64,000 nt of DNA, taken from assembly GCF_000186865.1 (NCBI RefSeq), contig NW_008705565.1, positions 2,226,796 through 2,290,795 of the forward strand. The letters run 5' to 3'. Made by a program: the position numbers and the translations under genes. Origin of the DNA: Aureococcus anophagefferens (Eukaryota; Sar; Pelagophyceae; Pelagomonadales; Pelagomonadaceae). Positions 1 to 64,000 of this stretch are shown in pieces. A model generated the notes under the pieces. It was given only the letters and a program-made list of their open reading frames with translations. It did no database searches and was not told the origin of the DNA. Positions within the stretch are counted from its first letter, which is position 1. The number at the start of each line of letters is the position of its first letter.

Positions 1-537
1 ACAGGAAGGAAGGCCTAACTAGGGTAGGTACAGTACTAGCATGATGGTAGTAGGGTAGTGGTAGTGTAGCGTACTGTACTACAGTATAGTCATGGAGATA
101 TAGAGATAGAGAGAGAGAGACAGACATCAAGGTCAGTCTATATTCTTTGCAGAAACTGCGTCTCCGGCACTCACCAACCGTCCAGGGCGACGCCAGGGGT
201 CATGGGGCGTCGCCCCGACCACAAAAAGCGACCGTTCTGCACCTATACGCAGCGCATGGCTGGCGCGTATACGCGCGTATTCGTACGTAGGCGGTCCTTT
301 TTCGAGGATATTGTGCCGAGATCGTCGAGTTAGAAAGAGCTTGCTTCACGCGAGCGTAGCCACCGGACCTCTCCCGGCGCATGCAAAAAAGCGTGACTTT
401 AGACGCCGCCGTCGCGCGACGCTGCCGACGTTGCCGGAGCAACCCCCCCCATGGTGAAGTGTTGTGGCGGCTCATCGCGCGCTGAGCGCCGTCGCTTGCG
501 CCGCCGCGTCGCGCCGCGGCGCCCGTAACGCTTGACG
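1..537. repeat. Low-complexity upstream region, no gene seen
   Basis: This stretch has lower GC than the rest of the window. Positions 20-95 are built from imperfect GTA/GTAG repeats and positions 95-122 are a GA microsatellite. No convincing coding region was found on either strand. It is probably the promoter and 5' leader of the gene starting at 538. Confidence 0.5.
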
Positions 538-1935
538 ATGCGCCTCCGCTGCCTCCTCGCGCTCGCCATCACATCAACTGCGGAGGAGATCGCGCCGGAG
601 CTGCTGAAGGACCCCGAGCCCGCCCCGGCCGCCGACCACAGCATCGAGGCGCACCTCAAGGCCGCGGCGCCGGAGCCCCCGGCCGCCGAGTCGCCGGCGC
701 GGGCCCTGGAGCGGCTCGTGGCCCGGGGCCGCTTCGGCGAGGCGGCGACGCTGGCCAAGGCCGGCGGCGCGGGCCTCGCGGCGGCGCTCGAGGCCGGCGT
801 CGCGAGTTACACGGCGGCGCTCGACGCCGTGCGCGCGGCGGCGGCGGGCCCGCGCGCGTCGGCCCCCGTCGCGAACAGCGGCGCCGTCGGCGGCGCCGTC
901 GTCGTCACGCCGGCCTTCCGCTGGGCGCAGAACGCGAGCCACCTCTTCGTCGAGGTCCGCTTCGCGCACTCGCTGACCGCGCCCGCGAACACGGACGCGT
1001 ACGTCGAGTCGGCGACCGTCCAGGCGCGGTCCTGCGCCCTGGACGCCGCGACGAAGCACGCCAGCGGCAAGCGCTGGGCCCTGCGCCTCGAGGAGCTCTG
1101 GGACGAGCTCGACGCGGCGGCGAGCGACACCGCGGCCGCGGCGTCCGCGGGGCGCGCGGTCATCTACCTGGGCAAGCGCCACGTCGGCGTCAAGTGGCCG
1201 CGCCTCGTCGCCTGCGGCGTCAAGGCGCCGGCCCACAGCGCCATGTGGATGGACATGCAGCAGGCCCTGGGCCTCGACTACTTCCCGGGGGAGACGGCCG
1301 ACGACGCGTGCGAGGGCGTCGAGCCCGCGGCGCGGGCGACGACGACGACGACGGAGGCCGAGGCCGACGCGGCCTTCGAGGACTTCCTCGACGACGCCCT
1401 CGCCGACGACGCGCCGGCGGCGCCCGCGACGACGACGGCCGCGCCGAAGAAGAAGAAGAAGGCGTCGCCCGAGGAGCGGGCCGCGCGCGCGGCCGTCAAG
1501 GCCCTCAAGAAGAACGCGACGAAGGCGCGCAAGGCCGTCGCCGAGGACGTCGCCAGGCGCCGCAAGGCCGTCGAGGCGGACCTGCGCGCCGCGAACCTCA
1601 AGCTCCGCGAGGACCACGACGCGCGGGCCATGTTCGTGGATCACGCGCCAGCGTGGGTGCCCGCGTGGCTGCCGCGGCGCCTGCTCGTGCGCGACGGCGT
1701 CTGGACGCTCTTCCTCAACGTGGCCCGCGCGCGGCGCGACGAGGCGCACAAGGCCGCGCTCCACGCCAAGCTCACGAAGTTCGGCGCGGCGTCGGCGTCG
1801 GCCGCGGCGGCCGTCGCCGGCGCCGCGCTCCTCAGCGGCGCGGGCGCGGACGTCGCGCTCCTCGCGGTCGTCGTCGCCGCCGTCTTCGTCGCCGCCGTCG
1901 CCGTGCTCCTGCGCGCGCTCCACGCCGCGGCGTAG
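538..1935 (+). CDS. Secretory CS-like domain protein with C-terminal membrane anchor
   Basis: 465 residues. I chose the ATG at 538 because it begins a hydrophobic leader (MRLRCLLALAITST) typical of a signal peptide. Residues about 125-230 resemble a CS/p23-like beta-sandwich: FRWAQNASHLFVEVRFAHS, a middle strand with LRLEELWDELD, then VGVKWPRLV, where the Trp-Pro-Arg element closes the fold. This assignment is by eye. A Thr/Ala/Lys-rich linker (about 260-330) and a basic helix (about 330-370) follow, and then a hydrophobic Ala/Val-rich segment (about 420-460) that is a likely transmembrane anchor. The likely topology is an ER-lumen domain tethered by its C-terminus. A chaperone-like binding role is inferred only from the fold. 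Convergent with the next gene, 48 bp away. Confidence 0.7.
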   Translation: MRLRCLLALAITSTAEEIAPELLKDPEPAPAADHSIEAHLKAAAPEPPAAESPARALERLVARGRFGEAATLAKAGGAGLAAALEAGVASYTAALDAVRAAAAGPRASAPVANSGAVGGAVVVTPAFRWAQNASHLFVEVRFAHSLTAPANTDAYVESATVQARSCALDAATKHASGKRWALRLEELWDELDAAASDTAAAASAGRAVIYLGKRHVGVKWPRLVACGVKAPAHSAMWMDMQQALGLDYFPGETADDACEGVEPAARATTTTTEAEADAAFEDFLDDALADDAPAAPATTTAAPKKKKKASPEERAARAAVKALKKNATKARKAVAEDVARRRKAVEADLRAANLKLREDHDARAMFVDHAPAWVPAWLPRRLLVRDGVWTLFLNVARARRDEAHKAALHAKLTKFGAASASAAAAVAGAALLSGAGADVALLAVVVAAVFVAAVAVLLRALHAAA

Positions 1936-1983
1936 GTCTACGTAACGGCGGCCTTACCCGCGGCGGGGGGACGCGGCGCGGGC

Positions 1984-3072
1984 CTAGAGGGACTCGTCGG
2001 CGGGGATGGCCGCGTAGGTCCCGGGCGCCGCCGCCGCCTTGCGCCCCGCGGCGACGGCGACGAACGCCGCGGCGACGACGAGGAGGCCCGCGGCGGCGGC
2101 GCCGCCCGAGAGCCCCGCGACGCCGCCGTCGAGCGCCGCGAGCATGGGCGCGCCGTTCGCGTCCGACGACGCGTCGTCCGGGTCCGTCGACGGGTCCGCG
2201 GACGCCGTCGTCGCCAGCGCCGGCGCCGCGAGGATCGCGATCGCGCGCGGCGCCGCGGCCTTGACGAAGACCTCGAGGTCCTTCTTCGGGTGGGACACGC
2301 CCGTGAGCGCCGCGCGGTAGACGGCGCCGTCGGCGTCGTCGGTCACGTAGATCATCTCGTCCGCGGCCGCGATGGAGTTGGGCGAGTCGAGGGCCGTGAG
2401 CACGTCCGTCGACGCGAACGTGTCGAGGTCGAGCGACCGGACCGCGGCGACGCCGGTCCCGGCGGCCTCGACGTAGTACAAATTCTCGCCCGTCTCGGCG
2501 ACGAGGAGCGACCGCGGGCCCGTGAGGCCGTCGACGAGCGTCTCGCCGTCGGCCGCGGCCGCGGGGAGCAGCTCGAGCTTGAACCGCTTGACGTCGCCGC
2601 CCGTGTTCTCGGACACGTAGAGGTAGTTGTCGTCGACGGCGACGCCCACGGGGCCGTCGAGGCCCGTGACGACGGCCGTGACGCCGTTTGTCGCGTTCGA
2701 CAGGTCGCCGCGCATGACGTTGCCCTTGCCCTTGTCGGCGACGTAGACGTGCGACCCCTCGACGACGAAGTCGTGCGGCTCGCCGAAGCCGCCGAAGACG
2801 ACGGACGCCGACGCGTTCTTGGAGGCGTCGCCCTGGACGGCGAGCTTGGACAGCGTGTTGTAGACGCGGTCCGTGAAGTAGAGGTCGTCGCCCGAGAAGG
2901 CGACGTAGGAGATCTTCCCGTCGCCGGGGAACACCGTCGCCACCTGGGAGCCGTCGTCCGCCGGGGAGCTCGTGATCTTCCCGTCGTCGTTCGAGTAGTA
3001 CACGACGGCGCTGTCCTGCACGGCCGACGCCGCGCCCAGCAGCGCGCAGGCGAGGAGGCCCCGGGCTGCCAT
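1984..3072 (-). CDS. Secreted beta-propeller (NHL/YWTD-like) membrane protein
   Basis: 362 residues. The start is the ATG at 3072, which opens a signal peptide (MAARGLLACALLGAASA). The body is made of repeated blades of about 45 residues with patterns such as DDLYFTDR, SHVYVADKGKGN, NYLYVSENTGGDV and EMIYVTDDADGAVYR. These are typical of NHL/SMP-30/YWTD propellers, which bind ligands or act as lactonase-like folds. No catalytic residues can be assigned. After the propeller comes an Ala/Asp/Ser-rich linker, then a hydrophobic segment near residues 318-340 and a short cytosolic tail ending ADESL, so this is probably a type I membrane protein at the cell surface or in the secretory pathway. It is divergent from the carrier gene at 3332. 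Confidence 0.75.
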   Translation of the reverse strand: MAARGLLACALLGAASAVQDSAVVYYSNDDGKITSSPADDGSQVATVFPGDGKISYVAFSGDDLYFTDRVYNTLSKLAVQGDASKNASASVVFGGFGEPHDFVVEGSHVYVADKGKGNVMRGDLSNATNGVTAVVTGLDGPVGVAVDDNYLYVSENTGGDVKRFKLELLPAAAADGETLVDGLTGPRSLLVAETGENLYYVEAAGTGVAAVRSLDLDTFASTDVLTALDSPNSIAAADEMIYVTDDADGAVYRAALTGVSHPKKDLEVFVKAAAPRAIAILAAPALATTASADPSTDPDDASSDANGAPMLAALDGGVAGLSGGAAAAGLLVVAAAFVAVAAGRKAAAAPGTYAAIPADESL

Positions 3073-3331
3073 CGTCGCACTGGAATTACGACACCCAAAG
3101 TCGTTGCCGAGGCAAGATGGGCCAGCGCCGGCTCGGAAGCGCTCAACCGTGTCGTCTCGGGCGTGCGCCGCTGTGCCGGCAAAAATTTAGCCGCCGCCGA
3201 CGCGGACGCGTCCTCTAAACGCGTCGACCACTCCGCGCCGCGCCCGCGCCGCAACCCTACCCTTCCAACCGCGGCGCCGCGCCGCGCGCCGCCGCGGCCG
3301 CGCCGGCGCCGGCCCCAACGGCGGTGAGACC

Positions 3332-4234
3332 ATGGGAGGGGAGGACAAGTACGACCAGCCCATGTGGAGCGCGGTGCTCGCGGGGACCATCGGCGGCGGC
3401 GTCGCCGTCGTCGTGGGCTACCCCTTCGAGACGGTCAAGGTGCGGCTCCAGACGGGCACGACGCGCCACCTCTTCCGCGACCTCTTCTCGGGCGTGACGG
3501 CGCCGCTGACGACGGTGACGCCGGCCTGGGCCATCATGTACGCGGCCTACTACGGCGCCCAGAGCTGGCTCGCCACCAAGGCCCACTGGGAGCTCTCGCC
3601 CGTGGCCAAGGGCGCGGTCTCGGGCGCGCTCTGCGGCTTCGCGACGGCGGCCGTCACCGTGCCCACGGACGTCGTCAAGATCAACGCGCAGCGCATGCAC
3701 TGCAGCGCGCCCGAGGCCTTCCGCAAGCTCCTGAGCAAGGGCGGCCCGGGCTTCCTCGTCCACGGCGGCGTCGCGACGGCCGTGCACCTCACGGCGTCGC
3801 AGGCGATCTTCTTCGGGACCTACGAGTACGCGCTCAGCCGGCTGGCGTCCCGCGCGGCGCCGGCGGCGCCGGCGGCGCCCGTGCCCCGGGTCGACTACGC
3901 GCCGGCCATCGCCGGCGGCCTCTCCGGCGTCATGGAGTGGACGTGCTGCATGTCGTCCGACTCGGTGAAGACCCGCTACCAGTCCGGGCCCATGGGCGCG
4001 TCCTACGTCGGCGTCTGGCGCTCCGTCTACGCCACCGAGGGGCCCCGGGGCTTCTACCGGGGCTACGCGCCCGTCATCCTCCGCGCCGTGCCCGTGAACG
4101 CGTCCACGTTCTTCGTCATCGAGTACGTCAACGACGCGATCCGCCGCCACCTCGTCGAGGAGAAGCGGCGCAACACGACGCGGCCCGCGCCGGCGGCCGC
4201 GCCCGCCGTCGGCGGGCGCAGCGAGCTGTCCTGA
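3332..4234 (+). CDS. Mitochondrial carrier family (SLC25) transporter
   Basis: 300 residues, the normal length for the family. Three repeats of two helices are visible, each with the signature loop: YPFETVKVRLQ (about residues 30-40), VPTDVVKINAQ (about 110-120) and MSSDSVKTRYQ (about 208-218). In the third, the conserved Pro is replaced by Ser. The matching RGF-type element is GFYRGYAPVILRAVP near residue 243-257. Family knowledge places it in the inner mitochondrial membrane, or another organelle membrane, exchanging small metabolites. The repeat-2 contact residues and the GYPFE start resemble amino-acid/acylcarnitine-type carriers, but I cannot name a substrate. The ATG at 3332 is the first in frame. 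Confidence 0.9.
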   Translation: MGGEDKYDQPMWSAVLAGTIGGGVAVVVGYPFETVKVRLQTGTTRHLFRDLFSGVTAPLTTVTPAWAIMYAAYYGAQSWLATKAHWELSPVAKGAVSGALCGFATAAVTVPTDVVKINAQRMHCSAPEAFRKLLSKGGPGFLVHGGVATAVHLTASQAIFFGTYEYALSRLASRAAPAAPAAPVPRVDYAPAIAGGLSGVMEWTCCMSSDSVKTRYQSGPMGASYVGVWRSVYATEGPRGFYRGYAPVILRAVPVNASTFFVIEYVNDAIRRHLVEEKRRNTTRPAPAAAPAVGGRSELS

Positions 4235-4513
4235 GAGAGGGCCAATTTAACCACCCGTCGCGCCGCGAGAATTTGTGTCGCGCCCGCCGTCGCGCGGTCT
4301 CGCGACGTCGCGCGCGCCGGCCCGTCGGGCTCGCGAGGCCCCCGGGCGACCCTCCAATGGCCGGGAGGGCTGTGGAACGCGGGCTCGTCGCGCGTCTCCG
4401 GGTCGCTGCGGAACCTGGGGACGCGAGCCGCGCAGATTGACGTCTCATTGAACCTCAACATTGCAAAAAGACAAATCAAGGCCTCGGAGCATCGCCGCTT
4501 CTGCAGCACCGAG

Positions 4514-4646
4514 GTGAGCTGCGCGCCGCCCACCCACCGCCCCGCCCGTCGCCGAAAAGCCCCGAAAGGCATCATAGAGAGACCTAATGGCACCACGCGC
4601 GCCGCGACGCCGCGCGCCGCGCAACACAACACCCCCCCCCGCCCAG
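4514..4646 (+). other. Probable 5'UTR intron of the zinc-knuckle gene
   Basis: GAG followed by GTGAGC at 4514 is a good donor. A poly-C tract and GCCCAG ending at 4646 make a good acceptor. Splicing would place the ATG at 4662 fifteen bases into exon 2. If it is unspliced, an upstream in-frame ATG at 4587 would add 25 Arg/Pro-rich residues. Confidence 0.5.
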
Positions 4647-4661
4647 GTTTACCTTCTGACC

Positions 4662-5096
4662 ATGGAGATCATCGACGATTCGACGCCCATGCCCATGGCC
4701 GAGACGCGGTCCTGCCGCATCTGCGGCATCGTGGGCCACCTGGCGCGCAACTGCCCGTCGGCGCCCGCGGAGACGCGGACGTGCCGCGTGTGCGGCGCCG
4801 TCGGGCACATCGCGCGCAACTGCCCGGACCAGGACGGCGCCCAGGCCCGCCAGGACTCGCGGCGCTGCCACGTCTGCGGCGAGGTCGGCCACATCGCCCG
4901 CAACTGCCCCAACGCGACCGCCGACACCGCGGTGCCCGAGGGCGGCCGCCGCAAGAAGGGCGGCGTCGCGGGCCGGCGCTGCTTCAACTGCGGCAAGACG
5001 GGCCACCTCAGCGCCGACTGCGACCTCCCCGCGGGCAACATGGCCTGCTACAACTGCGGCGAGATCGGCCACAAGTCCGCGGACTGCCCGAACTAG
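4662..5096 (+). CDS. CCHC zinc-knuckle nucleic-acid-binding protein (CNBP/Byr3-like)
   Basis: 144 residues from the ATG at 4662. It holds five CX2CX4HX4C knuckles in series: CRICGIVGHLARNC, CRVCGAVGHIARNC, CHVCGEVGHIARNC, CFNCGKTGHLSADC and CYNCGEIGHKSADC. A basic Gly/Arg/Lys linker separates knuckles three and four. This is the architecture of CNBP, Byr3 and GIS2, small proteins that bind single-stranded RNA/DNA and influence translation. No other domain is present. The protein ends directly after the last knuckle. The start is chosen over 4587 because the intervening sequence looks like an intron acceptor. Confidence 0.88.
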   Translation: MEIIDDSTPMPMAETRSCRICGIVGHLARNCPSAPAETRTCRVCGAVGHIARNCPDQDGAQARQDSRRCHVCGEVGHIARNCPNATADTAVPEGGRRKKGGVAGRRCFNCGKTGHLSADCDLPAGNMACYNCGEIGHKSADCPN

Positions 5097-5113
5097 GCCC
5101 GCGGGGAGCGAAG

Positions 5114-5209
5114 CGCGCGGCGCTCGAGCTGAAGTAAGCCGGCTGGGAAGCGGCCACCGGGCGCCCGAGACGCGCGGCGCTCTAGCTGAAGTAAGCCGGC
5201 TGGGAAGCG
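5114..5209. repeat. Two-copy 39-bp direct repeat
   Basis: A segment of about 39 bp starting CGCGCGGCGCTC and ending GGCTGGGAAGCGG occurs at 5114-5152 and again at 5171-5209, offset 57 bp, with about one mismatch. It lies in the short 3' spacer between two convergent genes. Confidence 0.8.
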
Positions 5210-5215
5210 GGCGCC

Positions 5216-6758
5216 CTAGACGACGTCGCCCGCGCGGATGGGGTTCTCCCACGACGGCCGGGGGGGCTCCTCGCGGGACGAGCGGCGGAACGCGGCGCCG
5301 AGGTTGCGCCGCGCGGAGCGGCCCGGGAGCCGGTCCGGCCGGCCGACGGGCGCCATCTCGACCTCGGAGTCGTCGTAGCGGCCGCGGGCCGACGGCGGCG
5401 TGCGCTGGCGCGCGGCGTCGCCCGCGCGCGCCGCGTCCCACATCTGCTGCGCGCGCTCCTGGCGCTCGAGCCGCGCGCGGGCCTTGGAGCTGTAGGACCA
5501 GCCGCCGGCGACGACGGCGACGAGGACGACAAAGCCCCCGGCGACGAGGAGAATGTCCTCGACGGACGTGCCGGAGGAATCGCCGTCGCCGCCGCCGCCG
5601 CCGTCCGAGTCCGCCGGCGGCGCGTCGCGCGACCCGAGGTCGGCCCGGTCGAGCGCCGCGGTCGACCGCGCGACGAGCGCGAGGGTCGCGGCGTCCTCGA
5701 CGACGCACTGGGACCAGGGCTCGGCCGTCGCCGCGGCTTCGAAGGCGCGGCGGAGGCCGCCGCCGGTCGCCGCCGCCGTCGCCGCGGCGACGAAGTCCGC
5801 GAGCACGGCGTCGACGGCGCCGTCGGCCACCACGGCGCTAACGGCCGCGTCGTAGGAGACGACGACGACGTTCGATTCGTTGCGCGCGCCGACGACGGAG
5901 ACCGCGAGCGGAGCGGTCTTGTTCGCGGGCGCGTGCGCTCCGAGGAGCGGCGCGATCGCGGCCTCGACGACCGCGCCGAAGAAGTGGCTCCGCGGGTCGA
6001 CCGCGGCGTCGTCGGCGACCGCGGGCGACACGCAGGCCATGGCGAGGCTCGAGCCGATCCACACGTCGCCGACGCGCGTCGGCGAGACCTGTGTGGAAAT
6101 CAACCACTGGTTTGGGGGGTCCCCACCAAACTTCAGAACTCTCTATCTCGATCAAATCGAAGTCGATTCGGCTGACTTTTGGACGAATCGATTGCTCTCG
6201 TCGAGTTCTCGAAGCATAGCCGAAAAGTCCGGCGCACTCCGTTCAATTACGCGCATATTGAAGTCTGGTTGAAGATTTGATTTCCACACAGGGCGAGACC
6301 GTCGGCGCGCTCGTCGTCGGCGCGAGCGTCGGCGCGCGCGTCGGCGCGGCGGTCCGGTTGTGCGTCGGCGCGACGGTCGGCGTAGAGGTCGTCGGCGACG
6401 TCGAGGGGGGCGCGCTCGTGGGCGCGCTCGTCGTCGGTGGCGACGAGGGCTCGCGATCCGTCGGCGCCGCCGTCGTCGGCGCGGCCGTCGTCGGCGCGGC
6501 CGCGGGCTCGCCGGTCGTCGGCGCGGGGATCATCGCCGTCGGCGCCGCCGACGGTTCCGCGTCCGCGGCCGGCGCCGCCGACGGCGCCGCCGACGGCGGC
6601 GCGGTCGCGGCGTCGGTCGGGCTCGCCGTCACGGCGGCGCTCGGTCGGGGACTTGGTTCCTTCGTCGCAGGCGTCACCGTCGGCGCCGAGGACGCGTCGT
6701 CGGCGGCCGCGAGCGCAGAGAGCGCCGCGGCGAAAATCGCGAGGCGTCGGCCGAGCAT
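5216..6758 (-). CDS. Thr/Pro-rich type I membrane (mucin-like) protein, split by an introner
   Basis: Complement of join(5216..6088, 6300..6758), 443 residues. The start ATG at 6758 opens a signal peptide (MLGRRLAIFAAALSALAAADD). Residues about 22-150 are a Ser/Thr/Pro/Ala stalk with repeated APTT and SAPT units, probably heavily O-glycosylated. A folded region of about 180 residues with two Cys and NKT/NES glycosylation sites follows, then a Gly/Asp/Ser linker, one hydrophobic membrane helix (LLVAGGFVVLVAVVAGGW) and a basic cytosolic tail of about 90 residues. The intron 6089-6299 is a family-1 introner. Joining gives SAPT-VSPTRVGDVW with the frame intact, because the target copy GTCTCGCC encodes VSP once. 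Function unknown; a surface or cell-coat role is inferred from the layout. Confidence 0.75.
6089..6291 (+). mobile_element. Introner, family 1, antisense to its gene
   Basis: 203 bp with terminal inverted repeats CTGTGTGGAAATCAA and TTGATTTCCACACAG. The 8-bp target duplication is GGCGAGAC at 6081-6088 and 6292-6299, a perfect match (GTCTCGCC in the gene sense). The spliced intron is 6089-6299 with a GT donor from the target copy and a CAG acceptor from the inverted repeat. The core contains TTCGGCTGACTTTTGGACGA. Relative to copies at 11089, 18155 and 42760 this one is inserted in the opposite orientation. Confidence 0.93.
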
Positions 6759-6926
6759 CCTCGAATGAACCTCTCCACAGCGAGAGTGAAGCTACTGAGA
6801 AACTGCACCCTGAAATTCAGGCTGAAACTCAGCCCGTCCGTGATTCGGCGTGAACGGGGAACGGCCCATAGGTCGGAACGTCCGCACCATCGCCACGCGG
6901 GGACCCCTTGTTAGGCACCGCGCGCG

Positions 6927-9900
6927 TCAGTTGCGGTTGCCGCCCATGTCCACGGAGAGGCCCGCCGCGGTGACGCGCTGGTCCTGGTCGGCCATGGCGC
7001 GCTCGAGCTTCTCGAGGAGGTGCTCGCGGTACTTGTCGAAGGGCTCGCCCCACTCGACGCACTGGCGGTTCTCGACGACCCAGAGGCGCATGTTCGTCGC
7101 CTCGATGAGCCGCGCGTCGTGCGTGACGCAGATGACGCCGCCGTCGTAGCCGTTGATCGCGTCGCAGAGCGCGTCGATGGTCTCGATGTCGAGGTTGTTC
7201 GTGGGCTCGTCGAGGAGGAGCATGTGGGGCGCGGCGAGGGACAGCTCGCAGAGGACGACGCGCGCCTTCTGGCCGCCGGAGAGGTCGCGCATCGCGATCG
7301 TGTGCGCGTGGCCCTGGAGGCCGTAGCGGCCGAGCATGTTGCGCACGGACTGGTAGGTCTCGTCGTTGAAGAGGCGCCGCAGGTAGTCCACGGGCGACTC
7401 GTCCATGGGCAGCCGCTCGACGAAGTGCTGGTTGTAGACGCCGATGCGGAGCCGCGGGTTCCGCTTGATCTCGCCCTCGGTCGCCGCGAGCTTGCCCGTG
7501 AGCAGGTGCAGGAGCGTCGTCTTGCCGCTCCCGTTGTTGCCGACGATGCAGACGCGTGAGTCCTGGTCGATGCCGAAGTTCATGTCGTTGAAGATGTGGG
7601 GCAGGTCCGGCGCGTACCGAAAGTGCGCGTCCATGACCTGGAGCACGGGCGGCGACAGCTTCGTCACGGGCGGGAACTCCATCTCCACGAGGTACTCCTT
7701 GGGCTTCTCGATGAGGGCCGCGACGTCCGCCGTGTCCTGGCCCGCGGCGATGGCCTGGGCCTTCTTGGACCGCGCGCCGGGCTCGCGCTTCGCCTTCGCG
7801 GCCTTCATCACGAGCTCCTCGGCCTTGGCCTTGGAGTTCGACTTGCCCTTGAGCGCGCGGAGCTGCTTCTCCTGCTTCTCCCAGGCCTTGAGCTGCGCCG
7901 CGCGCTTCTGCTGCTCCAGGGTCTTGAACGTGTCGTAGTTGCCCCGGTAGTGGTCGAGCGTCCGCTCCTCGCTAATGTGGAGCATCTCGTCGCAGACGCT
8001 GTTGAGGAAGTCCTGGTCGTGGGACACGACGAGGATCGTGTGCTTGTACTTTTGGAGGTAGTCGTCGAGCCAGATGACGGCGTTGAGGTCCAGGTGGTTC
8101 GTCGGCTCGTCGAGCATGAGCAGCACGGGCTCCATGAACAACGCGCGCGCGAGCGAGATGCGCATGCGCCAGCCGCCGCTGAAGAGCTTCGTCGCGCGCT
8201 GCTGCATCTCCGCCGAGAAGCCGAGGCCGAAGAGGATGCGCCGCGCCTTGGACTCGGCCGCGTGGGCGCCGATGGCCAGCAGCTCCGAGCCGACGGCGGA
8301 GAGGCGCTCGGACGTCGCCTGCTGGTCCTCCGCGGCGAGGCCGCCGGCCTCGAGCTTCGCCGCGAGGGCCTTCTCCTCGGCGAGGAGCGCGCTCCGCTCC
8401 GCGTCGGCGCGGACGACGGCGTCGACGGCGCAGGTGTCGTCGGCCTGGACCTCCTGCTCGACGTAGAGGCACTGCACGCGCGGCGGCGTCTTGAGGTCGC
8501 CGGACGCGATCATCTTCAGCAGCGTCGTCTTGCCGCGGCCGTTGGGGCCGACGATGCCGTAGCGCTTGCCGTGGGCGATGAGCAGGCTCGCGTCCTGGAA
8601 GAGGGTCTTGCCCGCGGCGGAGATCGTGAAGCTGTCGATCTTGACGTCGAGCGCGTTCTGCCACGCGGCGTCGTTCTCGTTGATCGCGCTCTGCGAGCAC
8701 GCGAACTGGGCGCCCTCGAGGGACGCGAGCTCCTTGGCCTTGAGCTCCTCGGCCTCGCGCTTCCGGGACGCGTAGTCCTTCTCGAGCTTGCGCTTCGCCT
8801 TGGAGCTCAGCGGCTTGCCGCCGTTCGCCGCGACCGCGCGCTCGAGGCAGATGTCGAACGTCGCCTCGACGACGGGCCCGGCGTTGGGGCCGAGCTTGTC
8901 GTTGGAGTCGTCGCGCCAGACGCCGTCGTCCTTGGACAGGAGGCCGCCGGCCATGAGCGCCGCCTTCTCCGCGTCGACGTCCGCCTCGCGCTCCGCGGCC
9001 CTGGCCCGCTCGGCCGCCGCGAGCTCCGCGAGGCGCGCCTCGTACTTCTTGATCTTCTCCGCGTACTTGGTTGTGTCCTCGCCCTTCTTGACGGCCTTGG
9101 CGAGCTTCTTCTCGTACTTGTCGAGGCGCTCCCGGAGCTCGCCCGCGTCGCCGCCGGCGCCGTCGTCGTCGTCCTCGGCCGCGGCCATGGCCGCCGCGAA
9201 GGCGCTCGGCGCCGCGGGGGGCGCGGCCCCCGAGTCCGCCGCGGCGGCGGCGGCGCCGAAGGCCGACTTCTTCTTCTTCTTGCCGCCGAACATCGCGTTG
9301 ACGTCCGCCGGCGCCGTCTCGTGCGGCCTCGGGCTCCGGCGCCTCGTCGCCGCCCTTGGACTTGAGCTTGCGCCGCTCGGCCTTGCTCATCTTCTTCTTG
9401 CCCTCCTGCTTCGGCGGCTCCGGCGGCGCCTCGGGCTCCGGCTCGGGCTCCGGCTCCGGCTCGGGCTCGGGCGCCGGCTCCGCCGCCTCCGCCTCCTCCT
9501 CGGACTCGTCGTCGGCGGCCATGGCGGCCATCGCCGCGGCCTTGCGCTGCGCCTTCTTGTCCTTCTTGCGGCCGCCGCTCGGCGCCGGCGCGGCGACCTC
9601 CTCCGCGGGCTCCTCCTCCTCCTCATCGGACTCGTCGGCGGCCATGGCGGCCATCGCCGCGGCCTTGCGCTGCGCCTTCTTGTCCTTCTTGCGGCTGCTC
9701 GCCGCGGGCAGCGGCGCGGGCGCGTCCTCCTCCTCGTCGTCGTCGTCGGCCTCGGCCTCCGGCTCGGCCGCCGCCTTCGCGAGCGGGTCCTCGTCCTCGC
9801 CGTCGGACTCGGCGGCCTTGCCGCCCTTCTTCGCCTTCTTCTGCTTGCGCAGCTCCGCGCGGCTCGGCTTCTTCGGCGCGCCGTCGTCCGCCGGCGCCGG

Positions 9901-10200
9901 CGCGGGCTCGTCCTCGTCGGTGCTGTCGCCGCGGTTCTTGCCCTTCTTCTTCGCCTTGCGCTCCTGCGCCTTCGTGAGCTGCTTCGCCGGCTCCGGCGCC
10001 GGCGGCTCGTCGTCGTCGGACTCGGCGCCCTTCTTGCCCTTGCCCTTCTTCTTGTTCCCCTTCTTCGTCGCCATGCCCGCGGGCTCGTCGTCGCCGTCGC
10101 CGCCCGCGGCGGCCATGGCCGCCTTGATGGGATCGACGTAGTCGTCGTCGTCGTCCGACTCCTGGCCGCGCTTCCCTTTCTTGCCCTTGGCCTTGCCCAT
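6927..10200 (-). CDS. ABCF1: ABCF1-type soluble ABC ATPase with long charged N-terminus (apparent frameshift)
   Basis: The start is the ATG at 10200 (MGKAKGKKGKRGQES). About 290 Lys/Glu/Asp-rich residues follow, including two near-identical copies of KKDKKAQRKAAAMAAMAAD. The conserved part, read from about 9335 to 6927, has ABC domain 1 (Walker A GPNGRGKTTL, signature FSGGWRMRISLAR, Walker B LLMLDEPTNHLDL), a Lys-rich linker, and ABC domain 2 (GNNGSGKTTL, LSGGQKARVVLCEL, LLLDEPTNNLDIE). This twin-cassette, membrane-free form with an acidic/basic N-terminus is ABCF1, which binds eIF2 and ribosomes in translation initiation. The two parts are offset by one frame near 9322-9335. One missing base would give EPEA followed by HETAPADVNAMFGG. 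An assembly indel is likeliest. Confidence 0.9.
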
Positions 10201-10282
10201 GGTGAGGCTCGACGGCGCGCGCGCGTAAGCCGACGCGGGAGTCGAGGCTCTCCTCAAACGCGCAATGGCGATGATTCGATGT

Positions 10283-10464
10283 TGCTTGAACTTCACCTTG
10301 CCTCGGAGGAGCAGCCCATCGTTGCTTCGTTCGATCGCAGCCCGACCCAGCGTGCGCGTCCGCAACGCGATGATGCTTGAACTTCACCTTGCCTCGTAGG
10401 AGCAGCCCATCGTTGCTTCGTTCGATCGCAGCCCGACCCAGCGTGCGCGTCCGTAACGCGCTGC
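10283..10464. repeat. Tandem duplication, 2 x 91 bp
   Basis: The block beginning TGCTTGAACTTCACCTTGCC at 10283 recurs at 10374. The two copies differ at only a few positions. It lies between the ABCF1 start (10200, minus) and a small plus-strand reading frame (10480), so it probably duplicates part of a divergent promoter or 5' leader. Confidence 0.85.
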
Positions 10465-10479
10465 GAACGCGCTTCGGCA

Positions 10480-10773
10480 ATGATGACGCCGGACCCCGAC
10501 AGCCCGACGCCCTCGGCGGCGACCGCCTCGGAGCCCGGCACGCCGTCGGAGTCGCCGTCGGAGCAGCGACGGTCGCTGGCGCTGGCGGCGGCGCTCCGGG
10601 ACGGGCTGCGCGACGGCTTCCTGGATCCCGCGCCGCAGAATCAGCTCATGCGCACGGGCGCCGCTGGCAGCTCCCGCAGCCCTGCGCCGCCGACCGGCCG
10701 GCGGCGGCGGCGCCCGCGGGCCGGAGCCGCGCGTCCCTCTTCGGCTGCTTCGACAAGATGTAGCCGGGTGTAG
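10480..10773 (+). CDS. Small Ser/Pro-rich hypothetical protein
   Basis: 97 residues from ATG-ATG at 10480. The first 35 residues are Ser/Thr/Pro/Glu rich. A short helix follows (LALAAALRDGLRDGFLDP) and then a basic Arg/Pro tail. I do not recognise it. It is supported only by an open frame with a helix-like segment and its position downstream of a tandem duplicated leader. It could be a chance frame in GC-rich DNA. Confidence 0.35.
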   Translation: MMTPDPDSPTPSAATASEPGTPSESPSEQRRSLALAAALRDGLRDGFLDPAPQNQLMRTGAAGSSRSPAPPTGRRRRRPRAGAARPSSAASTRCSRV

Positions 10774-10972
10774 ATGCGTGTTATTCCACGATGTCGCCGT
10801 GTGTGAATGCTTTTTACTCGGGCGCTCGGGCGGCTCCCCAGGCGGCGCGCGCCTATAGGGCGGGGGGCCTCCGGCGGCGCGAGGGGCGGGCGTCCGCGCG
10901 GTGGAGGCGGGCGCGTCGCGCAGCGTTGAGCACTTCGTTGCTGCGTCCGCGGTGGCCGCGTCGGGGTCGGTC

Positions 10973-12048
10973 CTAGACCGCGGCCGTCGACCCGTCGACG
11001 TCGACGGCCGCCGTGGCGGGGCCCGTCATGTCCTCGCCGTTTTTCGCGCGGAACGCCTTCACGGCCATCATCGTGCCGTAGGAGCCGCCTGCGCCGAATT
11101 CAAATCTTCAACTCGACTTCGATGTGAGCGTACGCGACAGTTTCGACGCAATCTCTTCGGCTGTGCTTCGAGAAATCGACGAGAGCAATCGATTCGTCCA
11201 AAAATCAGCCGAATCGACTTCGATTCGACCGAGCTCGAGAATTCCGAAGTTCGGTCAGGACCGCCCGTACCAGTGGTTGAATTCGGCACGGGGAGCCGCC
11301 CATCATGCCGCGGATGTGCTTCTCCTTGACGCGGATGGCCGTGTCGTACTGGTTCTGGAGCGTCCACATCTTGCCGCCGTAGTCCGCGCCGATGTTGTGC
11401 ATCTTCTCCTCGATCTTCTCCGTCGCGATCTCGAGCTCCTCCTCGTCCATCGTCACGTACCGCGCGAGGTTGATCTCCTGCTCCGTGGAGCAGTACTCCT
11501 TGTGCGCCGGCGAGCACTGCTTCTTCATGCGGTAGGTCACGAAGCCCTTGAGCGAGTCCCAGGACCGGCCGTCCTCGTAGACCTGGAGCTCGTCGGCGGC
11601 GCCGAACATGAGCGTCGGCAGGCTCTCGACCTGGTACTTCTCGCAGAGCGACGCGCCGTCGTGCTGGCAGTCCACCTGGGCGATGAGTTTGTCATCGTCG
11701 CCCGCGAACTCCTTGTAGAGGCTCCCCCAGTTCGGGTCGAGCACCTTGCCTGCGCGCGGCGCCGCGGTGTCGCGACGGTTTCGCGGCGCGCGCGGCGGGG
11801 ACGCCGCGCGGCGCACAGGCCGTGAGCCAGGAGGCGCAGAAGTTGATGAAGCACGTCTTGTTCGCCGTCAGCTCGTCGAAGGTCTCCAGCGTGAGCATGG
11901 TCACGTTCGCCGGCGGCGCCATCCAGATCATGTCCTCGAAGGTCTTGGGAAAGGGCCGCTTCTCGACGACCTCCTCGTCCTCGAACTCGAGCTCCTCGCA
12001 CCGCGCCAGCCCGAGGGCGGCGGCGCCGAGCAGGAACCGGCGCAGCAT
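10973..12048 (-). CDS. Secretory thioredoxin-fold (PDI-like) protein with degenerate active site
   Basis: Complement of join(10973..11088, 11300..11749, 11817..12048), 265 residues. It starts at ATG 12048 with a signal peptide (MLRRFLLGAAALGLARC). A thioredoxin fold follows: CFINFCASWLTAC-KVLDPNW, then IAQVDCQHDGASLCEKYQVESLPTLMFG, the usual VDC and cis-Pro strand. The active site that is WCGHC in PDI reads WLTAC, so the first Cys is lost. The C-terminal third is charged helix. The 67-bp intron 11750-11816 is GT-AG. The second intron, 11089-11299, is a GC-AG introner, and joining gives MMGGSYGTMMAVKAF. Likely an ER-lumen protein that binds rather than oxidises thiols, or acts through one Cys. 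Confidence 0.8.
11089..11291 (-). mobile_element. Introner, family 1, sense to its gene
   Basis: 203 bp. On the plus strand it begins CTGCGCCGAATTCAA and ends TTGAATTCGGCACGG (inverted repeats with two mismatches). The target duplication GGAGCCGC at 11081-11088 and 11292-11299 is perfect (GCGGCTCC in the gene sense). The spliced intron is 11089-11299, GC-AG. Using the alternative GT five bases into the element would shift the frame of the last exon, so the GC donor is preferred. Confidence 0.92.
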
Positions 12049-12672
12049 GCCCACTTTCTGAGTCGGCAGCCCCGGACCACCTCTCGTTTGTGATTGTTCC
12101 TCCACGCGGCGGTGCCCCACAAAGATACTGAAGTGCAGGTTTGTATTGTATCCTCGAGGGCTGCAATAACGTCGTGATTGGGATATGTTGGCCCGGATGA
12201 AGTACGCAACGTTCGTCACAATCTCTAGGCTTACACTAGCCTAGGCAGGAGCCGGACCTTGTAATGGCTGTTGGTAAACTCGGGCGCGGCCACGGCGACG
12301 GGCGGGGCATCCAGAGCGTACGCGTCTAAGGTGCCTACGATGGTCGCGCAGCGTCGCAAACGCAAGGAACCCGCCGCTGCGCTCGGAGACGACGATGTGC
12401 GCGAAGGAACGGTCGTAACGGTCGACACGGCGAAGTGCAAGGGGTTGCACTCGAAGCCGGACGGCCCGTGGCCCGTCGAAAACGCCCGGCACGTCGACGT
12501 GACCGTCCCCTTCAATATTTCTAGACCAACTTTGCTTTTGCCACAGCGTTGATGTAGAGTGATGGTGCGCGCGTAGAGGCACGCACCAAAGCATCCCGTC
12601 GACGCTGTCCGCATTGAGCGCACGCGTAGCACAGCGCTTGCATAGCCGCAGCAGCCCGGCACCGTCGCACGG
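12049..12672. other. Divergent spacer without a firm gene
   Basis: The spacer lies between the thioredoxin-fold gene (minus) and the PNPOx-like gene (plus). It has lower GC than the flanking genes. A 70-codon plus-strand frame starts at ATG 12339 (MVAQRRKRKEPAAALG) and ends at 12552. It has no recognisable domain and an equally open antisense frame, so I do not call it a gene. Confidence 0.4.
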
Positions 12673-13278
12673 ATGCTCCGCGCGCGCCTGCTCGGCGCCG
12701 CGACCGCCACGGCGCTCACCGCGAAGACGGCGCAGAGCTTCTTCGGCGGCGACCCGACGCCGCCGCCGCACGCCGGCCCCGTCACCGCCGAGAGCGTCTT
12801 GATCTCCGCGCGGGCCATCGCCGCGGTGGCCAAGATCGGCTTCGTCTGCACGGCCGACCCCGGCGGCGGCGCGCCGCACTGCCGCGTCATGGACCTGCGC
12901 GGGCCGACCGACGACAGCCTGGCGATCACGCTCGTGACGCGCGCGACGACGCGCAAGGCCGGCGAGCTCGCGCGGGACGCGCGCTGCACCGTCGCGTTCC
13001 ACGGCGGGAGCGCGCGCGCGGGCGGCGAGAACGGCTACCTCTCGCTCGGCGGGTCCGTGACGGCGCTCGCCGACCCCGCGGCGCGGCGCGCGGCGTGGAA
13101 GGAGAGCTGGACGCTCTTCCACACGGCGCCCGAGGTCCCCGACAGCGGCGTCGTCGTCTACGAGTTCGCGCCGGACGTCGTCGAGCTCGTCGACAACGAC
13201 CGGTGGCTCCGCGGCGACTGGCGGCCCGTGACGCTGCGGCGGCGAGGCGGCGCGTGGGTCGTCGACGGCGGGTCGTAG
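12673..13278 (+). CDS. Pyridoxamine-5'-phosphate-oxidase-like FMN-binding protein
   Basis: 201 residues from the ATG at 12673. An N-terminal leader of about 25 residues (MLRARLLGAATATALT) may be a targeting peptide. The body follows the split-barrel PNPOx/general-stress-protein-26 pattern: SARAIAAVAKIGFVCTAD with HCRVMDLRGPTDD, ITLVTRATTRKAGEL, RCTVAFHGG, YLSLGGSVTAL, then AAWKESWTLFH and VVVYEFAPDVVELVD. Such proteins bind FMN or F420-like flavins and act on pyridoxal phosphate, heme or stress metabolites. The substrate cannot be assigned. Convergent with the next gene, with only 34 bp between stops. Confidence 0.8.
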   Translation: MLRARLLGAATATALTAKTAQSFFGGDPTPPPHAGPVTAESVLISARAIAAVAKIGFVCTADPGGGAPHCRVMDLRGPTDDSLAITLVTRATTRKAGELARDARCTVAFHGGSARAGGENGYLSLGGSVTALADPAARRAAWKESWTLFHTAPEVPDSGVVVYEFAPDVVELVDNDRWLRGDWRPVTLRRRGGAWVVDGGS

Positions 13279-13312
13279 GCGCGCGCGTGTGGTTATGCGG
13301 TCGCGGGTCGGG

Positions 13313-14872
13313 TCACGGCTTCGTCCGGCAGGCGCGGAGGGACGTGAGGGACGTGAGGAGCTGGGCGTAGATGAGGAGCTTGCCCGGCCCGAGCGCCGCG
13401 CGGGCGACGACGTGGAGGGACCAGGAGAGCAGGAAGACGGGCTCGTGGGCGCAGGACGCCTTGAGCGCCGCGAGGGCGTAGGCGACGACGAGGAGCTCCG
13501 AGCCGTCGAGCGCGAGGAGGAAGGACCGGGACCGCGCGGACTCGACGAAGAGGCCGAGCTGCACGAGGAAGCGGAGCAAAAAGACGGCGGCCTTCTTCGC
13601 CGCGGCGGCCGCGGCGTCGTCGGGCGCGCGGGGGCCGTCGCCGGCGTCGCCGCCGGGCGCGGCGCCGGCCAGCGCCGCGGGCCGCGCCGCGCGGCCCGCG
13701 GCGCGGAGGCCCGCGAGGCGCTTCGACGAGCCCCGCCGCGGCGGCGGCGCCGCCGGCTGCGGGGCCGCGCCGGCGTCGACGGGCAGCGCCGGGAGCACGG
13801 CGAAGAGGAAGACGTTCCAGAGCGCCGCGGCGCTCCAGTATGGCAGGCTCTCGAAGAACGCGTAGTCGACCCACCGGACCACGAACGGGAAGAGGAGGCA
13901 GAGCGTGACCGCGGGCCGCTGGCCCAGCTCCCCAAAGGCCGACGCGTGGGCGCCGAGCAGGCCCCGCACGCCGTCGTCGAGCGCCGTCGACGCGCGCTCC
14001 GCGGAGACCGCGGGCGACATCCGCGCGAGCGTCTCCGCCCACGCCGACGGGCTCGCGGGCGCGCCGCGCGCGTTTGCCTTCGCCGGCTTCTTCGCCGCGG
14101 GCGGCGGCGCGGCCTTGGGCGCGCGCGCCGCCGTCGGCGGCGGCGGCGGCGCGCCCTCGAGGCCCGGGGGCTTCGCCGCGGGCGTCGCCGGCGCCGGCGC
14201 GTCGGGCCCGTCCGCGGCCGCCGCTGCGCCGTCCGGGGCCGCGGGCTTCGGCGCCTTCCGCGGCTCGGCGGCCTTCTTCGCCGCCGGCGCCTTCTTCGCC
14301 GCCGCGGGCTTGTCCTTGGCCCCCGGGGGCGGCGAGTTCGACTCGCGCGGCTGCTGCCGCGCGGCCTCGCCGGAAGCGCCGGAAGCGCCGTCGCGGCCGG
14401 GCCGCGCCGCGGCCTTGGCGGGCGCCGCCGGGGCCTTCTTCGCCGGCTCGGCCTTCTTCGCCGCCTTGGCCTCGGCGGCCCTGGGCGCCGCCTTGGGCGC
14501 CGGCGGCGCCGCCGCCGCCGCGGCCTTCTTGTCCCGCTTCTCGCGCGGCGCCGGCGCCTTCGCGTCCAGCTTCGGCTTCTCCCCCGCCTTCTTCGGCGCC
14601 TTGCCCTTGTCCGCGTGCTTGCCCGGCTTCGCCGGCGCCGCGCCGCGGGCCGCGCCCGGCGCCGGGTTCGGGGGCCGCGGCGACGGCGCGGGCTCCGGCT
14701 TCGCGCGGCGCGGCGGCGGCGCGCCCGGCGGCGCCGCGGGCCAGGACGGGCCGGCGCCGGGGCCGTCGCGGAGCCAGGAGGGCCGCGGGTCGTCGCTCCT
14801 CGGGGGCCGCGCGAGCGCCCGCAGCGCGGCCGCGGCGGACGACGGCGGCGCGTCCCCGCCCCACGCGCCCTC
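13313..14872 (-). CDS. Ala/Pro/Lys-rich protein with C-terminal membrane helices (5' end in gap 1)
   Basis: The frame stays open from the gap edge at 14872 to the stop at 13313. The first about 270 residues are low-complexity Ala/Lys/Pro/Gly sequence with many AAKK and PAKK units. The last about 240 residues have four hydrophobic stretches: VTLCLLFPFVVRWVDYAFF, the LPYWSAAALWNVFLFAVLPALP segment, AVFLLRFLVQLGLFVES, and two more near the end (LVVAYALAALK, VFLLSWSLHVVARAALG). This suggests a polytopic membrane domain. It may be continuous with the PAM2-motif exon on the other side of the gap (15044-15246). No family is recognised. Confidence 0.6.
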   Translation of the reverse strand, partial: EGAWGGDAPPSSAAAALRALARPPRSDDPRPSWLRDGPGAGPSWPAAPPGAPPPRRAKPEPAPSPRPPNPAPGAARGAAPAKPGKHADKGKAPKKAGEKPKLDAKAPAPREKRDKKAAAAAAPPAPKAAPRAAEAKAAKKAEPAKKAPAAPAKAAARPGRDGASGASGEAARQQPRESNSPPPGAKDKPAAAKKAPAAKKAAEPRKAPKPAAPDGAAAAADGPDAPAPATPAAKPPGLEGAPPPPPTAARAPKAAPPPAAKKPAKANARGAPASPSAWAETLARMSPAVSAERASTALDDGVRGLLGAHASAFGELGQRPAVTLCLLFPFVVRWVDYAFFESLPYWSAAALWNVFLFAVLPALPVDAGAAPQPAAPPPRRGSSKRLAGLRAAGRAARPAALAGAAPGGDAGDGPRAPDDAAAAAAKKAAVFLLRFLVQLGLFVESARSRSFLLALDGSELLVVAYALAALKASCAHEPVFLLSWSLHVVARAALGPGKLLIYAQLLTSLTSLRACRTKP

Positions 14873-15043
14873 NNNNNNNNNNNNNNNNNNNNNNNNNNNN
14901 NNNNNNNNNNNNNNNNNNNNNNNNNNNNNNNNNNNNNNNNNNNNNNNNNNNNNNNNNNNNNNNNNNNNNNNNNNNNNNNNNNNNNNNNNNNNNNNNNNNN
15001 NNNNNNNNNNNNNNNNNNNNNNNNNNNNNNNNNNNNNNNNNNN
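14873..15043. other. Assembly gap 1
   Basis: A run of 171 N that interrupts a minus-strand gene or separates two minus-strand genes. The true length is unknown, so frames on the two sides cannot be compared. Confidence 1.
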
Positions 15044-15246
15044 CGCGCGAAGCCCTCGTCGTCGTCGTCGAAGGCGCCGGCCGCGGTGGCCTTCGACGGC
15101 GTGGCGCTCGGGAGCGTCGGCGTGAACTCCTTGGCGCGCGGGTTCACGCCCTCCATCGAGAGCATCATCGCGTCGTCGCCGCCAAAGTCGTCGGCCCCCA
15201 TGGACTCGAGCAGGCCGCCGGGGATGAAGAAGTCGCTGTCCTCCAT
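15044..15246 (-). CDS. N-terminal exon with a PAM2 (poly(A)-binding-protein-interacting) motif
   Basis: 67 codons from the ATG at 15246 to the edge of gap 1. The sequence is acidic (MEDSDFFIPGG). At residues 34-43 it carries VNPRAKEFTP, which matches the PAM2 consensus (L/V)NxxAxxFxP that binds the MLLE domain of poly(A)-binding protein in ataxin-2, PAIP and Tob proteins. It ends in an acidic DDDDEGFA. This points to a cytoplasmic mRNA-linked function for the N-terminus. Whether the membrane-type C-terminus at 13313-14872 belongs to the same protein cannot be decided across the gap. Confidence 0.6.
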
Positions 15247-15569
15247 GGTCGTTTCGTCGAATTCTGGCGGCGCCGGCGCGGCGGCGGCGGCGGCCGCGAA
15301 GTGGGCTTCGGCGCTTCGGCTTCGGCGGCGGCTAGGCGGCGGCGCGGCGGACACCGGCGGCGCGCGGCGGCGGCGCGGCGGCGGTCTCAGCGGTGCGCCG
15401 CGCGACGACGCCGCGACCGAGCGAAGATGCTGCGGCGGTACCGATGCGGCTCGCGGCGTAGAGCGCGTGCCCGTCCACTATCGTGCGGCGTCCGGCGACA
15501 GGCCTAGAATTTGACACAAGCGGCCGGGGGTCAAAGCTAGCCGGCGCGCGCGTTACGCCGCCGCCGCGC
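15247..15569. other. Spacer between minus-strand genes
   Basis: About 320 bp of GC-rich sequence with GGC-type simple repeats near 15270-15400. I see no gene or RNA feature. It should hold the promoter of the PAM2 gene and the 3' end of the peptidyl-tRNA hydrolase transcript. Confidence 0.5.
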
Positions 15570-16217
15570 TCAGTACAGCTTGAGGTGCTTCGTGAACTGG
15601 TCGAGGACCTTCACGGGCGCGGGCCCGACCGCGAGGACGGTCTTGGAGCCCGGCGCGACCTGCGTCCGGCCCGCGTCCTCGACGAGGTAGGACACGACGC
15701 CCGCGGCGGCCAGCGTCGCCTGGAGCTCGAGGAGCTCCTCCTCCTTGGGCACCTTGACGCAGACCTTGGCCTGGCCCGTCATGGACCACCACTTGACCGC
15801 GGCCGGCGCCTTTCGCGCGCCGCGCTTGTAGGCGCCGAGCACCGCGTGGCAGCACTGCGCGGCGACCTTGCCCGGCTTCATCTTCGTCGACTTGCCCGCC
15901 TCGTCCTTGAGGTCCATGTTCACGCAGAGCAGCATCTTGTAGGGCGCGTCGAGCAGGCCCCACCTGTTCGCGTTGCTCGCGGCCGCCGCGTCGGCGGCCG
16001 CGTCGGGCTCGGACTCGTCGTCGCTGCTGTCGGCGCCGTCGACGGCGTTGGCGTTGCCCTCGTCGTCGCTCAAATGGTCGAACTTCGCGTTCGCCCGCCG
16101 CTGCGGGATCGACATGCGCTGGTAGGTCAGGGTGGCGACGACGCCGAGGCCGAAGCCGCAGGCCGCCGTGCCAGTCAGAAAGCCCATAAAGTAGCCGAAG
16201 CCCGCGCCGTCGGCCAT
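15570..16217 (-). CDS. PTRH2: Peptidyl-tRNA hydrolase 2 (PTH2/Bit1 family)
   Basis: 215 residues from ATG 16217. The C-terminal 120 residues are the PTH2 fold: YKMLLCVNMDLKDEAGKSTKMKPGKVAAQCCHA, which contains the conserved KxxxGKxAAQC.HA element, then KVCVKVPKEEELLEL, VEDAGRTQVAPGSKTVLAVGP and a final YxLY-like HLKLY. The enzyme releases peptides from stalled peptidyl-tRNA. The N-terminus has a hydrophobic helix (GFGYFMGFLTGTAACGFGLG), as in the animal/archaeal-type PTRH2 anchored in the outer mitochondrial membrane, followed by an acidic linker. The length fits the family. The neighbour upstream (16376) is on the same strand. Confidence 0.92.
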   Translation of the reverse strand: MADGAGFGYFMGFLTGTAACGFGLGVVATLTYQRMSIPQRRANAKFDHLSDDEGNANAVDGADSSDDESEPDAAADAAAASNANRWGLLDAPYKMLLCVNMDLKDEAGKSTKMKPGKVAAQCCHAVLGAYKRGARKAPAAVKWWSMTGQAKVCVKVPKEEELLELQATLAAAGVVSYLVEDAGRTQVAPGSKTVLAVGPAPVKVLDQFTKHLKLY

Positions 16218-16375
16218 GGCCGGAAAGCCGGCGAGCTGCGACCTTTTGAAAGTGGAAAGCGGAAGCGCTGCGACGCGGCCGGAGCAGGCGCGCGCGGGCC
16301 TTGCCGCAAGCTAAGGCGCTCGCTGATTGGCTGGGAGGCCTCCGGCCGCACGGCCCGCACCCGCACCCGCACCGC

Positions 16376-17389
16376 TTAGAGTCCGCGCGTGAGGAACGTC
16401 TCGCCCTGGCCGCGGGCCGCGGCGGGCGCGGAGAAGGGCGGCGGCGGCAGCGTGTCCGGCGCCCGCCGCGGCTTCCGCTCCGTCGCGGGCCGCCTCCGGC
16501 CCGCGGGCGCGCCGTCGTCGTCGCCCCAGACGCGGAAGCGGATCGTGCGCCCGCCGGCGAGGACGATGCGCTTCTTGCCGAGGTCGAGGACCTGGAGGAG
16601 CTCCCGCACGCGCGCGTCCGGCGCGGCCGCGCGCGAAGAGAGCCGCACGGAGAGCGCGACGCGCGCGAGGAACTCGGCGACGGGCAGCGTCGGCGACCGC
16701 ACCTCCGCGGCGATGCGCTGGGCCGTGCGGAAGTCCGCGAGGTGGGGCACGATGCCGAGGTCGCCGCAGAGCTGCTCGTAGCGCGGCCGGCCGTCGTCCG
16801 CGAGGTAGTGGAGCCGCAGCAGGTGGAGCGCGTCGCGCTGCCGCAGGACGGCGTTCACGGCGGCGTCGAGGGCCGCGGCGTCGACGGGCGGCGGCGGCGG
16901 CGGCGACGCGGGAGACGGCGCGCGCGCGGGCGGCGCCGCGCCCGGCCGCCGCCGCCGGGGCGCGGGCGTCTCGCAGGGCGGCGGCGGCGCCCGCGGCGCG
17001 TCCCCGTCCGCGGGCGCCGCCGGCGGCGCGGCGCCGCGCCGGGCCTCGACGAGCAGCGCGTCCGTGCAGGCCCGGAGCGCCGCCGTCGCGTCGACGGCCG
17101 CGTCGCGCTCGCCGCGCGCGGCCTCGAGCTGCGCGGCCGTCGCGGCGTTGAGGTCCGCGTACTGGCTCGCGAGCAGGATCGCGCGCCGCGCCTCCTCGAC
17201 GTAGAGCTCGCGGTGGGCCTCGTGGCGCTCGCCGGGCCGCGTCGGCGGCCTCCGGGCCGCGACGGGCGCGCGCGGCGTGCGCTCCATGTGGTCAAAGGCC
17301 TGGAACAGCTCGAGGACGACCTTGCTCTCCGGGCCGCCGTCGCGCGACACGAGCGACCGCGTCGCCGAGTCGCGCGGCGGGAGCCCCAT
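16376..17389 (-). CDS. Coiled-coil hypothetical protein
   Basis: 337 residues from ATG 17389. Residues about 40-115 are a charged helix rich in Glu/Arg/Ala (HEAHRELYVEEARRAILLAS...AAQLEAARGERDAAV) that is likely coiled coil. A Pro-rich linker follows, then a second helical domain (LDAAVNAVLRQRDALHLLRLHYLADDGRPRYEQL, followed by VREL and RIVLAGGRTIRFRVW). The N-terminal SKVVLELFQAFD and the pattern LHLLRLHYLADDGRPRYEQL suggest a structured helical module, but I do not recognise a family. Divergent from the cupin-like gene with 155 bp between starts. Confidence 0.55.
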   Translation of the reverse strand: MGLPPRDSATRSLVSRDGGPESKVVLELFQAFDHMERTPRAPVAARRPPTRPGERHEAHRELYVEEARRAILLASQYADLNAATAAQLEAARGERDAAVDATAALRACTDALLVEARRGAAPPAAPADGDAPRAPPPPCETPAPRRRRPGAAPPARAPSPASPPPPPPVDAAALDAAVNAVLRQRDALHLLRLHYLADDGRPRYEQLCGDLGIVPHLADFRTAQRIAAEVRSPTLPVAEFLARVALSVRLSSRAAAPDARVRELLQVLDLGKKRIVLAGGRTIRFRVWGDDDGAPAGRRRPATERKPRRAPDTLPPPPFSAPAAARGQGETFLTRGL

Positions 17390-17544
17390 GGGAAACTGTC
17401 AGGGCAGGCAGCCCATACGCCTCGAGGCTCAATGTTGCATGGTAGATTCTCGGGAGCCGACGTTTCCCCTAACCTCCGCGCGCGCGCTCGAGTGGTGGCA
17501 GCCCTGCGCAGGGCAGAAAGCGGCCTACCTTTGGGGGGAAGAAC

Positions 17545-18977
17545 ATGCGGCGCGCCGTCGGGGCGGGCCTCGCGGCCCTGGCGGCGTCCAAAGTGCCGGA
17601 CGCGGACTGGGGCGACGCGACGTGCGCGGCGAAGGATCCGGAGGTGCGCTTCGTCGTCCTCGAGGAGATGCCCGAGAGCGTCACCCACGAGCTCATCAAC
17701 GCCTGGAGCGACGGGTTCCGGCTGCCCACGGTCGTGCGGAACGCCTTCAACAACACGCTAGGCTGCGACTTCGACTACCTCGACGACGACGTCCAGCTCA
17801 AGACCAAGTTCGGCTACCTCGGCGGCTTCAACGAGCGCGACAAGGCGGCGTTCCCGTGGCGGCGCGTCCGCGAGACGCTGCAGTCCAAGTCGGAGAAGAT
17901 CTACGGGAGCTTCGGCTACGGCACGGGCAACTACGAGCCCGTGCACAAGGCCGCGCTCCGGGCCATCAAGGCGCGCATCGTGCCCGACTTGTTCACCGAA
18001 TTGGAGTACCCGGGCCACGTCATCTTCGGCTCGACGAACGAGACGGAGGTGTCGACGTCCTGGCACAACGCCATCGACGCGAACCTCCTCTTCCAGCTCT
18101 GCGGCCAGAAGCTCTGGTACACCATGGAGAAGCTGCCCGAGGGCCAGTACCCGGCTGCGTGGAACTCGACCGCTGGTTCGGGGGGTCCCCGCCAAACTTC
18201 AGAACTCTCGAGCTCGGTCACATCGACGTCGATTCGGCTGATCTTTGGACGAATCGAATTGCTCTCGTCAGGTTCTCGAAGCACAGCCGAAGAACTTGCG
18301 TCGAAACTGTCGCGTACGCTCACATTGAAGTCGGGTTGAAGATTTGAGTTCCACGCAGGTACCCGGTGCAGGTCGCGCCGCACGCGCACGGCGTCGTCAA
18401 CGGCAAGGGCGTCGTGAACCCGTCCTTCGAGCACGGCGTCCAGGAGGCGTTCAAGCACAACCAGCCCTGGACCGACGACATGACCCACGCGGCGACCCAC
18501 TTCGTCATCGAGCCCGGGGACCTGCTCATCAACCCGCCGTTCTCGTGGCACGCGATCAAGATCAACGACACGTCCGTGTCGCTGAGCCTCCGCGGCGACA
18601 CGAAGGACGTGCTCGTCTGGCTCGCGGGCAAGTATTTCGGGGGCGACATCAACAACCCGTTCCTCGCCTGCTTCGCGACGCTCTTCAACGACTACTACGG
18701 GCCCTTTGTCGACAACAAGCTCGACCCGTGGTACGTCCACTACGGCAAGAAGGTCGTCGCCTGGGTGTTGGGCATCTCCACGCTCGACCTGAACTACGCG
18801 CTCTACGGCGGCCGCGCCTGGACGCTCATGCGCAACTACCGCATGCACTTCGACGAGTACCAGGGCGACAAGGCGCCGATGCACGGCGGCCTCAAGCACG
18901 ACTTCGAGAGCTTCGTGCCGCCGGACCCCGGCGCCGCGGCCGCGGTCCCCGCCGCCGCCCAGAGGAAGGTCTACTGA
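17545..18977 (+). CDS. Cupin/JmjC-like protein, split by an introner
   Basis: join(17545..18146, 18359..18977), 406 residues. The cupin-8/JmjC pattern is visible: TSWHNAIDANLLFQLCGQKLWYTM (about residues 170-194), then EPGDLLINPPFSWHAIKI near residue 250-267, where WHAI supplies the distal His. In active Fe(II)/2-oxoglutarate enzymes the first element is HxD. Here the aligned residues are H-N-A, so the Asp ligand may be missing, or the later Asp may substitute. The C-terminal 130 residues are helical (FLACFATLFNDYYGPFVDNKL). The intron 18147-18358 is a GT-AG introner. Splicing restores EGQYPVQVAPHAHGV in frame. The start is the first ATG after a leader without other starts. Substrate unknown. 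Confidence 0.72.
18155..18358 (+). mobile_element. Introner, family 1, sense to its gene
   Basis: 204 bp, beginning CTGCGTGGAACTCGACC and ending GAGTTCCACGCAG. The target duplication GTACCCGG is perfect (18147-18154 and 18359-18366). The intron is 18147-18358, with donor GT from the target copy and acceptor CAG from the element end. The core carries TTCGGCTGATCTTTGGACGA and an internal CACAGCCGAA that mirrors TTCGGCTG. Confidence 0.94.
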
Positions 18978-19018
18978 AGGCCCGCCCGCGAGCCCCCCGC
19001 TCTAAGCGCCCCCGATAC

Positions 19019-21736
19019 TTAGAGGCTCCTCGACATCGTGCTCCGCCGCTTCGCCGCGCACGCCGCGCAGAACCAGGACTCGTCCTCGGCGGGCACGGAG
19101 CTCAGCGGCGGGTCCAGGCAGTAGATGTGGGCCGCGCCCTCGTCGCAGCCGTCGCAGAGCAGCATGAGGTCCTCGTCGTGGAGGCCCTTGCACCGGAAGC
19201 AGGCCGCCTCCTCGTCCTTGCAGACGAGCCCGCCGCAGTGGCGCGCGACGTCGTTCGGCGTCGCGAAGCGCCAGCGCTCCGCGTACTGCGCCGCGGCGAG
19301 GAGCAGCACGCCGTCGCGCGCCGCGCAGCCCTCGAAGGCGACCCTGTACTCGCGGCGCAGGTGGCCCTCCTTCTTGCCGCAGCGCTGGAGCTTCGTCACG
19401 CGGCAGAGCACGCTCTCGGCCTCGAGCGCGGCGTCGTCGTTGTGCCGGTGGAGCACGCGCTCGCCGACCGCGGGCCACCGCGGCATGGACCCGCCGCGCA
19501 TCGCCGCGTCGCTCAGCGCCGCCGCGGCCGCGCCGGGCGAGCCGCCCGCGGATCGCCTTCGCTTCTTCTCGTCGCGCAGCGCGACGGCCGCCCGGCGCTT
19601 GCGGTCGATCTCGTCGGGCGTCCGCCGCGCGGGCGCGGGCTCCGCGGAGCCCGCGGACTCGCGCTGGCGCCTCCGTTCGAGGGCCGCCTCGCGCGACGCC
19701 GCGATCTCGTCGGGCGTCCGCCGCGCGGCCTGGGGCGGCGCGGCCGCCGGCGGCGTGAGCGTCACGGGCGCCGGGTCCGCGGGCGCGTCGCGCCGGGGCG
19801 CCGCGGAGATGCCGTGCTGCTTCACGAAGGCGTGCACCTTGTCGACGGCGCGCCGCTTCCGCGCGCCCGGCGCGTCGTCCTCGGCCGCCGCCGCGCGCGC
19901 GTCGCCCTTTGGCCGCCGCGCCTCGCGCGTCTTCTTCGCCGGCGCGGCGCCCTTGGGCGCCGCCGCCTTGCGCTTCGCGTCGCCCTTGGGCGCCGCCGCC
20001 TTGCGCGTCTTCTTCGCCGCCTTGGCCTTGGGCTTCGGCCGGCAGACGAGGTCGTCGTAGGGCGCGCCGCCGCAGGCCGGGCAGAACCAGTCGACGTCCG
20101 GGAGCGCGGACAGGCCCAGGCAGCCCGTGTGCGCCGCGCCGACGTCGCAGCCGTCGCACAGGAGCAGCGTCGCGGCGTCGTCGCCGGACCCGCAGAGGCC
20201 GCACGCGACGTCGTCGCCCGCGTCCGCCGCGTCGAGCGCGAGCGCGTGCGCGGCCAATTCTTGCGACGCCTCGTCCGCCGTCGCGAAGCGCCACCGCTCG
20301 CCGTAGCCCGCGCGCTTCAGCGACAGGTGGCCGCTCCGGACCTCGCAGTTGAGGAACGTGCAGCGGGCCGCCGTCGCGCCGCGGCCCGCGGCGACGTGCG
20401 TGACCTTGGCGCAGAAGTTCTCCGCGTCGAGCGGCGCGGCGTCGTTGTGGCGGTGGACGACGTAGTCGCCGACCGCGACGGGCCGCGGGCAGGCCCCGTC
20501 GTCGCGCGCGGCGACGCCGACCCACGCGCGCGCCGCGAGCCGCCGCGCGAGCTCGGCCGCCGTGTCGCGCGCCGCGGCCGGCGGCGGCGGCGCCGGCGGC
20601 GGCGGCGCCTCGGCCTCGGCGGCGCCGTCGACCCAGACCTTGCGCGTCTCGATGAAGCCCCGCTCGTCGACGAACGAGTGGTCCACGAGCCGCCGCGACA
20701 GCCACGGCTGGCTCCCCTCGCTGCTCGAGGACGGGGCCGGCGACGGCGCCGCGGGCGCCTCGGGCTCGGGCGCCTCGGCCGCGGCGGGCGCCTCGGCCGC
20801 GGGGGGCGCCGGGAGCTGCGTCTCGTCGTCGTCGACGGGCTCCGGCGCCGCCGCGGGCGCGGGCGCCGACGGCGCCTCCGGCGACGCGAAGCCCAGGAAG
20901 CGGCTCGTGTGCTTGTAGACCGTCGGCGGCGACCGCAGGCTCGCCGCGACCACGGGCGTCGCCCGCGGCGGCCGCGCGGCCGCGTCCTTCCGCGCCGTCG
21001 CCGCCGGCCGCGCGAAGCCGCCGTCCGGCTCCGCCGAGGTCCGCGCCGGCGCCGCCGGGAGCTGCGTCTCGTCGTCGTCGACCGCCGGCGCCGAGAGCTG
21101 CGTCTCGTCGTCGTCGACCGCGGGCGCCGAGAGCTGCGTCTCGTCGTCGTCGACGAGCTGCGTCTCCGAGGTCGGCTTCGGAGCCGCCGGCGCCGACGGC
21201 TGCGTCTCGTCGTCGTCGACGGGCTCCGTCTGCTGCGTCTTGTCCGCGTCGATGAGCGTCTCCGTCAGCGCCGCCGGGGACGGCTCCGGCGCCGCCTGGA
21301 GCTGCGTCTCGTCCTCGTCGCTCGAGTCGTCGCTCGAGTCGCCGGCCGTCGGCGGACCGCACGGCGCCGACGCGACCGACGCGGCGAGCGCCGACGACTG
21401 CGACGCGGCCAGCGACGCGGCCAGCGCCGACGACTGCGACGCGGCCACCGACGCGGCGAGCGCCGACGACTGCGACGCGCCGACGGAGGAGGACGCCTGC
21501 GACGCGCTCCGCGCCGCGAGCGAGGCGGCCGACGGCCGCGGCGGGCTCGTCGTGCTCAGGCTCGCGCCGTCCGACGGCGGCGTCGGCTTCGAGAGCGGTC
21601 GCGCGACGTTGGAGCGCGCGCCGAGGCCGAGCTTCTTGGACGACGTCGCGACGTTGGAAGTACCGACTTTCGGCCTCGCGCCGCTCAAGGGCTGAAACTT
21701 CTTCTTCACGCCGCCGAGCGGTTGGAACTTTTTCAT
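19019..21736 (-). CDS. Two-PHD-finger protein with SQ/TQ repeat clusters
   Basis: 905 residues from ATG 21736. The N-terminal third has an SQ cluster (repeated [11 protein letters not shown] units, about residues 75-125) and then seven or so DDDETQ(L/P) repeats (about 140-330). SQ and TQ clusters are typical targets of ATM/ATR-type kinases. Two similar modules follow, each a [22 protein letters not shown] domain with its ERWRFAT strand, and a PHD finger. PHD1 is [19 protein letters not shown]...CPAC and PHD2 is [19 protein letters not shown]...FCAAC, ending near the C-terminus. Between them lie AT-hook-like Lys/Pro/Gly repeats and two RTPDEI helices. A chromatin-reader role in DNA damage signalling is inferred. 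The gene is divergent from DNA ligase IV. Confidence 0.78.
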
Positions 21737-22083
21737 GGTGGAGGAACTCGCCTTGTAGGCGAAGGTGCACGCGACACTGGTGTGTTTTGTGCGAGATTCT
21801 CGACGCCAAAGGCGACGCCGCCGAGGTGCGACCGCGCGGCCCGGACCGTTCTCAAGCCGTCAACGACGACCTCGAAAGGCACGATGCCCCGCCGCATCTC
21901 GGCCGCGGGACCTGCGGAGCTCTCGCACGAAGCTTCGCGCGCCGTCCGCCGCAGCTCGTATACCACGTCCGTCGACGCCCCACACACACAAAAAACCCTT
22001 CAACAAAACACACCGAAAACCACCCACATCCGTTTGAACGCGCGCGCGCCGCCGCTCGCGCACGCACAAAGCCCGACACTACC
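21737..22083. promoter_or_regulatory. Shared divergent promoter region of the PHD gene and LIG4
   Basis: 347 bp between the two start codons. The LIG4-proximal 100 bp (about 21980-22080) is an A/C-rich leader with almost no G (ACACACACAAAAAACCC and CAACAAAACACACC). This contrasts with the GC-rich surroundings and fits a 5'UTR. No TATA box is evident. That both genes share the region is seen; co-regulation is inference. Confidence 0.5.
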
Positions 22084-25000
22084 ATGGCCGACGACGACGG
22101 CCCCCAGCAGCTCAGTCGGAAAAAGTTTGGCAAGCGAGGCGGCTACTTCTTCTCCGGCAAGCGGACCGCGAACGGCGCGAGCGACTGCAGCGGCTTCAAG
22201 ATGAACCCGGACAAGCCCGACGCCGAGCTCCCCGAGTGGGAGCGGTGCAGCAACCTGCACGCGCTCCCGTTCCACGAGATCGCCCGGCGCTTCGAGCGCG
22301 CGGAGTCCGTCAACGGCAACGACGCGCGGATCGACATCATCTTCGACGACTTCATCGTGGGGACCATCGGCGCGCAGTCGTCGTACCCGATCGTGCGCCT
22401 GCTCCTCGTGAGCAGCGACAACGGGCGGCGGAACTTCGGCGTGAAGATCAAGATCCTGTCGAACATCTACCTGAAGCTCGCGCACCTCAAGGACGCGCCC
22501 ATGACCAACGAGGCCGCGCGGACGCTCAAGTACTTCGCGGGCGACCTCGAGGCGCGCGACCGGTGCGTCGGCGGCGACTTCGGCGGCAACCTCAGCGACG
22601 TGCTCAAGAGCCGCCTCAACATCGAGCGCGGGAGCCTGACGCTCGGCGAGGTCCACGCGTTCCTCGACGGCGTCGCGCTGCACCGGAAGAAGATCCACGC
22701 GCTCTTCGAGGACGTCTACCACAAGCTGTCGCCCGTCGAGCACAAGTGGCTCGCGCGCGTGATTCTGGGCGACCTCAAGCTGCGGCTCAAGGAGAGGCCC
22801 GTCTTCTGGATGCTCCACCCGGACGCCATGGAGCGCTACGCGGCCTGCAGCTCCCTGCGGACGACCTGCGGCGACTTCGCGCTCCGCGGGCCCGGCCGCC
22901 TCAAGGCGACGGGCCGCCGCGGGTCGCTCCCGCCCTGCGACGTCGACCCGGGCCAGCCCTTCCAGGTCATGCTCGCGCACGGCGACGCCCAGACCGACGA
23001 CCAGGTCGCGAGCGCGATCTCGCACATCGCCAAGGCCGCGCGGCAGCACGGCCTCGCCGAGGGCGGCGGCGCGCCGGGCCTGCTCGCGGACCTCAAGCTC
23101 GACGGCGAGCGGCTCGTCGTCCACAAGAACGGCGCGGACGTCTCCTTCTGGACGCGGAACTGCAGCAACTACACGTCGACCTACGGCGTCACGGGCCTCG
23201 GCGAGGAGATCCGCGCGATGTGCGACGGCCTCGACAGGTGCGTCGTCGACGGCGAGGTCGTGTCGCTGAACCTGCGCACGCAGACCTTCGCCAACTTCGG
23301 GACCAACCAAAAGGTCGCGCAGTACGAGCGCGCGCTCATCGACGCGCGCAAGAAGCGCGGCGCCGAGGACCCGTACGAGGACGACACCGCCGACGACGAG
23401 GAGATCGTCGACGCGGTCCTGGAGGCCGTCGCCAACGACGAGGGGGAGATGCCCCACGGCCTCGACCGCCGGGACCTCGCCGCCGTGCGCCTCGTCTACG
23501 TCGTCTTCGACGTGCTCCACGTCTCGGGCCGCGCGGCGCGCGAGATCCTCGGCGCCGGCGCCGACGGCGCGCCCGTCCCCGAGGGCGGCGTCGGCGAGCT
23601 GCCCCTGCGGACGCGGCGCGCCATCCTCGAGCGCCTCTGCGAGCGCGCGAAGCCGGGCCGGGAGCGGACCGACGGCACGCGCGTGCCGCGGCGCATCCAG
23701 CTCGTGCGGTCGAAGGTCATCGACGACCCGCGGCTCTCGACCGAGCAGCGCAAGGACCAGCTCCTCAAGTACTACGCGCGGGTCGTCGAGATCGGCGGCG
23801 AGGGCGTCATCGTCAAGGCGCTGGACGCGCCCTACTGCATCGGCCGCTTCACGAAGAAGCTCAAGCTCTGGGTCAAGCTCAAGCCCGAGTACGGCAACGA
23901 GGGCGAGGTGCCGCGCCTCGACTGCGTCATCGTCGGCGGCTACTGGAGCGAGGCCATGCGCCACGGCCGCCGGGGCCAGCTGAGCCAGTTCGTCGTCGCC
24001 CTGCGGAAGTCCGCGGGCGCGGACGAGGACGGCGCGTACTACACCTTCGGCCGCATCGGCACGGGCTACCGCGTCCAGCAGCTCACGGAGATCAACGAGC
24101 AGCTCAAGGACAACCTCGTCGGCTACGACCCCTCGGACCTGCCGCCCTACTTCCACCCCGGCTGGGACCCGCGCGGCGAGGAGAAGCCCGACAAGATCGT
24201 CCGCGACGTGAGCAAGTCCGTCGTCCTCGAGATCAAGTGCGGCGAGCTCGTGAAATCGGACCAGTTCTCCGTGCCGTGCACGTTCCGCTTCCCGCGCGTC
24301 GAGCGCATCCGCCACGACAAGGGCGCCGCGGACATCGACGTCGTGCAGCAGGCGAAGGACATCTTTGCGAGGCCGCGCCAGGTCATCACCGTCGGCGGCG
24401 GCCGCGGCCGCAAGCAGAAGAAGGGCGGCAAGCGCCCGCGCGTCCCCGTGGGCGTCCGCAGCGACGCGCGCGTCGACCGGACGGCGCTGGGAAAGATCGC
24501 GGCCGAGTCGGACAAGACGAAGATCTTCGACGGCGCCGTCTTCGTCGTCCTGCCGGCCGCGCGCGCGCCGCCGCCGCCCGTCGAGCTGGACGCCGAGGAT
24601 CCCGACGCCTGGACGGGGGAGCTCAACTACGCCGCGCTGCGGACGAAGCTCGCGGAGCGCGGCGCGGACGTCCTGGCCCACATTCCCAACTTCGACCCCG
24701 ACGACGGCGCGGCCACGTCCTACTACGTCCTCGGCGCGCGCGGCCGCGACGGCACGCAGCTCAACGGCTACGCGAGGAAGCGGCGGGTCCGCGTCCTCGA
24801 CGCGACGTGGGCCGCGCAGTCCATGGCCGCCGACGAGCTGCTCGACCCGCGGCCGCGCGACTTCCTCGCGCGGCCGTCGGACGACGACGTCGCGCGGCTC
24901 AAGCGCGACTTCGAGCCCGTCTGGGGCAACCGCGTGCGCGGGGAGATCACCGCGGGCGACCTCGCCCTGGACGTGGCCCACGCCCGGGACGCGCGGAAGC

Positions 25001-25356
25001 GGGGCGGCGACTGGTTCTTCGACGAATTGACGGAGCCCGTCGACGTCGACGCCGTGCTCGCGACCGCGGGCCTCAGGCTGTCGTGCCGCGCGCTCAAGGG
25101 CGCCGTCGTCCTCCTCACGCCGTACACGTGCGGCCTCCACTCGCGCATCCGCATCTACGGCGGCGCCCACCTCGAGCCCGGCGCCGACGCCGCCGCCGCG
25201 ACGCACGTCCTCGCCGAGGCCGAGGAGGACGTCCCCGAGGGCCCGGACCGCGTCGATCGGCACTGGCTCGCCAAGTGCATCGAGGCGCGCGAGCTCCTGC
25301 CGTCCTTCTACTTCAAGCTGGAAGACGATGCCATGGACGACGCCGCCTTCGAGTGA
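22084..25356 (+). CDS. LIG4: DNA ligase IV (NHEJ ATP-dependent ligase)
   Basis: 1090 residues, no intron, ATG at 22084. It has an N-terminal ligase DNA-binding domain (about 45-290). The adenylation domain begins at DLKLDGERLVVHKNG, with the nucleotidyl Lys near residue 338. Later motifs are DGEVVSLN (motif III), YVVFDVLHVSG, GEGVIVKALDAPY (motif IV), KLKLWVKLKPEY (motif V), and the OB fold with FPRVERIRHDKG (motif VI). Two BRCT domains follow: the first from about residue 800 (IFDGAVFVVLP), the second from about 990 (LKGAVVLLTPYTC to DRHWLAKCIEA). The tandem BRCTs and the length identify ligase IV rather than ligase I or III. In other eukaryotes it binds XRCC4 between the BRCTs and seals double-strand breaks. 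Confidence 0.95.
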   Translation: MADDDGPQQLSRKKFGKRGGYFFSGKRTANGASDCSGFKMNPDKPDAELPEWERCSNLHALPFHEIARRFERAESVNGNDARIDIIFDDFIVGTIGAQSSYPIVRLLLVSSDNGRRNFGVKIKILSNIYLKLAHLKDAPMTNEAARTLKYFAGDLEARDRCVGGDFGGNLSDVLKSRLNIERGSLTLGEVHAFLDGVALHRKKIHALFEDVYHKLSPVEHKWLARVILGDLKLRLKERPVFWMLHPDAMERYAACSSLRTTCGDFALRGPGRLKATGRRGSLPPCDVDPGQPFQVMLAHGDAQTDDQVASAISHIAKAARQHGLAEGGGAPGLLADLKLDGERLVVHKNGADVSFWTRNCSNYTSTYGVTGLGEEIRAMCDGLDRCVVDGEVVSLNLRTQTFANFGTNQKVAQYERALIDARKKRGAEDPYEDDTADDEEIVDAVLEAVANDEGEMPHGLDRRDLAAVRLVYVVFDVLHVSGRAAREILGAGADGAPVPEGGVGELPLRTRRAILERLCERAKPGRERTDGTRVPRRIQLVRSKVIDDPRLSTEQRKDQLLKYYARVVEIGGEGVIVKALDAPYCIGRFTKKLKLWVKLKPEYGNEGEVPRLDCVIVGGYWSEAMRHGRRGQLSQFVVALRKSAGADEDGAYYTFGRIGTGYRVQQLTEINEQLKDNLVGYDPSDLPPYFHPGWDPRGEEKPDKIVRDVSKSVVLEIKCGELVKSDQFSVPCTFRFPRVERIRHDKGAADIDVVQQAKDIFARPRQVITVGGGRGRKQKKGGKRPRVPVGVRSDARVDRTALGKIAAESDKTKIFDGAVFVVLPAARAPPPPVELDAEDPDAWTGELNYAALRTKLAERGADVLAHIPNFDPDDGAATSYYVLGARGRDGTQLNGYARKRRVRVLDATWAAQSMAADELLDPRPRDFLARPSDDDVARLKRDFEPVWGNRVRGEITAGDLALDVAHARDARKRGGDWFFDELTEPVDVDAVLATAGLRLSCRALKGAVVLLTPYTCGLHSRIRIYGGAHLEPGADAAAATHVLAEAEEDVPEGPDRVDRHWLAKCIEARELLPSFYFKLEDDAMDDAAFE

Positions 25357-25433
25357 GCGGCGGCGACTCCCGAGCTCGACCTTGTCCCCCACCCGGCCTG
25401 ATTGTCCCCCCCGACCTGTTTCTAAGCCTGTGA

Positions 25434-26672
25434 TTACGCGGAGAGCCGCCGCCGCCGCGCGGGCGACGCGTCGCCGCCCGACGCGCGGTGGACGCGGATC
25501 GTGAACGTCTCGTCGCGCGCCGCGAGGTGGCGCAGCAGGCGGTGGCCCGTGTGCGCCGCGGACTTGACGACGGCCGCGAGCAGGTCCTGGGAGACGTCGC
25601 GCGCGACGCCCCGGACGACGGCGGAGGGGTCCGTGAGGAAGACGCCCTCGACGGCCGCGCGGAGCGCCGCGTCGCCGGAGACGGCGGCGCGCTTCGCGAG
25701 GAGCCGGAGCTGGCGCTGGAGGTGGTCCACGTCGCCGCGGGTCGCGCGCTCCGTCGTGAGCACGAGCCGCGGCCGCTCGGCGACGTCGCAGCCGAGCTCC
25801 TCGCAGGCGCGGTGCGCGTCGACGTACTCGCGGAGCGCGCGCTCGAGGCACGGGTCGTCGACGGCGAGCACGATCATGGGCCGCCGCCGCCGGCCGCCGC
25901 GGAAGGCGTAGGTCCGCAGCAGCTCGTCGTGCGACCCGGAGAGCGTCACCGACGCCGTCGCGCGGCCGAGCGGTCCCGCGCCGGGCCGCACGCGGCCGGG
26001 CGCGGCGCCCGCGACGGACGCGGCGGCCTCGAGGCGGAGGCGCTGCGTGTCCGCGACGGCGCCGACGCGCGGGTCCGTGTCGACGAGGTCCTGGCCGCGC
26101 CAGCGCTCGAGGGACCCGACGAGCGTCTCGAGGAGGCCCAGCCGCGGCGACGGCGCGGCCCCGCCGCGCGGCGGCTGGCGCCAGCGGCCGGGGCCCCGCG
26201 CGCGCGCCGCGCCGACGAGCGACGCGCCGTCGTCGCGCGACGACGCCTGGCGCCAGCGGCCGGGGCCCCGCGCGCGGGCCGCGCCGACGAGCGCCGACGA
26301 CGCCGCGCCGCGCTCGACGAGCGCCGACGACGCCGCGGCGCCGTCGCCGCGGTCGTCTCCGAAGGATGGGAAGCCGTCGTCGTCGCCGCCGCCGCGGAAG
26401 ACGTCTCGCATCCGCGCCGCGGCGACCTCATCCTGGTACGCGCCGATCGGGCAGACGACGAGGGCGCCGCACTCCGAGCCGGGGGCGTCTCGGGGCTCGA
26501 GCGGGCAGCCCCCGGGCTCGAGCGGGCAGCCCCCGGGCTCGAGCGGGCAAACCCCGGGCTCGAGCGGGCAGCCCTCGTCCCGCACCGGGGACATCTCCAG
26601 GTCGGGGAAGATGTCCATCGCGCCCCGCGGGGCGTACCCCCCGTCGTCCCGCGGTGAGTCGGCGTCGTCCAT
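25434..26672 (-). CDS. Repeat-containing hypothetical protein
   Basis: 412 residues from ATG 26672. Residues about 32-62 have four CPLEPG units encoded by 21-bp tandem repeats. Residues about 125-170 have two copies of VGAARARGPGRWRQ, 24 codons apart. The C-terminal half is a more ordered domain: MIVLAVDDPCLERALREYVDAHRACEELG, RLVLTTERATRGDVDHLQRQLRLLAKRAAVSGDAAL, then VKSAAHTGHRLLRHL. The pattern of a strand ending VDDP, a long helix and LVLTT loosely resembles a response-regulator-like alpha/beta fold. That is a weak guess. Convergent with LIG4, 77 bp apart. Confidence 0.55.
   Translation of the reverse strand: MDDADSPRDDGGYAPRGAMDIFPDLEMSPVRDEGCPLEPGVCPLEPGGCPLEPGGCPLEPRDAPGSECGALVVCPIGAYQDEVAAARMRDVFRGGGDDDGFPSFGDDRGDGAAASSALVERGAASSALVGAARARGPGRWRQASSRDDGASLVGAARARGPGRWRQPPRGGAAPSPRLGLLETLVGSLERWRGQDLVDTDPRVGAVADTQRLRLEAAASVAGAAPGRVRPGAGPLGRATASVTLSGSHDELLRTYAFRGGRRRRPMIVLAVDDPCLERALREYVDAHRACEELGCDVAERPRLVLTTERATRGDVDHLQRQLRLLAKRAAVSGDAALRAAVEGVFLTDPSAVVRGVARDVSQDLLAAVVKSAAHTGHRLLRHLAARDETFTIRVHRASGGDASPARRRRLSA
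26171..26577. repeat. In-gene tandem repeats (72-bp and 21-bp periods)
   Basis: TGGCGCCAGCGGCCGGGGCC at 26176 recurs at 26248 (period 72 bp, 24 codons). From 26493 to 26576 a 21-bp unit containing GGGCTCGAGCGGGCA is present four times. Both periods are multiples of three, so the repeats expand the protein in frame. Confidence 0.85.
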
Positions 26673-26762
26673 GCCTCAGAAAGAAGGAGCGCTGGGGGCA
26701 AGGAGCCAAAGTTTGACTCATGATGACATGATGCTTTTAGCGCGCGCGCGTCCCGCCCACGC

Positions 26763-28164
26763 TCACAAGCTCTCCATGTCGGACTCGTCCTCGAAGTCGA
26801 CGGAGTCCGTGTTCTGCTTGCCGCGCATCTTGAACCCCTTGCCGTTCGTGTTGGGGCTGCCGTGGCGGAGCTTCTGCTGCATGAGCGTGTGGCCGACGAC
26901 GCCGATCTGGAGGTCGAAGGTGACGACCTCCTGCTTGATCTGCTTGAGGGCCTGCTTGATCTGGACGAGGGGCGACGTGTCCGTCATGGAGTTGCCGCGG
27001 TCGGCCATGGTGCCCTTCATCTCGTCGAGCTGCTCCGCGATGCCGCCGAGCTCGTTCGTGAGCTTGTTCACGTTCTCCGTGGACTCGTTGAAGGAGCGCT
27101 CGACGGCGTCGAGCTCCTGCTTGAGCGTCGCGTAGGACTGCTTGTCGTGCTCGAACTGCTTGTTGATGTAGTTCTCCTTCAGATTGATCTTGTCGCGCGC
27201 GTCGGAGACGCGCTCGCCCATGGCCTTGAGCTGCTTCTCCGTCGCGGGCATGACCTCGCGGATCTTCTCCTCGTTGAGCTTCGTCTGCTCGATGTGGGCG
27301 CGCCACTCCTTGCCCCCCGCCGCGGCCGCCGCGACGCGGAGCCGCGGGCCGACGCGCTCGAGCTCCGTCTGCCACACGAGGGGGTCGATGCCGCTCTTCA
27401 GGATCTCGTGCTGCGCCTTGTAGGCCGGGTCGTCCTCCTCGACGTCCGCCGGCGCGCTCTCCTTGAAGAGCGTCTCCTCCTCCTCGACGGCCTCGATCTC
27501 GTCCTCGATGCCGCCGCCGACGTCCGCGTCCTCGTCGGCCGCCGCCTCCTCCTCGGCCTCGCCCGAGTACTCCGGGTGCCGCCACTGGAAGTTCTTCTCC
27601 ACGCAGCGGTCCGTCAGGAAGTCGAGCACGCCCACGGCCGCCTCGCCGTGGGCCTGCTTGAGTTTTGAGGTGGGGAAGTCCAACCCGAATTCCAATTTCC
27701 GCAACGCCAGCATCAACTTGTTCACGGACGTGTTCGGGTCGTCGAACTTGTCGACGCGGAAGAAGCCCGTGTCGCCCGTGATCTCCGCCATGAGCCAGGA
27801 GCACAGGTCCAGGAAGAGCATGAACTGGATGCTCGGGTTCCGCGCGGGCGCCGCGAAGCACCAGCGCTCGAGCGGCGCCCGGTCGCGAGCGGCGCAGAAG
27901 CGCTGCTGGCAGTCGAGCACCTTGAGCTTGTCGCTCACGTGCTCCATCTGCGGGGGTCGCGCGTTCGGCGGCGGGCCGGGGGCGGCGCGCGCGCGCGGAT
28001 GGCGGCCGGCGTCGCGGGAGGCGGGGCAGCCCTTTCGCGGGACGTTCGGTCGGGGCATCGCGGCGGAGGAAAGTGTCGCGGCGCACCTGGACGTAGCAGT
28101 TCGGCGACGGCCCCTCCGCCGCCACGTTTGGCCGAGCCTGGCGCCGCGCCGGGTCCTCCGCCAT
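26763..28164 (-). CDS. IFT57: Intraflagellar transport protein IFT57
   Basis: Complement of join(26763..27947, 28087..28164), 420 residues, close to the usual length. After a 26-residue first exon comes the calponin-like N-terminal domain: MEHVSDKLKVLDCQQRFC, QFMLFLDLCSWLM, DDPNTSVNKLMLALRKL, FPTSKLKQAHGEAAVGVLDFLTD and FQWRHPEYS. An acidic linker follows, then a long coiled coil (EKQLKAMGERVSDARDKINLKE...IKQALKQIKQE) that ends with MESL. This order matches IFT57/HIPPI, a core IFT-B subunit that works in cilium and flagellum assembly. The intron 27948-28086 has a clear CAG/GTGCGC donor and CCGCAG acceptor, phase 0. The gene is divergent from the helicase gene. Confidence 0.9.
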
Positions 28165-28433
28165 CGCACTTCGAACCAGGCGGTTGTAATCAGCCGCGAC
28201 GCCGCTGGACGCGACCGCTGCCCGATGTTGTGAAGCAGGAAACCTCATGCAAGCGATATTGCACTCGCTAAAGAGACAGCCCGACCTGTCTAGGAAGCCG
28301 AGGTGGGCTTTGCTGCAAAGGCCACTTGCCCTGGCCGCGGGCAGCAGGCGAGCAGCCAACAACGATTCCGGGTCCGCCTCCGAACGGCAGCGCCGCGGGC
28401 GCGACGGGCGGCGGCGCCGGCGGCGCGCCGGCC

Positions 28434-31400
28434 ATGGACGACGAGAGCTTCTGGATGGCTTCCAGCCGCCACGTGGAGACGCACCAGGGCCGCGCGTGGC
28501 TGCGGGCGCCCAAGTGGGAGTGCGCGCTGAGCCCCGGCGAGCTGGACCTCGGCCACGTGCTCTGCGAGGAGGCGAGCGACGACGACGGCGGCGGCGGCGA
28601 CGACGACTGGGCGCCCGCGCCCTACGGCGACCTCGATCCGAAGAAGCCGGCGAAGAAGCCGCCCCCGGCGCCGCGCCTCAAGCGGGCGACGTCGACGTTC
28701 CGCGTCGCGGCGCGCGGCGCCCTCGCCGGCGACGTCACGGCGCTCCGCGCGCGCGTCGTCCCGCCGGAGGCCGGCGTCTACGCGTCCGCGGAAATCCGGG
28801 GCGGCGGCGGCGCGCCGTTCCTCGTCGCGACGCGGGCGCACGCGGCCGACGGTCCGCCGCTGGAACTCAGTGTCGAGGTCGCCTCCGACGACGAGCGGCA
28901 CCTCGGGTCGCGGCGGTTCTGGGTCCTCGTCGACTGCCGGTGCTCGCGGTCCGAGTCGGACACCTTCACGAACCGGCGCGTCGTCGAGGAGGCGAGCTTC
29001 GGCGTCTGGTGCCGGTGCACCTTCGTGAGCCGCGACACCTTCGCCCTCGTCGCGTCCGTCGAGAGCCTGAGCTCGGAGGCGCGGCCGTGGGTCCCCGAGT
29101 ACGTGAAGCGGACCTTCGACGTGCAGATGCCCGCGATCGGCAACGTCTACGAGGACGTGCAGTTCGTGCGCCCCCTCTTCCTCGAGGATTCGAGGGCGGC
29201 CTGCGGCGGCGGCATCGACCACTACTGCCTCTGGGCGCTGTCCGAGGGCGCGGAGTCCATAAAGACCGCGTGCAAGATCGTCGCCCTACCGGCGGAGAAC
29301 GTCTTCCTCGACCGCGCGCCCACGTCCTTCCTGAAGGTCGCCGCGGCCGGCGGCGACGTCGGCGCGCTCGTCGCGTCCTACCACGCCCACGCGCCGGGCG
29401 ACGTCTTTCTCGTGGACCGCAAGGTGAGCAAGCAGCCGCTCGAGCTCTTGCGCCACCGGGGCATCGCCGTGCGGCTCTGCGACGGCGCGACGGGCCGGCC
29501 GGCGAGCCGGCGGGGGCACCTCGACGGCGTGAAGCGCAAGCCGCCCGTGCTCTACCCGGCGGGCAAGGGCGTCGCCTGGGAGTTCCTGCCCGAGGCGACG
29601 CTCCGGCCGCTCGCGCGCCGCGGCGACGGGCCGGGCCACTGGGCCCAGAAGGACCCGCAGGACCGCTTCCTCTACGCCGCGCCCCTGGCGCCGCCGGCGA
29701 AGCTCCGCGCCGCGGCGCGGAGCGGCGAGCATTTGGAGGAGGCGCTCGAGGACGCCGAGGCCGCGGCCGCGCGGTGCGACGGCGGCCGCGCGCTGGGCGA
29801 CGGCCCCCACGCGGCGCTCCGGGACCACGTGGCGCGCCTGCGGAGCCTCGTGTGGCTCGAGGAGGCGGCGACGGCCGTGGACCTGGAGACGACGGACATG
29901 TACGACGTCGAGCTGAGGGACGTCGCGGCGCTGCCGCGCGGCAAGCGGCTGAGCTACCAGGCGCAGAACGCGCCGACGCTCGCGGCGGCGCGCTGCACGC
30001 TCAAAGTGATGGGCCTCTCGGAAGCTTCCGCGGGGAACCGGCCGCCTATTGTGGTGGGGGACGCCGCGCGGCTCCGGCCGAGCCGCGAGACGCTCCACGG
30101 GCCTTTGTTCTTCGGCTCCATCCCCGTGGAGCTCGTCTGCGTCGTCGCGCACGTCGCCCTCGACTCTATTACGATAGTCGTCCCGCGGTCGCCCTTCGCC
30201 GACATCCTCGCGTCGAACGAGGCTTTGGCAAAGGCCACGCGGTGGCACGTGCGCTTCCGGCCGTCGGCCGCGGGCAGCCGCTTCGTCCACTACGCGCTGT
30301 CCGAGGTCGCGCGGGACCCGGAGCCCTTCGAGCGCCTCCTGCTGGGGGAGCGGGCGCCCGACGACGGCGGCGTCGGCGACGCGGTCGCGGAGCTCGACGC
30401 GGCGTTAGATGAAGCCGCGCGGCGCCGCGGCGCCGTCTTCGACGAGCTGCGGGCCATGGACTTCGAGCCGTCGACCTGCGACGCGGCGCTGGACGAGCAC
30501 GCGACCTTCGACGCGTGCCTGGCGTGGATCCTCGGCGGCGGCGAGTACGAGGGAAGTCGGCCTAAACGGCCGCCGCTGAACGCGCCGCAGCGGCTCGCGG
30601 CCGAGGCCATCGCGGGCCGCGGCACGTGGCGCCGCGGCGGGCCGCCCCTCGTCGTCTTCGGCCCGCCGGGCACGGGCAAGACGGCGACGGTCGTCGAGGG
30701 CATCCGGCGCCTCGTGGCATCGGACCCGGGCGCGCGGGTCCTGGCGTGCGCGCCGTCGGACGAGGCCGCGGACCTGCTCGCGCGGCGGCTGGCGGCGGCC
30801 GTCGTCGGGGACCGGTCCAACGTGCTGTTGCGGCTCAACTGGTGGCAGCGCAAGTCGTCGTCGCTGCCGTTGGATATCCTCCGGTATTCGTGCGTCGACG
30901 GCAACGGCGACGTCGACGCGCCCGCGGCGGAGGAGGTCGCCAAGTACGCCATCGTCGTGGCGACCTGCGGCGCCGCGGGGCTGCTGCTCTGCGGCGGCCT
31001 GCGGGGCACCTTCACGCACATCCTCATCGACGAGGCCGCGCAGGCGTTGGAGGCGGAGGCGCTCGTGCCTTTGGCGACGTGCGGGCCCGCGACGCGCGTC
31101 GTCCTCGCGGGCGACCCGAACCAGCTCGGCGCCGCCGTGCGGAGCCCCTTCGCCGCGTCCAAGGGCCTGGGCACGTCGCTCCTCGAGCGGCTCATCCAGC
31201 GCGCCGCGAAGGACCCGGCCGCGGCGCAGGTCGTCCGGCTCAGCGACAACTACCGCGCGCACGGCTCGCTGCTCGCGCTGCCGTCGAAGCTCTTCTACGA
31301 CGGGAGCCTGCGGGCGAAGGCCGACGAGGCCGTGACGGCGTCGCTCCTGGGCTGGGAGAAGACCGCGCTGCTCTGCTGGGGCGTCAACGGGTCGGCCGCG

Positions 31401-32027
31401 CACGAGCTCGACAGCCCGTCGTACTTCAACGCGCTCGAGTGCGCCAAGGTCGCGCAGCTCGTCGAGTCGCTCCTCGCGTCCGACCGGGTGGCCTGCGACG
31501 TCGGCGACATCGGCGTGCTCTGCGCGTTCCGGAAGCAGTCGCTGAAGCTCCGGCTGCTGCTGCGGCAGCGCGGGCTCGGCGCCGTGTCCGTGGGGCAGAT
31601 CTACGACTTCCAGGGCTCGGAGAAGAAGTGCGTCATCGTCACGACGGTCCTCTCCGAGCTGCCGCGCTTCGCCGAGGGCGAGCTCTCCGACCACGCGCCC
31701 GTCGGTTTGCTCGACGCGCGGCGCTTCAACGTCGCCGTGACGCGCGCGCGCGCGCTCTGCGTCGTCGTCGGCCACCCGGGCCTCCTCGGCGCCGCGGCCT
31801 ACTGGAAGGACCTCCTCGAGCACTGCATCGACAGCGGGTCCTACCGCGGCGTCAGGCCCGAGGACCTCCTCGACGGCGCGGACGCGTGCGGCGACGACGA
31901 CGCGCGCCACGTCGTCGACCTCATCGCCGAGAAGAGCCTCCTCGGCCAGGGCGACGTCGACCGGCTCTACCCCCGGGACGCGGCGGCGCTCTACGTCGCC
32001 GAGGCGAGCTGGCGCATCGTCCTGTAA
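28434..32027 (+). CDS. MOV10/SDE3-like superfamily-1 RNA helicase
   Basis: 1197 residues, single exon, ATG at 28434. The N-terminal half is a beta-rich region. A short UBA-like helix bundle follows (VFDELRAMDFEPSTCDAAL...CLAWILGGG, about residues 665-705). The SF1 helicase core then has Q-like NAPQRLAAEAI, Walker A FGPPGTGKTATVVEGI, motif Ia LACAPSDEAADLL, motif II ILIDEAAQALEAEAL, motif III VLAGDPNQLGA, and C-terminal motifs RLSDNYRAH, VGQIYDFQGSEKKCVIV and RRFNVAVTRARALCVVVG. DEAAQ and the DFQG/NVAVTRA motifs fit the UPF1-like group, closest to MOV10/SDE3. These helicases act in RNA silencing and RNA turnover. An embedded UBA is not standard for MOV10. Confidence 0.88.
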   Translation: MDDESFWMASSRHVETHQGRAWLRAPKWECALSPGELDLGHVLCEEASDDDGGGGDDDWAPAPYGDLDPKKPAKKPPPAPRLKRATSTFRVAARGALAGDVTALRARVVPPEAGVYASAEIRGGGGAPFLVATRAHAADGPPLELSVEVASDDERHLGSRRFWVLVDCRCSRSESDTFTNRRVVEEASFGVWCRCTFVSRDTFALVASVESLSSEARPWVPEYVKRTFDVQMPAIGNVYEDVQFVRPLFLEDSRAACGGGIDHYCLWALSEGAESIKTACKIVALPAENVFLDRAPTSFLKVAAAGGDVGALVASYHAHAPGDVFLVDRKVSKQPLELLRHRGIAVRLCDGATGRPASRRGHLDGVKRKPPVLYPAGKGVAWEFLPEATLRPLARRGDGPGHWAQKDPQDRFLYAAPLAPPAKLRAAARSGEHLEEALEDAEAAAARCDGGRALGDGPHAALRDHVARLRSLVWLEEAATAVDLETTDMYDVELRDVAALPRGKRLSYQAQNAPTLAAARCTLKVMGLSEASAGNRPPIVVGDAARLRPSRETLHGPLFFGSIPVELVCVVAHVALDSITIVVPRSPFADILASNEALAKATRWHVRFRPSAAGSRFVHYALSEVARDPEPFERLLLGERAPDDGGVGDAVAELDAALDEAARRRGAVFDELRAMDFEPSTCDAALDEHATFDACLAWILGGGEYEGSRPKRPPLNAPQRLAAEAIAGRGTWRRGGPPLVVFGPPGTGKTATVVEGIRRLVASDPGARVLACAPSDEAADLLARRLAAAVVGDRSNVLLRLNWWQRKSSSLPLDILRYSCVDGNGDVDAPAAEEVAKYAIVVATCGAAGLLLCGGLRGTFTHILIDEAAQALEAEALVPLATCGPATRVVLAGDPNQLGAAVRSPFAASKGLGTSLLERLIQRAAKDPAAAQVVRLSDNYRAHGSLLALPSKLFYDGSLRAKADEAVTASLLGWEKTALLCWGVNGSAAHELDSPSYFNALECAKVAQLVESLLASDRVACDVGDIGVLCAFRKQSLKLRLLLRQRGLGAVSVGQIYDFQGSEKKCVIVTTVLSELPRFAEGELSDHAPVGLLDARRFNVAVTRARALCVVVGHPGLLGAAAYWKDLLEHCIDSGSYRGVRPEDLLDGADACGDDDARHVVDLIAEKSLLGQGDVDRLYPRDAAALYVAEASWRIVL

Positions 32028-32997
32028 CTTACAGTGTAAGCCATATCGAGTAGGCCGGCGAGGGAGCCGTCCGACTGCACCCGAGTTTCACTCGAGGTGG
32101 CAAAAAAAACTTGTCCGACCACGAGCCGCCCACGGACAAAAGATTCGAACCTCACGACGAGGTGGGTGGGTGGGTCCGGAGGCCTGATTTGGAAAATCTA
32201 CAGTGTACTGATGGGTACTTGTAACGCGCGCGCGCGCGCGCGGTCATGACCCGCAGTGCCGCGGCTGACGGTCGCGCGGCGCCTCGGCGACGTGTCTTCA
32301 CGCCGCTATCGCCGCTTCTCGCCGCGGCGAGTCGAGCGGCGCGGGTGCCCGTTCTCATCGCAAAGCGGAGATTGGACCGCGCAGCTCCGCGACACGAGAG
32401 AGCGCGCGCGCGGAATCGCGCGCGCGTTGTGGCGATTTTGCGAGCGGCAACTTGAAGGCAACTAACGAAAAGGAGGTCCCTGATTGGCCAGGAGGTGGGT
32501 GGGTGGGTGCCGGGCCCGCGAGCGAGGAACCCGACGTAAGAGGGGCCCCTGCGCGACGGTGCGTGCCGCGGTCCCCGGCCACGTCCCCGGCCCGTGCCCG
32601 GGCCGTGCCCGGGGCCCCGTGCCGGGCCCGTGCCGGGCCTCCCCGGCCCGTGCCCGGCCCGTGCCCGGGGCCCGTGCCGAGTGCCGGGCCCGTGCCGGGC
32701 CGCGTGGCCCGTGCCCGGCCCGTGCCCGGGGGCCCGTGCCGAGTGCCGTGCCGCGTGCCGGGCCCGTGCCGGGCCGCGTGCCCGGAGCGCATTTACCGTG
32801 CCGGAACCCCCGTGCCCGCCGTCCCCGGCCCCCGTCCCGGGGCCGGACCGTCGTGCAGGGGCCCGTCGTAAGGTACCGCGGCTTTTATCCCGGGCGGCTC
32901 TTGGTCCGACTGAGGATTTCGCCGATTGTGGTTGGCGCGCGACAGAAGGTCGCCAACGCGTTCCCAAAACGAGAAAATTGTTCGCCATCTCTTGGCC
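32028..32997. repeat. Repeat-rich spacer with G-runs and a GTGCCGGGC minisatellite
   Basis: 970 bp without a convincing gene. Items in order: a small inverted repeat CTTAC-AGT-GTAAG at 32028-32040; a G-run array GGTGGGTGGGTGGG at 32161-32174; a CG dinucleotide run at 32226-32241; a second G-run array at 32493-32508; and a minisatellite at about 32570-32790 of short units around CCGTGCCGGGC. The methyltransferase promoter must lie at the right end. Confidence 0.75.
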
Positions 32998-34102
32998 ATG
33001 ATCGTCCTCTCGAGCCCTTCGTCCGTCGAGCTCGAGCCCTCGAGCGGCGTCCTCGAGCAGAAACAGGCGGACGCCTATGAGTTGAAAACGGCGGGGCGCG
33101 TCGCCCCGTCGCCGGTCACGGGGCGCAACGTGAGCGTGAGCTACGTGATGCGACACCCGCAGTTCGACGCCGACATCGTCGAGGACCACGAGACGGGCGT
33201 CCAGTTCGCGCGGCGCCGCGTCCGATCGATGTTCGCGCGACGCGGCCCGGCGAATCGACTCGAAGACGGACCCCCTCCGCAGGTGGACCCGCCCCCGTCG
33301 GCCGCGGCGCTCGCGCGGCTCTACGACGTCGACTACAACGACGCCTACGGCCGGGACCTGTCGCCCGACGCGGTCATCCCGCCGCGCGTCCCGGCGTCGC
33401 TCGCGCCCCCCCCCCCCTCGACCCCGCCGAACGTCCCCTCCTAGGTTCGTCGCGCGCCGCGCCAAGGCCCAGTGCGCCTTCGTCGCGCGGCACCTGCCCG
33501 CGGGCGCGGCCCTCGAGTCCGTCGTCGAGGTCGGCGGCGGCTGGGGCGCGCTGTCGTCCGAGGCGATGAGCCGCGGCGCGCCGTTCCCCGCGGCGGTGTC
33601 GTGCTTCGAGCTCGACGGCGAGGCCGTCGACTTCATGGCGTCGCGGGGCGTCGACGCGCGCAAGGGCACGCTCGAGGCGTCGCCGGCGGCCGACTTCCCG
33701 CCGGGAAGCGTGGACCTCATCCTCTCGTCGATGATGCTCGAGCACCTCCCGGACCCGCGGGCCGCGGTCGCCGCGTGGCGCGGGCGCCTCAAGGTCGGGG
33801 GCCACCTCTTCGTCGAGATCCCGCTGGAGAACCCCGTGCCGACGTGGTGGGGCAGCGACCCCGCGCGGCCCTACTGGGTCGGCCACATCACGTTCTTCGC
33901 GAAGGGCCACCTCGAGGCCGCGCTGGAATCCCTGGGCTTGGCCGTCGTCGCGGCGGTGCCCTTCGACGGGCCCGTCTGCCCGGGCTACGTCAACGCCGGC
34001 GACGCGCCCTACGACGTCGCGGCCGTCCCCGAGGCCCGCGACGACGCGCCGTCCCAAGAAAAGCGGCCGCGGCTCCTCCGCGTCCTCGCGACGAAGCTCT
34101 GA
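32998..34102 (+). CDS. Class I SAM-dependent methyltransferase
   Basis: join(32998..33395, 33445..34102), 351 residues. The N-terminal 130 residues are an unrecognised domain with a YDVDYNDAYGRDLSPDAVIPPRVP end. The second exon has the class I methyltransferase core: motif I VVEVGGGWGALSSEAM, an acidic strand end CFELDGEAVDFM, DFPPGSVDLILSSMMLEHLPDPRAAVAAW, and GRLKVGGHLFVEIPLENP. This layout resembles Methyltransf_11/23 enzymes that modify small molecules. The intron is 49 bp, donor GTCGCT and a poly-C tract before TAG. It is needed to keep frame and removes a run of Cs, though its boundaries are by eye. The ATG is at 32998. Confidence 0.75.
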
Positions 34103-34111
34103 ACATAAACC

Positions 34112-35008
34112 CTAGGCCGCGGCGACCTTCATGGCGAAGGGGATGCCGAGGGCGAGGCGGACGAAGTCGAGGAGGCAGAGCACGGCCATGGACGACGCGA
34201 GCGCCTCGACGGCCGTCGCGAAGAGGTCGTGCGTCGCGCCGTTGACGACGGTCGGCGGCGTCTCGTCGAGGCGCAGGAACATGGGGAAGGACACGAGGAA
34301 GTAGATGCCGTAGAAGGCCGAGCCCACGGTGTAGGCCATGTCGCGGTCCTCGAAGCTGTAGTAGGGGAAGCCGCTGATCGTGAGCGTCTCCATGAACGCC
34401 GTCAGGTAGGACATGGCGACGATGGACGCCGCCTCGAAGGCGAGGCGCCGTTTCGACGGCTCGTAGGACGTGCGGATCTTGCGCAGCGCCGCGTTCGAGA
34501 GCACGTGGTAGAAGCAGAAGTAGAAGTGCGTCGCGAAAAACATGGCCACGGGCACGTCGTTGAGCCGCCACGCGGGCATGGTGTACGCGGCGCCGAGCAC
34601 GGAGTAGAAGTAGTGCGTGTACCAGTAGTTGCCCACGAAGCCGAAGATGGCGAGCCAGACGTTGGCCTTGAAGCTGTACCGCTCCGCCAGCGGGCGGCGC
34701 TCGTCGTACGTGAGCGCGGGAAGCAGGAACGGCTGCGCGTAGAGCGGCAGCGCCAGGCCGCCGCAGACGAGGAAGTAGGCCAAAGCGTCGAAGCGCTCGT
34801 ACCACTCGAAGCCCACGATGCACGCGAAGGCGCCGATCCAGACGACGGCGTAGGCCAAAAACCAGAGCTCGGTGGCTCGCTTCGGCGCGTTCGTCTTCGG
34901 CGCCAGCCAGGTGCCGCGGCCCGTCGGCCGCGGCACGCAGCGCTGCAGGACGACCAAAAGGACGGCCTGCGCGGCCAGGATCAGGCACATGACGACGAGC
35001 ACCGACAT
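34112..35008 (-). CDS. CPI1: Cycloeucalenol cycloisomerase
   Basis: 298 residues from ATG 35008. The conserved core is clear: RYSFKANVWLAIFGFVGNYWYTHYFY, VLGAAYTMPAWRLNDVPVAMFFATHFYFCFYHVLSNAALR, AMSYLTAFMETLTISGFPYYSFEDRDMAYTVGSAFYGIYFLVSFPMFLRLDE. In plants this ER membrane enzyme opens the 9,19-cyclopropane ring of cycloeucalenol to give obtusifoliol, a step required when sterols are made through cycloartenol. Several hydrophobic helices are present, as expected. Length and motif order match plant enzymes. The upstream sequence CTCGCAG/GTGCG ahead of the ATG could be a 5'UTR intron acceptor. Only 9 bp separate its stop from that of the convergent methyltransferase. Confidence 0.95.
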   Translation of the reverse strand: MSVLVVMCLILAAQAVLLVVLQRCVPRPTGRGTWLAPKTNAPKRATELWFLAYAVVWIGAFACIVGFEWYERFDALAYFLVCGGLALPLYAQPFLLPALTYDERRPLAERYSFKANVWLAIFGFVGNYWYTHYFYSVLGAAYTMPAWRLNDVPVAMFFATHFYFCFYHVLSNAALRKIRTSYEPSKRRLAFEAASIVAMSYLTAFMETLTISGFPYYSFEDRDMAYTVGSAFYGIYFLVSFPMFLRLDETPPTVVNGATHDLFATAVEALASSMAVLCLLDFVRLALGIPFAMKVAAA

Positions 35009-35030
35009 CGCACCTGCGAGGAGGCTAGTT

Positions 35031-35066
35031 GAAGCAAAGGTGAAGCAAAGCTGAAGCAGAGCTGAC
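35031..35066. repeat. Short tandem TGAAGCAAAGC repeat
   Basis: Three imperfect copies of the 11-bp unit TGAAGCAAAGC lie between the divergent cycloisomerase and pentapeptide-repeat genes, within the 72-bp shared upstream region. Confidence 0.7.
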
Positions 35067-35080
35067 TCCGCCGCGCTCCG

Positions 35081-35746
35081 ATGGCTCCGTCTCCTCGACG
35101 CGCGCTCGTCCTCGTCTGCGTCGCCGCTCTGGCCTCGGCGCTCGCGCCGGCGCCGAAGCCGCGCGCGAGGCGAGCGGCGCCGGCGGCGCCGGCCGTCCTC
35201 CAGGGCCTCGGCGCGGCGGCGCTCGCCGCCTCCCTCTTCGCCTCTCCGGCCTTCGCGGGCCAGAGCGAGGCCGTGCGCCAGGCCGGCGCGGGCAAGATCG
35301 AGGGCGGCGGCGCGAGCACGCTCCAGTCCGGGCGCATCATCGCCATCACGCGCGGCGTGAACCTGGACAACACGGTGTGGGAGGGCAAGAGCCTCAAGGG
35401 CGTCGCGTTCCAGCAGTCCGTCATGCGCAAGTGCAACTTCAACAAAGCCCAGCTCTTCAGCGCGTCCTTCTTCGACGCGGACCTCGCGGGCACGACCTTC
35501 GTCGACGCGGACATGAAGCAGGTGAACCTCGAGATGGCCGACCTCTCGAACGCGGATCTCACGAACGCGGACCTCACGGAGGCCTACATGGCCGGCGCCG
35601 TCATCAAGGACCTCAAGAAGATCGACAACACGGACTGGACCGACGTCGACATGCGCAAGGACCAGCGCACCTACCTCTGCTCCATCGCCAAGGGCACGAA
35701 CCCGAAGACGGGCATGGACACGCGGGACACGCTCATGTGCAAATAG
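35081..35746 (+). CDS. Pentapeptide-repeat thylakoid lumen protein
   Basis: 221 residues from ATG 35081. The leader is layered: a signal peptide (LVLVCVAALASALAPAP), an Arg-rich transit stretch, then a second hydrophobic segment ending ASPAFA, which looks like a thylakoid lumen cleavage site. The mature part has A(D/N)LXX pentapeptides: VNLDNTVW, KSLKGVAFQQSVMRKCNFNKAQLFSASFFDADLAGTTF, DADMKQVNLEMADLSNADLTNADLTEAYMAGAVI. These form a right-handed beta-helix. Cyanobacteria and chloroplasts have homologous lumen proteins (TL17/TL20 type), whose job is not well known. Two Cys near the C-terminus (YLCSIAKG and LMCK) may form a disulfide. Confidence 0.85.
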   Translation: MAPSPRRALVLVCVAALASALAPAPKPRARRAAPAAPAVLQGLGAAALAASLFASPAFAGQSEAVRQAGAGKIEGGGASTLQSGRIIAITRGVNLDNTVWEGKSLKGVAFQQSVMRKCNFNKAQLFSASFFDADLAGTTFVDADMKQVNLEMADLSNADLTNADLTEAYMAGAVIKDLKKIDNTDWTDVDMRKDQRTYLCSIAKGTNPKTGMDTRDTLMCK

Positions 35747-36345
35747 GGAGATCGCGGCGGCAGGGTAAGCCGGCGCGTTGTGCGAAAGACGCGGGTCTGG
35801 GTCTCGACCGCCTCTCAGTTTCGCGGGCCCGGACGCCTAGGTGTGTGTCGGGATCGCGTACTTGATCGCGTCGGCGCCGGGGAATTGCCGCTAGCTCAAC
35901 GGATCGCCGAGCCGACCTCGTCAACCGCGCCGCCACCGAGGTACGTCGTCGCCGTCCATCAAAAGTCACCAACGATGGAGTTTGTTTTTGGACCGCCGAA
36001 AGTAGAGAGGAAGGGCTCGAAGGAGATCTCGCCGAGCCACTTCATGCGCCGTGCGGCGTCGCGCGCTGGCCGGAAAGCGTTTTTCCGGTGGCATCGCCGA
36101 AGCGCCTCGCACGCGCCTCGGCGATGGGCAGCCGGCCGGCGCGCAGCGAGCTGCGCGCCGGCGGCCCCCGCGCGGCCGAGAGCGGGCCGCGCGCCCGCCC
36201 CGACGCACCCGTCGCGCCTTCGAACCGCGAGAAAAGCGGCCACCGCGGCTCGCCCGCCGCCTCGGCCGTAACGAGACGGTCGCGCTGAACAAACCCCTGC
36301 CTTAGGCCCGACGGTTCCATCGGCCCCGACCACCTGCACAACGAG
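35747..36345. other. Spacer upstream of adenosine kinase, gene content uncertain
   Basis: About 600 bp. A 98-codon plus-strand frame starts at ATG 35975 (MEFVFGPPKVERKGSKEISP) and ends at 36271. Its second half is Ala/Arg/Pro sequence typical of chance translation of GC-rich DNA. I do not call it a gene. No RNA gene was recognised. Confidence 0.4.
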
Positions 36346-37392
36346 ATGGGCGTCCTCGTGCTCGGCGTGGGCAACCCGCTCCTCGACATCTCGTCGAAGG
36401 TGCCCATGGACGTGCTCGACAAGTACGAGGTCAAGTCCGGCGACATCATCCTCGCCGAGGACAAGCACGCGGGCATCTACGACGAGCTCGTGGAGAAGTA
36501 CGCGCCCGAGTACATCGCCGGCGGCGCGACGCAGAACTCGATCCGCGTCTGCGCCTGGATGCTCAAGGCCGCGAGCCGGACCGGCGCGTGCGCGTTCGCC
36601 GGGTGCGTCGGGTCCGACGCGAACGGCAAGAAGCTCCAGGAGTGCGCCGAGGCCGGCGGCGTCGAGGTCGCCTACCAGGTGGACGGCGAGACGCCGACGG
36701 GCGTCTGCGCCGTGCTCGTGGACCCGTCGAACGAGCGCACGCTCGTCACGCGCCTCGACGCGGCGAACAACTTCAAGAAGGACCACCTCGAGTCACCGGC
36801 CGTGCAGAAGCTTATTGTTTCTGCCAAGGTCATCTACTCCGCGGGCTTCTTCCTCACGTCCGGCGGCCCGGAGTGCACCGAGCTCCTCGGCGCGCACTGC
36901 GCCGAGTACGGCAAGCGGTTCTGCCTCAACATCTCCGCGCCGTTCATCGCGCAGTTCTTCGGCGCGCAGCTCGACGCGACGCTGCCCCACGTCGACATCC
37001 TCTTCGCCAACGAGACCGAGGCCGCGGCCCTGGGCGAGGCCAAGGGCTGGGGCTCCGACGTCGCCGCCGTCGCTTTAAAGGTCGCGGCGCTCCCCAAGGC
37101 GTCGGGCCTCTTCGCGCGCGCCGTCGTCTTCACCCAGGGCGCCGACGCGACCCTCGTCGCCTACGGCGGCGTCGTCCACAAGTACAACGTGCCCAAGCTC
37201 GACAAGGCCAAGATCGTCGACACGAACGGCGCCGGCGACGCCTTCGTCGGCGGCTTCCTCAGCCGCCTCATCCTCGGCGAGGACTTCGACGCCTGCGTCA
37301 AGGCGGGCCACTTCGCCGCGCGGACCATCATCCAGCGCTCGGGCTGCACCGTGCCGGACAAGTGCACCTACGGCTCCATCCTCGGCATGTAG
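36346..37392 (+). CDS. ADK: Adenosine kinase
   Basis: 348 residues, single exon. PfkB/ribokinase fold with adenosine kinase hallmarks: GVGNPLLDISSKV at the N-terminus, IAGGATQNSIRVCAWML (substrate-binding GGxxxN), AFAGCVGSDANGKKLQE, TPTGVCAVLV, LVTRLDAANNF, LNISAPFIAQFF, ANETEAAALGE and the catalytic KIVDTNGAGDAFVGGFLSRL (DTNGAGD with the base Asp near residue 298). It phosphorylates adenosine to AMP in the cytosol, which drives salvage and removes the by-product of S-adenosylmethionine reactions. The length equals that of plant and animal enzymes. The start at 36346 gives the canonical N-terminus. Confidence 0.97.
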   Translation: MGVLVLGVGNPLLDISSKVPMDVLDKYEVKSGDIILAEDKHAGIYDELVEKYAPEYIAGGATQNSIRVCAWMLKAASRTGACAFAGCVGSDANGKKLQECAEAGGVEVAYQVDGETPTGVCAVLVDPSNERTLVTRLDAANNFKKDHLESPAVQKLIVSAKVIYSAGFFLTSGGPECTELLGAHCAEYGKRFCLNISAPFIAQFFGAQLDATLPHVDILFANETEAAALGEAKGWGSDVAAVALKVAALPKASGLFARAVVFTQGADATLVAYGGVVHKYNVPKLDKAKIVDTNGAGDAFVGGFLSRLILGEDFDACVKAGHFAARTIIQRSGCTVPDKCTYGSILGM

Positions 37393-37607
37393 GCGACCAT
37401 CGACGCGCCCGCGCGCGGACCGCGGCCCCTCGCCCCGAGGCCCCGCGCTCCTTTCCGACGCGCCCGTTAAAGCGATCCCCCTCCAGAAGCAGCAGGCGGG
37501 GGAGGCCGAGCGGCGTCGCTTCACACGCGTCGCGTTCGTCTTCAACATTGGGGTTCCTTGCCTTCAAGATCGCCGAAGAATTGCCTCAGCTGAGAGCGTA
37601 GAACATA

Positions 37608-40125
37608 ATGGCTTCGGCATTACCCCGCCTGCGCTCAGGCATGTTGGCTTTCGGCTGGTGGTGGTTCGCAATACTGCTGGCCGCGCCGGCGTCGGCGGGC
37701 CTCACGCTGCGGAGCTACGAGAACTCCGGCTTCGTAAGTACGCCGAACGAGGTGGTGCTTCCGGACACGTCGCGCATCGCGCTCCACCCGAATGCGCTCT
37801 CGGGCATCGCGAGCGGCATGCTCGCGCTCCCGGCGGGCACCTGGAACTTCTCCTGCGCCTTCGAGAGCGCGACGCTCGGATTCGTGTGGGTGGACGGGCA
37901 CCTCGTCTGCCAGACCGGCGCCTACGATCTCGCGCCGGGCTCGGGCGACGACCCGCTGCCCGTGCGCAGAAACGCGAGCGTGGCGTTCCGCGCGCACCTC
38001 TACGGCGCCAACGCGTCCGCGCGCGTCCTCTGGGGGCAAGGCGGCGCCGCCCTGGCGCCGATCCCCGCCGCGGCGCTCGACGCGGCGCTCTCGCGCGGCG
38101 AGCGGCTCCGCGACGACACGCAGCGGCGCGCGAGCAGGGGTTGGGGCCACATGCTGCGCGCCGCCGCGTCCGACGGTTCGCGCGTTCCGGACCCCGTCTC
38201 TTCGCAGGCACCGCAACATGCTCACGATGACGAAGCTGCCCGCGGGCGTCGCGCTGACGACGGCGCTCTGCCGCCTCTCGACGGGCGCGTGCGTCGACGT
38301 CGCCGTGCCCGACGGCATCAGCCGCTGCGGCGCGCGCGTGCGGCCGGGGCCCTACGCCATCGACCGCTCCTACGGCGAGTACAGCTTCGGCATGAACGCG
38401 ACGCTGTCCAACGTCTCCGTGGCCTTCTCCGTCGGCGACGGCGGCGAGACGCTCCGGGCGACCTACGCCGCCGTCGGCTGCGGCGCGTGGGACTGCTCCG
38501 ACTTCGCGCTCCGCGTGAGCGGCCGCTTCCTCTGGGCGCGCGAGGGGTCCGTGGCCGTCGGGAACGCGAGCGTGACGTTCGCGCCCGCGGGCCTCGCTCG
38601 AATCGACGTCGCCGCGTCCCGCGCGTTCCTCGCGCCGGACGCGCTGCCGCCGGCGCTCCGGGGCGCGGGCGCGTTCCTCCCCCTCGACTCCGGCTTCGTG
38701 ACGCTGGCGACGACGGCCGAGGACGCCGCGACCGTCCTCGGCGCGATCGTCGACCGCGGGGCGGCGCACCGGGCGCGGACCCACGACAAGGTCGGCGACG
38801 CGCTCGTCGACGCGGCGCTGGCCGTGGAGGCCGCGGCGTCGTGGACGGCGATCTCGACGCCCGCGGAGAACGGTTATGGAGTGCTCATGCCCGTGTCCCG
38901 CGCCTGGAGTCGCGTGCCGCCGGCGGACCCGGACTTCTCCTACGCGATCTTCGACTGGGACAACTTGTTCGCGTCGCTCCTCGCGGCGGTCTCCGGCGGC
39001 GGCGGCGACGACCTCGGCAAGGCCGTCGCCTACTCGAACGTCATCCAGTCCTTCAAGGCCAAGGCCGCCGGGGGCTACCTCGCGAACTGCGCCGGCGGCG
39101 GCTACAAGGACCAGGACCGGTCCGAGCCGCCCGTCGGCGCCAAGGTGCTCCTCGAGCTCCACGACCGCTACGGCGACGACTGGCTCGTGGACCTGCTCTT
39201 CGACGACTGCCTCGACTGGAGCGACTGGGTGCTGCGGACGCGCGTCGCGGAGGTCGGCGGCCTGCCGTTCTACAAGCTCCGGTCCTGGGTGGAGCGGACG
39301 GGCGCGCCGGGCGGCATGCAGGAGGCGCGCTACGAGAGCGGCCTCGACAACTCGCCCATGTACGACTGCGCGACCGCGGACCAGGGCGACGGCTGCGACT
39401 TCTTCGATCGCGAGACGGGCTTCATGGAGCTCGCGGACGTAGGCATGACGTCCATGGCCGCGCAGGAGGCGTACGCGCTCGCGACGCTCGCGGAGCGGAC
39501 GGGCCGCGCCGGCGACGCCCGGACGCTGCGCGCGCGCGGCGACGCCTACGCGAAGGCGGTCCACTCCCTCTGGGACGAGCACCGCGGCGTCTACGCGAAC
39601 CGCGTGCTCACGAACGCGAGCCTCTCCCGCCGCATCTCGCCGACGTCCTTCTACCCCCTCATGGTCACGCGGTCCCTCGACGGCTCGGACGATTTGACAC
39701 GGGCGACCGCTCTGGTGGACGGCTGGCTCACGAACGAAACCCGCTTTTGCGTGAAGAACCGCGGCGACCGCTGCTACTGGGGCCTGCCGTCCATCGCCGC
39801 GGACGACGATGCCTACCCGGCCCTGGGCTACTGGCGCGGCTTCACCTGGGGCCCGATGGCGCTCCTCACCTACTGGAGCCTCGCGGCCTACGACGACGTC
39901 CCGGCCGTCCGCGCGGCGCGCGGCGAGCTCGCGGCGCAGATGGGCGCCATGGTCGTGAACATGTGGCGGCTCCACGGCCACATCTGCGAGAACTACCTGC
40001 CGCACAAGAACGGCACGGAGGTCGACGGGACGGTCTGGCCGAACGAGTGCACGGGGACGACGTTCTACCACTGGGGCGCGCTCGCGGCCTACATCGGCCT
40101 CGTCGAGGCGGGCCATTGGGCTTAG
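37608..40125 (+). CDS. Secreted GH63-like glycoside hydrolase ((alpha/alpha)6 barrel)
   Basis: join(37608..38167, 38208..40125), 825 residues. The ATG at 37608 opens a signal peptide (FGWWWFAILLAAPASAG). The N-terminal beta domain includes WNFSCAFESATLGFVWVDGHLVC. The catalytic part has YAIFDWDNLFASLLAA, a long helical barrel, LPFYKLRSWVERTGAPGGMQEARYESGLDNSPMYD, SFYPLMVTR, YWRGFTWGPMALLTYWSL and ENYLPHKNGTE. These are typical of GH63 and related mannosylglycerate/glucosidase enzymes, where an Asp in the YDWDN-like element and a Glu near the C-terminus act. Many Asn-X-Ser/Thr sites fit secretion. The intron is short. GT at 38168 (40 bp) is favoured, and GC at 38156 (52 bp) also keeps the frame. 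Confidence 0.82.
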
Positions 40126-40339
40126 GTAATGTGACTTCGGTGGCCGCTCGTCTTCCCCGGCCGAGGCGGTCGACCGGCTCGCTCTAGCGCAGTAGGCGAC
40201 CCACCCCGCGCACCACGCGCCGACCTGACGTTCGCTCGCCAAGCGCTTTGCCGCAAAGTCTCTGTCGAGCGCAAGGCGGCACCCCGCCTACGCACACCGC
40301 CTTCGCGCCTGCCTCCACGAGAGCCAGGGAGGTGCCGCG

Positions 40340-41605
40340 ATGGCGACGGGGAACCCCATGTTTGATCGGGTGCTCGCGGGCATGGCGCAGGACTTTAACA
40401 ACCTTTTCGAAGCGTTCTCACCCCATCAGGAACTCAACGGAGGCCGGCAGTTTTTTCAGTTTCACGTCGCCGAGGACCGGGCGCGCACGGCGGATAAGTC
40501 GTGGGAGAAGCAGAAGGAGCTGGGCAACGCGCTCTATCAGAAGCGAGCGTTCCGGGAGGCGGCGGAGCTTTACCGCTCGGCGGCGCTCCTCGCGGAGAGC
40601 CCGTTCGACTTTGACAACGGCGTCATGCAAGCGCTGTTCGACGCGCTCCAAACGTGGCCCGAGGAGTCGGCGCCGGATCGCGTCGTGCACACCGTCGAGC
40701 TGACCACCGAGATCCTCTCCTTTTTGGCGCCGGATAAGCCCCTGGAACGGTCGCTCGACGTCGGCGACGGGAAGACGATGAAGGCCAAGTATCCAAACAA
40801 GGGCGCCGGGATCGCCTGGAGCAACCACGCGGCGGCGTGCCTGGGCGCGGGCGACGCGCAGGAGGCGTTGGAGAGCGCCCGCAAGGCCACCGAGGCCGAC
40901 CCCTCGTTCGTGAGGGCGCACCGCCGCGAAATGAAAGCCTTGCGACAGCTCGGCCGGCGCGACGAAGCGAAGGAGATCGAAGATGAGATCCGCGACTACG
41001 AGAAGCTCGCCGCGGGATACCCCAGCGAATCGCTCGCGCTCATCCAGGTCGGGTGGATCACGCTGGAACGAGCTCGTCTGGTCTACTGCCCTCCGCGATT
41101 CGCGGCGGCCGCCGAGCGGGTCGTCGAGGCGATGGCCGACGACGACGTCAAGAAGGTGGAAGCGCGCGCGTCTCTCGTGCCGTACTGCGGCGGGCAGCTG
41201 CTCATGATGTCGCTCGTTTTCGGCAGCGTGCCGATCGGCCGCGAGATCACGTGCATGGAATGGTCCGTGGTAGATACGGAGGGCGGCGACGTCGTCGACC
41301 AGCCGCCGCAGGGACACGCGTCTCCGAAAGCGCTCGAACGGGCGCCGGCGCGCATCGGTTGCTTCGTCCGAGATCTCGCACTCCACGGCCTCACGGCGGT
41401 GTCCGTGATGCTCGGTCAGGGGCTCACGCAGCACGTGGAACACGTCGAGGCGAAGCTCCGCGAGGGCTTTCCGGGCGTGCACGAACCCTACGCCGACATC
41501 ATCGTGTTCCACGCGAGCACGACGAACGCCGGCGGCCACATGCCCGTACCGATGACGCGGGATTCCTGGGCGCGCTCGAGGGCGGCGCGCGACGCGCGCA
41601 GATGA
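40340..41605 (+). CDS. TPR protein with lower-GC codon use
   Basis: 421 residues from ATG 40340. TPR-like helix pairs are visible at about residues 52-80 (SWEKQKELGNALYQKRAFREAAELYRSAALLA) and about 150-205 (AWSNHAAACLGAGDAQEALESARKATEADPSFVRAHRREMKALRQLGRRDEA). The first is typical of co-chaperone TPRs, with a small-residue GNxxY pattern. The C-terminal about 200 residues (ITLERARLVYCPPRFAAAAERVVEAM to ADIIVFHAS) form an unrecognised domain. Codon use is less GC-biased than in neighbours, with many A/T third positions such as TTT, GAA and CCA. This may mark a recently expanded family or a different origin. Confidence 0.75.
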   Translation: MATGNPMFDRVLAGMAQDFNNLFEAFSPHQELNGGRQFFQFHVAEDRARTADKSWEKQKELGNALYQKRAFREAAELYRSAALLAESPFDFDNGVMQALFDALQTWPEESAPDRVVHTVELTTEILSFLAPDKPLERSLDVGDGKTMKAKYPNKGAGIAWSNHAAACLGAGDAQEALESARKATEADPSFVRAHRREMKALRQLGRRDEAKEIEDEIRDYEKLAAGYPSESLALIQVGWITLERARLVYCPPRFAAAAERVVEAMADDDVKKVEARASLVPYCGGQLLMMSLVFGSVPIGREITCMEWSVVDTEGGDVVDQPPQGHASPKALERAPARIGCFVRDLALHGLTAVSVMLGQGLTQHVEHVEAKLREGFPGVHEPYADIIVFHASTTNAGGHMPVPMTRDSWARSRAARDARR

Positions 41606-41671
41606 CCCGCCTGGACGGCGCGCGCGCCTCCCGCGCGCGACGCGCGCGGCTGGCGCGGATGGCCGTTAGTA

Positions 41672-43881
41672 CTACTCCGGCGCGGGGCTCTCCGGGGCCG
41701 GCGCGGTTTCCGGCGGTGGCCGGAGGTCCTCGGCGTTCTCGACGTACTCGACCTGGGCCTTGAGGGCCTTGGCGAAGGCGTGGAACTCGCCCGTGATGGG
41801 GACCAGCTTCGCCTTGAGGTCGCTGAGCTGGGCGAGGAAGGGTGCGTAGCCGCAGTGGGCCACGGCGACGCCGAGGTGGGCGTGGACGTCCTTGTCGGAC
41901 GCGCCCGTCGCCTGGAGGAGCACGCCCTTCATCGCCGCGGGCAGGAGCGCGTCCGGCGTCCCCGCGAGGAACGTCTCGACGAAGACGTCGAAGGCGTTCC
42001 TCGCGAGGTCGCAGGCCTCGACGAGCTTCTCCTCGAGGCCCAGGACGAGCGCCTGCCACGTCTGCGACGTGAGCACGCGCCGGTCGCGGGGCCCGTGGAG
42101 CCGCGTCCACCCCCGGACGGCCTGCTCGATGGACGGCATGGCCTCGTCGACGCAGCCCCGGAAGATGCGCAACGGCACGAGGTGGGACAGCGTCGACAGC
42201 GTGTAGGAGTGCATCTCGCCGTAGTCGCGCGCCTGCGCGCCGTAGACGCGCGCGAGGATCGGCTCCGCCTCCTTCGCGAGCTCGAACTCCACGAGCGTCA
42301 GCGCGAGGGCGACGGCGGCGTCGAGCGTGTCCGGGCTGTTGGGCCCCTCGAGCGCCTCGAGCACCTCGTGCGCCTCGCGGATGAACTCGAGCGCCTCGTC
42401 GCGGCGGCCGACGCGGTCGAGGACGCGCGACACCTCGGCCTGGACGCGCGCGCCCTCCGAGTGGCGCAGGCCGAGCTTCTCCTGGCAGTCCTTGAAGCAT
42501 AAAAAGCCGATGGCGATGGCCTCCTCGTCGTCGCCCTCGGCGAGCGCGTACTTGATGAGGTTCCGCTGCGCGCGGATCGCGCCGACGTCGTCGCCGCGGT
42601 TCACCGCGAGCGCGTGGCGGCCCCGCGCGACCATGGCCGCGAGGTCGAAGGCCTCGGCGCAGCCGGAGCCCAGCAGGTCCTCGAGCGCGAGCATGCGCAC
42701 CTCGTCCTTGTTGTCGATCGTGCTCACCGTGAGCGCCTTGACGCCGACGACGCCCGCGCCTGCGCGGAACGCGAATCTTCGACCCGACGTCAATGTGAGC
42801 GTAATCGACCGTTTAGACGCCGCAAGGCTTTCTGCCGTGCTTCGAGAACTCCATGAAGAGCAATCGATTCGTCCAAAAATCAGCCGAATCGACTTCGATG
42901 TGACCGAGCTAGAGAATGTCAAAGTTTGGTCAGGCCCACCCAAACCAGTGGTTGAATTCCACACGGGCCCGCGCGGTGCAGGTCCCCGAGCATGGCCGTG
43001 CGCTCCGCGTGGACCGCCTCCTGGCCCAGAAAGTAGGGCCGCAGCTTCGCGTAGGCCGCGACGCTCGACGGCGACAGGCCGTAGAAGGACCGGAGGTGGA
43101 GCTGGCACTCGCAGTTGTGCCAGACGTCGACGTCCGGGTCGTCGCTCGGGACCTTGACGCGCACGGTGTAGAGCGCGTCGCGGTAGCCGTTCCAGCGCGG
43201 GGCGTGGAAGTAGTTCTTGAGGCGCACGATGGACACGGCGCACGTCGACGCCAGAGAGGCGAAGCCGATGCCGGCGATGACGAGCTCGATCTCGGAGTCG
43301 CAGACGATGGAGCAGCGGACGACGTCGTTGATCTTGCAGTTCATGCCGTCGTACCGGCCCCGCACCTTGGCCTCGGCGCGCTCCCGCGTCTTCAACGGCG
43401 CCATGACGAGCTCCGCGTTCGCGGATCCCGCGAGCATCTTCATCTCGCCGTGGAACGTGTCGTAGGCCGCCTCGGCCGCGGCGAAGACGTCGTCGAGGGT
43501 CATGGCGAGGGGGTTCTTGCCGTGCAGGTCCTGCTGGCGCGCCGTGTGCTCGAAGGTCGCGAACTTGGCCGCGTAGTTCTTCGGGTCGTCGCGTTTCGCC
43601 ATATGCTCGAGCCGCCGCTTCGTGTTCAGCGTCTCCTCGACCATGTCGAAGAAGGCGCGCGCCGTCTCGCCGATGCGCACCGCGCCCTTGCTGTTCGAGA
43701 AGGCGCTCTGGAGGGCCCCCATCTTCGACGCGTCGTACTCGTGGCGCGCGCGCGTCGGCGCCGCCGGCGCCGCCTCCTCGCCGGCCTCCTCGTCCGCCGG
43801 GGCGCCCAGCTCCGGCGCCGAGCTCGACGCCAGCAGCCGCGCGGCGTCGAGGCCGCCGCCCGCCGCCGCGACGTCCGCCAT
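41672..43881 (-). CDS. RelA/SpoT-fold nucleotidyltransferase-like domain plus TPR, split by an introner
   Basis: Complement of join(41672..42759, 42975..43881), 664 residues, ATG 43881. Residues about 150-290 resemble the RelA/SpoT synthetase fold: INDVVRCSIVCDSEIELVIAGI, VSIVRLKNYFHAPRWNGYRDALYTVRV and HNCECQLHLRSFYGLS, matching the KNxF..P..xGYRD and E(x)Q patterns. The C-terminal half has TPR-like repeats (ALEFIREAHEVLEALEGPNSPDTLDAAVALALTLVEFELAKEAEPI; SIEQAVRGWTRLHGPRDRRVLTSQTWQALVLGLEE). Real (p)ppGpp synthesis is not shown. The intron 42760-42974 is a GC-AG introner; joining gives LHRAGVVGVKALTVSTIDN. Divergent from the next gene, with 221 bp between starts. Confidence 0.75.
42760..42966 (-). 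mobile_element. Introner, family 1, sense to its gene
   Basis: 207 bp. On the plus strand it starts CTGCGCGGAACGCGAATC and ends TTGAATTCCACACGG. The target duplication GCCCGCGC is perfect (42752-42759 and 42967-42974; GCGCGGGC in the gene sense). The intron is 42760-42974, GC-AG. A GT donor just inside the element (GTGTGG) would break the frame after RAGP. Confidence 0.92.
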
Positions 43882-44102
43882 GGCTCCCGGCGGCGCGCGA
43901 CGACGAGAAGGCGCCCCCCCACGAAGAGAGAGAAGCTCCCCGCGAGGGTTCCATTTGCACCCAAGCCTCAACTATTGTCACATCGTCTCGCCTTGGTGCG
44001 TCGTCGCTGGCCCGCCGTTCCGCGCCGTGCGACCGCGCCAGAACCATTCCGTGGATCCCCGGGCCGCGCGGCGACGCACATCCGCGCCGCCGTTCCGCGA
44101 CC

Positions 44103-45468
44103 ATGCTCGAGTGCCTGACGCTGCCGTGCTTCTTCGACAGCGCCGCGGACATGAGCCTGGTCGCGCGGCCCCTCTGCGTCTACGCGCAGTGGATTTTGAG
44201 CGCCGGGTCGACGAGCGCGGAGACGACCGTGGACCCGACGACGCTGCCGCGCATGCTCCGGTGCCACCTCGTGCTCCTCATCCTCGTGACCATCGTCATG
44301 CTCTTCGAGCACCTCGTCGAGGGCGTCGTCGACGTGCCGGCGTTCGCCATCTCCGCGGTGCAGCTCCTCTGCGCGTCGGGCGCGCTCGCGGTGCTCAACG
44401 CGCCGCGGCGGAACGCCGCGGGGCTCGCGAACCGGCGGTCCGCGCTGCTGGGCTGCTTCCAGCACGCGTCGAACGTCTGCCTCATCGTCGACGTCGTCTT
44501 CTCGGCCGTCTGCGTCGTCGGCGGCCACACGGAGAACGTCGTGAGCGTCGACCTCGCGGTCAAGGTCGCCCTCTTCCTCTTCGTGACGTCGCTGCCCTTC
44601 TTCGCGCTCGACCGCGAGCTCGCGGTCGGCCGGTCGGAGCTCACGTTCGTCTGGAAGATCTGGACGATCGAGGCCGTCGACTTCTGCACGATCCTGTACG
44701 GCGCCATCGACTACGCGCAGCAGGAGCGGAGCGACGGCGAGAAGGACCTCGACGCCTGGAACCGGGAGCACGCCATCCCCGCGGGCGAGCCGCCCGCGAA
44801 CTGGGACTGGGACGACTTCTGGCTCGACTGGTCGCCCGCGCTCCAGGTCTACGTCGCCGCCTTCGCGCTCAACGCCGTGCTCTTCGGCTGCCTCGCGTCC
44901 TGGATTTTAGTGCGCGCGCTCACCAAGGCCGACGACGAGCCGACGGTCGAGCGCGGCGGCTACATGTTCGTCGCGACCTACGTCTTCATCCTCGACGCGT
45001 TCACGGACCTGCCCGCGCGGCTCGGGGCCGCAAAAAGGGTGATTCGGCGTCGCTGCGACGCGCGCGTGCCGCGCGCGCGCGTTCCGGGAAACACGTCCGC
45101 GCGTCGAGGGCGCTTCGAGAGACGATCGCTCGTCCGAGCATCAGCCGAAACGAGTGGAAACCGGCCGAGATGGGAGTTTTTTGACGTTGGGAATGTCGCA
45201 CCCTCGTGCCGCCCAGGTGTGGCTCGCGTCGCTCGTCACGCGCGCCTACGTCCACAACATCTACCTCACCTTCAACGTCATCGTCAACCTCCTCGCGCTC
45301 GTCCGCGGCGTCTACATCTGCCTCGTCGCCTGCCTCCTGCCGCCGGGCAGCCTGTCCGCCGACGCGCCGGAGACGCAGCTGACGCGCTACGGCGCCGACG
45401 GCGCGGGCGCCTACAACCCGGTCCGGCGGCAGCAGCCGGACCGGCGCGCGCTCCCGGAGGCGCCATGA
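44103..45468 (+). CDS. Multi-pass membrane protein, split by an introner
   Basis: join(44103..45014, 45217..45468), 387 residues. At least seven hydrophobic segments are visible, including LRCHLVLLILVTIVMLFEHL, AISAVQLLCASGALAVL, LIVDVVFSAVCVVGG, VALFLFVTSLPFFAL, LQVYVAAFALNAVLFGCLASWILVRAL and LTFNVIVNLLALVRGVYICLVACLL. The family is not recognised. The C-terminal tail is hydrophilic and ends EAP. The intron 45015-45216 is a GC-AG family-2 introner. Removal restores DAFTDLPVWLASLVTRAYVHN, a continuous membrane-associated segment, with phase 0 on both sides. Confidence 0.72.
45023..45216 (+). mobile_element. Introner, family 2, antisense relative to the 49314 copy
   Basis: 194 bp, starting CGGGGCCGCAAAAAGGGTG and ending CACCCTCGTGCCGCCCAG, imperfect inverted repeats. 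The core has CATCAGCCGAAACGAGTGG. The target copies are GCGCGGCT (45015-45022) and GTGTGGCT (45217-45224). The two differences are both C in the donor copy versus T in the exon copy, at CpG positions. The intron is 45015-45216, GC-AG. Confidence 0.87.
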
Positions 45469-45870
45469 TTTTCTTCGTCGGCGGACCCTGCCCCCCCTTC
45501 CAGAACGCGAGGCGCGCCGCCTGCAGCGTAGCACCCACCGGCGCCCTAAGCCCGGAATTCGAACCACTTGCGTGCTACCCCGGGCTTCCTCGAGGGCGAG
45601 GTCCTCAGCGACGTCGAGCTCCAGCGGCACGAGCTCGCGCGGCCCGACGACGTGCCCATCAACTTCGTGCGGTCGCTGTCTATCCAAGTTGACGTTCGCC
45701 CCTTATGCTTGGGGGAACGCGCGCGCGAACACTCGCGGGCCGACTCGTCGCGACGTCGGTCGCGGGGGCTCGCGCGCGCGCGTGCAAATGGTGCCTGGTC
45801 CTACGTCGTGGCGTCCGAGGACTTGTCCGAGGTGTGCGAAGCCCGCCGGCGGCATTCTACTGCTTTGCTC
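45469..45870. other. Spacer with a possible orphan exon
   Basis: About 400 bp. Positions about 45586-45681 on the plus strand read GFLEGEVLSDVELQRHELA and onward to INFVRSL, which has a protein-like composition. It has no ATG nearby and no clear splice partner. It may be an exon of an unidentified gene or a relic. The rest is GC-rich, without a recognised feature. Confidence 0.35.
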
Positions 45871-46392
45871 CTAGGACGCGGCGTCCGCGGCGTCCGCGGC
45901 GTCCGCGGCGTCCGCGGCGTCCGCGGCGTCGCGGGCCGTCTTCGCGTCCGCGGCGAGCGCGGCGAGGTCCGCCGCGGAGAGCGCGAGGTGCTCCGGGTCC
46001 TCCGCGGTGCCCTCGAGGAGCCCCGGCCGGACGAAGAGGACGTAGAGCGCGACGACGGGCAGGTAGCCGTAGTGGAAGCCGTCGAAGTCCGCGACCTCGT
46101 CGCCCGCGTTCGTCGCGCAGGCGCCGCGGCGCGAGAGCTCCGCGAGCGTCGACGCGCCCGTCGCGTCCTTGATGGCCCCGAGGCCCTTGTCGAGGACGGC
46201 GACGATCTCGTCGTCCGCGTCGAGGACGAGGTCGTCGCCGCCCATGTCGTTGGCCTCGACGCGGCCGAGGTACGCGTCGTGCGCGTCGCCGCACTCGAGC
46301 GAGTCCGCGTCCACGCGGCCGAGCAGCGCGCCGCTGCCGTCGTAGCACTCGCCGAGCGCGCCGACGTAGCCGAGGTAGCCCGCGGCGTCGCC
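45871..46392 (-). CDS. C-terminal part of a hypothetical protein (5' end in gap 2)
   Basis: 173 residues from the gap edge to the stop at 45871. The sequence is Asp/Ala/Gly rich and acidic: GDAAGYLGYVGALGECYDGSGALLGRVDADSLECGDAHDAYLGRVEANDMGGDD. It then has VADFDGFHYGYLPVVALYVLFV, a possible membrane-contacting strand, and a C-terminal run of DAA repeats encoded by a 9-bp GCGTCCGCG array. The first segment has repeated LGRVxAxxLExGDA-like units of about 25 residues. No family is recognised. Confidence 0.55.
   Translation of the reverse strand, partial: GDAAGYLGYVGALGECYDGSGALLGRVDADSLECGDAHDAYLGRVEANDMGGDDLVLDADDEIVAVLDKGLGAIKDATGASTLAELSRRGACATNAGDEVADFDGFHYGYLPVVALYVLFVRPGLLEGTAEDPEHLALSAADLAALAADAKTARDAADAADAADAADAADAAS
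45878..45929. repeat. 9-bp tandem repeat encoding (DAA)n
   Basis: About five copies of GCGTCCGCG in the last coding segment of the minus-strand gene. The period is a multiple of three and so preserves the frame. Confidence 0.9.
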
Positions 46393-46656
46393 NNNNNNNN
46401 NNNNNNNNNNNNNNNNNNNNNNNNNNNNNNNNNNNNNNNNNNNNNNNNNNNNNNNNNNNNNNNNNNNNNNNNNNNNNNNNNNNNNNNNNNNNNNNNNNNN
46501 NNNNNNNNNNNNNNNNNNNNNNNNNNNNNNNNNNNNNNNNNNNNNNNNNNNNNNNNNNNNNNNNNNNNNNNNNNNNNNNNNNNNNNNNNNNNNNNNNNNN
46601 NNNNNNNNNNNNNNNNNNNNNNNNNNNNNNNNNNNNNNNNNNNNNNNNNNNNNNNN
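46393..46656. other. Assembly gap 2
   Basis: A run of 264 N between two divergent partial genes. It probably hides both starts and their shared promoter. Confidence 1.
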
Positions 46657-46657
46657 G

Positions 46658-47530
46658 TCGACGACGCGCAAGACGCGCCCGCCGCCCTCGGGCCGCTACG
46701 ACGAGCCCCCGCCCTGGACGCCCGTGACCCCGGCGGACGGCGGCTACGAGAAGGCCGCGTCCACGCGCGCCCGCTCCGAGTGGCCGTCGCGCGGCGCCCG
46801 CGTCGTTCGGAGCCGCCGGCGCGGCGCGCGACCCGACGCGTCGCAGGTACGCCGACGACTGGAAGCAGTGCCTGGCCCTCATCCCCCTCGGCACGTCGGA
46901 CGCGGCGAAGAAGAAATTCAGCGACCGCGTCAAGAAGCTCGGCGAGGACTGGGGCAAGGACGCGCTCTTCGACACTTTGGACGCGAGGCAGCGGTCGCTG
47001 CTCTGGTACGCCGTCGGTTCCCGCGCCGGCGAACCTCGTCGGCGACCTCGGGGGCCGCGTTCGGGCGCATCCGCGCGTCGAGAAGGGGCGCGTCCGCGGT
47101 CCGCGCCCGAACGCGCGGAATCCGACCGAGAGGTCGCCGCGCGCGCTCCCCCCGCCGCGCGCGCTCTCCTCCCGATTCCGCGCCGCGCGCGCCCCCCGCA
47201 CCCGCCTTTTCCCAGGTCGACGCGAACGACCTCTACGCGGTGAAGATCATCATCCGCAAGACGACGACGGACGGCCTCGCGCGCCACCTGAGCCGCAACC
47301 GCGAGTCGGCGCGGAAGAACCCGCTCACGCTCGCGCGCGACCGCGAGGACCTCGAGCACATCCGCGCGCTCCTCGCCGCCGTGCCCGTCATGCCGCCGAA
47401 CTCGCCGCCGCGCGTGCGGAGCGCCCGGGCCAAGAGCGCCCAGCTCGAGGCGGCGCTCTACGGCTTCGACGAGGAGGCGAAGAAGAGCTCCGCGCGGAAG
47501 CAGCGCAAGAACAGCTGCGCCGTGAGCTAG
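46658..47530 (+). CDS. Basic protein with a C-terminal CaaX prenylation box (5' end in gap 2)
   Basis: Proposed join(46658..46785, 46847..47012, 47216..47530), about 202 residues visible. The core reads YADDWKQCLALIPLGTSDAAKKKFSDRVKKLGEDWGKDALFDTLDARQRSLLWYA-VDANDLYAVKIIIRKTT. A Glu/Arg-rich helix follows, and the end is a polybasic ARKQRKNSCAVS. CAVS is a CaaX motif (farnesyl type by the last Ser), and with the basic stretch it predicts membrane attachment. The 203-bp intron 47013-47215 (GTCGGT...TTTTCCCAG) is well supported by frame on both sides. The 61-bp intron 46786-46846 is less certain. The domain family is not recognised. Confidence 0.6.
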   Translation, partial: STTRKTRPPPSGRYDEPPPWTPVTPADGGYEKAASTRARSEWPSRGARVVRSRRRGARPDASQVRRRLEAVPGPHPPRHVGRGEEEIQRPRQEARRGLGQGRALRHFGREAAVAALVRRRFPRRRTSSATSGAAFGRIRASRRGASAVRARTRGIRPRGRRARSPRRARSPPDSAPRAPPAPAFSQVDANDLYAVKIIIRKTTTDGLARHLSRNRESARKNPLTLARDREDLEHIRALLAAVPVMPPNSPPRVRSARAKSAQLEAALYGFDEEAKKSSARKQRKNSCAVS

Positions 47531-47740
47531 CGGCGCCCCCGTGGCGGCGTCGGCGCCGCGTCCCCGTGTCCCCCCTAAGCCCCTTTCGAAACTGCCGGGC
47601 CGGCGACGACCGACCGGTCGGGAGGGCGTCGTCCGCCGCGCGGCGGACCCCGGCCGCCCGGCCCAGCGGCGGGTCGAGCGCCTCGGAGAGCTCGAGAGCG
47701 CCGAAGGTGAACAAGCACAGCGGCAGCCGGAGCGAGCGCG

Positions 47741-48710
47741 ATGAGTCGAAATCTGAGTACCGAGGGCGTGTTGGACGACGACGACCACGAGCTCGAACAC
47801 CGCCCGGTCGTAAAGGACGAACAAGCGCTCGTCACGCGGACGAGCCGAACGCTAAACATGGAGCTCACCTGCCCGGTGTGCCTGGCGCGCGGCCCGCGTC
47901 CGGCCGCGCCCCCGCCCCCGCCCCCGCCGCGCGCGCAACGCCCGGGGCGCCAACCGCCCGGGGTGCCCGCCGCGCGCGCGCGCGCGGGACCGAAACACCG
48001 AAACCGCCGCCCCCCCGCAGCGGATCCTGCACAAGACGAAGATCGTCATGGAGTGCCTGCACCGCTTCTGCAGCGAGTGCATCCAGAAGTGCCTGCGCGT
48101 GGGCAAGAACGAGTGCCCGAGCTGCCGCATCCACGTGCCGAGCCGGCGGTCGCTCCGGCCCGACCCCAACTTCGACGCGCTCATCTCGAAGATCTACCCG
48201 GACCTCGGCGCCTTCGAGCGCTACGAGGAGCGCATGATCGCCGCCTTCAACAAGCAGCGCGCCGAGACGCGCCAGGACGCCGTCGGCGACCGCCGCGCCG
48301 TCGCGGCGGGCGCGGGCACGAAGCGGCGCGCGGCGCCCGCGCGGCCGCCCGCGCCGCAGCCCAAGCGCGCGGCCCGCGAGGCGCCGCCGCCGCCGCGCGC
48401 GCCCAAGGCCCAGCCCAACGTCGTCAACTTCGTGCTGCGCGTGCACCCGCACGAGACGGGCGTGCCGGGCCTCGCGCGCGAGTACCTGAGCACGTCGGAC
48501 CAGCTCAAGGTCCAGCACCTGAAGAAGTTCCTGGGCATGAAGCTCAAGTACGCGCCCGTCGACGACTTCGAGCTCCTCATCGCCCTCGAGAACCAGTGCG
48601 TCGTCCTCAACGACCAGCTCTCCCTCGCGCAGATCGTCTCCCACTTCGCGACGGACGTCGACATCGAGGTCATCCTCCACTACCGCCTCCAGCGCCCCAT
48701 GGGCGCCTAG
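47741..48710 (+). CDS. RING1: RING1/RNF2-like Polycomb E3 ubiquitin ligase
   Basis: join(47741..47884, 48021..48710), 277 residues. Joining the exons makes a RING with the same spacing as animal RNF2: ELTCPVCL-RILHKTKIVMECLHRFCSECIQKCLRVGKNECPSCR, followed by the diagnostic SRRSLRPDPNFDALISKIYPD. After a basic linker, the C-terminal RAWUL ubiquitin-like domain is present (VNFVLRVHPHE, YLSTSDQLKVQHLKKFLGMKL, QCVVLNDQLSLAQIVSHF, VILHYRL). RING1 proteins of PRC1 monoubiquitinate histone H2A to silence genes. The 136-bp intron is GC-AG; no donor other than GC keeps the 12-residue Cys-to-Cys spacing. The ATG at 47741 places TSRTLNMEL before the RING as in homologues. Confidence 0.92.
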
Positions 48711-48897
48711 GTGTCGACTAAAGCGCGGCCGACCGTCTGAAAGGGGGGCGTCCTGGTGCGGGCCGCGAAACTCCAGGATAGCTGCTCGCGCCCCCTCGTT
48801 GACGACAAGGTGCTGCGGAGATGCTGTGGCGCCTCAACCTCGTCCTCGACCTCGGCAGCGCGCGCGACCTCGGCCTCGACCGGCCACCCAGCACACG

Positions 48898-50085
48898 ATG
48901 GCGTCCCTGGAGCGCTTCGCCGCGGCCTGCTTCCGGAGCGGGGAGCGCTGCGCGCTGGCCTGCGCGTCCCTGGCCTACGGCGGCTCCCTGGCCTACGGCG
49001 CCCGCGGCGGCGCCGCGCTCTGCGAGGCGTCCAAGGAGCCGCCAAAGGAGCCGGCGCCGCCGGAGCCGGAGCACGGCGGCGAGCGCTACCTGGCCTACAG
49101 CGCGTCGCTGGCGCGCCTCAAGGTCGTGCTGCTGAAGACGAAGCTGGCCATCGCGAAGACGACGCTCGCGAAAGGCGCCGCGCTCAAGACCGCGGCCGCG
49201 GGCAAGGCCGCGGCGGTCAAGACGGCGGCCGCCGAGGGCGCGCGCTACGTCGCCTACAGCAGCGACGTCGGCGAGTCCATGCGGCCCGTGCTCAAGCCCT
49301 GGATGGTCACGGCCAGGGCGGGAAACGGGAGCGAAATTCCCAACTTCAAAGGCTCCTCTCTCGGCCGTTTTCCACTCGTTTCGGCTAATTTTTGGACGAG
49401 CGATCATCCCTCGGAGCGCTCTCGAAGCGTGGATGCTATTTCTGGAACGCGCGCGCGCGGAACACTCACATTGAAGCGAACTTGAATCACTCTTTTCCTG
49501 CCCAGGTCACGGCGACGTACGGCGTCGCCGTCGGCTACGTCTGCTACGACGCCGGCTCCGACCCGCGCGCGAATCGACGCTTCGACCCGACTTCAATAGT
49601 TCGACACGATCACTTCGGCTGTGCTTCTGTAGATCTCGATCAGAGCAATCGATTCGTCCAAAAATCACCCGAATCGACTTCGACGCGGCCGAGCGAGAGA
49701 ATTTCGACGTCCCAGCTCACCGGTCGATCTCCACACAGGCTGCGACGTGCGCCGGAAGCAGCTCCTGGGCCACGACTCGGACGTGCTCGCGGCGACGGCG
49801 GCCTACAAGCTCACGTTCCACGCCCTCGTGTCCCTCGCCATCCCCGCCTTCGTGATCCACACCGCCGTCCACAAGTCGCACGCGCTCTTCTCGATGGACG
49901 CCTTCGCGGCCATGCCGCGCGCGGTCAAGTTCGGGCCGACGGTCGTCGGGCTGGGCCTCATCCCCTTCATGCCGCTCATCGACGAGCCCGCGGAGCACGT
50001 CCTCGAGGCGGCCTTCGACCGCGCGTGGCCCGCGTGGCGCGTCGGCCACGTCCCCCACGGCCACATCGACCACAAGGCCGACTAG
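48898..50085 (+). CDS. MTFP1: Mitochondrial fission process protein 1 (MTP18/MTFP1 family), two introners
   Basis: join(48898..49305, 49506..49554, 49739..50085), 267 residues. The MTP18 pattern is rebuilt only after both introns are removed: YVAYSSDVGESMRPVLKPWMVTATYGVAVGYVCYDAGCDVRRKQLLGHD, then YKLTFHALVSLAIPAFVIHTAVHKS, and VVGLGLIPFMPLIDEPAEHVLEAAFD. In animals this inner-membrane protein promotes mitochondrial fission. The N-terminal 120 residues carry Ala/Lys repeats (LKTAAAGKAAAVKTAAAEG) and two earlier YGGSLAYGARGG elements. The middle exon is only 49 bp, flanked by a family-2 and a family-1 introner. The ATG at 48898 gives MASLERFAAACF. Confidence 0.88.
49314..49505 (+). mobile_element. 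Introner, family 2, sense
   Basis: 192 bp, beginning CAGGGCGGGAAACGGG and ending CTCTTTTCCTGCCCAG. The core has TTTCGGCTAATTTTTGGACGA. The target duplication GTCACGGC is perfect (49306-49313, 49506-49513). The intron is 49306-49505, GT-AG, phase 0. Confidence 0.93.
49563..49738 (-). mobile_element. Introner, family 1, antisense to its gene
   Basis: 176 bp. The plus strand starts CCGCGCGCGAATCGACGC and ends GGTCGATCTCCACACAG. The core matches other family-1 copies in reverse (GCAATCGATTCGTCCAAAAA). The target copies are GCTCCGAC (49555-49562) and GCTGCGAC (49739-49746), one mismatch. The intron is 49555-49738, GC-AG, phase 1. Confidence 0.9.
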
Positions 50086-50193
50086 GGGTTCTGTTTACTA
50101 CCCGTGCTGCTGTCGACGCGAACACACCGGAGGTCCGTGGGAGCATCCTTAGGCGCGCGCGCGCCGAGCGTCACCGCGGGGCTTTGGACGCGC

Positions 50194-50823
50194 CTAGTTG
50201 TGCGTGATGGGGTAGAAGAAGTGGTGGTCGCACGAGTCGAGCTGGGAGTGCATCATCGCGCCCGTGACGCCCATCATGGCGGCGCGGCCGTTCTGGAGCT
50301 CGCAGGTGAGCGCGCGCGTGCGGGCCGTGGGGTCCTCGATCTGGGTCGTGAAGGGGTAGCCGCCGGGGATGGTGCCCGCGGAGCCGTCGTAGCCGCCGGG
50401 GAGGTTCTGGGGGCCGCCCGTGTACTCCGTGGCGGGCATGGCGACCGTCTCGGCGATGCCGCCGAAGGCGAGGATCTGCACGAGGCCGAGCGTCGGCACG
50501 TTGGCGAGCGCGGCGAAGCCCATGCCGTCCTTGAGGATGTCCGAGAACTGGACCGAGCCGTCGAGGTTGATCGAGCCGGGGAACGTGATGCCGAGCTCCT
50601 GGACCATCATGCCGAGGAACGCCATCATGGAGATGCGGCCGTGCTTGATCTCGACGGCGCGGCGGCGCGCGAGGGACTCCTTGTCCTCCCAGAAGAGGCC
50701 GGACGGCTCGATCGGGCCGGGGTCGACGCCGATGGAGTCCTTGACGACGACGGACGCCTTCTGGGCGACCGGCGCCTGGAAGGCGGCGGCGGGGGCGAGG
50801 ACGAGGGCGAGGGCGAGCTTCAT
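50194..50823 (-). CDS. Fucoxanthin chlorophyll a/c light-harvesting protein (LHCF/FCP)
   Basis: 209 residues, ATG 50823. The leader MKLALALVLAPAAAFQAP is a signal peptide with the AAAF cleavage motif of secondary plastids, where the Phe begins the transit peptide. Helix 1 is RRRAVEIKHGRISMMAFLGMMV (ExxxHGR ligands), helix 2 is around LAFGGIAETVAMPAT, and helix 3 is ARTRALTCELQNGRAAMMGVTGAMM (ExxNGR ligands). This three-helix chlorophyll-binding protein harvests blue-green light in thylakoids of chromist algae. The sequence before the ATG (CCGCAG/GTTAGAAC) may be a 5'UTR intron acceptor. It is the clearest marker of the organism's lineage in the window. Confidence 0.97.
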   Translation of the reverse strand: MKLALALVLAPAAAFQAPVAQKASVVVKDSIGVDPGPIEPSGLFWEDKESLARRRAVEIKHGRISMMAFLGMMVQELGITFPGSINLDGSVQFSDILKDGMGFAALANVPTLGLVQILAFGGIAETVAMPATEYTGGPQNLPGGYDGSAGTIPGGYPFTTQIEDPTARTRALTCELQNGRAAMMGVTGAMMHSQLDSCDHHFFYPITHN

Positions 50824-51148
50824 GATGTTCTAACCTGCGGCGCGGCGCGGTGAGTGGTTTGCGCGGGTGCGGGGGTGCATGGGAGTGCTGGGGGGAGGTT
50901 GCGGGCGGTTTGAATGCCGTGGCTGGGCGGGAGGGCAAAAGATCCCGATGGACACGGCTCATCACGAATTGAGGGTGTGTTTCGAGGAGGATCTGCTTGG
51001 GAGCTCGATCTTTTGGAGGCTTCAAGTTGCCGGACAAGGGATAAGCGCTAGCCTAGCCGTCGAACGGCCGCCAACCGACGCCTCCGACGACGTGCGACGC
51101 GCCGGTGTCCACGCGCCCCTCGGCCTTGCCAAGTCCGAGCACCCCTTA
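50824..51148. other. Upstream region of the light-harvesting gene
   Basis: 325 bp with lower GC in its middle. It contains a probable 5'UTR acceptor just before the LHCF start, and G-rich stretches near 50860-50900. It should include the LHCF promoter and the 3' end of the PDZ-gene transcript. No gene was seen. Confidence 0.45.
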
Positions 51149-53826
51149 CTACCACCCGCTCCGCCCCCGGGACCGGTCGATGGCGAGCGGCGACCGCGCG
51201 GACGACGACGCGAGGCTCGACGCCGGGGCCGCGTCCGAGAACGCGCCGAGGTAGTCGAAGGACGGCTCGAAGTCCGGCGGCGGGAAGGCGAGGGCCGCGT
51301 CGTCGACGACCGACGGCAGGAGCGCCTGGCGGCCCGGGAGCCCCCGGAGGATCGCGGCCGCGTCCGCGGACAGCGGGGCCGCCGCCGCCGGCGCGGGGCC
51401 GCCGGCGCCGGGCCGCGGCGGCGGCGGCGGCGGCGCGTCGAGGGCCCGGACGACGGCGGCGGCGCGCCGCTCGACGGTCTCCGCGCGGCGCGTCGCGACG
51501 GCGAGCTGCTTGCGCGCCTCGAGCCTCTCGCGGCGGAGCGCGTCGAGGCTCGCGGCCGCGTCCGCCGCGCAGGCCTCGGCGGCGCGCGCGGACCGCTCCG
51601 CGTCCGCCGCGTCGCGCGCGGACCCGGCGGCGGCGGCGGCGGCGGCGGCGGACGCGACGCGGGCGTCGCCGCCGTCCGCGTCCCGGAAACGCCCGTACGC
51701 CGCGACGTCGCGCGCGAGGCTCTCGTCGCTGTCCGGCGGCGGGTCGTCGAGCTCCGCGACGGAAAGGGGCGTCGGCGGGGCCGCGGGCGGCTCCGCGGAC
51801 GTGTCGTCGCTCGACGAGTCCGGCGGCGGCGGCGCGCCGCGCCGCTTCGCCGCGGACCGCGCGACGGCCGCCTCGAGCGGCGCCGCGCGGACCGTCGCCG
51901 TCGCCCGCCGGACGTCCGGCCGCCGCGCCTCGGCCGTCGCCTGCTCGAGGACGACGTCCCCGTCGCGGAGTCCCGCCGGCGTCGCCCGCCGGACGTCCGG
52001 CCGCCGCGCCTCGGCCGTCGCCTGCTCGAGGACGACGTCCCCGTCGCGGAGTCCCGCCGGCGCCGCCGCCGCCCCGCGGTGGAAGCCGAGCGCGAGGGGC
52101 CGCGGCAGCTTCGGCAGCTCCTCGAGGACGCCGGCGTAGGAGAGCCCCGCGTGGGGCCCGACGCGCACGAGGACGTCGCCGACGCGGACGCCCATGGCCT
52201 CCGCGGGCCCGCCGGCGGCGACGCGGATCACCGGCGGCGGGCCCCGAGAATCCGCCGGGTCCTCGTCGATGGACAGGCCCAGCGTCCCCGCGTCGAAGGT
52301 CACGGCGAAGGCCTCGCGCGGGACCGGCGGCGCGGCCGTAGTTCGCGGCGCGGCGGCCGGGTCCTCGGCGGCGTCGCCGGCGAAGCGGGCCTCGCGGCGC
52401 CGCGCCTCGTCCCTGAGCGCCGTCGCCGCGGCGAGGGCCGCGGCGTCGGCGTCGGCCGACGCCGCTGCGAGGGCCTGGGGCGACGCCGGCGGCCGGAGGA
52501 GCCAGTCCTGGAAGCCCGACGCGCGGCGCTCGCGGCCGACGGCGCGCGCGGACCCGCAGCAGACCTTGAGCGCCTCGACGAAGCGCTCCCCGGCGAAGAG
52601 CATGGTCTCCTGGGCCGGGTCGCCCGCCGTCTCCTCGTAGGCGAGGTTCAGGTCCGTGAACGCGTCGCGGAACGACGTGCCGAGCCTGGCGATGCATTCA
52701 ACGCGAACGCGCCGCGCGCGCGCGCGCCACCAAAAAATTCAAGAGCGCTCCGAGCGATGATCGCTCGTCGAAACATCAGCCGAAACGAGTGGACACCGGC
52801 CGAGAGCGGCGCCTTTGAAGTTGGGGCACGCTCGTCCCGCGCCGCGCCGCGCGACGCGAAGTGGAGCTCCTTCGACGCGGGCCGCGAGGCCAGCGACGCG
52901 TCCGCGCGCAGGCCCTCGCCGGAGATGGCGCTCAGGGCCGACGCGAAGCCCGGCCGCGCGACGCCCTCCTCCTCGACGCGCACCGCGAAGCGGAATCGCT
53001 CCGCGGCGCCGCCGCGCGCGAAACCCCCGAGCCGCTCCGCGAGGCTCGGCGCGCGCTCGGAGAAGCCCTCGACGACGTCGCACTCGCCGAGCCAGACGCT
53101 CTTGAACGCGCGCTTCCGGCCCGGCCGCGGCGCCGCGACGAGGCGCCGCGCGTCGCCGCCGTGCTTGAGATCGTCGAGGTCGCCGGGGCCCTCGAGCCGC
53201 TCCCAGCAGAGGTGCTCGAGGTCCGCGGAGCAGCAGACGCGCCGCACGTGCGCGCGGCCCCCGAGCTCCGAGCCCCAGCGCTTGTCGAGCACCGCGCCGC
53301 GCACGAGGGCCATGGCCGCGACGGGGTCGACGCGGCGCCGCCGCGCGGCGCCCGCCGCGATCGCCAATTCGCACTTGGCGTGGAACTCGCCCTCGACGTG
53401 CTCGACCTCGATGCCCTGGTACTCGTGCATCAGCGCGCTCACGAAGCGCAGCGGCAGCGGCCGCGGCCCCGCGGGCGCGTCGTGGCGCCGCCGCAGCGGC
53501 GCCGCCCCGCCCGCGTGTCGCCGGAGCAGCGCCCGCTCGCACGCGCGCGCGTCGCCGGCGAACGCCGCGCGCTCGCCGTCGCCCAGCACGCACTCGTCCG
53601 TGGGCCGCGCGGCGCACCGCGTCGCGAGCACGCGCTCGACGCAGTAGCACCAGCCGCCGCCGTGGCGAAAGCTCACGAGCGCGAAGGGCAGGGGGCCGTT
53701 GTGCGGCACGTCGACGGACACGTCGACGAAGCGCGTGCCCCAGGTCGGCCATTTCTGCACGTCGCGCCCGAAGAAGGTGCCGTTCTTCCGCGGCGCGACT
53801 CGGCGGGCGTGGTCCGAGGCGGCCAT
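51149..53826 (-). CDS. PDZ-domain protein with tandem repeat, split by an introner
   Basis: Complement of join(51149..52685, 52853..53826), 836 residues, ATG 53826. The first 320 residues form an unrecognised region with a Cys-rich strand (GGGWCYCVERVLATRC) and YQGIEVEHVEGEFHAKCELAI. A helical module follows (LNLAYEETAGDPAQETMLFAGERFVEALKVCC). The PDZ domain (about residues 440-515) has VTFDAGTLGLSIDED, IRVAAGGPAEAMGVRVGDVLVRVG and PRPLALGFHRG. After it a 27-residue unit containing LRDGDVVLEQATAEARRPDV is present twice, then a long Ala/Arg coiled region. The intron 52686-52852 is a degenerate family-2 introner, GC-AG, joining FAS-LGTSFRDAFTDLN. Function unknown; a scaffold is inferred from PDZ. 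Confidence 0.68.
51901..52062. repeat. In-gene tandem repeat, 2 x 81 bp
   Basis: TCGCCCGCCGGACGTCCGGC at 51901 recurs at 51982. The 81-bp units are nearly identical and encode 27 residues each in the PDZ protein. Confidence 0.9.
52686..52844 (-). mobile_element. Introner, family 2, degenerate, sense to its gene
   Basis: About 159 bp. In the gene sense it has CCCCAACTTCAAAGG, CCACTCGTTTCGGCTGATG and GAGCGATCATCGCTCGGAGCGCTC, matching the 49314 copy, but the terminal repeats are eroded. The target copies are GCGCGGCG (donor side, 52845-52852) and GCTCGGCA (exon side, 52678-52685), 6 of 8 matching. The intron is 52686-52852, GC-AG, phase 2. The donor position is chosen by frame and target similarity. 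Confidence 0.78.
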
Positions 53827-54103
53827 AACGGGGCAGCCTTTTTTTGGACGGCTGCATCTCCGGGTTCAACGTCGAGGGTGCCGCGGCCGCGTTCGCGTTG
53901 TCGCAGGGAGTGCCACAAGTCTGAAGACCTCGGAGAGAGCTTTTGGCGACGTCTCGGCGCGGGTCTGGTGGCTTGCGGGGCGAGAGGTGGATGAGTCGAG
54001 TGGCCGGGCGAAACTCGACGCACTGCCTCAACACCGGCCAGCACCGCTCGGAATACAAATCTCCACCCATTTGCTCAACCCGAACCTCACGCACCGCTCG
54101 ACC

Positions 54104-54678
54104 ATGTACAAGCTTCTTATGCTCATCACGTCTGCCTGTGCCCTCGGCACGAACAAGAAGGCCCTCAAGGTGCGCGACGCCTCGTTCCGCGCGCGACGCC
54201 CCGATTTTCGCGCGATTCGAATCGGTCAGAACATCGCGCGCCAAACCCACGCCTCGCCCCCCCGCCCGCCCCTCCTAAAGGCCCCTCGCCCGCGCCCACC
54301 CCCCGCACGCCGTAGATCCGCGGCGGCGCGGACGTCGGCCCCATCACCGCGGACCTCGCGGTCGGCGTCGGCAAGACGCTCGCGGGCGTGACCGTCGGCG
54401 GCGCGCTGCTCGACAAGTACGCGGGCGTGGGCTCCACGACCATCGTCGACGCGGCCTCGGGCGGCGTCTTCACGACCAACGCCGTCATCGCGGCGACGAC
54501 CTACTGCACGTCGTGCCTCACGTCCTCGTTCTCGACGATCGAGGTCGTGGCGTCGCTGTGGATCGCGTCCGTCGCGCTCAAGTTCAAGGACAGCGGCGTC
54601 AACGAGGACTCGCTCAAGGCCAACCTCGTCGAGACCGCCATCGCCGCCGTCATGGGCGTCATCGCCTTCGTCGAGTAG
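54104..54678 (+). CDS. Small membrane/secreted hypothetical protein
   Basis: join(54104..54169, 54316..54678), 142 residues. Exon 1 is a 22-residue hydrophobic start (MYKLLMLITSACALGTNKKALK). The 146-bp intron has a CAAG/GTGCGC donor and GCCGTAG acceptor. Exon 2 encodes Gly/Ala/Thr/Val-rich sequence, GPITADLAVGVGKTLAGVTVGGALLDKY, TNAVIAATTYCTSCLTSS, VVASLWIASVALKF and a final ETAIAAVMGVIAFVE. Two or three weakly hydrophobic segments suggest a small membrane protein. No family is recognised. Confidence 0.6.
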
Positions 54679-54860
54679 GCGCCGCGACCGGCCCCGCGGC
54701 GTCGACCAAGCGCCCGCCGCGCGCGCGACTCGTCCGCCCACCGCCCGCCGCCCCATCCACCCATCGCCGGAGTCTTCCGTGCACCGGATGCCGCGGCCGG
54801 GACCACCAAGTTAAGGATACGCGCCTCTTCCCGGTTGTTGAAGGCCACGGAGCAGGCAAC

Positions 54861-57012
54861 ATGCTGCGGCAGACGATGATGGCTCTCCGCATCCGGCGAG
54901 CCCTCGCGGCCGCGCCGCGCCGCGGCATCAGCAGCGGCGGCGTCGTCTGCAGCGCCGAGGTGCGCGCCGCGCTGGACCGGCGCGGCCCCGTCGTCGCCCT
55001 CGAGTCGACGATCATCACCCACGGCATGCCCTACCCGAGGAACCTCGAGGTGGCGCGCGCCGTCGAGGCGCGCGTGCGCGCGGGCGGCGCCGTGCCGGCG
55101 ACGGTCGCCGTGCTCGACGGGAAACTGCGCGTGGGCCTGAGCGACGCCGAGCTCGAGCGCGTCGCCGTCGCCGGCGACCGGGGCGCCGCGGTCAAGTGCA
55201 GCCGCCGGGACCTCGCGGACGTCGCGAGCCGGAGTGCCAACGACGGCGCGCTCGTCGGCGCGACGACGGTCGCCGGCACGGCGGTGGCGGCGCACCTCGC
55301 GGGCGTCGAGGTCTTCGCGACGGGCGGCATCGGCGGCGTGCACCGCGGCGCGGAGGCGACGTTCGACGCGTCCGCCGGGGCAGGAAAAGAGTGATTCGAG
55401 TTCGCTTCAGCATGAATATTCCGCGCGCGCGCGTTCCGGAAAAGCATCCACGCGTCGAGAGCGCTCCGAGAGATGATCGCTCGTCCAAAAATTAGCCGAA
55501 ACGAGTGGAAAACGACCGAGATACGAGCCTCCAAAGTTGGGAATTTCGCACCCTTTTCCTGCCCAGGTGTCCGCGGACCTCGTCGAGCTCGGCCGGACGC
55601 CCATCCTCGTCGTCTGCGCGGGCGTCAAGAGCATCCTGGACGTGCCCAAGACGCTGGAGGTCCTGGAGACGCAGGGCGTCGCCGTCATCGGCTACGGCAC
55701 GGACGACCTCGCGGCGTTCTTCGCGGCGCGGTCGAGCGACAACAACAAGATCAACCGCGCGCCGCTGCGCTACGACGACGCCGCGGGCGTCGCCGGCTGG
55801 CTGGCGAAGAACGCGGAGCTCGGCCTCGCGAGCGGCGCCGTCCTCGCCGTGCCGAACCCGGCGCCCATGGACGGCGACGCGATCGACGGCGCGATCGCCG
55901 CGGCGCTCGAGGACGCGGCCGCGCGGGGCGTCTCGGGCAAGGACGCGACGCCCTTCCTCCTCGCGAAGCTCGAGGAGGTCACGGGCGGCGCGTCGCTGGA
56001 GGCGAACATCGCCCTCGTGCTGAACAACGCGCGCGTCGCCGCGGAGATCGCCGTCGCGCGCGCCGGCGGCGGGCCGGCGCGGCGCCCGCCCGACGTCGCC
56101 GTCGTCGGCGCGTCGACGGTCGACGTCGTCGGCCGCGCCGGCGGGCCCTGCGCGGGGACGTCGGCGCCGGGCGCCGCGTCGACGACCTTCGGCGGCGTCG
56201 GCCGCAACGTCGCCGTCGCGGCCGCGCGCGCCGGCGCGAGTACGACGCTCGCGACGGCCGCGGAGCCGCGGTCCCTCGCGGCGCTCGCCGCCGACGGCGT
56301 CGACGCGTCCTTCGCCGCGGCGACGGCGGCGTCGTCGACCTACGTCGCCGTCCACGACGGCGCGGGCGACCTCGTCGGCGCCGTCTTCGCGGAGGACGCG
56401 GCGCCGCGGCCGGCGGCCGGCGCCGTCGCGGCGGCCGTCGCGGGCGCGCGCGTCGTCGTCGCCGACGCCAACGGCGACGCCGCGACCTACGCCGCCCTCC
56501 TCGACGCCCTGACCGACGACCAGGCCCTCTGGCTCGAGCCCACGTCCGCGGCCAAGGCCGGCGCGGCGTTCGCGGCGCTGCTCCCGCGCGTCGCGGTCGT
56601 GACGCCCGCGGAGCGCGAGCTCGACCCGCTCCTCGCGGCCCTCGGCGCCGACGTCGCCGGCGGCGTCGGCGAGCGGGCCCTGCGCCTCGCCGAGGCCATG
56701 CGCGAGGCCGCGGGCGACGCCGGCGACCGCGCGGTCCTCGTCACGCGCGGCGACCGCGGCGCGCTCCTCGCCGTCGCCGGCGACGACGTCGTCACGTCCT
56801 TCCCCGCGCCGAAACCGCCGCGCGTCGTCTCGTCCAACGGCGCCGGCGACGCGCTCTGCGGCGTCGCCGCGGCCGCCGTCGCGCGCGGCGCGGATCTGCG
56901 ATCCGCGGCGCGCGCGGGGCTCGCGGCCGCGGCGCTGACGCTCGGCGTGCCGGGCAGCGCGCCGCCGGGCGTCGACGGGGCGTGGCTCGACGGGATTTTG
57001 AGCGGGAAGTAA
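54861..57012 (+). CDS. Bifunctional pseudouridine-5'-phosphate glycosidase / pseudouridine kinase, split by an introner
   Basis: join(54861..55367, 55567..57012), 650 residues. Residues about 25-330 are PsuG (indigoidine-synthase-A family): VALESTIITHGMPYP, VKCSRRDLADV, TTVAGTAVAAHLAGVEVFATGGIGGVHRGAE and FD-VSADLVELGRTPILVVCAGVKSILDV, then NIALVLNNARVAAEIA, which supply the expected Glu, Lys, Asp and Asn. Residues about 355-650 are a PfkB kinase: VAVVGASTVDVVG, GGVGRNVAVAAARAGA and the catalytic SSNGAGDALCGVAAA. The kinase makes pseudouridine 5'-phosphate and the glycosidase cleaves it to uracil and ribose 5-phosphate. Fused forms are known in fungi and animals. The ATG at 54861 adds a possible targeting leader. 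Confidence 0.93.
55376..55566 (+). mobile_element. Introner, family 2, antisense relative to the 49314 copy
   Basis: 191 bp, beginning CGGGGCAGGAAAAGAGTG and ending CACCCTTTTCCTGCCCAG, a good inverted repeat. The core has AAAAATTAGCCGAAACGAG. The target copies are GCGTCCGC (55368-55375) and GTGTCCGC (55567-55574), one C/T difference at a CpG. The intron is 55368-55566, GC-AG, phase 0. Removal restores the conserved TFD-VSADL active-site segment. Confidence 0.93.
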
Positions 57013-57134
57013 GGTGGAGGTTTGGATCTTTGTCTGCGCCGATGCCGTCGAGCTTCGACGGTTTTTTACGTGTCGGAATCGCTGTCGGCGGATTTACCGC
57101 AAAGGCCCAAAACAAAAGCGGCCGGCGCCACGAG

Positions 57135-58583
57135 ATGGCGTCCGAGTCTGAGTCCGACAGCGACGAGTATGCGTCCGAGGTGTTCGGTGCTCACAGGCTC
57201 GAGGATGTCGAACTCACGGTCGTGCACGAAGGCGTTCACGGTGGCGTGGAACACTGGCAGACTCTTCGGGAGCTTACACAGGGCGTAAATGGCGGGTCTG
57301 TTCGAATTGATGACATGTACCGTTCGCTCGCTACTCAGCAAGGTCAATTTTATTCGCCCGCGTCGCTTCTCATGTATGCGTGCGGCTACGCTCACGCCTC
57401 CCGCGAGGTGTGCGTCGAGACCGTCCGCACGCTCATCGAGCGCGGCGGCGCAGATGTCAACGCGACGAACGCGGATGGCGACATGACGGTATTGGGATGT
57501 GCATGCACCCTCTTTCCGTTCTTCTATGACGTATTCCACAGTTCAGGGTATGGAGAGGACGAGAGTGGCGACTTCGAGCTCCGTGAAGTCCGCTGCCTTG
57601 TCGACCGCCACGATAAAGCGAACGCTTGCATTTCCCTCCTCCTGGAAAACGGTGCAGACCCCAATCGCAAGTTTACAGGCAAGACAGAGACTATACGGTA
57701 CCAAGAGTCTCCCCTAGCTGTTTGCGCTCGCCGGGGTAATGCAGTCGGAGTCTCGATGCTTCTGAAATACGGTGCTGAAATCGATACTTGGGGTCTTGCT
57801 TACGACCCCGAGCATAACGTTTCTGGTATCACGGACTGCCTCGAAGAGCGCACAGTGCTATTTATCGCCATGGCCGATGCGCCGCACTTTGAGACAATCA
57901 AAACGCTCCTTCTTCATGGCGCGGACTTGGACACTGCTTTACACGCGTGCTTCGCTGTGAGACCAGATGGGACACGTGAGCGAATGGCTATCGCTGATGA
58001 CCCCTACTTTACTGAGTATCATAGCCACTTCACGTATGCAAACTTCCCTGGATTTCTAGCCGGCGTGCTGGCGGCCGGATCTTATCGAAGCTACTTGAAA
58101 GAGCCGCGCGTCGAACTCGTGCGGCTGCGCCTGCTTTGCGCGCGCGGCCGCGCGACGCCGCCGGCGGATCCCGTCCTCCAGCGCCTTTTCGGTGCGCCCG
58201 GGGCATCGACGAAACGCGCGCCCATGCGCGCCGCGCCTCTCCCAAATGAGGTGGTCTGGCACATCTTTTCGTTCTGGCGGAGCGGCCGCGACGGCCGCGC
58301 GGAATCGCGATGCCCCGATGTCCCACAGTTGAGCGACAGCGAAATCTATGACGCACAACTTCGAGCTACGAACCGGATGGAACTGACCAGGCAGCGCATT
58401 GCCGAGAAAGAAGCACTCCTCATGCGCACCGAAATCGCCCCAGAGAACACACAGCAGATGGCTGATTTGGCAAAGGCGCTTGGCATGGAATACCAATGTC
58501 TCGCCAGGCACCAACAAGCGCTCGAGGACGTCGAACACACGGGCCTGAGCGTGGTGCCCACCTTGAAATCCGTCTACGCGTAG
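57135..58583 (+). CDS. Ankyrin-repeat protein with mosaic base composition
   Basis: 482 residues from ATG 57135. An in-frame ATG at 57042 would add 31 residues but lies only 29 bp after the previous stop. Ankyrin-like units include ETVRTLIERGGADVNATNADGDMTVLGCA, ACISLLLENGADPNRKF, PLAVCARRGNAVGVSMLLKYGAEID and FETIKTLLLHGADLDTALHAC. Then comes LLCARGRATPPADPVLQRLFG and LPNEVVWHIFSFW, an F-box-like helix that I recall as frequent in ankyrin genes of pelagophyte-type algae. A coiled C-terminus follows. From 57150 to 58080 GC falls to roughly 50%, unlike the 70% or more around it; 58090-58310 is again GC-rich. Partner unknown. Confidence 0.78.
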   Translation: MASESESDSDEYASEVFGAHRLEDVELTVVHEGVHGGVEHWQTLRELTQGVNGGSVRIDDMYRSLATQQGQFYSPASLLMYACGYAHASREVCVETVRTLIERGGADVNATNADGDMTVLGCACTLFPFFYDVFHSSGYGEDESGDFELREVRCLVDRHDKANACISLLLENGADPNRKFTGKTETIRYQESPLAVCARRGNAVGVSMLLKYGAEIDTWGLAYDPEHNVSGITDCLEERTVLFIAMADAPHFETIKTLLLHGADLDTALHACFAVRPDGTRERMAIADDPYFTEYHSHFTYANFPGFLAGVLAAGSYRSYLKEPRVELVRLRLLCARGRATPPADPVLQRLFGAPGASTKRAPMRAAPLPNEVVWHIFSFWRSGRDGRAESRCPDVPQLSDSEIYDAQLRATNRMELTRQRIAEKEALLMRTEIAPENTQQMADLAKALGMEYQCLARHQQALEDVEHTGLSVVPTLKSVYA

Positions 58584-58615
58584 TCTATCCTAACCAACCT
58601 AGGCTCCTCGAGGGA

Positions 58616-59659
58616 TTAGGACCCCCGCGCGAGCGCCGCCTGTTCGAGGATCGAGTCCGCGAGGGGCGCGCGGACGCTCTCGTCGAGCGCGTGCCTCTCG
58701 CAGAACGCGCGCGCGAGGTCCATGGCGTCGTCGCCGTCGTGCACGCGGATCGTGCCCGACGTTTCGCCGCCGAGGTCCACGGTCATCTCGAACAGCACGA
58801 AGCGCTCGCCCGAGTCCTCCCCGGTCAGCACCGCGTCGTCCGCCGCGTCCGCGGCGAGCGCGCGCGGCGCCCAGGGCGCGAACGTCGCCGGGAACAGCGG
58901 CACCTTGGACCGCGTGTTCTTCGCGTCGCGGAACCAGGGCCGCGCGTAGGCCATGAAAAAGACGAGGCGATCGGCTTCCGAGCGGTTCGCGAGCCCGCGG
59001 TGGTCGACGCGGTAGTCGAAGAGGAGCGCGGACCCCCTGGCGCACGTCGGCGCCACCGGCGACCGCCGGGAGCGCTTCGGGGGGCTCTCCGCGGACCGTC
59101 GGTGCGAGCCGAGTCGGAATTCCGTGGGCCCGTTCGACGGCGTCAGGTCCTGGAGCGGAATAAACACGGTGAGCGCGTGCGGCGGCTGGTCGCCGCCCTC
59201 GGCGAAGAGGTGGTCGCCGTCCTTGTGCCACTTTTGGTCCTCCGCCGCGCCCGCGCGCGCGACCATGACGCCGCTGTACAGGAGGACGACGTCGCCGCCG
59301 CCGAGCGCCGCGCGCGCCGCGGGCAGGATCGCCTCGTGGCGGAAGAGGTCCGCGTAGGGCGCGTCGCCGCAGCGCACGCGGACGTCGCAGCGCCCGCCGT
59401 CGCGCCGCACGAGCTCCGCGAAGTCGCAGCGCTCGCAGCGCACGGCCTCGTGGTGCGCGTCGGGCGCCGTCGGGTCCAGCGCCTCGAGCCGCTGAGCGAC
59501 GGCGGCCTCGCAGGCCGCGAGGTCCTCGATGGCGCGCGTCCGGCAGGCGTCGACGGTGGCGTCGTCGACGGCGTTTGGGATCACGGCGACGCCGTGCTCG
59601 AGGAACGTGGCTGCGGCGTCGTCGCTCGCGCAGGCGACGACGTCGCTCCAGGACGACAT
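58616..59659 (-). CDS. Phytanoyl-CoA dioxygenase (PhyH) family oxygenase
   Basis: 347 residues, ATG 59659. Fe(II)/2-oxoglutarate features: FLEHGVAVIPNAVDD at the start, VARAGAAEDQKWHKDGDHLF with the HxD ligands, LTVFIPLQDLTPSNGPTEFRLGSHR, and SALLFDYRVDHRGLANRSEADRLVFFMAYARPWF with the distal His and the following Arg. This spacing is typical of PhyH enzymes that hydroxylate lipids or small metabolites. The C-terminal about 100 residues after WF are extra and acidic. The family includes many uncharacterised algal members. The substrate cannot be told. Confidence 0.88.
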   Translation of the reverse strand: MSSWSDVVACASDDAAATFLEHGVAVIPNAVDDATVDACRTRAIEDLAACEAAVAQRLEALDPTAPDAHHEAVRCERCDFAELVRRDGGRCDVRVRCGDAPYADLFRHEAILPAARAALGGGDVVLLYSGVMVARAGAAEDQKWHKDGDHLFAEGGDQPPHALTVFIPLQDLTPSNGPTEFRLGSHRRSAESPPKRSRRSPVAPTCARGSALLFDYRVDHRGLANRSEADRLVFFMAYARPWFRDAKNTRSKVPLFPATFAPWAPRALAADAADDAVLTGEDSGERFVLFEMTVDLGGETSGTIRVHDGDDAMDLARAFCERHALDESVRAPLADSILEQAALARGS

Positions 59660-59739
59660 TGCAGCTCAGGCAAGCATCGCCTCCCCCTATTTTGTTCCAG
59701 CTGCATGGTGCCGCCATGATGCCGCAAGAGTAGGATGTC

Positions 59740-60888
59740 TTACCCGACGATGCGCATGGGCGGCGCGGAGTCGACGAAGGAGACGCGGCGGTCTTCGAGC
59801 ACGCCGGCGGACCGGGACCGCGAGAGGCAGCCGCGGAGGGCCTTCAGCGGCGCGGACTTCGCGCGCGGCGGCTTCGCGACGTCCTCGACCGCCGCCGCGC
59901 GCGCGGACGCGGGCCGGAACAGCGCGCGCACGGGCTCGAGCGCGACCTCGTTCGGCGGCGTGACGCGCGGGAAGAGCGGCGAGGCGCCCTGCACGGGCTC
60001 GAGCGCGACCTCGTTCGGCGGCGTGACGCGCGGGAAGAGCGGCGCGGCGCCCTGCACGGGCGAGAGGCGCCCCGGCCGCGGAGGCGAGAGGCGCCGCGGC
60101 TTCTTCGGGGTCTCCTCCGCGGCCGGGAGCGGCGCGAAGGTCGACGGGAAGAGGAGGAAGTCCTTGGGCGCTTCTGACGCCTCGGACTCCGGCTCGGAGG
60201 CGCCGTCGTCGCCCCACGGGCCCGGCGCCTCGGCCTCGTCGGCGATGACCGCCGCGAGGCCCGCGGCCGACACGCGCACCGACGCGAGCGACTCGTCGCC
60301 GTCGTAGACGGCCACGTGGACCTCGCGGCCCGCCTTTGCCGCTTTCTGGACGAGCTCGAGCGCCCGGTCCGCGTCGTCGCGGCGCGCGATGACGGCCGCG
60401 CGGTCGCGCCGCAGCGCGGCCGCGAGGCGGGACGCGCGCCTGTCCTCGAGGCCGCGGGCCTTGAACGCGTCCTCGTCGGCCTGCATCAGCGCCCAGAAGG
60501 AGTCGAAGCCGCCGCGCCAGAGCAGCGCGGCCGTGCGGCTCGCCGACGCGGAGCTGCAGACCTCGTGGTGCGTCAGCCAGCCCTTCAAACTCGCTTGCCA
60601 CTGCGACGAGCGCGACATCTCCGCCAAGACCTCGGCGTCGCCGACGGCCGCCAGCTCCGCCTCGACGGGCGTCGCGACGTCCGCGGCAGCTTCCACGCGG
60701 GCGAGCTCGCGCAGCGCGGCGTCGGGCGTCACCCGGTGGGCTGCGTGCAAGGCTGCCGCCTTCTCGGGCGTCACCCGGTGGGCTGCGTGCGGGGCTGCCA
60801 TCGGCTCGTCGGCCATGGCGCAGGTCGCTGCCGTGAGCATGCTGCCCCATTGCGCGAGCGGCACCGGGCTGGCCTCGCGAGGCGCCAT
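59740..60888 (-). CDS. SAM-like-domain hypothetical protein with tandem repeats
   Basis: 382 residues from ATG 60888. An in-frame ATG at 61023 would overlap the divergent gene and is less likely. Near the N-terminus HAAHRVTP is repeated (two copies). Residues about 90-155 look like a SAM-type helical bundle: LKGWLTHHEV, LLWRGGFDSFWALMQADEDAFKARGLEDRRASRLAAALRRD. The C-terminus has two copies of a 21-residue unit containing PLFPRVTPPNEVALEPVQGA, then a basic tail ending SAPPMRIVG with phospho-site-like SRSRS and RRVSF. An adaptor role is inferred only from SAM. Confidence 0.62.
   Translation of the reverse strand: MAPREASPVPLAQWGSMLTAATCAMADEPMAAPHAAHRVTPEKAAALHAAHRVTPDAALRELARVEAAADVATPVEAELAAVGDAEVLAEMSRSSQWQASLKGWLTHHEVCSSASASRTAALLWRGGFDSFWALMQADEDAFKARGLEDRRASRLAAALRRDRAAVIARRDDADRALELVQKAAKAGREVHVAVYDGDESLASVRVSAAGLAAVIADEAEAPGPWGDDGASEPESEASEAPKDFLLFPSTFAPLPAAEETPKKPRRLSPPRPGRLSPVQGAAPLFPRVTPPNEVALEPVQGASPLFPRVTPPNEVALEPVRALFRPASARAAAVEDVAKPPRAKSAPLKALRGCLSRSRSAGVLEDRRVSFVDSAPPMRIVG
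59929..60060. repeat. In-gene tandem repeat, 2 x 63 bp
   Basis: CACGGGCTCGAGCGCGACCT at 59929 recurs at 59992. The period of 63 bp equals 21 codons, and the flanking half-copy extends to about 60060. Confidence 0.9.
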
Positions 60889-61010
60889 TTTATTGCAAGA
60901 TAGGGTCCGCAAGCGAGACGTCGACGACCACGCGTACGAAACTCGTCCGACTTTTACCCGCAGCAAGTTGAACAACAAGAAGGTTGCGCAATCTCCCTGT
61001 GGCAAATTCG

Positions 61011-61892
61011 ATGGTCCGCGCATCTATGACGCTTTCCGTGCTCGCGTCGTGCTCAGCATTCGAAGCGCCGCTCGTGCACACGGCGACGATCGCGCTCGTG
61101 CCGCCGGAGGCGGCCTGGCACGACCTGCAAAGCGCGCGGCGCCAGCTGCGGGACAAGGGCCTCTACCGCTGGCCGCCGCATATCAACCTCTTGTACCCGC
61201 TGGTGCCGCCGGCGCACTTCGCCGAGGCCGTCGACGCCGTCGCGCCCGTGCTTTGCGACTTCGAGCCCTTCTCCGTCACGCTCGACGCCCTGGGCGTCTT
61301 CGGCGGCCGCGCGCGCGGCGTGCTCTACGTCGGCCCGCGCGCCGACGACGTCGAGAAACTGCGCGCGCTGCAGGACGCCCTGCAGCGGGCGCTGCCCACG
61401 TGCCACCACCAGCAGCGCGACGGCGTCTTCACGCCGCACCTCACGCTCTCGCACTTCCCGTCGGCCGACGCCGCGGAGGCGGCGAAGGGGGCCCTCGCGG
61501 GCCTCTCCGTCACGTTCGACTGCGACGACGCGGTCTATCTGATGCGGAGGGAAGGCGGCGCGGGCCAGTTCGAGCGCGTCGCGTCGCTGCCGCTGGGCCG
61601 CGCCCATCGCGTCGACGGCGCGCTCGTCGGCGACCGCTGGGCCGGCGCGCGACGCTTCGACGGCATGCCGCTCGTCGAGGAGGACTGGATCCGCGACGCG
61701 CGGCGGCTCCAGAAGCAGGCGCAGCACCGGCCCGGCGGCCGCGGCCGGCGGCGGCGGCGCCCGCGGCGGTCGCCGGAGGAGCGCGCAGCCATCAACGCGC
61801 GGACGCCGGAGGAGATCGCCGCCATCCGCGCCGAGCGCGCGGAGAAGAAGCGCCTCGCCGCGCTCGCCGACGCGCCGCCTAATCCGGTGTGA
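61011..61892 (+). CDS. LigT-like 2H phosphoesterase / 2'-5' RNA ligase family, probable plastid leader
   Basis: 293 residues from ATG 61011. The N-terminus MTLSVLASCSAFEAP has the SAF motif seen at signal/transit junctions of secondary-plastid proteins. The 2H fold has two His motifs: RWPPHINLLYP (H-I-N; the usual HxT/S has Asn) and FTPHLTLSHF (H-L-T). FEPFSVTLDALGVFGGRARGVLYVGP and FERVASLPLG fit the beta-strands of LigT/AKAP7-like enzymes, which cut 2',3'-cyclic or 2'-5' phosphodiesters in RNA. The C-terminus is an Arg-rich linker followed by ARTPEEIAAIRAERAEKKR, a motif like that in the PHD protein at 19019-21736. Divergent from the SAM-like gene, 122 bp between starts. Confidence 0.82.
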   Translation: MVRASMTLSVLASCSAFEAPLVHTATIALVPPEAAWHDLQSARRQLRDKGLYRWPPHINLLYPLVPPAHFAEAVDAVAPVLCDFEPFSVTLDALGVFGGRARGVLYVGPRADDVEKLRALQDALQRALPTCHHQQRDGVFTPHLTLSHFPSADAAEAAKGALAGLSVTFDCDDAVYLMRREGGAGQFERVASLPLGRAHRVDGALVGDRWAGARRFDGMPLVEEDWIRDARRLQKQAQHRPGGRGRRRRRPRRSPEERAAINARTPEEIAAIRAERAEKKRLAALADAPPNPV

Positions 61893-62034
61893 GTCGCATC
61901 GTCGCGCTCGACGGGGCTGGTCGATGCGACGGGGACGTGGGCGCTGCCGCGCCGGGTGTTTGACGTCATCGCACACGTGTGCTTGAACTTGAAAGCGTGT
62001 CATCATCGCGGTTGCTTCTGGATTCGCCTCGAGC

Positions 62035-63067
62035 ATGCAGACGAGCGCGGCCATCGCCGCGGCAGCGGTGACCATGGACAAGGACGGCGAGCACGCCGTG
62101 GCGCTGTCGGCGTGCGCGCTCTCGCTCTGGATCGGCATGTGGGTCGTGCTCCCCAGCGCGACCCTCTGGCTCCCCAGTGTTCTCTTCGGGCTGCCCCGGG
62201 GCCTCGCGCTCACGTGCGGCATCTGGGCGACGCTGGCCAACGCGCCGCCGCTGCCGCGTCGCGTCGCCTTCATCAAGTTCCTGCAGCGCATGACCGCAAT
62301 CCGCCGGCGTCCGTCGGACCGCGCGCGCGCGCGCAAATCCCGCCCGCCCGACGCAGGACTGGTTCCCCAGCCACGCCATCATGAACGAGGCGGGCCTCCG
62401 CCGGGCGCCGGGCGCGAAGCCCGCGGTCTTCGCGCACCATCCCCACGGCGTCGTGGCCATCAACTGCCTCGCCGTGGGCTCGCGCGCCGACTGCCGCGCC
62501 GTCGTCAGCGATATCTGCTTCCAGATGCCCTTCAACCGCCAGCTCATGCAGACCGTCGGCGGCATCGGCGCGATGCGCGAGACCGTCGCCACGGAGATGC
62601 GGCGCGGCGTCGACCTCGCCGTGATCCCCGGCGGCATCGACGAGGTCGTGCTCGCGGACCCCGTCCACGAGCGCGTGTTCCTCAAGCGGCGCTTCGGCTT
62701 CGTGAAGCTCGCGCTCGAGCACGGCTACGACCTCGTGCCCGTCTACCACCTCGGCGAATCCCAGATGTACGGCATGCTGCCCCTCCAGCGCTGGGGGCCG
62801 ATCCTGCGGTGCCGCCTCTGGATGACGAAGCGGTTCTCGCTCCCCTTCGGCTTCGGCGTCGGGTGTTGGTATTGCCCCGTGCTCCCGCGGCGCGTGCCCT
62901 GCGTGAGCGCCGTCGGCGACCCCGTCGTCCTGCCGAAGATCGACAGCCCGACGATGGCCGACGTCGCCAAGTACCACGCCCGCTACGTCGAGGCCCTCGT
63001 CGCGACCTACAACGAGCACCGCCACCTGCTCCCCGCGTACGCGGGCAAGGACCTCGAGGTCTGGTGA
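62035..63067 (+). CDS. DGAT2-family acyltransferase
   Basis: join(62035..62295, 62357..63067), 323 residues. The N-terminal exon has two hydrophobic segments (VALSACALSLWIGMWVVLPSA; LALTCGIWATLANAPP). Exon 2 starts DWFPSHAI and has the catalytic AVFAHHPHGVVAIN, GGIGAMRETVATEM, LAVIPGGIDEV, RRFGFVKLALEHGYDLVPVYHLGES and VGDPVVLPKIDSPTMADVAKYHARYVEAL. HPHG and the PGG element are diagnostic of the diacylglycerol/monoacylglycerol acyltransferase 2 family in the ER, which makes triacylglycerol or wax esters. The intron of 61 bp is GC-AG (GCAATC...ACGCAG), phase 0, and joins QRMT-DWFPS as in homologues. Confidence 0.92.
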
Positions 63068-63389
63068 TACCGAAGCCGCCCCCGCCCGCCGCCGGAGGCA
63101 CGCGGCCCGCGGGTGCGCGCGCGCGGGGTCGAAGCACGCGCTCACGGCGTGGGGGCTGTAGGACGCGCGGACCGGGTCGGCGCAGAACGCGTCCGGCGGG
63201 ATGTGTCAGACGACCCCCGGCGGCCGGGGTCGCGGCTGCGGCTGCGCCGAGGGCGTCCGCGGCCGCCGCGGCGGCCCGGTCGACGTCAATGCCGCAACCC
63301 CCGGCGCCCGGCGTCCGAGGCGCAGGCAGCACGAAGTGCTATGGAGCTGAGCGCGAGGCCGCTGCGGGCCTAACGCGACACCAAAAACT
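63068..63389. other. Spacer without a recognised gene
   Basis: About 320 bp of GC-rich sequence between two plus-strand genes. No open frame with protein-like composition was seen. It should hold the promoter of the CCCH gene. Confidence 0.5.
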
Positions 63390-64000
63390 ATGTCGGGCCA
63401 GCGGCCGGACCCCTACGCCAGCGCCCACGCGGCGGCCGCGCAGCAGCAGGCGCAGCAGCAGTACGCGCAGCAGCAGCAGTACGCGCCGCCCGCGGCGGGC
63501 CAGCACCCGCAGTTCACGCAGCACCGCGGCGGCGGCGCGGCGGCGGCGAACCTGCAGAGCGGGTACACGGCCCACGCCGCCGCGCACTACGCGGCCTACT
63601 ACGCCGGCGCCGCGGCCGCGCGCGCGCCGGCCTACGCGGCGGCCGCGCCGTACGGCGCGCCGACCCCGGCCTACGCCGCGCCGCAGACGCCGGCCTACGC
63701 GGCGCCGCCGCGCGCCGCGATGCCCGCGTCGCTCGCGCGCTACGCGCAGGCCCAGGAGGTCAACCGCGCCTACGGCTACGCGGGGCCGCGGAAGCTCGCG
63801 GAGCCCGCGCACCTCGACGTGAGGTACAAGACCAAGATGTGCCTCCAGATCGTCAACGGGCGGCCCTGCGCCTACGGCGACAAGTGCAAGTTCGCCCACA
63901 GCGAAGGCGAGCTCCGGCGGAGCGCGCCGGACTACGCGTCCGCGGCCGAGCCGCTCGGCGCGTCGCCCGTCGTCGTCGCCGAGGCGCGGCCGACGGCGCC
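63390..64000 (+). CDS. CCCH zinc-finger protein (TIS11-type finger), truncated by the window end
   Basis: 203 codons from ATG 63390, open to the edge. The N-terminal 120 residues are Gln/Ala/Tyr-rich (AQQQAQQQYAQQQQYAPP; AHYAAYYAG), a prion-like low-complexity region. Then YKTKMCLQIVNGRPCAYGDKCKFAHSEGELR gives C-x8-C-x5-C-x3-H with the preceding YKT(K)xC and following HxxxELR of tristetraprolin-like fingers, which bind AU-rich RNA. Only one finger is present before the window ends. A second may follow. A role in mRNA turnover is inferred. Confidence 0.88.
   Translation, partial: MSGQRPDPYASAHAAAAQQQAQQQYAQQQQYAPPAAGQHPQFTQHRGGGAAAANLQSGYTAHAAAHYAAYYAGAAAARAPAYAAAAPYGAPTPAYAAPQTPAYAAPPRAAMPASLARYAQAQEVNRAYGYAGPRKLAEPAHLDVRYKTKMCLQIVNGRPCAYGDKCKFAHSEGELRRSAPDYASAAEPLGASPVVVAEARPTA

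Follow-up and report, generated by a model that had tools for sequence, protein, structure and literature searches.

The window, i.e. the whole 64-kb stretch of DNA analysed, belongs to the 49.05-Mb genome of the pelagophyte Aureococcus anophagefferens, a brown-tide alga (86 contigs; 72% GC). When nhmmer profiles built from clean copies of both element families are run against the window, they recover nine copies, at the positions given in the original prediction, and no others. As described there, the copies end in inverted repeats and have target duplications of 8 bp, of which five are perfect and four imperfect, with a single mismatch in two cases and two mismatches in the others; of the claimed length range, 159–207 bp, the upper end stands, but the shortest copy measures 154 bp, and the elements without duplications span 154–207 bp. 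Very probably, these copies are non-autonomous, MITE-like DNA transposons of A. anophagefferens that act as introners, a class of elements that ranks among the leading explanations for mass intron gain.

Family 1 is 203 bp long, with the ends CTGTGTGGAA...TTCCACACAG, and family 2 is 192 bp long, with the ends CAGGGCAG...CTGCCCAG. All nine copies contain, with 0–3 mismatches, a 20-base core, TTCGGCT(G/A)ATTTTTGGACGA, exemplified at 49380–49399 on the plus strand. The exact core has 1,908 matches in the genome, compared with none for the reversed control pattern, so that the repeat is not due to chance. The original prediction that the families are related through this core is supported by the profiles, each of which matches members of the other family (approximately model positions 26–185, down to E=3e-11); because the profiles cross-match around the core, a single origin of both families is likely.

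Each predicted intron consists of the element, ending in the putative acceptor CAG, and the upstream copy of the duplication, which would contain the donor. On the minus strand, family 1 introns are located at 6089–6299 (element 6089–6291; predicted donor GT in the duplication GTCTCGCC, 6292–6299), 11089–11299 (element 11089–11291; GC in GCGGCTCC) and 42760–42974 (element 42760–42966; GC in GCGCGGGC), and on the plus strand at 18147–18358 (element 18155–18358; GT in GTACCCGG). In each of these cases, the duplication is perfect, the frame is in phase and the core is in the sense orientation, except at 6089, where the core is on the plus strand, antisense to the gene; the inverted repeat of this copy matches at 14 of 14 positions, and since its surroundings have an ambiguous base composition, the splice signals were used to assign the gene strand. 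The plus strand also carries family 2 introns at 45015–45216 (element 45023–45216; predicted donor GC in GCGCGGCT, with two mismatches to the exon copy GTGTGGCT; core antisense; in phase) and 55368–55566 (element 55376–55566; GC in GCGTCCGC, exon copy GTGTCCGC; core antisense), the latter in a gene for pseudouridine-5'-phosphate glycosidase (PsuG). A single MTP18 gene, on the same strand, has two introners 49 bp apart, a family 2 intron at 49306–49505 (element 49314–49505; GT in GTCACGGC; perfect duplication; core sense) and, downstream of it, a family 1 intron at 49555–49738 (element 49563–49738; GC in GCTCCGAC, with one mismatch to the exon copy GCTGCGAC; core antisense); the protein spliced across both matches MTP18 (PF10558, E=8.6e-25). 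The remaining copy, at 52686–52839 on the minus strand, is a decayed member of family 2 (nhmmer score of 91.5 bits) with uncertain boundaries.

The reading frame, and usually the strand, can be read independently of splice signals from the third codon positions, which are near 100% GC. Upon excision of the element together with 8 bp, the codon-position GC signature is in phase on both sides in eight of the nine window copies, the frame at 49314 and 49563 being taken from the outer side only given their proximity. Duplications with 0–2 mismatches are present at the in-frame boundaries in 8 of 9 copies, and 8 of the 9 introns have lengths that are not multiples of three. The prediction that every removal restores the frame thus holds for eight copies but is not confirmed for 52686, a copy whose near-match duplication implies boundaries that do not keep the frame.

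This anatomy suggests a mechanism. A transposase would insert an element of ~200 bp and duplicate 8 bp of the target; the element would supply the 3' splice site, its last three bases in the gene sense being CAG, and the first dinucleotide of the upstream duplication copy (GT or GC) would become the 5' splice site, so that splicing would remove the element plus 8 bp and bring back the original reading frame. Family 1, with CTG at both ends, would offer CAG in either orientation, whereas family 2 occurs as CAG...CAG or CTG...CTG, each form being usable in one orientation. Insertions with a duplication that starts with GY would be those that persist.

At the protein level, the clearest case is PsuG. 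Removal of the GC-AG intron 55368–55566 gives a protein with the sequence ...GGVHRGAEATFD followed across the junction by VSADL..., and this junction is gap-free in the alignment with the solved E. coli pseudouridine-5'-phosphate glycosidase 4gij (E=1e-77), as well as with P0003 and with P0004, a protein of Pelagophyceae sp. CCMP2097. The intron-free protein is 96% identical to a deposited A. anophagefferens protein, from which it differs by a deletion at the introner, by two substitutions and in its C-terminus, and the window may stem from another strain of the species. P0001 and P0002, both deposited for A. anophagefferens, differ exactly at this junction: P0001 is reproduced by a GT-AG intron at 55338–55566, which removes conserved residues, and P0002 by a GT-AG intron at 55391–55520, within the element, whereby some of the intron stays in the protein; P0002 thus also shows that the insertion is present in that deposited genome. 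Both match GT-AG misreadings of the putative GC-AG introner. Outside the window, the first intron of L025, with a GC donor, has a gap-free junction against the trifunctional enzyme alpha subunit 6dv2, and the ClC channel of L009 has a gap-free junction in a weak alignment. The structure match of the L018 proline dehydrogenase is weak (E=1e-4), the alignments have gaps near the junction for the second L025 intron, which is uninformative, and for the L019 light-harvesting protein, and L008 has no structure match.

The assignment of the splice sites was examined in larger samples. Among 53 distinct copies, base composition indicates a clear gene direction for 47, and 41 of these have GY-AG in the gene direction at the automatically placed boundaries. 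The six exceptions are L013, L016, L032 and L033, which were resolved by hand, and L034 and 52686, which were not. The GY is on the gene-sense side in both orientations of the core (26 sense, 15 antisense), and since its side is thus set by the gene whichever way the element lies, a requirement for GY on the part of the transposase itself was rejected. A test on unselected sites employed the 3'-end pattern of family 2 with the following bases left free, apart from base 8, which was required not to be A, the sites being the exon-side copies of the duplication. The pattern occurs at 539 places, compared with none for the reversed control, and in all of the 100 sites listed from the 539, GY directly follows the terminal CAG (63 GC and 37 GT), although GY makes up only 19.6% of the dinucleotides in the coding-sense background. 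Given that GC represents 76.4% of the background GY, compared with the 63 of 100 seen, GT is favoured only 1.9-fold. Putative GC donors are also in the majority elsewhere (25 of 41 and 16 of 29, in samples that overlap with each other and with the 100 sites). Past the GY, the donor shows little consensus: position 3 is G in 49 of the 100 listed family 2 sites. The usual 5' splice consensus at positions 4–6 is A, G, T, and no enrichment of these bases is detectable in the 100 sites listed of the 539. A palindromic target preference, GYnnnnRC, seen in 19 of 41 copies of the first sample, was abandoned because the frequency among the 100 sites was 33, against 26.6% expected (p=0.17). A search for U1 snRNA with Rfam RF00003 returned no match in this genome, nor in any control genome. 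Neither a donor derived from the duplication nor a GC majority was part of the original prediction.

An alternative assignment, in which GC is no donor, the element brings its own GT and the duplication is kept in the mRNA, appears highly improbable. It has a precedent in that one Aureococcus sp. family is described, in a passage of PMC9860276, as adding 12 bp to the transcript, and family 1 has a GT within its first bases, CTGTGTGG. However, an internal GT needs no GY at the start of the duplication, yet all 100 listed family 2 sites have one, and the GC-AG splice in PsuG yields the conserved protein with nothing added.

The proposed combination of an element-borne CAG with a duplication-borne GY was further followed on contig C1, in its first 30 places with an exact core (L009–L038, in contig order). 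The absence of copies outside coding sequence, claimed in the original prediction, holds in this wider sample: 29 of the 30 can be resolved as GY-AG introns that lie in coding sequence and keep the frame, L034 being the only one in this sample without such a resolution. In 27 of the 29, the scripted resolution falls exactly at the start of the duplication and the terminal CAG, and these are the solid part of the result because the script permitted a range of offsets; L010 is exact with alternative boundaries, and L032 is shifted by one base. L033 contains a nested element of ~0.88 kb and still resolves, with the outer boundaries set by hand. The duplication is perfect in 24 of the 30 copies (22, plus L010 and L034 with alternative boundaries); L022 and L033 have 2 mismatches each, and L013 and L016, despite the youth of their elements, have 4 and 3, respectively. 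In an automatic test, both flanks are coding for 27 of the 30 copies compared with 242 of 381 control points with 120-base flanks (Fisher p=0.0024) and with 223 of 376 with 200-base flanks (p=0.0007); under a stricter threshold, 24 of the 30 qualify (p=0.004 and 0.001). Of the 27 copies passing the coding test, 25 have flanks that share a frame when the automatic boundaries are used.

With uniform insertion, and with survival inside genes limited to GY sites, most of the surviving copies would be expected in non-coding DNA, where they would break the GY rule. There are no such GY-breaking sites among the 100 listed of the 539, and only 1 of the 30 copies remained without resolution. Selection for splicing alone is insufficient, and either biased insertion or rapid loss outside genes would be needed; a back-of-envelope calculation, which assumes ~60–75% coding DNA, would put the coding bias on the order of 100-fold. 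Enrichment in genes is common to these elements, being reported for 161 of 175 introner genomes in a passage of PMC9860276.

Such confinement would also be accounted for by RNA-based spread, whereby introns, once spliced out, enter other transcripts by reverse splicing and are then copied into DNA again: 29 of the 30 sampled copies are coding, and no GY-free site is found among the 100 listed of the 539. Nevertheless, inverted repeats together with duplications of 8 bp are characteristic of transposition at the DNA level, and the same families are found in both orientations relative to the gene, which makes this route a little less probable still than an internal GT donor. That the copies are ordinary unspliced MITEs, tolerated in the long open frames of a GC-rich genome, is barely credible: the copies at 45023 and 49563 indeed add no early stop, but the lengths of 8 of the 9 window introns are not multiples of three, the GY after the CAG end in all 100 listed sites would be left without a reason, and a conserved enzyme, PsuG, would be interrupted unless the copy is removed.

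Under the favoured reading, in which DNA-transposed introners are spliced out, a wider proposition can be advanced tentatively, at somewhat below even confidence. The spliceosome of this alga might need little beyond a GY at a fixed distance of 8 bases from the element and might take GC almost as readily as GT (the latter favoured ~1.9-fold), so that most introner introns would be GC-AG and some deposited gene models misread; in addition, insertion or retention would be confined to coding sequence far beyond what splicing selection achieves.

The density of nine copies per 64 kb, originally taken as a sign of recent activity, is ordinary for this genome. The exact core is kept by about 4 of 10 copies in sets that are unbiased in this respect (4 of 9 in the window; 6 or 7 of 16 in another set), and with 1,908 exact cores, the estimate is ~5,000 copies in the genome, within a range of 3,000–8,000. 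The window is typical, its density extrapolating to ~6,900 copies; in three other 10-kb stretches, the profile search found none. The description of the window copies as near-identical does not stand, given that they differ from the family consensus by 3–23% outside the core. The recent activity proposed on this basis is supported by copies elsewhere in the genome that are 98–99% identical to the consensus, but not by the nine in the window. Among the best 40 family 2 matches to the consensus, identity is 99% in 5 cases and 98% in 35, whereas the best 40 family 1 matches range from 99% down to 93%; no copy identical to the consensus is present among these best 40 of either family. A lone exact core match in the viral collection was rejected as evidence of copies in viruses and taken as chance because it lies inside an ORF of a phage-like contig with 33–48% GC.

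The elements, the species and the class of mechanism have already been published, and the original attribution to introners of the kind described in Aureococcus is borne out, the species being A. anophagefferens itself. Huff, Zilberman and Roy reportedly described introners in A. anophagefferens that, like those analysed here, are ~210 bp long with direct and inverted repeats, and the DNA-transposon mechanism is said to have been argued in two species, this alga being one of them. Aureococcus introners are also mentioned in passages of PMC7789003 and PMC9481584. The first of these passages calls their splicing motifs canonical, in contrast to the GC majority in the three overlapping samples here (25/41, 16/29 and 63/100), and GC donors are stated to account for 0–50% per introner family in a passage of PMC9860276; the present majority falls outside both statements, which is not to claim that it is unreported. 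The part of PMC9860276 on TARA family 4 of Aureococcus sp. describes a relative from the same genus with the same 8-bp duplication, which, however, brings both of its splice sites and lengthens the transcript by 12 bp, unlike the introners here, for which the duplication is predicted to supply the donor and the tested cases show no addition; the introner of Symbiodinium microadriaticum, as presented there, likewise has inverted repeats but a duplication of 4 bp rather than 8. The introner elements of Amoebophrya, according to passages of PMC7789003, share inverted and direct repeats and non-canonical splice sites, but have highly variable splice dinucleotides and direct repeats of 3–5 nt, as opposed to the GY-AG rule and 8 bp here. 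In the related pelagophyte Pelagomonas calceolata, the intron length peak of ~210 bp, given in a passage of PMC9481584, coincides with the introner length, a likeness of length alone.

Gene-finding programs can misread GC donors. Should most copies use them, introner counts and gene models that rest on GT-AG would be incomplete for this genome, and the species would offer a natural setting in which to study the minimal needs of a 5' splice site. The near-total restriction to coding sequence puts ideas on site choice or site retention by these elements to a sharp test.

The transposase that presumably mobilises these elements was sought through five Pfam families across the whole genome, and none of the matches carries introner ends in the DNA examined. 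There is no genome match for PF05699 (hAT), PF10551 or PF18758, and for PF05699 and PF18758 this negative is weak because no control genome matched either. PF13359 is found at four places; in the fetched flanks, the introner profiles match nothing, and the 12-base end is matched weakly, with two mismatches. PF21787 (P-element type), which matched no control genome, is represented by one broken gene, whose own ends were not found; this copy carries a divergent introner-like stretch (64 bits), which is no sign of kinship because introners are so frequent. A gapped pattern for long elements, poorly designed, had no match. After masking of both families in the fetched DNA, no other introner family emerged, the leftover low-GC repeats being a single tandem repeat within the window and a pair of local ones at L040.

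Among 16 copies chosen without regard to the exact core, the core differs from the consensus by 4.5% in family 1 (9/200) and 6.7% in family 2 (8/120), compared with 14.6% and 12.1%, respectively, for the remaining sequence, a contrast that is only indicative because the consensus derives mostly from copies picked by the exact core. Relative to transcription, the core is found either way round, an arrangement more in keeping with a role at the DNA level, for example in the binding of a transposase, than with an RNA signal. The 41 GY-AG copies include 12 sense and 8 antisense members of family 1, and 14 sense and 7 antisense members of family 2. On the core strand, the sense copies of family 2 are mostly CAG...CAG and the antisense copies CTG...CTG; five aligned CTG copies share a T at position 17, which is present in 3 of 16 others. 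We read the two forms as mirror-image sublineages, each of which would be spliceable one way.

The sole match to a P-element-type transposase (PF21787) in the genome is a broken gene on contig C25, near position 178,000, which lies in the stretches L048 (4458-5000) and L049 (1-1200). This gene contains at least six in-frame TAG codons and is followed by a divergent introner-like stretch.

The two copies of the 8-bp target duplication differ at position 2 in three introners (window 45015-45224, window 55368-55574 and the one in L033, a locus on contig C1), with GC in the upstream, donor copy, the first dinucleotide of which is the 5' splice site, and GT in the downstream, exon copy. The mismatch at the same position in L022, another introner-bearing locus on C1, has the opposite sense, with GT in the donor copy and GC in the exon copy. 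The L033 introner, a member of family 1, also hosts a nested element of ~0.88 kb (about 1583-2457 of L033), whose ends, GGGTCAACTTCCCAATAAG/CTTATTGGGAAGTTGACCC, are inverted and whose duplication reads CACA.

Outside the nine introner copies, window 57261-58100 includes stretches of <53% GC (in 120-base windows) within a 72% GC region. The window also contains two tandem repeats, one of two 81-base copies (51892-52053; 98% identity) and one of a 96-base segment (10277-10463; 96% identity).
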